A stretch of 24,267 bases of DNA, from IMG/VR virus record IMGVR_UViG_3300017989_000431, positions 1-24,267 of that record; one strand, written 5' to 3'. Under the pieces are notes generated by a model. That model did not search any database and had not been told where the DNA came from. It saw only the letters and a list, made by a program, of their open reading frames with translations. The translations under genes were made by a program, and so were the position numbers. Of the stretch, positions 1 to 24,267 are shown one piece after another. Origin of the DNA: a virus. Within the stretch, counting starts at the first letter, position 1, and every line of letters starts with the position of its first letter.

Positions 1-1731
1 AAGCACATCGGCGAGAATTCGGAATCCCGAAACGACGACGCCCACGATGATGAAACCGAGCGTCTCGAGCCATGGGGAAACCGCCGCCCAAATCCCGACA
101 AGCGCCGCCCAGAAATTGTTGACGGCGCCGACGAGTGCCCGCCCCGATCCTTCGAAATATCCGCGGAGCCTGTCGCCTTGCCGTTGGAGCGCAACGAAAA
201 CAGAAACAATGATCGTTACCGTCCCGGCCGCGACGCCGATTGCCGTCACAAGGGCCCCTAGCGCGACTTCGAGCGCCGCCGCCACGGCGAGAATGCCCAC
301 AACCCCGGCAGGAAGCCCGATCGCGGCGAGAGCCCCGCCCCCGGCGACGGCTGCGCCCCCTCCGGCCGCCGCCGTCGCCCCGCCACCGATCCCGAGCATC
401 CCGAGTATTCCCGCTCCGCCGCCGCCGGCGAGAAGCGGAAGCAACGCGGAGACGGCACCACCGATCGTTGAGATGATCGCTCCGGCCCCGGCTAGCACCG
501 CACCGAGCACCCCCGCGCCGATCTTCAACGCCACGCCGGCGATCAACATCGATCGCACCATCGGAGCAAGCCGGCGAAACGTCGCGATAACGGAATCGAT
601 CCGGGCTCCGATCGTGTCGAGGTTCGTGATCACCCAGACGAACGCGCGGCGCATCCGTTCGATCACGCCGGCGAAAACTCGCGCGATACCGCCGCCCACG
701 GCCGTTAGCACCTTCTCGATCCCCGGACGAAACTTGATCAACGTGTCGTTGAGCCGTCGGAGGTTGTCGCGGAGCACGCGAAACGCCGGGGACGAAATCG
801 CCCTCATGAAATATTGGGTGATGTCGGAGAACGCCGACGTCACGCCCGACCATGTGCGGCCGAACGCTTCGGCGCTCTGTCGACCGAGTCGGTCGAAGAT
901 ATCCATCAAGCGGCGGGCGGCCTCGGCTGGCGCACGTTGCGCCATCTCGTTCCACTCCTCCGTCGATTCGGTGATCATCCCCATGGATCGGAGCGTGCGA
1001 AACGTGCGAACGTCGGTGCCTGCCACGCCGGTCATGAGCATCGAAATGTCTCTGGCAACCTGCGGAGCATCGATCCGCAGCGCCGACGCCACGGCGACAG
1101 CGTCGCGAGAAAAGGTCGTGAGGCGGTTCAGTTCGACGCCCGCCCTCCGCATCGGGCCGTATGCCATCGTGAACATATCGGAGAGGTTCGCCGTCGTCCC
1201 TGGGCTCGAAATAGCGAGTTGCTCGAGCTGGCGATACAGGCCCGCCGCTTCGCGTTGTGCGTCGGCGAACGAAACACGCTCGATCTCGGTGTACAGACTC
1301 GCAACGGAGAGGATCGTGTTTTCCACGCTCGAGTTTGCCGCCGTCGTGGCGCCGACGAGTCGCTCGAACGCGCCGGCGACGGCGTTGATCCCCATGTAGG
1401 TTGCGCCGAGAGCAACGAGGTTCCGAACGGTATGCCCCGTCGACGCCCTCGACATGCGCGCCGCCGTCCCGAGGCGCGAGAAGGTTCCGCCGATCCGGCG
1501 ATAGGCGGCCCCGGCGACCTGCCCGACGCGGGCGAGTTGCCGCCTGTACTCTTCAGTTGCGCGCTCCGCGCGCCGTGTCGCCCTCGCGGCCTCGGAAAGT
1601 GCTCGATTTGCGTTTCGGTTCTGATCGCCGAACCGCTCGAACGCGTCGGCCGCCTTCGTGAGGTCGGCGGCGACGCCCCGCGCGTTTCGCAACTCGAGTT
1701 CGGCTTCGACCTTGTATGATTCGTCGGCCAT
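1..1731 (-). CDS. tape measure protein, partial (C-terminus off the left edge)
   Basis: The frame stays open from an ATG at 1731 to the first base of the window, giving 577 residues without a stop. The N-terminal part (about residues 5-75) is charged, Ala/Arg/Glu-rich and looks like a coiled coil. Residues about 85-390 are mixed helical, with the 'SPGTTANLSDMF' type segment seen in tape measure proteins. A long Gly/Ala-rich hydrophobic block (about 390-510) could form several membrane segments. This composition, and the position directly after the frameshifted tail chaperone genes, are typical of tape measure proteins, which set tail length and exit on infection. The start has no clear AGGAGG. 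A TGATACTCT box lies 6 nt before the ATG, although a GGTGAT stretch 11 nt upstream could serve as a weak ribosome site. Family assignment rests on composition and gene order. Confidence 0.85.
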   Translation of the reverse strand, partial: MADESYKVEAELELRNARGVAADLTKAADAFERFGDQNRNANRALSEAARATRRAERATEEYRRQLARVGQVAGAAYRRIGGTFSRLGTAARMSRASTGHTVRNLVALGATYMGINAVAGAFERLVGATTAANSSVENTILSVASLYTEIERVSFADAQREAAGLYRQLEQLAISSPGTTANLSDMFTMAYGPMRRAGVELNRLTTFSRDAVAVASALRIDAPQVARDISMLMTGVAGTDVRTFRTLRSMGMITESTEEWNEMAQRAPAEAARRLMDIFDRLGRQSAEAFGRTWSGVTSAFSDITQYFMRAISSPAFRVLRDNLRRLNDTLIKFRPGIEKVLTAVGGGIARVFAGVIERMRRAFVWVITNLDTIGARIDSVIATFRRLAPMVRSMLIAGVALKIGAGVLGAVLAGAGAIISTIGGAVSALLPLLAGGGGAGILGMLGIGGGATAAAGGGAAVAGGGALAAIGLPAGVVGILAVAAALEVALGALVTAIGVAAGTVTIIVSVFVALQRQGDRLRGYFEGSGRALVGAVNNFWAALVGIWAAVSPWLETLGFIIVGVVVSGFRILADVL

Positions 1732-1737
1732 GGGGTC

Positions 1738-1746
1738 AGAGTATCA
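1738..1746 (-). promoter_or_regulatory. extended -10 box (TGATACTCT) 6 nt before the tape measure start
   Basis: Read on the minus strand, TGATACTCT ends 6 nt before the ATG at 1731. It matches the TGnTAnnCT pattern found at five other starts in this window. If used, transcription would begin at or next to the start codon, giving a leaderless mRNA. The TGA of the box is also the stop codon of the chaperone extension. A GGTGAT stretch overlaps it, so conventional initiation cannot be excluded. No convincing -35 is seen. Confidence 0.4.
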
Positions 1747-2019
1747 CCCCGCCCCCGGCGACGGCGTGTTCTCGCTCTCGATCAGATCGGCGAGAGCGCG
1801 ACCGTAGAGAGCCAGATCGCGCACGGGCATTGTGAGGGCCTCGGCGAGCCCGATGTGGCCGTATCGCGTCGCAAACGCGACTCTTCGCCAGATCTCCTCG
1901 ACGCCGCCCTCGCGCCACGGCCCCTCGAACGCGAGGAGGATGCCGACGTAAATTTGGACGGCGACCTCGGGATGGCGGCGAAGGGAGCCACTTATTCGAT
2001 TTCCACCGAGGCTAGCGAG
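1744..2019 (-). CDS. tail assembly chaperone, -1 frameshift extension (G-T type)
   Basis: This is the downstream part of a two-frame gene, in the -1 frame relative to the 1992-2555 gene. Slippage on G GGA AAC at 2019-2025 joins 179 residues of the upstream frame to 91 residues encoded here, giving a product of about 270 aa. The extension is helical, with the segments 'HPEVAVQIYVGILLAFEGPW' and 'GHIGLAEALTMPVRDLALYG'. In phages the long form of the pair is made at a low rate and binds the tape measure protein during tail assembly. No credible independent start exists: the only upstream candidate in frame is a TTG near 2109 without a ribosome site. The gene lies directly before the tape measure gene, as expected. 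Confidence 0.82.
   Translation of the reverse strand, partial: LASLGGNRISGSLRRHPEVAVQIYVGILLAFEGPWREGGVEEIWRRVAFATRYGHIGLAEALTMPVRDLALYGRALADLIESENTPSPGAG
1965..2011 (-). promoter_or_regulatory. stem downstream of the frameshift site
   Basis: On the minus strand CCTCGG (2011-2006) can pair with CCGAGG (1970-1965), enclosing a 35-nt loop that holds the zero-frame TAA stop. The stem begins 7 nt after the slippery heptamer, a usual distance for a stimulatory structure. A GGTGG/CCGCC pairing inside the loop could extend it. No folding energy was computed. Confidence 0.5.
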
Positions 2020-2555
2020 TTTCCCAAAGCGTCCCCGGTGAGCCCCGCGCAGTGCTCCAGGAACGCCGCACCAATGGCGAGTCGCCCCGGCATTGAAAGC
2101 GAATCCCAAAGGTAATCCTTCTCATGCGGAGCAAGCACGCGCCCGTTGACGGCATGGACCGACGCGCGGCCGAGCACGAGGGAAAGAGCCTGCCCCGACG
2201 ATGTCGCGTCGGCGGCGGTCGGGAGCTCGTTCCCTTCGGACGGCGCCGGCCCGTACTGACCGAGCTTTCGGAGCGCTCGGAGTTCCTGGTCGGAATCCAG
2301 CTCGAGAAGCGTGATCTGAATCGGTTGGTCGTATGCTCCCGGTCGGCACATTTCGGGCCAGACCGTGACCTTGACCCCGCGCCGGCGAAGCGTGCGCGCC
2401 TCGCCCCCTTCCGACGCCGTCGACGACGTGCGCGCCACCATCGCGTCGAACGCCCCCGGGTCGAACGTTAGCCCCTTGACGAGCTTTCCGGCGCTCTGCG
2501 CCCCCGTCTCGTCGGGTTCTTCGGCGTTTCTGTTCTGCTTCTGCTTTTCCGTCAT
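1992..2555 (-). CDS. tail assembly chaperone, short form (G type)
   Basis: A 187-aa protein with a charged, Gln/Asn/Glu-rich start, then a compact domain ('GVKVTVWPEMCRPGAYD' to 'GRLAIGAAFLEHCAGLTGDAL'). It sits between the tail tube and tape measure genes, where tail assembly chaperones lie, and its last codons contain the slippery sequence that leads into the -1 frame. Ending in the zero frame gives this short form, which in the family is the abundant partner and stays off the mature tail. The ATG at 2555 follows a good ribosome site (GGGAGAAAGG, about 7 nt away). The role is inferred from position and the frameshift. Sequence similarity to a named family was not recognised. Confidence 0.8.
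   Translation of the reverse strand: MTEKQKQNRNAEEPDETGAQSAGKLVKGLTFDPGAFDAMVARTSSTASEGGEARTLRRRGVKVTVWPEMCRPGAYDQPIQITLLELDSDQELRALRKLGQYGPAPSEGNELPTAADATSSGQALSLVLGRASVHAVNGRVLAPHEKDYLWDSLSMPGRLAIGAAFLEHCAGLTGDALGNSLASVEIE
2019..2025 (-). promoter_or_regulatory. programmed -1 ribosomal frameshift site, G GGA AAC
   Basis: The minus strand reads GGGAAAC from 2025 to 2019. In the frame of the gene that starts at 2555 it is split as G GGA AAC, exactly the X XXY YYZ phase required for a tandem -1 slip. The zero frame stops 25 nt later (TAA at 1992-1994). The -1 frame runs on to 1744 and yields the expected second half of a tail assembly chaperone. A stem starts 7 nt downstream. Confidence 0.85.
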
Positions 2556-2582
2556 CTATCGGCCTTTCTCCCGCGCTGGTGT

Positions 2583-2601
2583 GCGGGGGTCAATGCCCCG
2601 C
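2583..2601 (-). promoter_or_regulatory. GC hairpin in the leader of the chaperone gene
   Basis: GCGGGG (2583-2588) and CCCCGC (2596-2601) form a perfect 6-bp stem with a 7-nt loop in the 156-bp gap between the tail tube and chaperone genes. No T tract follows on the minus strand, so it is not a clear intrinsic terminator. It may be a processing or attenuation element. The rest of the gap holds only a possible -10 box. Confidence 0.3.
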
Positions 2602-2663
2602 GCCGACGCCTCACCACCAGCGGAGACCGACACCCCGGGAGGCGCCGACACGGGACGCCGTCG

Positions 2664-2669
2664 AGGATA
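2664..2669 (-). promoter_or_regulatory. possible -10 box (TATCCT) for the chaperone/tape measure genes
   Basis: On the minus strand GGGTATCCT lies about 108 nt before the ATG at 2555. TATCCT is the same hexamer used in the candidate leaderless promoters of the portal gene and two other genes, but it lacks the upstream TG and no -35 is evident. It is listed because the gap is otherwise non-coding. Confidence 0.25.
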
Positions 2670-2711
2670 CCCTATCGCGTAAAATTGTGCGGAGACGATG
2701 GGGGGGGAGGG

Positions 2712-3152
2712 TCAGGGCGCGGCGAGGATTGTTGCGTCGTCGGCGGCGAACTCGAACCGAAATTCGACGTAGGATTTCCGATCGCTCGCGTTGATCGGAA
2801 TGTTCCCGAACTTCGCATCGGGGATCACGACCCGCCGCGTCCCGCCGAGCGGGAACCGATACGACGCCACGATCTGGATCGACTCCCCGGGGAGGCGGCC
2901 TTTCGACGCTTCGGTGATGCGTTGGATCAGGGACATGACGTCGGCCGTTCGACTGTTGATCGTGAGCGTGCCCGAAACGCCGGTGTGGATGTCGTCCTTC
3001 TGCTCGGTCGTCTGCCCAAGATACCCTTCCGAGAGGATCTCCCGGTCGAACTGGAATTCGATCGACCCCACGTTCTGAAACGACGTTTCAAGCCCGTTCG
3101 TGGCCGAAAAGACGTTGACGTCGACCTCTTGCCCTTTGAGCCTGTCAGGCAT
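2712..3152 (-). CDS. tail tube protein
   Basis: A 146-aa, beta-rich protein directly downstream of the sheath gene (21-nt gap), where tail tube genes lie in contractile-tail phages. It begins 'MPDRLKGQEVDVNVFSATNG' and continues with alternating hydrophobic strands and segments such as 'SGTLTINSRTADVMSLIQRI' that fit the tube-protein fold. Such proteins stack as hexameric rings to form the inner tube through which DNA passes. The ATG at 3152 follows GAGAGGT at 7 nt. Length is typical for the class. The assignment rests on position, size and strand pattern. Confidence 0.75.
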   Translation of the reverse strand: MPDRLKGQEVDVNVFSATNGLETSFQNVGSIEFQFDREILSEGYLGQTTEQKDDIHTGVSGTLTINSRTADVMSLIQRITEASKGRLPGESIQIVASYRFPLGGTRRVVIPDAKFGNIPINASDRKSYVEFRFEFAADDATILAAP

Positions 3153-3173
3153 TGCCTACCTCTCTTTTCTGAC

Positions 3174-5381
3174 CTATTCGGCCTCGGTAATCGTGACGCC
3201 CTCGCCGATCTCGGTATCGAAGACGATCGTATCCATGCTGGAGAGCAACCGGACGGCGGACGCCCAAACGAAGACCCCGCGCGCCTCGTACCCGTCATAT
3301 TCGTTGGTGACTTCGCCGAACGAGTAATCGGCGATCCGCTGCGCGTCGGGAGCGTTGCGCGACAGGAGCCCCTCGAGAAACTCGGTCCCCGCGGCGTCCA
3401 TGCCGGAGCGCCGGGCGTCGGTCGCGAGCTTCTTCGTGAACGGGATCGCGAGCTTCGCGAACGAGTCTTGGATGTAATCGGCCATGCGCCGGCGCTTGAT
3501 CGTCTTTCGTCCTTCGATCGACGACGTCGTGACCTCGCTCTGATAAACGAAGTTGCCGTCATCGTCGACCCGAGGAGCGCAGATCCCAGCGGTCTTGAGC
3601 GCCGTGTAAAGCGTGCGCCCCATGGTCTCCCCGGTCGCCTCGATGTCGGCGAGATACAGATCGGGGCGGCCCGTGACCTGCCCGACGTTCTCCTCCGGCG
3701 GCAAGGCGCACATGAGATCCGCGAGCGGCCCGTCACCACCGATCGAGATGATGCCCGACGCGTTGAACCCCGTCCCGCCGGCGGCGCCGAGTGTGGCGAT
3801 CTCGGCAACGTACATGGTCCATCCTGGCCAGGTGTAAACGACCCGATCGCGGCGGTAGCTGGCGACGTCTGCGATCGCTTGCGCGGAGCTGTAGCCGATG
3901 GGAGCGCGGGAAACGAAAACGCGCCCCTGGCACCCCTCGGCGCTCGCGTCGAGCGCGCTCTGTCGCCCGGAAACGATAACCTGAGCGGAGCGCCGCGCCG
4001 AGATCATGACCGTCGTGGCCCTCGAGACCTTCGTCGGGTCCTCGGTCGCGGTGAACGCGGCAGCATAGGCGGCGTCAATCTGCGCTTCGGTGAGCGCGGC
4101 CGACAGGTTCGACGGGTTTGTGACCTCGACCATTCGAGACGAGGGAAGGTCGGCAAGCGTTGTTACGGTCCCGGCAAGCGCCGTGAGGGCCGTTCCGTCG
4201 TCGGTCGCCGGCCGCACCTCGACGTCTTGCGTCCCGTCGTTGGGCGCGGCGACCGTGCCCTCGGGCCAGGAGATCGACCGCATTGTGACCCATTCGTCAC
4301 CGCCGGCATTTCGAACACGCGTTCCGGCGGCGAGGTCGAACGCGGCGCCGACGTTCGCGGTAACGACCGTCCCGGTCGTAAACCCCATGTCGGTTGCCAT
4401 CGTGCCGACAGTGTCGTCGATCTTGATCGTGCCCGTCGCGGAGCCCGTGCGATAGACGACGACCTCTTGTGTTGCGGCGTCGACGGCTGCGATCCCGTTG
4501 ACGCCGGCGACCGCAACGGAGTTGATCAGGTTCGCTGCTTCGGCAGCCGTAACGGCGTTGACGTTGGCGACGTTGCCCGCGCCGGCCGACGCGCCGGCGA
4601 CGTGACCGATCGCGGCAAGCGTGGTGCCGCCGCCCGGGTCGGTGACGTCGCGGAGCACGACGGACGCTCCCGAGCCAGCCTGGATCGACGAAATGTCGAT
4701 CTCGCCAGCGTTGACCACGGCGAGGGTTGACCCGAGAAAGGCATTGATCCGCGAGACGACGTTGGCGGCCGTCTGGTCGCCGACCTGGAATGAGACGACG
4801 ACCTCGGGCAGGGCATCGATCGTGATCCCGATCTGCTCGCCTCCGGTGTACCCCGTGGGCCCGGGGGCGAACCCCGCGCCGGCGGCCGTGGCCACCGTCG
4901 CAGTGATCGCCGTCGAGGCCCCGGCTCCGGTGTCGGTGGTGACGGTTGCCTGATCGGCCGCGGTGAGGTCGAAGGGCGCGGCGGCCGATCTGACCGCGGC
5001 GGCGAGCGTGAACCGGACGTCGCCGACGCTCGTGTCGACACGACAAATGATCTTGCGCTGGGGTCGGAGATTCAGCCCCTTGATCCATCCGTTCCCGTTC
5101 CAATCCTCCGCTAAGTGTCGACGACCGCACGGGTTTTGATACTTGCTATCTCCGTATTGGTATCCGAACCCGCCGAACTTCGACCGCTCGTCGTTCGCGC
5201 CGAGAACCTCGGTTGGCGTATTGAACGCGCCGTCCTCGAACTCACCGACGAGGAGCAGAGTCCCGAACCCAACGCCCGTTACAGGGACCTGCGGAGTCCG
5301 GTCAATGATCGTGATTTGCTCAATCGCGGTGAGTTGCTCCAACGTGGGCAGATCGCGAAACCGCCGAATAAAAGCGCTCAT
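3174..5381 (-). CDS. contractile tail sheath protein with inserted beta-rich modules
   Basis: A 735-aa protein. The N-terminal part ('MSAFIRRFRDLPTLEQLTAI', then a 'GTLLLVGEF' strand) and the C-terminal half resemble tail sheath proteins. The C-terminal half includes a 'SRATTVMISARRSAQVIVSG' stretch, 'DVASYRRDRVVYTWPGW', and a terminal domain of about 140 residues with 'RRRMADYIQDSFAKLAIPF'. The sheath wraps the tube and contracts to drive it through the envelope. It is larger than many sheaths (roughly 400-660 aa). The extra length includes Ala/Gly/Thr-rich material at about residues 130-345. Within it residues 180-260 resemble part of the 243-aa virion protein encoded at 11540-12271, and residues 277-336 look like a second, shorter copy. 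The ATG at 5381 follows AGGGAGG at 9 nt. It lies between the terminator candidate and the tail tube. Confidence 0.88.
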   Translation of the reverse strand: MSAFIRRFRDLPTLEQLTAIEQITIIDRTPQVPVTGVGFGTLLLVGEFEDGAFNTPTEVLGANDERSKFGGFGYQYGDSKYQNPCGRRHLAEDWNGNGWIKGLNLRPQRKIICRVDTSVGDVRFTLAAAVRSAAAPFDLTAADQATVTTDTGAGASTAITATVATAAGAGFAPGPTGYTGGEQIGITIDALPEVVVSFQVGDQTAANVVSRINAFLGSTLAVVNAGEIDISSIQAGSGASVVLRDVTDPGGGTTLAAIGHVAGASAGAGNVANVNAVTAAEAANLINSVAVAGVNGIAAVDAATQEVVVYRTGSATGTIKIDDTVGTMATDMGFTTGTVVTANVGAAFDLAAGTRVRNAGGDEWVTMRSISWPEGTVAAPNDGTQDVEVRPATDDGTALTALAGTVTTLADLPSSRMVEVTNPSNLSAALTEAQIDAAYAAAFTATEDPTKVSRATTVMISARRSAQVIVSGRQSALDASAEGCQGRVFVSRAPIGYSSAQAIADVASYRRDRVVYTWPGWTMYVAEIATLGAAGGTGFNASGIISIGGDGPLADLMCALPPEENVGQVTGRPDLYLADIEATGETMGRTLYTALKTAGICAPRVDDDGNFVYQSEVTTSSIEGRKTIKRRRMADYIQDSFAKLAIPFTKKLATDARRSGMDAAGTEFLEGLLSRNAPDAQRIADYSFGEVTNEYDGYEARGVFVWASAVRLLSSMDTIVFDTEIGEGVTITEAE

Positions 5382-5395
5382 ACCTCAAATCCTCC

Positions 5396-6103
5396 CTAGT
5401 CCTCTTCGCTACTTGGATCGGCGGGGTCTTCGACGTCCACCAGCACGGTTGGAGGTTTCATCGCAGGTGCCCACCTGAGCGAAACAATATCACAGTCGGC
5501 GTCGACGACGCATCGCAAGCGGCGCTCGTTGGCGTAGGCGTTCGCCGCTGAATCGTCATAGTCCATCGAGTCGAGAACGAGCCGCACGGGGCGCGAATAG
5601 TACAGGGGCGGTCCTTCAACGATGACGCCGGCGGCGGTTTCCTCGGGCGCAAACGCCGACGGTAGGAGCGCCTCGACGGCTTCGCGATCTGCGTCGGTGT
5701 CGCACCAGAAATCGACCTGAAAGGCGACTGTTGCCCCGCCCTCTTTCCAGAGCACCGTTGACTTTCCACCGGGCGCGCACCCCGCAACGAGGCCGTCATA
5801 CGTGCCCCACGTTTCCTCGAGCGGGGTTGGCGTCAAATTGTGTTGGAGCACGGGAACAGGCGCCCTACTGACGAGAGACGCACACGGGTAAGGGAGCCGC
5901 TCGTCAGGGAGCGGCCAACGGTCGAAGACTCGCTCGAGCGAAAAGACGGCGTCTTGCTCGTCGTCCCCGCCGTCGACCCGGAACTCGAGACCGAGAAGGA
6001 ACGCCGCGAGTGCCTCGCCCATGGCTTTTCGCGGGCCCATTCGGTTTGGAATCGCGACGTGGGCCTCTCGGTGGTGCGTCGTGACTCTGTCGCCTGTCGC
6101 CAT
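5396..6103 (-). CDS. putative tail terminator / tail completion protein
   Basis: A 235-aa protein lying between an HK97 gp10-like gene and the sheath gene, the usual slot of the tail terminator that caps the tube and sheath and joins the tail to the neck. Visible features are a helical start ('PRKAMGEALAAFLLGLEF'), beta-type segments around 'GATVAFQVDFWCDTDADREA' and an acidic C-terminus ending 'DPADPSSEED'. The upstream stop codon is 3 nt before its ATG, and the only ribosome site is a weak GGAG about 10 nt away, so it is probably translated by coupling. No family was recognised from sequence alone. Confidence 0.55.
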   Translation of the reverse strand: MATGDRVTTHHREAHVAIPNRMGPRKAMGEALAAFLLGLEFRVDGGDDEQDAVFSLERVFDRWPLPDERLPYPCASLVSRAPVPVLQHNLTPTPLEETWGTYDGLVAGCAPGGKSTVLWKEGGATVAFQVDFWCDTDADREAVEALLPSAFAPEETAAGVIVEGPPLYYSRPVRLVLDSMDYDDSAANAYANERRLRCVVDADCDIVSLRWAPAMKPPTVLVDVEDPADPSSEED

Positions 6104-6106
6104 GGG

Positions 6107-6748
6107 TTACAGCTCCGTTCCCCGCGAGTTCCCGCGGCCGGGCTCACGAAGACCGACCTCGCGCAACTCGGCCCTGATCTCTCGGTCGATGACGCCCTCG
6201 CGTTCGAGCCGGTCGACGGCCCGCGCCATGAAGTGTCGAGGTGCGAGGCCGTTTTTTTCGATGCCACGGACGACGCCGGCGACGATCATGGCGTCGCGTG
6301 CGACAGGATCTTCGGCCTCGGGCGGTTCCTCGTTCTCGCCTGGTTGAGGCCGCGGCTCGACGGCGGCCTCGCCCTTCGCTTTGAGCATTGCATAGGCGAC
6401 TTTCGTTACTTGGACGGGATCGGAGTCGATGATCCCTTTCTGATAAGCCCAGTCGGCAAGCGGCGCCACGGGCGGCCGATGGGGGCGCGTACCGTATTCC
6501 ATAAAGGGCGCGTGCGGAGCGTCGACCGAAACGATCGCGCCGTTCGGGGTGAAATTCGTACCCGTCGATCGCGCCATCTCTCCGGTGTTGTGCGGCGGTT
6601 CCGGCTTCGTGTCCATGATCGCCTCGACGACGTATCCTTCGAGCACCATCGCGGCCGATTGAAGTCCGCGAACGGCGGCCTCTTGGTAGTCCCGCGACAT
6701 GGTGCGGAGCCGGTCGGCAAGCTCGCCGGGGGTGACTCTCTTGGCCAT
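6107..6748 (-). CDS. HK97 gp10-like neck/tail protein
   Basis: A 213-aa protein. Residues about 30-110 match the HK97 gp10 pattern: an N-terminal helix, 'PPHNTGEMARST', then 'VDAPHAPFMEYGTRPHRPP', which is the family's 'Y/HA.f.E.GTr....P' signature. The family acts at the head-tail or tail-terminator position. A Pro/Glu-rich linker (about 130-150) precedes a C-terminal segment 'APRHFMARAVDRLEREG', again usual for gp10-type proteins, although the insert makes this one longer than most. No ribosome site precedes the ATG. Instead TGGTAGCCT stands 6 nt upstream, in a 9-nt gap to the previous gene. Confidence 0.75.
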   Translation of the reverse strand: MAKRVTPGELADRLRTMSRDYQEAAVRGLQSAAMVLEGYVVEAIMDTKPEPPHNTGEMARSTGTNFTPNGAIVSVDAPHAPFMEYGTRPHRPPVAPLADWAYQKGIIDSDPVQVTKVAYAMLKAKGEAAVEPRPQPGENEEPPEAEDPVARDAMIVAGVVRGIEKNGLAPRHFMARAVDRLEREGVIDREIRAELREVGLREPGRGNSRGTEL

Positions 6749-6754
6749 GGGGTA

Positions 6755-6763
6755 AGGCTACCA
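6755..6763 (-). promoter_or_regulatory. extended -10 box (TGGTAGCCT) 6 nt before the gp10-like start
   Basis: The minus strand carries TGGTAGCCT followed by 6 nt and the ATG at 6748, with no Shine-Dalgarno. It overlaps the last codons of the upstream gene. It fits the TGnTAnnCT leaderless pattern seen at several genes here. It is the weakest match in the hexamer (TAGCCT). Confidence 0.45.
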
Positions 6764-7321
6764 GACGCGGCGACGAGGTGCCCGGCGCGAGCCGTCGCGC
6801 TCCCGGTTGCCGTCTTGTTTGCGGATCGTGACCGACCAGTCGAAACGGTCGGGACGTCGCACGGGCGGCGATGCGATCGTGAACCGGCGGCGTTCCGGTT
6901 CGCGGCCGTCGCGGCGGTCCATTCGAACTTCGACGAAGCACTCCTCGCCGTCGGCACGGCCGAAATAGCTCTCGATCTCGTCTTCGGTGTACCGCGGCGA
7001 GATGCCCTCGAGCCGAACGTCCCCGCGCTCGACGTGCCCGCCCTCTCGGGATTGCCAGGCGAGGGCCTCGAGCGACCGGACACGAGGAGTCGGGAGGAGC
7101 GCGAGATCCACGGCCGTCGCCGGCGTCCCGCGGCCGACCTCGCCACCGGACCACCGGACCCGCACGACATGAACCGTGTACGGCCGAAGACCGAATTCAA
7201 CGAGCATTTGCCGCAGATCGTCGACGACCCCGCCGAGATCTTCGACGAGGGAACGGCCGGAACCATCGCGCAGACGATGATCTCTCGTCGCCGGGAGCGG
7301 GCCGCGGGGGTTGTCGCTCAC
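6758..7321 (-). CDS. putative head-tail connector / stopper protein
   Basis: A 187-aa protein between the 133-aa connector candidate and the gp10-like gene, the location of head-closure (stopper) or neck proteins. The start chosen is GTG at 7321, which overlaps the upstream TGA as GTGA, so translation is probably coupled. An in-frame ATG at 7414 would overlap the upstream gene by nearly 100 nt. The protein has a helical, acidic start ('SLVEDLGGVVDDLRQMLVEF'), beta-type central segments and an Arg-rich C-terminus ('RERDGSRRAPRRRVW'). No family was recognised, so the role is inferred from position only. Confidence 0.6.
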   Translation of the reverse strand: MSDNPRGPLPATRDHRLRDGSGRSLVEDLGGVVDDLRQMLVEFGLRPYTVHVVRVRWSGGEVGRGTPATAVDLALLPTPRVRSLEALAWQSREGGHVERGDVRLEGISPRYTEDEIESYFGRADGEECFVEVRMDRRDGREPERRRFTIASPPVRRPDRFDWSVTIRKQDGNRERDGSRRAPRRRVW

Positions 7322-7719
7322 GAGATCACCGTGGCGTTGCGACCGCCGGCGAGGGCCCCGCGAGCGAAGGGATTGATCGGGGCTCCGAGGTCGTTGGCGA
7401 GCTTCGCTTGCCATTCGGCAAACTCTCGCCGGAGTTGGCGAATTTCGTTCTGGTTTGGCGTCAACTCGCCAAGCCGGAGCGCCTTGAAGCGAGAGCGGGC
7501 CTCCGACATCTGATCTTCGATGCAGTTCAACTCGCGAACGTCGCGCCGCACAAGCTCGAGCCCCTCGGCGTCGATTCGGGCGAAAGCGTCACGAACGAGG
7601 AATTCGGGTTGCGACGCGGCCGGATATCCGAGCTGGAACGACGACGCGAGCGACGACCAGTTCGCATAGCCGAGATGCCGGATGATCTGCGCCTGTTCGC
7701 GTTCTGTGAGTGCCGCCAT
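7318..7719 (-). CDS. putative head-tail adaptor (connector) protein
   Basis: A 133-aa, largely helical protein beginning 'MAALTEREQAQIIRHLGY', an opening seen in phage proteins that follow the capsid gene. The middle 'RRDVRELNCIEDQMSEARSR' and 'NEIRQLRREFAEWQAKLAND' look like coiled-coil helices. Adaptors bind the portal ring and begin the neck. Its position after the capsid and before the stopper candidate supports this. There is no ribosome site: TGCTATCCT lies 6 nt before the ATG. It overlaps the next gene by GTGA. The adaptor role is inferred. Confidence 0.65.
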   Translation of the reverse strand: MAALTEREQAQIIRHLGYANWSSLASSFQLGYPAASQPEFLVRDAFARIDAEGLELVRRDVRELNCIEDQMSEARSRFKALRLGELTPNQNEIRQLRREFAEWQAKLANDLGAPINPFARGALAGGRNATVIS

Positions 7720-7725
7720 AGGGGC

Positions 7726-7734
7726 AGGATAGCA
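7726..7734 (-). promoter_or_regulatory. extended -10 box (TGCTATCCT) 6 nt before the adaptor start
   Basis: The minus strand reads TGCTATCCT, then GCCCCT, then ATG at 7719. The same nine bases occur before the gene at 12271. No Shine-Dalgarno is present. A TAGACG sequence 19 nt upstream of the hexamer could be a poor -35. It lies in the 34-nt gap between two genes. Confidence 0.6.
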
Positions 7735-7753
7735 TGAGGCGGCGGCGACGCGT

Positions 7754-7993
7754 CTACCGCTCGCGAGGCATCCCGCGGAGGCGCCCCGCCCGGCGGCGCC
7801 GTGGGCGCTTTTGTCGCCGGGGACCGTCGGGGGCGGGCCCCGGGCCCTTGGCGGGGGTTCCGGCCTTCTCCGCGGCTTTTCGCGCCGTGTCGAGCGCGAT
7901 CGCGAGGGCTTGGCGACGGGGGCGGCCTCGCCGGCGCTCCGTTTTCACGTTGGCGGCGATCGCTCGCCGACTGCATCCCTTGCGAAGAGGCAT
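7754..7993 (-). CDS. small basic phage protein
   Basis: A 79-aa, strongly basic protein. Its first 45 residues ('MPLRKGCSRRAIAANVKTER', then 'GRPRRQALAIALDTARKA') match a small protein common in phages, with a Lys/Arg-Gly-Cys/Ser start and a 'GRPxxQAxAIAL' helix. Its function is not established. The C-terminal 34 residues are a Pro/Arg-rich tail that is not part of that core. The ATG at 7993 is preferred because GAAAGGTGAT lies a proper distance upstream. A GTG at 8002 overlapping the previous stop is the alternative and adds three residues. The charge suggests nucleic acid contact, which is inference. Confidence 0.65.
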   Translation of the reverse strand: MPLRKGCSRRAIAANVKTERRRGRPRRQALAIALDTARKAAEKAGTPAKGPGPAPDGPRRQKRPRRRRAGRLRGMPRER

Positions 7994-7998
7994 CGTGA

Positions 7999-8454
7999 TC
8001 ACCTTTCGATCATCGGCGCGAGCACTCCTCCGGCGGAACGGATCGCGTCGAGGTCGTACTGACCAGCGTCGACGATTCGCCCGGCGAGGAGCCGCACGGC
8101 TCCGCGGGGCGTCGCGATCTTGATATCGCTCATGAGGCGGAATCTTGGATGCACGATCGGGGGCGCGTCGACGTCGCCAGCGATCGGATCTGTCGGGCTC
8201 GGTGTGACGGCGGCCTCGACGGCGGCGGCCTCCTCTTCGGCCGAAGGCTCGTCGTCGGGGGCGGCCTCGAGCGGGGGCAACGTCCCGAAGTCCTCGGGGG
8301 CGGTCTCAACAGCGGCGACGCGTTCTTCGGCCTCGGCGATGGCCGCGACGAGGTCGTCTTTTCGCATCGTGCCGGGAGTGATTCCGAAATAACGGGCTCG
8401 CGCACGGAGATCGGCGACGCTCATGGCTTTCGGGTTGGATTTGGTATCGCTCAT
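7999..8454 (-). CDS. SAP/Rho-N-like domain protein of the head cluster
   Basis: A 151-aa acidic protein. Residues about 10-43 ('MSVADLRARARYFGITPGTM', then 'RKDDLVAAIAEAEE') form a helix-turn-helix unit of the SAP or Rho N-terminal type, often nucleic-acid binding and often present next to phage capsid genes. A Glu/Ala-rich linker follows, then a C-terminal domain with 'ATPRGAVRLLAGRIVDAGQY'. It could help genome entry or head completion, but that is inference. The start codon lacks a ribosome site and is preceded by TGCTATTCT at 7 nt. Confidence 0.7.
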   Translation of the reverse strand: MSDTKSNPKAMSVADLRARARYFGITPGTMRKDDLVAAIAEAEERVAAVETAPEDFGTLPPLEAAPDDEPSAEEEAAAVEAAVTPSPTDPIAGDVDAPPIVHPRFRLMSDIKIATPRGAVRLLAGRIVDAGQYDLDAIRSAGGVLAPMIER

Positions 8455-8461
8455 GCGAGCG

Positions 8462-8470
8462 AGAATAGCA
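8462..8470 (-). promoter_or_regulatory. extended -10 box (TGCTATTCT) 7 nt before the SAP-protein start
   Basis: The minus strand reads TGCTATTCT, seven bases, then ATG at 8454. It lies in the 48-nt gap after the capsid gene. A TCGACT sequence stands 19 nt upstream of the hexamer, the same spacing as the TAGACG at the adaptor gene. There is no Shine-Dalgarno. Confidence 0.6.
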
Positions 8471-8502
8471 CAGAGTCGGGCGGGAAAGTCGAGGGGCGCG
8501 TG

Positions 8503-9882
8503 CTACCCGATGGCGTGCTCGATCACGATAGCGCGACCGTAGCGGCGGCCAGTCGTGACCTCATCGGACGGGATCGCGAAGTCACCGGACCACGACCACG
8601 CCTGCCCAACGATCTGCTGGAGACGGTCGAGGGGGGCGCGCATGGTGTATCGGATGCGTTCGGTCATGACCTGGACGCCGTTGTTGACGACGGAGAAGTT
8701 CCCGATCCGACCCGTGACGCCGGCCTCGGTGATGTAGTCGGCCTCGGGGATGTAGCACTCATATAGGCTCGCCATGCCGGTGATGATCGTTCGGCCGATC
8801 CGAATGCCGTTGTTGTTGATCATCTCGGCGCCGACGTCGGGCGAGCACTCGGCCGCCGCGGCACCCGAGGAGACGAGCGTCCCGGAGTTGAGCGAGTCGG
8901 GGCACTCGGTGTTGCGATAGTGGTTGCACCCGACGGCGCGGCCGACGGAAAACTCGCGATAGGCGGCCGAATCGGGCAAAGATTCGTGGAGACGTTGCCA
9001 GTGATTGTCGCCGAAGAGCTGCGCTTCCGCCTGCGTTCCGAGGTGATGATGGAAGTACCCGTCGTCATGGTTCGGGACATTGTCGCCGCGGAGGAACGCA
9101 ACGGCGTTGATCACGTCGTCGAGCGTCAACACGTCGGCGGCGTTGATCGCGTCGACCGTGGCGCCGCCACCGACGCGATAGATACGCGGGGCGTTCGAGG
9201 CGACAACGGCTTCGCGAGCTGCGACACCGACGGTCAGGACCGCCGAGAGGGTCAGCGTTCCGGGCCCGAAGGGTGCCGACGGGTCGTCGGGGGTCGCGGC
9301 GATGACGTTGCGGTTCGGCTCGGTTCCGCCGAATGTGATCGTCAGCGGAGCGGCGGCCGAAACGGGGGTCACAACGCCGTTGACGAGCGACTCGGTGAAC
9401 CCGTTGAGGGACGCGACGCGAACCTGATTCGCGCCGATGGCGGCGACGGCGACGGCCGCGGAGTTGCCGGAGCAATAGGCCCGGAACAGGCGGTTCCGCG
9501 AGATCTGGTTGAGCGTCTGGCCAGCGTTCAAGCCGAGTTGCTTCGTGTCCCGGAGGAGTTTCGACGCGAGCGCGGCGCGACTCGAGGGCATGTGAGTGTC
9601 GATCGCGTTGCCGTACTGGGCAGCCTGCGCGCTCCACTGCTCGACGGCATAGGTTGACGGGGTCGGGTCGGTTCCGGGAATCAACGCGGTGATCGCGACG
9701 GGGATCAAGCCCGTGCGCGTCATCAACTTGACTTCGCCGACGTTGGCGTCCCAGCGTTCCGGCGTCGCATCCATGCGGAACATGAGCCGGGGGAACATGG
9801 CGTCGCGGAAAACGCGCTCGAGCGTGTTGTCTTGAAGAACGGCCGCGATTGCGGGGTCGAATCCTGCGAGCGAAACGGGCAT
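8503..9882 (-). CDS. major capsid protein (HK97-fold type)
   Basis: A 459-aa protein directly after a scaffold-like gene. The N-terminal helix region ('LQDNTLERVFRDAMFPRLMF'), the central 'TLDDVINAVAFLRGDNVPNH' helix with 'GYFHHHLGTQAEAQLF', and the C-terminal 'GIRIGRTIITGMASLYECYI' and 'VQVMTERIRYTMRAPLDRL' segments follow the order of HK97-fold capsid proteins, including the late beta strands used to bind neighbours. It forms the icosahedral shell around the scaffold. The start follows the strongest ribosome site in the window (AGGAGGAAAG), fitting high expression. Several Cys residues in the C-terminal half could form cross-links. The 148-bp upstream gap carries a possible promoter. Confidence 0.85.
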   Translation of the reverse strand: MPVSLAGFDPAIAAVLQDNTLERVFRDAMFPRLMFRMDATPERWDANVGEVKLMTRTGLIPVAITALIPGTDPTPSTYAVEQWSAQAAQYGNAIDTHMPSSRAALASKLLRDTKQLGLNAGQTLNQISRNRLFRAYCSGNSAAVAVAAIGANQVRVASLNGFTESLVNGVVTPVSAAAPLTITFGGTEPNRNVIAATPDDPSAPFGPGTLTLSAVLTVGVAAREAVVASNAPRIYRVGGGATVDAINAADVLTLDDVINAVAFLRGDNVPNHDDGYFHHHLGTQAEAQLFGDNHWQRLHESLPDSAAYREFSVGRAVGCNHYRNTECPDSLNSGTLVSSGAAAAECSPDVGAEMINNNGIRIGRTIITGMASLYECYIPEADYITEAGVTGRIGNFSVVNNGVQVMTERIRYTMRAPLDRLQQIVGQAWSWSGDFAIPSDEVTTGRRYGRAIVIEHAIG

Positions 9883-9987
9883 GGTCTTTCCTCCTCTGAA
9901 TCCAAATCATCCTTGGACGTCGAGGAGCCCGATCCGCCTGTTACCGCCGGCGTCGCGTGGGGGCCCTCTCCTGTCCGATCCGTGTTC

Positions 9988-10017
9988 AAAGTACCGCAGA
10001 TCGGGAGGGGCGTGCAA
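9988..10017 (-). promoter_or_regulatory. possible sigma70-type promoter for the capsid gene
   Basis: On the minus strand TTGCAC (10017-10012) and TACTTT (9993-9988) are separated by 18 nt, about 100 nt before the capsid start. TTGCAC is the same -35-like hexamer as in the plus-strand recombination promoter. The -10 matches TAnnnT but is otherwise poor. The rest of this 148-bp non-coding gap shows only the strong ribosome site. Confidence 0.35.
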
Positions 10018-10030
10018 ACGGGCGGGAAAA

Positions 10031-10750
10031 TCAGCCGTGGAAACCGAGGTCAGCGAGGCGGCGTTTGACGTCTTCGGGGCTTGCCGCCATCGCGTCGAAT
10101 TCGCCGGGGGTCTCGGGGCGGGGCGGGGGTCCGTCCTGGTTGTGCGTCGTGTTCGCGCCTGGCGGCGTGCCAGGGGCGGCGGCGATACCGAGAGCGGCCT
10201 TGTGTTGGTCGCTCGCGGCGATCTCGTCAAGGAACGCGGCCTCGTCGAAGTCTGCGCCCTCGTCGAGCGATGCGATCTTCTGATCGACAAGGTACAGGGC
10301 ATAGTCGGCGTTCGAAATCCCGCGCTCGACGAAGAGCCCTCGAAGGTGCGTCTCCGCGCGAAGCTCGTCGAGTTCTTCGCGAAGCGACTTTGCGCTTTCG
10401 GCCTCCGTCCCGTGTTTCTGTTCCCAGTCCGCGATCTCGGCCTTGAGCCGTTCGACCTCGGAAAGCTCTGCGCGTTGTCGTTCCTGCTCGGCCTTCTCGG
10501 CCTCGGAGAGACGCTCGCGCATGGCGACGACGTCGTCGGGGCTCTCGAGGCCGAGCTTCCGCAGCAAGGCCGCCTCGTGACGCTTGAGGCGCTCGTCGAG
10601 TTGCGCCGTCGTCATGGAAATTGTCGCCGGGGGCTCCGGGGCTCCGTCGGCCGCGTCGGCTGGCGGTTCCGATGGCGCCGGGGGCGCGGCGGGTTCGGCG
10701 CCCGGAGGCGTCGCCGGGGGCGTGACGGTCGGATCTGTCGATTCTGGCAT
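10031..10750 (-). CDS. capsid scaffold protein
   Basis: A 239-aa acidic protein. Residues 1-45 are Pro/Ala/Glu-rich and disordered. Residues about 48-135 form a long charged coiled coil ('AEQERQ', 'LSEVERLKAEIADWEQKHG'). The remainder contains 'GISNADYALYLVDQKIASLD', a Pro-rich linker and a short C-terminal helical unit ('SPEDVKRRLADLGFHG'). This build, and the position immediately upstream of the capsid gene, are typical of phage scaffold proteins, which guide shell assembly and then leave. A similar C-terminal helix pair binds the capsid protein in other scaffolds. Ribosome site CAGGAG is well placed. No protease motif was seen. Confidence 0.82.
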   Translation of the reverse strand: MPESTDPTVTPPATPPGAEPAAPPAPSEPPADAADGAPEPPATISMTTAQLDERLKRHEAALLRKLGLESPDDVVAMRERLSEAEKAEQERQRAELSEVERLKAEIADWEQKHGTEAESAKSLREELDELRAETHLRGLFVERGISNADYALYLVDQKIASLDEGADFDEAAFLDEIAASDQHKAALGIAAAPGTPPGANTTHNQDGPPPRPETPGEFDAMAASPEDVKRRLADLGFHG

Positions 10751-10788
10751 GGTGGTCTCTCCTGGTCTAGGGGGTGTCGGTGGTCTCC

Positions 10789-10806
10789 GTCGGCGTCATC
10801 GCCGAC
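10789..10806 (-). terminator. GC hairpin between the repeat virion gene and the scaffold gene
   Basis: GTCGGCG (10789-10795), TCAT, CGCCGAC (10800-10806) form a perfect 7-bp stem with a 4-nt loop, starting a few bases after the stop codon at 10810. No T tract follows, so it is either a weak terminator or an mRNA-end or processing stem that could set different levels for the flanking genes. Confidence 0.4.
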
Positions 10807-10809
10807 CGA

Positions 10810-11478
10810 TTAGGACAGATCGAACGAGGCTTCGAGCCGCGTTCCGGCGTCGTCCTTCGCCTGGCCAACGCCAGGGAACGCGTAATAGGAAACGGTCGCG
10901 GTACACGCGACGGCGGCCTCGGCGGCGACGAACTGCACACCGTTTCCGTCGAGCGTGACGGCGCAACCACTGCCGGCGAGGGCGCCGGCCGCCGTCCCGC
11001 GGGCCTCGGGGACCTTCGCGCCGGGGGTCACGGCCGGGGCGTTGAGGGTCGCGCTCACGATCTGGATCGCGCCCTTCGAGCCGGAGAGCGTGCCGAGCCC
11101 GCCCGCGGTCACGGCAATGATCTCGTCCTCGACGAGTTCGCCTTCGACGGGGACATACGTAACTTCACATTCGGTCACGACGTCAGCGGCGGCGAACTGA
11201 ATGTTCCCATCCTCATTGATCGCGCAATCTCCGGCGGCCGGCGGGATCGTCTCTTTCTTCGAGACGTCGGCCTCTCCGGTGTTCGCGCCGGCGGCCGTGA
11301 TGAAACAGGAGAGGATCGTTCGCGCCGGGCGCGACGGCGTCGCGATGTGCGCGGTCACGGCGAGCTGCTCCGTCCGCGGAAGCACCTCGAGGGTCCGCCC
11401 CGCCTCGAGCAGACGGAGAAGATCCGAAACGTTGTTCGGGTTCGACTTGTTGAGTTCGGCTTTCACGGTCGACGACAT
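10810..11478 (-). CDS. virion protein with two tandem Cys-containing repeats
   Basis: A 222-aa beta-rich protein upstream of the scaffold gene. After a helical start ('SDLLRLLEAGRTLEVLPRTE') it contains two similar units at about residues 56-113 and 139-203. Both include a 'CA(I/V)...DGN..QF.AA.....C..T' pattern: C85/C104 in the first, C172/C192 in the second. The paired Cys suggest a disulfide per unit, as would suit an exposed decoration or fibre protein. Its place in the head cluster and its composition support a structural role; the exact function is unknown. The ATG at 11478 has AAAGGGA about 10 nt upstream, and a TGTTAGATT box lies further up. Confidence 0.65.
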   Translation of the reverse strand: MSSTVKAELNKSNPNNVSDLLRLLEAGRTLEVLPRTEQLAVTAHIATPSRPARTILSCFITAAGANTGEADVSKKETIPPAAGDCAINEDGNIQFAAADVVTECEVTYVPVEGELVEDEIIAVTAGGLGTLSGSKGAIQIVSATLNAPAVTPGAKVPEARGTAAGALAGSGCAVTLDGNGVQFVAAEAAVACTATVSYYAFPGVGQAKDDAGTRLEASFDLS

Positions 11479-11509
11479 GGCTTTTCGTTCCCTTTCTCGT
11501 CTCGCGACG

Positions 11510-11518
11510 AATCTAACA
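11510..11518 (-). promoter_or_regulatory. extended -10 box (TGTTAGATT) upstream of the repeat virion gene
   Basis: On the minus strand TGTTAGATT fits TGnTAnnnT and lies about 30 nt before the ATG at 11478, leaving a short leader with a ribosome site (AAAGGGA). It is in the 61-bp gap after the preceding gene. No clear -35 was found. Confidence 0.4.
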
Positions 11519-11539
11519 CATGACCACGATCATCCACTC

Positions 11540-12271
11540 TCACGACCGACCGGCGGCGATGATCTCGACCGTGGCGTTTCCGCTGATTTGGGCGGCCGTC
11601 GGCTTGCGGCTCGACGTGCCGGAGAACTCCGCGAGGAACAGGCCCGAGATCGTCACGTCCTGTCCCTTGGCGGGGGTGATTGTTGGCGAGGAGCCGGCAT
11701 CGAGGCCGAGTTGAGCGGCGCCCGTGCCGGCGAACGACAGGAGCCCTTCCGCGCCGGCGACGGCCGTGGCAACGCCGGTGATGTGGATCTGGCCTGCGAC
11801 GACGTCGGCCCGCGGCGTGGCGATGCCAGCGAGCGCCATAGCGGCATTGATCCGGGCGGCGCATTGCGCGGCGCTCTGATCGGCGGCGTCAAAAGTCGTG
11901 GTGACGGCGACACCGTCGATCGTCGTGATCAGTGTCTCCCCGCCACCAAATCCCGTTGGGAACGCGCCGGCGACGGCTTGCGCGTCGGCGGGGACGGCGT
12001 CGAGCCGAAGCACAACGTCATTGTCCGACCGAAGGAACAGGAATTCGATTTCGGAGAGGTCGTCGACGCCGTCGAGGTCGTCGAACGCGTCGCCCGGGTC
12101 GCCCGTGGTCGAGACTTGCTGCGACGTGCAAGCGACCGCGTCAGCGTATCGTTGAGACGACGAGCACCCCGAGGCGCCAAGCGCCAGATCCTTCGTACAT
12201 GCGCCGTTGCCGCCGAGATTACGATCGGTCTGTACGGTCAACGTCCCGTCGGTTTGGATGAGCTTCGCCAT
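11540..12271 (-). CDS. virion protein carrying a sheath-like beta module
   Basis: A 243-aa protein. Residues 1-60 are Cys-containing and Gly/Ser/Thr-rich. Residues 71-92 ('DLSEIEFLFLRSDNDVVLRL') look like beta strands. Residues 109-193 form a unit with 'GGETLITTIDG', 'DQSAAQCAARINAAM' and 'AAQLGL', which resembles residues 180-260 of the tail sheath encoded here and the general G-x-x-I-x-I-D-G...A-x-x-I-N pattern of flagellin/hook-type modules. It is probably a structural protein of the head or tail surface, but the family is not recognised. It has no ribosome site: TGCTATCCT stands 7 nt before the ATG. It is the first late gene after the recombination pair. Confidence 0.6.
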   Translation of the reverse strand: MAKLIQTDGTLTVQTDRNLGGNGACTKDLALGASGCSSSQRYADAVACTSQQVSTTGDPGDAFDDLDGVDDLSEIEFLFLRSDNDVVLRLDAVPADAQAVAGAFPTGFGGGETLITTIDGVAVTTTFDAADQSAAQCAARINAAMALAGIATPRADVVAGQIHITGVATAVAGAEGLLSFAGTGAAQLGLDAGSSPTITPAKGQDVTISGLFLAEFSGTSSRKPTAAQISGNATVEIIAAGRS

Positions 12272-12278
12272 GGAGGCG

Positions 12279-12287
12279 AGGATAGCA
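12279..12287 (-). promoter_or_regulatory. extended -10 box (TGCTATCCT) 7 nt before the 243-aa virion gene
   Basis: The minus strand reads TGCTATCCT, seven bases, then ATG at 12271. A TTGATC that could act as -35 lies 15 nt upstream of the hexamer, overlapping the end of the annealing-protein gene. No Shine-Dalgarno is present. This box would restart transcription of late genes at the boundary with the recombination module. Confidence 0.6.
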
Positions 12288-12301
12288 CGGGGGGGGAATG
12301 A

Positions 12302-13351
12302 TCAAGATTTGGTGTCGGCGTCGCCCGCCGGCGCCTCGTAATCGTCGGGCGGTTCGTCGGCATGAACACCGAGATCCTGTTGCTCCGGGGGAGGGCTCGA
12401 GTCGGCCTTCTTTTCGGCCGTCGACTTGCCGCCTCGTTTCCTGGTCTTCGGTGGGGCAGAACCCGCCGGCGTCTCCGGGGCGACATCGTCGAGCGTGATC
12501 GGCTCCTCGCCCTTCGGCGGGGTCGGCGAAAAAAACTCCGCTGGCGCGGAGTGCCCGTCTCGGAGCGCGGCATAAATCCGCCGGAGGCCCGACAACTCGG
12601 CTTCAGAGATCGAATCGAGACGGTGCCCGATCCTCGTCTCGAGTTGCGAGAGCGTGACACCAAATCTGTCGAACTCGGCCGCCATCTTTCGCGCCCGGTC
12701 TTGAATCGGGACGTCTTTTGCTCGCTTTCGAAGCGTCGCGTTGCAGGCGTCGAGGGCGTCTTCGACGACGTCGCCGGGGATCACGGCGAGGATACAGGCC
12801 CGGACGCGACGAGCGCCCTGATTGGCGGTCATTTCGTAAACGTCGCGGGGGTCGGTGAGCCGTTGCACGCGGCCTCGGGCCTGCCTCTCGTGCTTCACGA
12901 CGAAAACCCTCGTCGAACGAACGTTGCTCTCGAGATCCCAGCAATACGCTTGCATGACGCTTTCGCCGTCGCGGCGTTCGACCTCGGCGATCCCGAAATC
13001 AAGATTCCCCCACGCCCGCGCGAGGGCCTCGGCAAGGCGGATCGTCGGCCCGGTGACGGTCTGCCCTCCCCGGGGGAACGCGTATTGGCTCTGTTCGGCG
13101 AGGCGGGGCCGCTGACACGATCGCATGACCCTTGTGTAGGCGGCGCGTTCGTCGCGCGGAAACTTCTGCGCGACCACCATGGCGGCCTGGACTTCGGCCA
13201 TGGCACGGGACGCCGACGCCTCGACGCGTGCCAGGTCCGCGCCTCGATCGGGCCCGCCGAAATCGGTGAGTCCCGCGCCGGGGTCGTCGTAGTTGGCGAA
13301 ATCGCCGCCGCCGTTGCGGTTCACGATCGCTCTTCCGTTTCTGTCATTCAT
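12302..13351 (-). CDS. probable single-strand annealing / recombination-associated protein
   Basis: A 349-aa protein belonging to a conserved phage group. The key stretches are 'AMVVAQKFPRDERAAYTRVM', 'CQRPRLAEQSQYAFPRGGQT', 'GPTIRLAEALARAWGNLDFG', 'DPRDVYEMTANQGARRVRAC' and 'AVIPGDVVEDALDACN'. The segment at about 250-290 ('RIGHRLDSISEAELSGLRRI' onward) is like the C-terminal domain found on phage annealing proteins. Members lie next to RecB-type nucleases, as here. The last 70 residues are an acidic Pro-rich tail. The role, annealing strands made by the neighbouring nuclease, is inferred from this pairing. Its ATG lies within the 3' end of the nuclease gene (8-nt overlap), with GGAAAGGTGAT upstream. 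Confidence 0.65.
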   Translation of the reverse strand: MNDRNGRAIVNRNGGGDFANYDDPGAGLTDFGGPDRGADLARVEASASRAMAEVQAAMVVAQKFPRDERAAYTRVMRSCQRPRLAEQSQYAFPRGGQTVTGPTIRLAEALARAWGNLDFGIAEVERRDGESVMQAYCWDLESNVRSTRVFVVKHERQARGRVQRLTDPRDVYEMTANQGARRVRACILAVIPGDVVEDALDACNATLRKRAKDVPIQDRARKMAAEFDRFGVTLSQLETRIGHRLDSISEAELSGLRRIYAALRDGHSAPAEFFSPTPPKGEEPITLDDVAPETPAGSAPPKTRKRGGKSTAEKKADSSPPPEQQDLGVHADEPPDDYEAPAGDADTKS

Positions 13352-14204
13352 GAAAAATCACCTTTCCAACGACGTAGGGACACGTCGAGTAATAGCCGCA
13401 CCAACGCGCCGAACACCACCATGCGCCATCGGGGGCGGGCGGGAACACGCCGGCCGAGATCCCGACGGCGACGGCGTTGATCGTTTTCAAGAGCGCTGCG
13501 ACGTGGTCGTCGGTGCGCTGCGACTCGACAAGTACGGCCTTGGGCCCTCGCTTTTGACTGAGTACCTGGCGAATCCCGACGCCGTGGGGAAGCGTGCCCG
13601 TTCGGTGGCGCCATCCCATGGCGTACCAGGAGAGTTGACGGTCGCCGTCGACGTCGGCTTGGCTCCTGGTCTTCGTCCCCGTCTTGAGGTCTTCGACGAT
13701 AACGGCCGAATCGCCCTCCGGGTAAGCGACGAGGTCTTCGCGCTCATGCGCCACATCGAGATAACCGAGAAGTGAAATCCCGAGCCGTTCGACGGGGATC
13801 TCGATCTGCTCTTCAACGGCGATGGGGTAGCGGATCTGCGGCGCGACCTTGTCCGCGAAGCACCCCGCGAGCGTCGCGGTTCGGTCGCGCGCCTCGCCGA
13901 TGACAATATCGGTGCCTCGGTCGGCCTCGGCGCCCAAATCGACCTCCCCGGCCTCGTCGACGTCTCCGTCATATACAGCGACGGCGAGGTCGACGACGTC
14001 GGCCCTCGGCATCTCCTCGCCCGTGTCCATGACCCGACGATGGCGGCCTTCGGCTCCACCGTGGACCCCGCGACCGACGAGCATAGCGACCCCAGGCGGG
14101 CGGCGGTCCCCCTCGACATAGCGGCGGCGGTACTGCTCGCCACACTTCGCGTACATCCCAACCTGAGATGGTGAGAGATGGTCTGTTGGCAGCACGATCG
14201 GCAT
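13344..14204 (-). CDS. RecB/Cas4-type PD-(D/E)XK nuclease with probable Fe-S cluster
   Basis: A 286-aa protein. It opens with 'LSPSQVGMYAKCGEQYRRRY' (the usual start of RecB-like phage nucleases), then G45-R-G-V-H48, D150 in 'LLGYLDV', D172-x-K174 in 'VEDLKTG' and Q190 in 'QLSWYAMG', which are the active-site set of the family. Cys21 with Cys264, Cys269 and Cys275 match the four-Cys arrangement that binds an iron-sulfur cluster in Cas4 and AddB. It probably resects DNA ends for recombination with the overlapping annealing-protein gene. The ATG at 14204 has AAAGGA at a good distance and follows the divergent promoter. An in-frame extension to 14573 is open but would run across that promoter and the opposite gene. 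Confidence 0.85.
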   Translation of the reverse strand: MPIVLPTDHLSPSQVGMYAKCGEQYRRRYVEGDRRPPGVAMLVGRGVHGGAEGRHRRVMDTGEEMPRADVVDLAVAVYDGDVDEAGEVDLGAEADRGTDIVIGEARDRTATLAGCFADKVAPQIRYPIAVEEQIEIPVERLGISLLGYLDVAHEREDLVAYPEGDSAVIVEDLKTGTKTRSQADVDGDRQLSWYAMGWRHRTGTLPHGVGIRQVLSQKRGPKAVLVESQRTDDHVAALLKTINAVAVGISAGVFPPAPDGAWWCSARWCGYYSTCPYVVGKVIFHE

Positions 14205-14250
14205 GTGGTCTGTCCTTTCCCCGGGGCGTCGCCCGGTGCATTTTTGAAAC

Positions 14251-14278
14251 ATTATCCGTTGCACCGAGTTCCGGTCAA
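14251..14278 (-). promoter_or_regulatory. sigma70-type promoter for the nuclease/annealing operon
   Basis: The minus strand carries TTGACC (14278-14273), a 16-nt spacer and GATAAT (14256-14251), each hexamer matching the bacterial consensus at five of six positions. The leader that follows includes a short GC hairpin (14219-14234) and a Shine-Dalgarno before the ATG at 14204. Confidence 0.7.
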
Positions 14279-14286
14279 GGGGTATT
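14259..14286 (+). promoter_or_regulatory. sigma70-type promoter for the plus-strand operon
   Basis: TTGCAC (14259-14264), a 16-nt spacer and GGTATT (14281-14286) are the exact mirror positions of the minus-strand promoter about a centre at 14268/14269. The -10 is weak as aligned. TATTGT two bases downstream is an alternative. The leader leads to GGAAGGAAAGG before the GTG at 14335. Confidence 0.5.
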
Positions 14287-14296
14287 GTTTCAGAAA

Positions 14297-14315
14297 TCGC
14301 CCGATGGTCGGGCGA
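14297..14315 (+). promoter_or_regulatory. leader hairpin before the ATPase gene
   Basis: TCGCCCGA (14297-14304), TGG, TCGGGCGA (14308-14315) form a perfect 8-bp stem with a 3-nt loop, directly upstream of the Shine-Dalgarno region. No T tract follows. It may affect mRNA stability or translation. A similar short GC hairpin is present in the opposite leader. Confidence 0.5.
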
Positions 14316-14334
14316 GGGAAGGAAAGGCCAGACC

Positions 14335-15747
14335 GTGAACGTCATCGAATTGAGGATTTCCAACATCGGCGGCGTCGAGGCTTTCGAGCTTCGACCGGAC
14401 GGATCGCACGTCGTGATCGGAGGAAAAAACGGCGCGGGGAAATCAACCGTTCTCCGAGCCATCGCCGGGGCCCTCGGCGGGGCTCGAGAGCGCGGAGCGA
14501 TGCCACTGCGCGAGGGCGCGACAGACGGCGAGGTGGTGCTTGATCTCGGCGATCTCGTCGTCCGGTGGCGCACGAACGATCGGGGGAATGACTCATTGGT
14601 TGTCGAGAATCACGAGGGCGCCCGGTACAAGTCGCCGCAAGCGATGCTTTCGCGCCTCTTCGGCGCCCGCACGTTCGACCCGCTCGCGTTCGTTTCGATG
14701 TCGCCGAAGGCTCAGGCGTCGACGCTAGCCGACCTCGTCGGCGTCGACCTCGAGCACCTCGACGCCGAACGGGGCGCCGCCTTCGCGCAGCGACGCGACG
14801 CAAAACGCGACGCGAAAGAACTCGAGGCGCAAGCGGCCGGGTTCGACGTCCCCGACGGAACCCCCGACGAACCCATCAACATCGCCGACCTTGTCGCGCG
14901 CCTCCAAGACGCAGAGCGACGGAACACCGATCTCGAGCGCGGGCGGCGCGACCTCGAACTCGCCTCCGTCGAATTCGAGCGATTCGTCGCCGCCCGAGAC
15001 AACATCGAACGATCATGGTCTAGTCGGTGCGAAGACGCCCGGGACGAAGACCGCGCCGACGAGCGGCGCATCCTCGCCCAAATCGAGGAGTTGCAGGAAC
15101 GGTTGACACTTGCGCGCACGCTGCCTCGCTACCGCCGCGCCGAACAAGCCCGAGATCGCGATCTCGATGCCGCCGATGCTCGCACGAACGCCGCCCTTGC
15201 GGAGCGCGAGCGGCTCGCAGAGGCACTCGAGGGCCGTCGCGAAATTGATCTTGCTCCGTTCGAACAGACTCTCGCGGAGGCCGAAGACACGAACCGCGCC
15301 GTGGAGGCCCGACGAGCCCGCGAGCGCGTCGAGGCCCGCGCCGCCGAGAAACGCGCGAAGACCGACGCGTTGAGCGCGAGGATCGCTGAAATCGACGAAC
15401 AGACGCGCGCCGCCATTGCGGCGGCCGATCTCCCCGTCGAGGGCCTCTCGCTTGAAGATGGGGTCGTGACGTGGCAGGGGCGCCCGTTGTCGGTCCTGTC
15501 GTCGTCGGAACAGCTCCGCGTTTCGGTTGCACTCGGGATCGCGGCGCACCCCGAGATCGCCGTGATGTTGATCGACCGCTGGGGAGACCTCGACGACGAC
15601 CGCCGCGCCATGGTGCGCGAGATGGCGACCGCCGCCGGGGTACAGGTTTGGTCAACGGTCGTCGGGGAACGGGACGAAGACATCACAGTGACGATCCGAG
15701 AGGGGCGAATCGCCGCTGGCGTCGACGCCGGCGCCGATCGGGTATGA
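14335..15747 (+). CDS. RecF/SMC-like ATPase (Rad50-type without zinc hook)
   Basis: A 470-aa protein. It begins with the SMC/RecF-type N-terminus 'MNVIELRISNIGGVEAFELR'. Walker A is G30-KNGAGKST. A coiled-coil region rich in Arg/Glu/Ala spans about 130-360 with no CxxC hook. Near the C-terminus are an ABC signature-like 'LSSSEQLRVSVAL' and a Walker B 'AVMLIDRWGDLDDD'. The catalytic Glu expected after the Walker B Asp is replaced by Arg. Such proteins act at DNA ends or replication forks in recombination; no SbcD-type nuclease partner is in the window, but the RecB-type nuclease is divergently expressed next door. The start is GTG at 14335, with GGAAGGAAAGG upstream. Confidence 0.8.
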   Translation: MNVIELRISNIGGVEAFELRPDGSHVVIGGKNGAGKSTVLRAIAGALGGARERGAMPLREGATDGEVVLDLGDLVVRWRTNDRGNDSLVVENHEGARYKSPQAMLSRLFGARTFDPLAFVSMSPKAQASTLADLVGVDLEHLDAERGAAFAQRRDAKRDAKELEAQAAGFDVPDGTPDEPINIADLVARLQDAERRNTDLERGRRDLELASVEFERFVAARDNIERSWSSRCEDARDEDRADERRILAQIEELQERLTLARTLPRYRRAEQARDRDLDAADARTNAALAERERLAEALEGRREIDLAPFEQTLAEAEDTNRAVEARRARERVEARAAEKRAKTDALSARIAEIDEQTRAAIAAADLPVEGLSLEDGVVTWQGRPLSVLSSSEQLRVSVALGIAAHPEIAVMLIDRWGDLDDDRRAMVREMATAAGVQVWSTVVGERDEDITVTIREGRIAAGVDAGADRV

Positions 15748-15766
15748 CAGGGGCCGGAGGTTCGAC

Positions 15767-16372
15767 ATGAACAAACACGAACGACAGGACATGATCGAAG
15801 ACGCGCGCGAATGGTCTCCGCTCCTCGTCGCCGTCGGAGTGCTCGCCGCTTGCGCTGTGCTCCTCGCCGAATGCACCGAGTCTTTCGCCCACAATGGCCG
15901 TGAGCGCGTCGAAGACGTCGCCGATGGAGTCAGGGCGCTTCAGCCTGCCGCGAGCCATGAGCGCGCCGTGAGGCTTGCCAGGCTTTTCGTTGAATCGGGG
16001 GCAACCCATGGGCACGCCCCGCGGCTTCTCGTCGCACTGGCCATGCGCGAATCTTCGCTCTCGCCGCTTGTCGAAAGCCGACAGGTTCGAGGCGCCCTCG
16101 GGGAAATCGGGCTCCTTCAATCGCACGGGGTCGCGCTCCGATACCGCCCCGACGGGTGCTCGTCTGACCTCGAATCGGCGTGGTGCCAGGTCGAGACGGG
16201 GGCGAGGTTTTTGGCCGTCGTGCGGCGAACGTGCGGCGGTTCGTGGTGGCGATGGGTCGCGAGCTACGGCGCGAGCCGTTGCCTTACCGAGGCGGAAGCG
16301 CGCCGGGACGTGGCGACGAGGCGAGCGCGCCGATACTACGTGGCGATCGGCGGGGAAGGATGGGAGCCGTGA
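15767..16372 (+). CDS. membrane-anchored lytic transglycosylase (SLT type), probable endolysin
   Basis: A 201-aa protein. An N-terminal hydrophobic segment at about residues 17-35 follows a charged start and is rich in Ala, Val and Leu. The SLT fold is marked by the catalytic Glu95 in 'LAMRESSLSP', 'GEIGLLQ' at 112-118, 'VASYGAS' at 164-170 and a C-terminal 'RRYYVAI'. It cleaves the glycan strands of peptidoglycan. The single N-terminal segment could be a membrane anchor or a signal-arrest-release signal. The Cys36 context (LAEC) is a poor lipobox. No holin gene is adjacent. GGAGG lies 7 nt upstream. It overlaps the next gene by GTGA, placing lysis inside the recombination/modification operon. 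Confidence 0.8.
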   Translation: MNKHERQDMIEDAREWSPLLVAVGVLAACAVLLAECTESFAHNGRERVEDVADGVRALQPAASHERAVRLARLFVESGATHGHAPRLLVALAMRESSLSPLVESRQVRGALGEIGLLQSHGVALRYRPDGCSSDLESAWCQVETGARFLAVVRRTCGGSWWRWVASYGASRCLTEAEARRDVATRRARRYYVAIGGEGWEP

Positions 16373-16623
16373 ACGTGAATTCGAAAGCACGACCGCAAAC
16401 CGGGATCGGTTCAACGCGGGCACGGATCATTCGAACGCTACGTGAGGCTGGGCCGTGGGGAACGACGTGCGCGGTTGTTGCGAAAGCCGTGAGACGTACC
16501 CCGCAAGCCGTCTTGCGAATCCTGCGAAGCATGGAAGCGACGGGGCAGGTTCGAATCGTGGGCGAACCCCTACGGAAACGAGGGCGGGGGCGTCCCGCAA
16601 CACGTTGGGCGGTGACGCGATGA
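16369..16623 (+). CDS. winged helix-turn-helix regulator
   Basis: An 84-aa basic protein. Helices at about 17-28 ('STRARIIRTLREAGPWG') and 32-57 ('TCAVVAKAVRRTPQAVLRIL', 'RSMEATGQV') form the helix-turn-helix, with 'RIVGEPLRKRGRGRPATRWA' as a wing hairpin. The layout resembles small MarR/ArsR-type or replication-regulator domains. The GTG at 16369 is preferred: it overlaps the previous stop as GTGA and has GGAAGGA 9 nt upstream. An ATG at 16360 would sit on that ribosome site. It may bind the symmetric operator at 14241-14296, but this is a guess from operon membership. It overlaps the next gene by ATGA. Confidence 0.72.
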   Translation: MNVNSKARPQTGIGSTRARIIRTLREAGPWGTTCAVVAKAVRRTPQAVLRILRSMEATGQVRIVGEPLRKRGRGRPATRWAVTR

Positions 16624-17027
16624 CACCGCAGACCCTCCCGAAATACTCGGAGCCCCTCCGCGAAATCGTGAATGTTTTGCCGCGTAATTGGAAAAAGAAA
16701 GGGCGTGGCTCGCGGGTCGTTCTGGAATGCGGACACGAGATCGAAATTTCATCGAGTCGGCTACCTCGCAGAACTCGGTGTTATCTCTGCGGTCGGGAGG
16801 CCCTCGCCGCCGCCCGTGCCGCCTTGACTTGCGAGCACGGCGTGTTCCCAAAGGAGCGCTGTATCGAATGCCAGTGCGCCCGCCTCCGCGCCGAACTCTA
16901 CGACCTCGCCGAGCGGGCGACGGAGTTGGAAGCGTGGTGCGAACGACTCGGCAAGGATATGAAACCACTATACTTTGTGTTCGGGCTCCCCTGGGAATAC
17001 CCCTGGACCGACGAGGCCGAGCAATGA
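16620..17027 (+). CDS. double zinc-ribbon-like protein, function unknown
   Basis: A 135-aa protein with two copies of the same metal-ligand layout: C37-x-H39...C54-x2-C57 and C71-x-H73...C81-x2-C84 (with C86 adjacent). A short coiled coil (about 87-110) and a Trp/Pro-rich C-terminus ('LPWEYPWTDEAEQ') follow. It probably binds zinc and, through the basic N-terminal half ('PRNWKKKGRGSR'), nucleic acid. It is coupled by ATGA to both the regulator before it and the methyltransferase after it. No family was recognised. The start at 16620 is supported by this coupling; an open frame extends upstream but would overlap the regulator. Confidence 0.68.
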   Translation: MTPQTLPKYSEPLREIVNVLPRNWKKKGRGSRVVLECGHEIEISSSRLPRRTRCYLCGREALAAARAALTCEHGVFPKERCIECQCARLRAELYDLAERATELEAWCERLGKDMKPLYFVFGLPWEYPWTDEAEQ

Positions 17028-17848
17028 CCGCCCGCGTGGAAACCGGGCCGAGCTGGGAGATGCGCGAAGGACGCTGGCAAGACGTGCTCGCCGACGTCGA
17101 GGCCGACGCGTTGATTTCAGATCCGCCGTATTCGCCGAGACAATCCGACGGGTTCCGATCGGGAAAAGACTACGTTAGGAAAAACGGGGCGCGAAGTGCC
17201 GGCGCATTGGGCCACAGCGGAACGATTACCGCGTTTCAAGGTATGCCCTATGCCCCGATGTCGCAAGATTTCGCCGACGAAATGGCCGAGCGTTTTCGAG
17301 ACGTGGCGTGGACGGTCGTTTTCAGCGATCACATATCGTTTCGGTGGTGGGAATCGGCATTCGACGGCGTCGGGCGGTACGTATTCGCTCCTGTCGTCTG
17401 GCTCCGCGGAAACGCGCCGCGGTTTCAAGGTGACGGCCCGTGTTCCGCGGCGGAATACATATGCGTTTCCCGTCCTCGCCGCAAAACATCGTGCGGGAGC
17501 TTGCCGGGGTTTTATGCTGTCACTCCGTTGAAGGGCGAAGCGATGTCACAACGCATCGTCACGGGGCAAAAGCCCGTCCCCCTTATGCGCGCCCTCATCC
17601 GGGACTACACCCGTCCCGGCGACCTCGTCGTCGACCCTTGCGCGGGTTCCGGTACTACCCTTCTCGCCGCCGCCATCGAGGGCCGCCGAGCCATCGGCGC
17701 CGAGATGGACCCGCACACCTTCGACCTCGCCGTCGCCCGCCTCCGCAAGGGTTACACGCCGTCAATGTTTTCTGGACTCGAAAAGCGGTCGACCGAGCAA
17801 TCCGACCTCTTCGATCACGACGAGGCCGCGATCTCGTCTTCTGACTGA
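17024..17848 (+). CDS. DNA adenine-N6 or cytosine-N4 methyltransferase (beta-class order)
   Basis: A 274-aa protein. The catalytic motif IV D33-P-P-Y comes first, then a variable region (about 40-180) that should hold the target-recognition part. Motif X ('GQKPVPLMRALI') and the AdoMet-binding motif I ('VVDPCAGSGTT', about 203-213, then 'GAEMD') follow. This order (IV first, I last) is that of beta-class amino-methyltransferases. It methylates DNA, likely to protect the phage from restriction, as no restriction endonuclease gene is adjacent. The start at 17024 overlaps the upstream stop as ATGA. The 3' end overlaps the convergent MuF gene by 34 bp. Confidence 0.88.
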   Translation: MTARVETGPSWEMREGRWQDVLADVEADALISDPPYSPRQSDGFRSGKDYVRKNGARSAGALGHSGTITAFQGMPYAPMSQDFADEMAERFRDVAWTVVFSDHISFRWWESAFDGVGRYVFAPVVWLRGNAPRFQGDGPCSAAEYICVSRPRRKTSCGSLPGFYAVTPLKGEAMSQRIVTGQKPVPLMRALIRDYTRPGDLVVDPCAGSGTTLLAAAIEGRRAIGAEMDPHTFDLAVARLRKGYTPSMFSGLEKRSTEQSDLFDHDEAAISSSD

Positions 17849-18885
17849 CGAAGGGCCCGCCGGCGTTCCGCTTGCGCGCGGCTCCGCGCCTGGTTTCGCG
17901 CCGTGATTCGCTCGATTTCCGCGTCGGAAAGCGGCCGAGACCGCCGCGTTGACGGCCAGCGATCCCGCCACGGGATCAACGTCTCGCGGTCATTGGGACG
18001 CGACGGGGGCCGGAGATAGTGCCTTCCCGCGCCGTCGACAAACTCCTCGCCCTCGGCTCTCACTTGTCCGTGGACACCGAGCGAGTCGGCCGCCGTTCGG
18101 TTGTCGATAACGGCCATGATCTTTCTCTTCAAATCCGGGAACGCCTGTCGATTGTGTCGAATCAACGCATCGCTCGCGGCGTTCTGGGCCTCGGCGACTT
18201 CGGTTCTGACAATCCGCCATGCCCACGGCCGTTTCCGAACGAAGAGCCCTTCCGGGATGGATTCCACGGCCGTTCGCACCACGACGCCGGGAGCGACTTC
18301 GACCGCCCGGATCGACACCATCCCTTGGGGGCCCTTCATGGCGACGAGCTGTTCAACCATTTCGAACTGCGACGCCCCGCGCGCGAGACCATCGACGAGC
18401 ACCCGTTCGATCTCGGCCGTCATGGCGGCGCCGTATCGGTCGGCCGATGTCGCGTGCCTCGAAATGAGCGATCCGCGGAGTTGCACCTGTTCGACGGCGT
18501 CAAGCCGAAGCGGGCGAGCAACCCCGCGAAAAAACCGCTCGAGTTCGGAAAAAAGCCGGCTCGTTCGCCGGATCGACGTCTCCGCGGCCGAAAGCGCAGC
18601 CTCCGTCGTCATGCCCTCGAGTCGGTCTCGCACGAACTCGACAGCGATCCGGGCCTGCTCGCGGTAGGAAATCAGCGAAGCCTCGCTGAACCTCATGTCG
18701 CCGCCGCCGTTCTCGGCAACCCACGTCCGCAGACGGAGCCCGAGGTCGACGTCAGCCCGGGTCAGAATGGCGAGCAACTCGCGCGCTCGAGCCCGACCCG
18801 CGGCGTCGGAAAGAGTGACAAGCGACGCCGTGCGAGCCATGAACACGCGGAGCGCGGCGTCGGCGTTTCCCAGCGTCGTCGCCAC
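17815..18885 (-). CDS. MuF-like head morphogenesis protein
   Basis: A 356-aa protein directly after the portal gene (9-nt gap), where MuF/SPP1 gp7-like minor head proteins sit. The N-terminal half is helical. The MuF-type domain is at about 225-310: 'RIVRTEVAEAQNAASDALIR', then 'VIDNRTAADSLGVHGQVRAE' and 'LRPPSRPNDRETLIPW'. In typical members this last part carries Cys/His pairs (Cys around the 'DNRT' stretch and a His/Cys-Arg-Cys near the end); here they are replaced, so a metal site seems lost. The C-terminus is a charged helix. GTG start at 18885, with AGGCGGG upstream. The protein binds the portal and may enter the cell with DNA. Confidence 0.78.
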   Translation of the reverse strand: MATTLGNADAALRVFMARTASLVTLSDAAGRARARELLAILTRADVDLGLRLRTWVAENGGGDMRFSEASLISYREQARIAVEFVRDRLEGMTTEAALSAAETSIRRTSRLFSELERFFRGVARPLRLDAVEQVQLRGSLISRHATSADRYGAAMTAEIERVLVDGLARGASQFEMVEQLVAMKGPQGMVSIRAVEVAPGVVVRTAVESIPEGLFVRKRPWAWRIVRTEVAEAQNAASDALIRHNRQAFPDLKRKIMAVIDNRTAADSLGVHGQVRAEGEEFVDGAGRHYLRPPSRPNDRETLIPWRDRWPSTRRSRPLSDAEIERITARNQARSRAQAERRRALRQSEDEIAASS

Positions 18886-18894
18886 TGCGCCCGC

Positions 18895-20550
18895 CTATTT
18901 GTCGTCGGCGTCGGAGTTGTCGTCGGGGGTCGGTGGCAGGTTCGCCGAGAGGTCGACGACCGGGGCCCCCACATCAAGCGCGCGTCGCGTTCGGATCATG
19001 CCGGATTCGGCGTCCTCCTCGATCATCTCGAGTTCGCGGTCGACGTCGACCACGTCGAACAGCGTCGCCAGCGATTCCACGGCCGTTCGCTGAGAGAGCA
19101 CGGGACGCCCGCCGGTCGCGCCCTTCGCCGTCTCCGTCGCCTCTTTCCGATCCTGCCAGGTCGCCGGGAAATATGGCGGCCACCGGAGCGAAACGGTTTC
19201 GGCGGCGCCCGGAGTCCGTTCGACGTAGTCGACCCCGCCGTCTTTGCGCGGCTCCGCGCGCATGGCGAGCGTGACGACGCCCCACGACCCTTCGCCCTCG
19301 CCCGACGGTTCCGCGGCGCCACGGGGCAATCTGCGAGCCGCGGAGAGCATGTTTTGCAGCACGTTCACGATCGCGGCGCCGTATTGTTCCCGCAATGTGT
19401 CGCATTTTGCGAGCATCGACGCGTAACGCATTCGCATTGACGCCGCCGACACCGTGCCGCCCGAAATCTTCTCGGGATCAAGGAGCACGACGTCGGCCTT
19501 ATCGAGTTCGGTCTGTCGCATGACGTGGAGCAGTTCAAGCGCCGACGTCAACGCGGAGCCGCGTAACTCGAGGTAACTTGCGCCGTTCCGAGCATAGATC
19601 GCGAACGAGGAACCGCGCCTTACGACCCCGTCGTTTTCGCGGGGGTCGTCGTGAATCACCAGCGTTGGGTCGACATTTGCGACCGTCCCGCGTTGCGTCG
19701 CGCTCAATAGCACGTCGAGCGCGTCGAACCCTTCTTCCTGCCCCTCGTAATCGGAGACGCCGTCGGCACTCGACGAGTCAGGGATGTTTTGAATCCAGTA
19801 CACGGGGCACGATCCGAGGTCGTGCCTTACGACCTTCGCCGGGAGCATCGACCACGACCGTTGATTTGCCGCGTCTTCGGGGACGGCTGACCAGACGGCG
19901 TCGATTCGATCATCCCAGTATCGGACATAGAAAAATCGTTTCTGCCGGGGCTTGCCCTCGACGTCCCAAACCCGGCGCATGTAGGGATAGACTTTCAGCA
20001 CCTTCCCGGGGCGCCGCGCTTCGTAGTCTTGCCATTCGAGCACCTCGACGAACGCCGAGCGATGCACCTCGACCACGGGGCGCCCCGCCACGAACCCCCA
20101 TGAGAGCACCGACGTCCCTGTCGAGCCCCCGATGTCGCGCGCCTCGATCAATCGGATCGCGAGCTTCGATTCGACCGCGAGTTGTCGCGCGAAATCCTCC
20201 GCGTCGGCGTCGCCCTCGACGCGGATCAACGGGAATTTGTCATGGCCAAAAAGCATCGCCGTTAGGCGTTTCGTGATCACCTTTCCGAGATCCATTCGGG
20301 ACGTCGGCCGGCGCCGTTTCATCGGTACGTAATCGGAACTGGGCACGTCGACGGCGTCGGAAAATCGAATCAGATACCCGTCGAAATCGAATTGCTTGTG
20401 GTCGTGCTGAGTGCAACGAAGATAGCTCTCTCGCCGGAGCAAATCGCGTTGCCGATCGGAGTCGATGAGGTCGACGAGTCGAGCGCGTCGAAGAGGCACG
20501 GCCGAAGAGAGCGCGTCGGCCTCGGCTTGTTTCGGGAGAATTGCCGCCAT
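18895..20550 (-). CDS. portal protein
   Basis: A 551-aa protein downstream of the terminase gene and before a MuF gene, the standard place for the portal. It shows a helical start, a wing region ('TGTSVLSWGFVAGRPVVEVH' with 'FYVRYWDDRIDAVW'), a central helical region ('YEGQEEGFDALDVLLSATQR'), and the helix 'SAASMRMRYASMLAKCDTLR' with 'QYGAAIVNVLQNMLSAARRL' as in the stem/crown of portals. The C-terminus is acidic and disordered. Twelve copies form the DNA channel and the dock for terminase. No ribosome site precedes the ATG: TGGTATCCT lies 6 nt upstream. Confidence 0.82.
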   Translation of the reverse strand: MAAILPKQAEADALSSAVPLRRARLVDLIDSDRQRDLLRRESYLRCTQHDHKQFDFDGYLIRFSDAVDVPSSDYVPMKRRRPTSRMDLGKVITKRLTAMLFGHDKFPLIRVEGDADAEDFARQLAVESKLAIRLIEARDIGGSTGTSVLSWGFVAGRPVVEVHRSAFVEVLEWQDYEARRPGKVLKVYPYMRRVWDVEGKPRQKRFFYVRYWDDRIDAVWSAVPEDAANQRSWSMLPAKVVRHDLGSCPVYWIQNIPDSSSADGVSDYEGQEEGFDALDVLLSATQRGTVANVDPTLVIHDDPRENDGVVRRGSSFAIYARNGASYLELRGSALTSALELLHVMRQTELDKADVVLLDPEKISGGTVSAASMRMRYASMLAKCDTLREQYGAAIVNVLQNMLSAARRLPRGAAEPSGEGEGSWGVVTLAMRAEPRKDGGVDYVERTPGAAETVSLRWPPYFPATWQDRKEATETAKGATGGRPVLSQRTAVESLATLFDVVDVDRELEMIEEDAESGMIRTRRALDVGAPVVDLSANLPPTPDDNSDADDK

Positions 20551-20556
20551 GGCGGC

Positions 20557-20565
20557 AGGATACCA
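20557..20565 (-). promoter_or_regulatory. extended -10 box (TGGTATCCT) 6 nt before the portal start
   Basis: The minus strand reads TGGTATCCT, then GCCGCC, then ATG at 20550. The upstream gene stops at 20584, so the box lies in the 33-nt gap. No Shine-Dalgarno is present. This would give a leaderless portal/MuF transcript independent of terminase. Confidence 0.6.
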
Positions 20566-20583
20566 CGCGGAGAGCGCGGAGGA

Positions 20584-22338
20584 TTAGGCCAGAACGAGCG
20601 ACATGGACTGCGACGAAACGCCGTCGGAAAGAACGGAGACGTTGACGACGTCACCAGCTGCGAGCGTCGCCGTCAAGTTCGGAACAGCGACCGTTGCCGA
20701 CGTGTCGGTAATCGAGGCCGTCGACATCGCGAGCCCTCCGCTTTCCCCGGTCGGGGTGCATACCGCCCCACCCGCGGTGACGGCGAACCCTTCACCGACG
20801 CCGCCCGTCAAGTTCGCCGCCGCAACGACGCCGAACGCCGGGCCGCCGCCCGAGTTCGCACGAAGAATGCCCGTCCATGCCGACGCGCCGGCGTTCACCA
20901 GCGCGGCGATCGCGTCTTCGTTCGGTGTGAGACCGACGAGGTCGATCGTCAGCACGCCCGCGGCATAAGCGACCGTCGAGGGGCCCGCGCCGCCCGTGTC
21001 GACGACCTCGACCTGGATCACGTTCGACGGAGCGCCGGGTTCTTCTGCGATGATGTCGAGCGATGCTCCGAGAGTGATCGCCGCGAAGGTTTGCCCATGG
21101 AGCAGACCACGACCGAGAAAGACCGCGTCCTGCCCGGCCGCTGTCAGCGTCGCCGTTCCACCGTTGTCGTAGGCGTCGAGTTCGGGCGCATCGACGCGCG
21201 CCTGGAGTCGACGTGTCGAGTAGTCGGTGGCGTCCCATGCCCCGATCCCGCCGTTCAACGCGGCGGCAAGGTTCGACGCCGTCCCGGTGAGCCGGAGATC
21301 CGACCAAACGAAAACACCGGCGCCCGCGATGGCGTCACCGCTTGCGACGCCGCAGTCAACGTCGCCGCCGAACCATTCGAATCGGTTTGTCGAAACGGTG
21401 ACGAGGGCCTCGAGGTTGCCAGTCGTCGAATCGGCCCGATGTAGCGTGTTCGTCGGTTGCGCTGCGGCGGCGGCCACGTCGATCCCGCCCTGGAACAGGG
21501 CATCGAATAGAGTAACGGTCGTTGCACCCGCGCCGGTTTCCTCGAGCGCGAGAGCGTCGTTGTCCTCGTGCCAAAGCGCGATTTCGTGACCTCGGATCGT
21601 GCCCTGAGTGATTTGTAGCGCCGCGTTTGCGTTGCCCGTGGTCGCCCTGACCTCACAATCCCAGAGCTCGACCTCGCCCGAAGCCGCCGTGATTTGCGCG
21701 CCGTGGGTCGCGGCCGCGCCGGCGACGAATCGGCACCCTTTGGCGACGACGACGACAGCGGCGGCGCCCGTGATCTCGAGCGCCGAATCGGCGGCCTCGG
21801 TCGCCACGATGTTTTCGACGTAGGCGGTTCCGGCCTCAACGGCCGTCACCTTTCCGGCGACGGCGACGAGGCCAGAACGCGCGGGACAGAGGCCGACGAC
21901 GGCGACGCCGGCGACGAGCGCAATATCTTCGGCATATGCGCCGGGGGCGAGGTAGATCACATCGCCAGCGGACGCGAGCGCCGCTGCTGCGGCGTAAGTC
22001 TTCGCCGGGTTCGACCTCGATCCCGTCGAAGTCCCGGTGAACGACGGGTCAACGTACCAGGCGCCCGCGGGAGCGGCGACGCCGCCCGGGTCGACACCAG
22101 CGGACGCGAGCGCGGCCATGATCGTCTGGTCGGGGTCCTTCGCGCCGAACTGTTCCTGAAAACGTGCCAACGCTGTCGCGTATGCGGCGTTGTAGGACAC
22201 CAGCGCGGCCCCCGCCGCGATTGCCGCGGTGACATCGTCTTGAGTGTCGTCAACGATCTGCCCCGGAATGAACCGCGTCGGGTTTGGCCCGCCGCCGATC
22301 AACCCCTCGAATTTCTGCAAGCAAAGCCAGAGTGCCAT
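20584..22338 (-). CDS. right-handed beta-helix fibre/spike-like protein
   Basis: A 584-aa protein, Ala/Gly/Val-rich. Residues 1-90 are a helical head ('DVTAAIAAGAALVSYNAAYA'). From about 93 a pectate-lyase-like entry ('AWYVDPSFTGTSTGSRSNPA', 'AGDVIYLAPGAYAED') leads into repeated short strands up to about 400, as in parallel beta-helix proteins of tail spikes and surface proteins. The last 160 residues form separate beta modules ('SNVIQVEVVDTGGAGPSTVA' onward) and a final adhesion-like domain. It is probably a virion surface or receptor-binding protein. The location between terminase and portal is not where tail spikes usually lie, so a head fibre is possible. The ATG at 22338 has GGGAGGT at 8 nt. 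Confidence 0.68.
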   Translation of the reverse strand: MALWLCLQKFEGLIGGGPNPTRFIPGQIVDDTQDDVTAAIAAGAALVSYNAAYATALARFQEQFGAKDPDQTIMAALASAGVDPGGVAAPAGAWYVDPSFTGTSTGSRSNPAKTYAAAAALASAGDVIYLAPGAYAEDIALVAGVAVVGLCPARSGLVAVAGKVTAVEAGTAYVENIVATEAADSALEITGAAAVVVVAKGCRFVAGAAATHGAQITAASGEVELWDCEVRATTGNANAALQITQGTIRGHEIALWHEDNDALALEETGAGATTVTLFDALFQGGIDVAAAAAQPTNTLHRADSTTGNLEALVTVSTNRFEWFGGDVDCGVASGDAIAGAGVFVWSDLRLTGTASNLAAALNGGIGAWDATDYSTRRLQARVDAPELDAYDNGGTATLTAAGQDAVFLGRGLLHGQTFAAITLGASLDIIAEEPGAPSNVIQVEVVDTGGAGPSTVAYAAGVLTIDLVGLTPNEDAIAALVNAGASAWTGILRANSGGGPAFGVVAAANLTGGVGEGFAVTAGGAVCTPTGESGGLAMSTASITDTSATVAVPNLTATLAAGDVVNVSVLSDGVSSQSMSLVLA

Positions 22339-22340
22339 CG

Positions 22341-22359
22341 CTGAAACCTCCCTTTTCAG
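22341..22359 (-). promoter_or_regulatory. small hairpin presenting the ribosome site in its loop
   Basis: CTGAAA (22341-22346) and TTTCAG (22354-22359) form a perfect 6-bp stem. Its 7-nt loop, read on the minus strand, is AGGGAGG, the Shine-Dalgarno of the beta-helix gene. The stem is AT-rich and weak, so any effect on translation is uncertain. Confidence 0.35.
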
Positions 22360-22369
22360 ACCTTCCTAA

Positions 22370-22768
22370 CTAGGTCGTGGCTCGGAACACGAGTTCTCGT
22401 GTAGAAACGAGCGAATTCGCCGTAACTCTTACGTAAAAACGACCACCACCGACGAAACCGCACGGCCCCGCGAGAAGATCGGTTTGGGACGTGCCGCCGC
22501 CGGAAATCGCAAACGACGCGACGAGCGACCATCGCCAGAGCGCCGGATTTTTTACCTCTTCGTCTCGTTCGTCGAGTGCATAAATCTCGACGCTGACGGC
22601 CTCTCCGGTCGGGGCGTGGAGTCCACCGATCAAGCGATTTGCGATCATGGTGTTTGACTCGCGCGCTCGAAAATCCACCAGACGCGCCGTTGGGACGTTG
22701 GCGGGCGCTGCGATCGGGTCTGCGTCAGTGATCCCTTTGGGAATTTCGAGGATATGGTGCCATCTCAT
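22370..22768 (-). CDS. unknown protein, probable virion component
   Basis: A 132-aa protein between terminase and the beta-helix gene. It starts 'MRWHHILEIPKGITDADPIA'. It is beta-rich in the second half, with 'GEAVSVEIYALDERDEEVKN' and a C-terminus of alternating strands ('GRFYVRVTANSLVSTRELVF'), like a small jelly-roll or Ig-type domain. It could be a partner, cap or head-binding domain for the beta-helix protein that follows after 31 nt, which is inference from adjacency only. The ATG at 22768 has GGAGG 5 nt upstream. The family is not recognised. Confidence 0.6.
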   Translation of the reverse strand: MRWHHILEIPKGITDADPIAAPANVPTARLVDFRARESNTMIANRLIGGLHAPTGEAVSVEIYALDERDEEVKNPALWRWSLVASFAISGGGTSQTDLLAGPCGFVGGGRFYVRVTANSLVSTRELVFRATT

Positions 22769-22800
22769 GCCGGCCTCCGTGCGTTCCTACCGTCGAGGTC

Positions 22801-22809
22801 ACTCTATCA
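22801..22809 (-). promoter_or_regulatory. extended -10 box (TGATAGAGT) after the terminase gene
   Basis: TGATAGAGT on the minus strand fits TGnTAnnnT and lies about 32 nt before the ATG at 22768, giving a short leader with a ribosome site. It is in the 74-bp gap after terminase. No clear -35. Confidence 0.35.
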
Positions 22810-22842
22810 CAGAGGGGCGATTCCTGGCGCCGCGAGGGGGCG

Positions 22843-24267
22843 TCAGCGTCGAAGATGGTCGCTAGGCTGTACACGGGCCGCAAAGAACCGCCGCGCGCCC
22901 TCACGGGCGAACCACGACGCCATGACGCGATCCCCGGTGTGCGCCGACGGGTCGAAATCGAGCAACTCGCGCACCCATTCAACGACCTCGTCGGGGGGGT
23001 CGTGCCCGCCGGGGCCCGACGGAGCGACCCAAAGGCCGTTTTTCATTTCGACGGCGAGTGACTCGACGCCCCACTCCTCGTGAAATTTGTTTGACCCGCT
23101 TGTGAAATATGTTGACACCGAAAGCCCGCGTCCCGCGGCAAACTGGGCAAGGTATTTTTGTGCCGCGTTCGATTCGACGATTAGCTCGGAGTCAAACGTC
23201 GTCGAGACCCATTCGGCCTCGTCGAGGATCTCGGGGCCCGTCCAATGCCCCGATCGAATGTCGACGACAACACGCCGCTTGTCCCCGGGCGTGACGGCGA
23301 TCGTGAACAGGCACGACACGGCGTCGACGTCGCGCTCCCCGACGCCGAGGTCGACGCCTGTAAAGCACTGGAGGGGGGAGCCCCGGAGCGTCGGAATCGT
23401 CGTGAGAAACGACCGCCCCACGCCGAGCCGGAGCATGTGATCGAGCCACGCTTTTTTGAACCGCCTCGCCATGTCGGAGAGCACGCGACAAAGGTGTTTC
23501 CGCGCAAACGCGGAGTCGGTCATTCCGCGCCGGCGGTCCATGACGCGCTCGAGCGGCCATTGCCGCGGCCAAACGGGACGCCAGCGCGCCGGCGGGTCGT
23601 CTGGGTTCTCCACGACGGCCGTCGTCATCGAGTCCCAACCATCGCGCCCCTTGAGCCGCTGGAGGAGATCGTCGGCGTCCCATGGGTTCCCGATGACGAA
23701 GCACCTTCCGAACGTTTCGGCGTCGTAATCGTCGACGAGACGGGTGAACACGTAGTCGTCGAACCACGATTCGATTTTGTCTCGGCTCGCTCTGGTCCTG
23801 GTGTTGTCGAGGTGTAGCAGGTCGTCGATCACGACGAGATCGAGCCGGCTCCCGAGGATATTGTGCGACCCCGCGCCCCGGGCCTGGATCGTCGGGTCGC
23901 GCGACAGGTAGTCACGCTCCACGATGATGTCGGAATCGCTCCACGGGTCGCCCTGTCGCGCGCTCGGTCGAAGGGCGGGAAACACCTCGCGCACGCGCGG
24001 GTTCTGCTCGATGTGGCGACGGACGCCGCCGAGGAGTTTTCGAGCTGCGTCGTCGTTGGCGCCGACGAGAAGAACGCGAAGATTCGGGTTCGTCCCGATT
24101 TCCCAGAGCACGCGCCCGAGGCCGATCTGTATCGACTTTCCGAGTTCGACGGCGGCCTCGATGACGCCCCATCGCGTCGCCGAAAAGAACTCGTGCCATG
24201 CTTCGTGGAACGGTTCGTTGTGGATCGGCCGCCCGGTCTTCTCGTGCGGGATCGCGAACTCGACGAA
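22843..24267 (-). CDS. terminase large subunit, partial (N-terminus off the right edge)
   Basis: The frame is open to the last base, giving 474 residues of the C-terminal part. A Walker A-like 'ELGKS' is at visible residues 41-45, Walker B 'LDLVVIDDLLH' at about 142-152 and a motif III-like 'CFVIGNPWDADDLL' after it: the packaging ATPase. The nuclease domain begins at 'CFTGVDLGVG' (first catalytic Asp), continues with 'ELIVESNAAQKYLAQF' and ends with the Asp in 'HTGDRVMASW'. This motor cuts the concatemer and pumps DNA through the portal. The Walker A lacks the usual R-x-x-G-K-S/T lead-in, as in several phage terminases. A GTG near 24111 is internal to the ATPase domain, not the start. Confidence 0.92.
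   Translation of the reverse strand, partial: FVEFAIPHEKTGRPIHNEPFHEAWHEFFSATRWGVIEAAVELGKSIQIGLGRVLWEIGTNPNLRVLLVGANDDAARKLLGGVRRHIEQNPRVREVFPALRPSARQGDPWSDSDIIVERDYLSRDPTIQARGAGSHNILGSRLDLVVIDDLLHLDNTRTRASRDKIESWFDDYVFTRLVDDYDAETFGRCFVIGNPWDADDLLQRLKGRDGWDSMTTAVVENPDDPPARWRPVWPRQWPLERVMDRRRGMTDSAFARKHLCRVLSDMARRFKKAWLDHMLRLGVGRSFLTTIPTLRGSPLQCFTGVDLGVGERDVDAVSCLFTIAVTPGDKRRVVVDIRSGHWTGPEILDEAEWVSTTFDSELIVESNAAQKYLAQFAAGRGLSVSTYFTSGSNKFHEEWGVESLAVEMKNGLWVAPSGPGGHDPPDEVVEWVRELLDFDPSAHTGDRVMASWFAREGARRFFAARVQPSDHLRR

Follow-up and report, generated by a model that had tools for sequence, protein, structure and literature searches.

Virion genes of an uncultured myovirus-like phage are preceded, at a nearly constant distance from the start codon, by boxes that very probably serve as extended -10 promoters giving leaderless mRNAs. 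The window, by which we mean the whole stretch of DNA analysed, is a 24,267-bp IMG/VR fragment with the virion module of this phage, mostly on the minus strand. Judged from sequence alone, virion genes in such uncultured phages of GC-rich hosts would run from many small promoters, with two modes of translation start mixed and the choice between them conserved per gene across relatives that are about 40–70% identical.

Boxes upstream of virion genes in the window

PHROG matches identify terminase, portal, head morphogenesis, scaffold, capsid and neck genes in the window; adaptor, sheath, tube, tail chaperone and tape measure were assigned by position and from relatives. Two near-identical contigs from the same metagenome, G001 and G002, extend the window on both sides. 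A search with the sheath protein returned 48 viral contigs and one bacterial one, and whole contigs were compared for the nearest of them, G005 (sheath 64%), G006 (61%), G022 and G007, with G025 as a more distant relative. The close-relative contigs are uncultured fragments whose sheath or head proteins are about 40–70% identical. Genes were called on coding potential alone with a simple in-house caller that gave no bonus for a Shine-Dalgarno (SD) sequence or a box.

An earlier note on this DNA had claimed six of them on the minus strand, and all six are present where it placed them, each 6–7 nt from its ATG. Over both strands of the window TGNTANNCT matches six times, one per 4 kb, and all six matches are these boxes; the chance expectation for TGNTANNCT-N6/7-ATG is 0.06 in dinucleotide shuffles and 0.015 in 600 first-order Markov sequences (maximum 1). 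The note had proposed comparing the motif with shuffled sequence and with relatives: six boxes stand against 0.015–0.06 expected, and all but the gp10-like box are kept in relatives.

The portal gene (18895..20550, minus; phrog_64, E 2.5e-12) has no SD and is predicted to be leaderless, its box TGGTATCCT lying at 20557..20565 (minus) with a gap of 6 to the ATG at 20550. This box is conserved in the orthologues at G005:16147 and G022:16587 and is unchanged in G001 despite three differing flanking bases. Box TGCTATCCT at 12279..12287 (minus) has a gap of 7 to the ATG at 12271 of a putatively leaderless 243-aa head-module gene (11540..12271, minus), for which PHROG and Pfam searches gave no match; it has orthologues in G005, G006 and G022, with the box conserved in all three. 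After the capsid gene, box TGCTATTCT at 8462..8470 (minus) stands 7 nt from the ATG at 8454 of a 151-aa SAP/Rho_N-like gene (7999..8454, minus; Pfam Rho_N at 24.7 bits, slightly below the cut-off), again probably leaderless, and is conserved in G005 and G006. A second copy of TGCTATCCT, at 7726..7734 (minus), has a gap of 6 to the ATG at 7719 of a 133-aa gene (7318..7719, minus) that gave no match in family searches, is a head-tail adaptor by position only and would likewise be leaderless; the box is conserved in G005, G006 and G007, and the G022 orthologue has an SD instead. The tape measure gene, assigned by position and cut by the contig end (1..1731, minus; the full-length protein in G002 has 739 aa), is also predicted to be leaderless, with box TGATACTCT at 1738..1746 (minus) and a gap of 6 to the ATG at 1731. 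That box is conserved in G005, G006, G007 and G025, and the gene after the tape measure is boxed in G002 and G006.

Five members of the proposed set of six hold, but the remaining box, TGGTAGCCT at 6755..6763 (minus), is doubtful. It lies with a gap of 6 before the ATG at 6748 of the neck/tail-completion (gp10-like) gene (6107..6748, minus; phrog_5, E 1.3e-14); its TAG is the upstream stop codon, and no matching box was found before the orthologues in G005, G006 and G022. The tape-measure box too contains a stop, its TGA also terminating the tail-chaperone ORF that is reached by frameshifting. To that extent the boxes might be coincidence or by-products of the TGA and TAG stop codons that precede a following start. 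The other four boxes are clear of the upstream stop codon, however, and a chance expectation of 0.015–0.06 together with the conservation of the boxes leaves this explanation a next to negligible probability; it was rejected for the whole set, while for the gp10-like gene alone it may hold.

The tail-assembly-chaperone pair itself carries a -1 frameshift arrangement (ORFs 1744–2109 and 1992–2555, minus strand), with the frameshift site GGGAAAC at 2025–2019 in the correct phase and the second ORF in the -1 frame.

By the SD criterion used, no SD was seen before the boxed genes of the window. The companion claim, that nearly all other genes have one, is correct for most of them but not for the head-morphogenesis gene or g149. 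No Rfam families were found in the window, and a generic promoter scan of it gave matches at chance level only, as is expected if the boxes are -35-less promoters.

Position, composition and conservation among relatives

TANNNT occurs before the 146 ATG starts of the close clade 17 times at gap 6 and 8 times at gap 7, and 0–3 times at other gaps; with TGN added, 16 occurrences are left at gap 6 and 7 at gap 7. More distant groups have the same gap 6–7 peak in weaker form, and in more distant phages (L003/L004 and L009–L016; G003, G004) TANNCT is found before some genes at gap 5–7 with no TG extension. Only 1 of 25 boxed genes has an SD, against 93 of 148 unboxed genes (Fisher 1.2e-8), and ATG is the start codon of all 25 boxed genes, against 121 of the 148 (p 0.016). 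The logo of the 25 boxes reads GTGnTAtnCT, with strong TG and -10 positions (T of the extension in 23/25, G in 24/25), and the -35 positions carry information not above background. The fifth -10 base, an A in the standard TATAAT, is C in 22 of the 25.

TGNTANNNT reaches a density of 3.36 per kb within 60 nt upstream of starts, against 0.29 in coding and 0.23 in antisense sequence; nearly all matches fall on the strand that encodes the phage genes, and these contigs contain almost no match to the reversed pattern. Orthologous boxes are 78% identical, or still about 69% once the 3 of 10 positions that match by construction are left aside, compared with 39% for the spacer and 28%, the random level, for the 36-nt upstream flank. 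The signature GTGnTAnnCT, 6–7 nt, ATG is usable for start-codon correction in such phages.

The gap peak at 6–7, the loss of SD, the exclusive use of ATG and the conservation support the proposal of the earlier note that extended -10 promoters are placed so that transcription starts on the ATG. What the sequences show is the motif, where it sits, that the SD is missing and that orthologous genes keep the box; that the boxes act as promoters, where transcripts begin, how they are translated, which sigma factor of the host reads them and how protein amounts are affected are inferences. In sigma-70 promoters transcription starts 6–8 nt after the -10 hexamer. Here the T that closes the -10 element is 6–7 nt from the A of the ATG, which would place the first RNA base at the start codon or one position upstream of it; as the start is predicted on the start codon, the mRNA would be leaderless, and its 5'-terminal AUG could be used directly by 70S ribosomes. 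The boxed genes lack a ribosome-binding site on read-through RNA, so each would rely mainly on its own promoter. Such putatively -35-independent extended -10 promoters (GTGnTAtnCT) would be read by a sigma-70-type holoenzyme, for which our best guess is the host's own.

The same leaderless extended -10 architecture might instead be read, as a late class, by a phage-encoded or phage-modified polymerase. The frequent C at the fifth -10 base, which could point to a special factor, and the missing -35 would suit that reading, as would the precedent of Thermus phage P23-45, where a phage protein inhibits -10/-35 promoters and has a smaller effect on the middle/late promoters of the extended -10 type (PMC7403470). 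Yet searches for families of sigma regions 2 and 4 found none in the window or in G001, G002, G005, G006, G022 and G007, all of them fragments, and related motif variants precede non-structural genes too (G005:25335, G001:4046). We consider a phage polymerase unlikely, though it keeps an appreciable share of the probability.

Leadered genes and the copy number of virion parts

The motif is not confined to leaderless late genes but is also found before leadered genes and before non-late genes. In the window, TGATAGAGT at 22801..22809 (minus) lies 32 nt before an SD-bearing 132-aa gene and TGTTAGATT at 11510..11518 (minus) lies 31 nt before a 222-aa gene with a weak SD; both are predicted leadered promoters. 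Counting these two, about a dozen genes outside the boxed set have the 9-mer 18–47 nt upstream, where it would give leadered and mostly SD-led mRNAs. The G005 orthologue of the 132-aa gene has its box at gap 6 (G005:22936) and no SD. This one gene thus has a leader and SD in the window and the gap-6 arrangement without SD in G005, and a motif that slides between the two arrangements behaves as a promoter would and not as a translation signal.

These positions bear on an alternative in which the box, transcribed as part of the mRNA, would direct translation initiation without an SD and would not be a promoter, a reading that would account for the fixed distance to the ATG and for the replacement of the SD. 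It would not predict the same 9-mer far upstream of genes that usually have an SD, the motif fits an extended -10 element, and the whole box has no visible complementarity to the 3' end of 16S rRNA. A translation element is accordingly very unlikely, and we retain the interpretation as extended -10 promoters.

Nearly everywhere, an SD leads the capsid, scaffold, sheath and tube genes as well as the 222-aa gene. The major capsid gene (8503..9882, minus; phrog_1357) keeps its SD in nearly all relatives, and a candidate -35/-10 promoter, TTGCAC-N18-TACTTT, was picked out by eye before it at 9988..10017 (minus). The tail sheath gene (3174..5381, minus), also SD-led, was assigned by position, length and alignment; the PHROG search for it gave no match.

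Tentatively, and with more doubt than confidence, initiation mode may be read as a conserved stoichiometry code in which few-copy parts are leaderless and many-copy parts SD-led, promoter strength alone setting the few-copy parts. Read-through RNA would then contribute little to portal, adaptor and tape measure. Tallied over the close clade, 11 of 12 cells for these three few-copy parts are boxed and 19 of 19 cells for the many-copy parts (capsid, scaffold, sheath, tube) have an SD; counted by gene the comparison is 3 against 4 (p 0.03), the cells not being independent across genes or relatives. The split could equally reflect which genes begin a transcription unit. What stands of the earlier suggestion that the boxes tune stoichiometry is a correlation with copy class over seven genes. 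The phages would be suited to studying whether virion stoichiometry is set by leaderless messages.

A PD-(D/E)XK nuclease gene at 13344–14204 (minus) has upstream of it the promoter-like TTGACC-N16-GATAAT at 14278–14251, taken from the scan that was at chance level; this -35/-10 site possibly represents a class of early promoters distinct from the -35-less boxes. An opposite-strand block interrupts the late module at 14335–17848 (plus), with an SMC/AAA-like ATPase, an SLT transglycosylase and a DNA methyltransferase. A lytic transglycosylase-like gene at 31277–31834 of G005 (L073) resembles window 15767–16372 and has a different location in G005. At 21259–21300 of G002 (L008), TGGTAGACT is followed by 7 nt and an ATG, then by an SD and, in another reading frame, a second ATG that begins a 518-aa gene; the first ATG possibly opens a leaderless upstream ORF, and the G006 orthologue has GTA at that place.

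Known leaderless systems and clues to the host

The arrangement had been called unusual, but precedents exist in the leaderless middle/late transcripts of phiYS40 and the extended -10 promoters of P23-45. Other microbes and a small number of phages already show leaderless initiation of this kind; its gene-by-gene conservation beside ordinary genes appears, as far as we are aware, to be new.

An accepted way to recognise leaderless genes in bacteria is a TANNNT some 12 bp upstream of the start; such genes are frequent in Actinobacteria (19%), Deinococcus-Thermus (39%) and some delta-Proteobacteria (8/33 genomes, 15.8%) (PMC3160421), and in Deinococcus such -10 motifs have been proven by mutation (PMC12340547). 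The present boxes share with these genes the TANNNT about 12 bp before the ATG, the absence of SD and a -35 that is probably dispensable, and differ in belonging to phage virion genes, in having TG in nearly every box and in the C at the fifth base. In Thermus phage phiYS40 the majority of middle/late mRNAs lack a leader, and infection alters the host's IF2/IF3 levels (PMC3594737). There, as predicted here, phage middle/late genes are expressed from leaderless mRNA, but in the present phages leaderless and SD genes alternate with the assignment conserved per gene, and most middle/late genes cannot be called leaderless, as capsid, scaffold, sheath and tube keep their SD. P23-45, whose middle/late promoters are extended -10 promoters (PMC7403470), would resemble them in this -35-independent class. 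Mycobacteriophage Corndog (Cluster O) has a few predicted leaderless promoters (PMC4351075), whose predicted start coincides with the gene's first base, in one case inside the structural operon; it differs in having few such promoters only, predicted as SigA-like.

Nine known phages were scanned for TGNTANNNT-N6/7-ATG. Matches to the pattern and to its reversed control numbered 23 and 7 in phiYS40, 3 and 0 in phiKX1 and 3 and 1 in lambda; no pattern match was found in P23-45, the Streptomyces phages Kromp and phiC31, Arthrobacter phage Sonali, Gordonia phage TillyBobJoe or Myxococcus phage Mx8. As a positive control, one of the three lambda matches, on the minus strand at 37938–37955, is what we take to be the site directly before cI (PRM). 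The lambda cI mRNA is a textbook leaderless message. PRM-cI resembles the present boxes in its extended -10-like sequence 6 nt before the ATG, but it serves one repressor gene and not an array in virion genes.

A host search found no close cultured relative of the phage. Its portal and capsid matches are 26–34% identical to proteins of Komagataeibacter and Streptomyces phages, the AAA gene is about 36% identical to actinophage genes, and the sheath had no cultured-phage match. A test of a planctomycete family gave no signal, its positive control being silent as well. The only bacterial record with a sheath relative is a 'delta proteobacterium' MAG (G049, behind L065), which contains two; it is a hint and not a host assignment, and its phylum is mixed for the leaderless signature. 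Across 299 kb of this MAG (74% GC) there is a weak gap 6–7 peak, with TG unclear and no link to SD. The G049 lineage probably uses leaderless genes widely, the MAG having 105 TGNTANNNT-N6/7-ATG sites against 7 for the reversed pattern.
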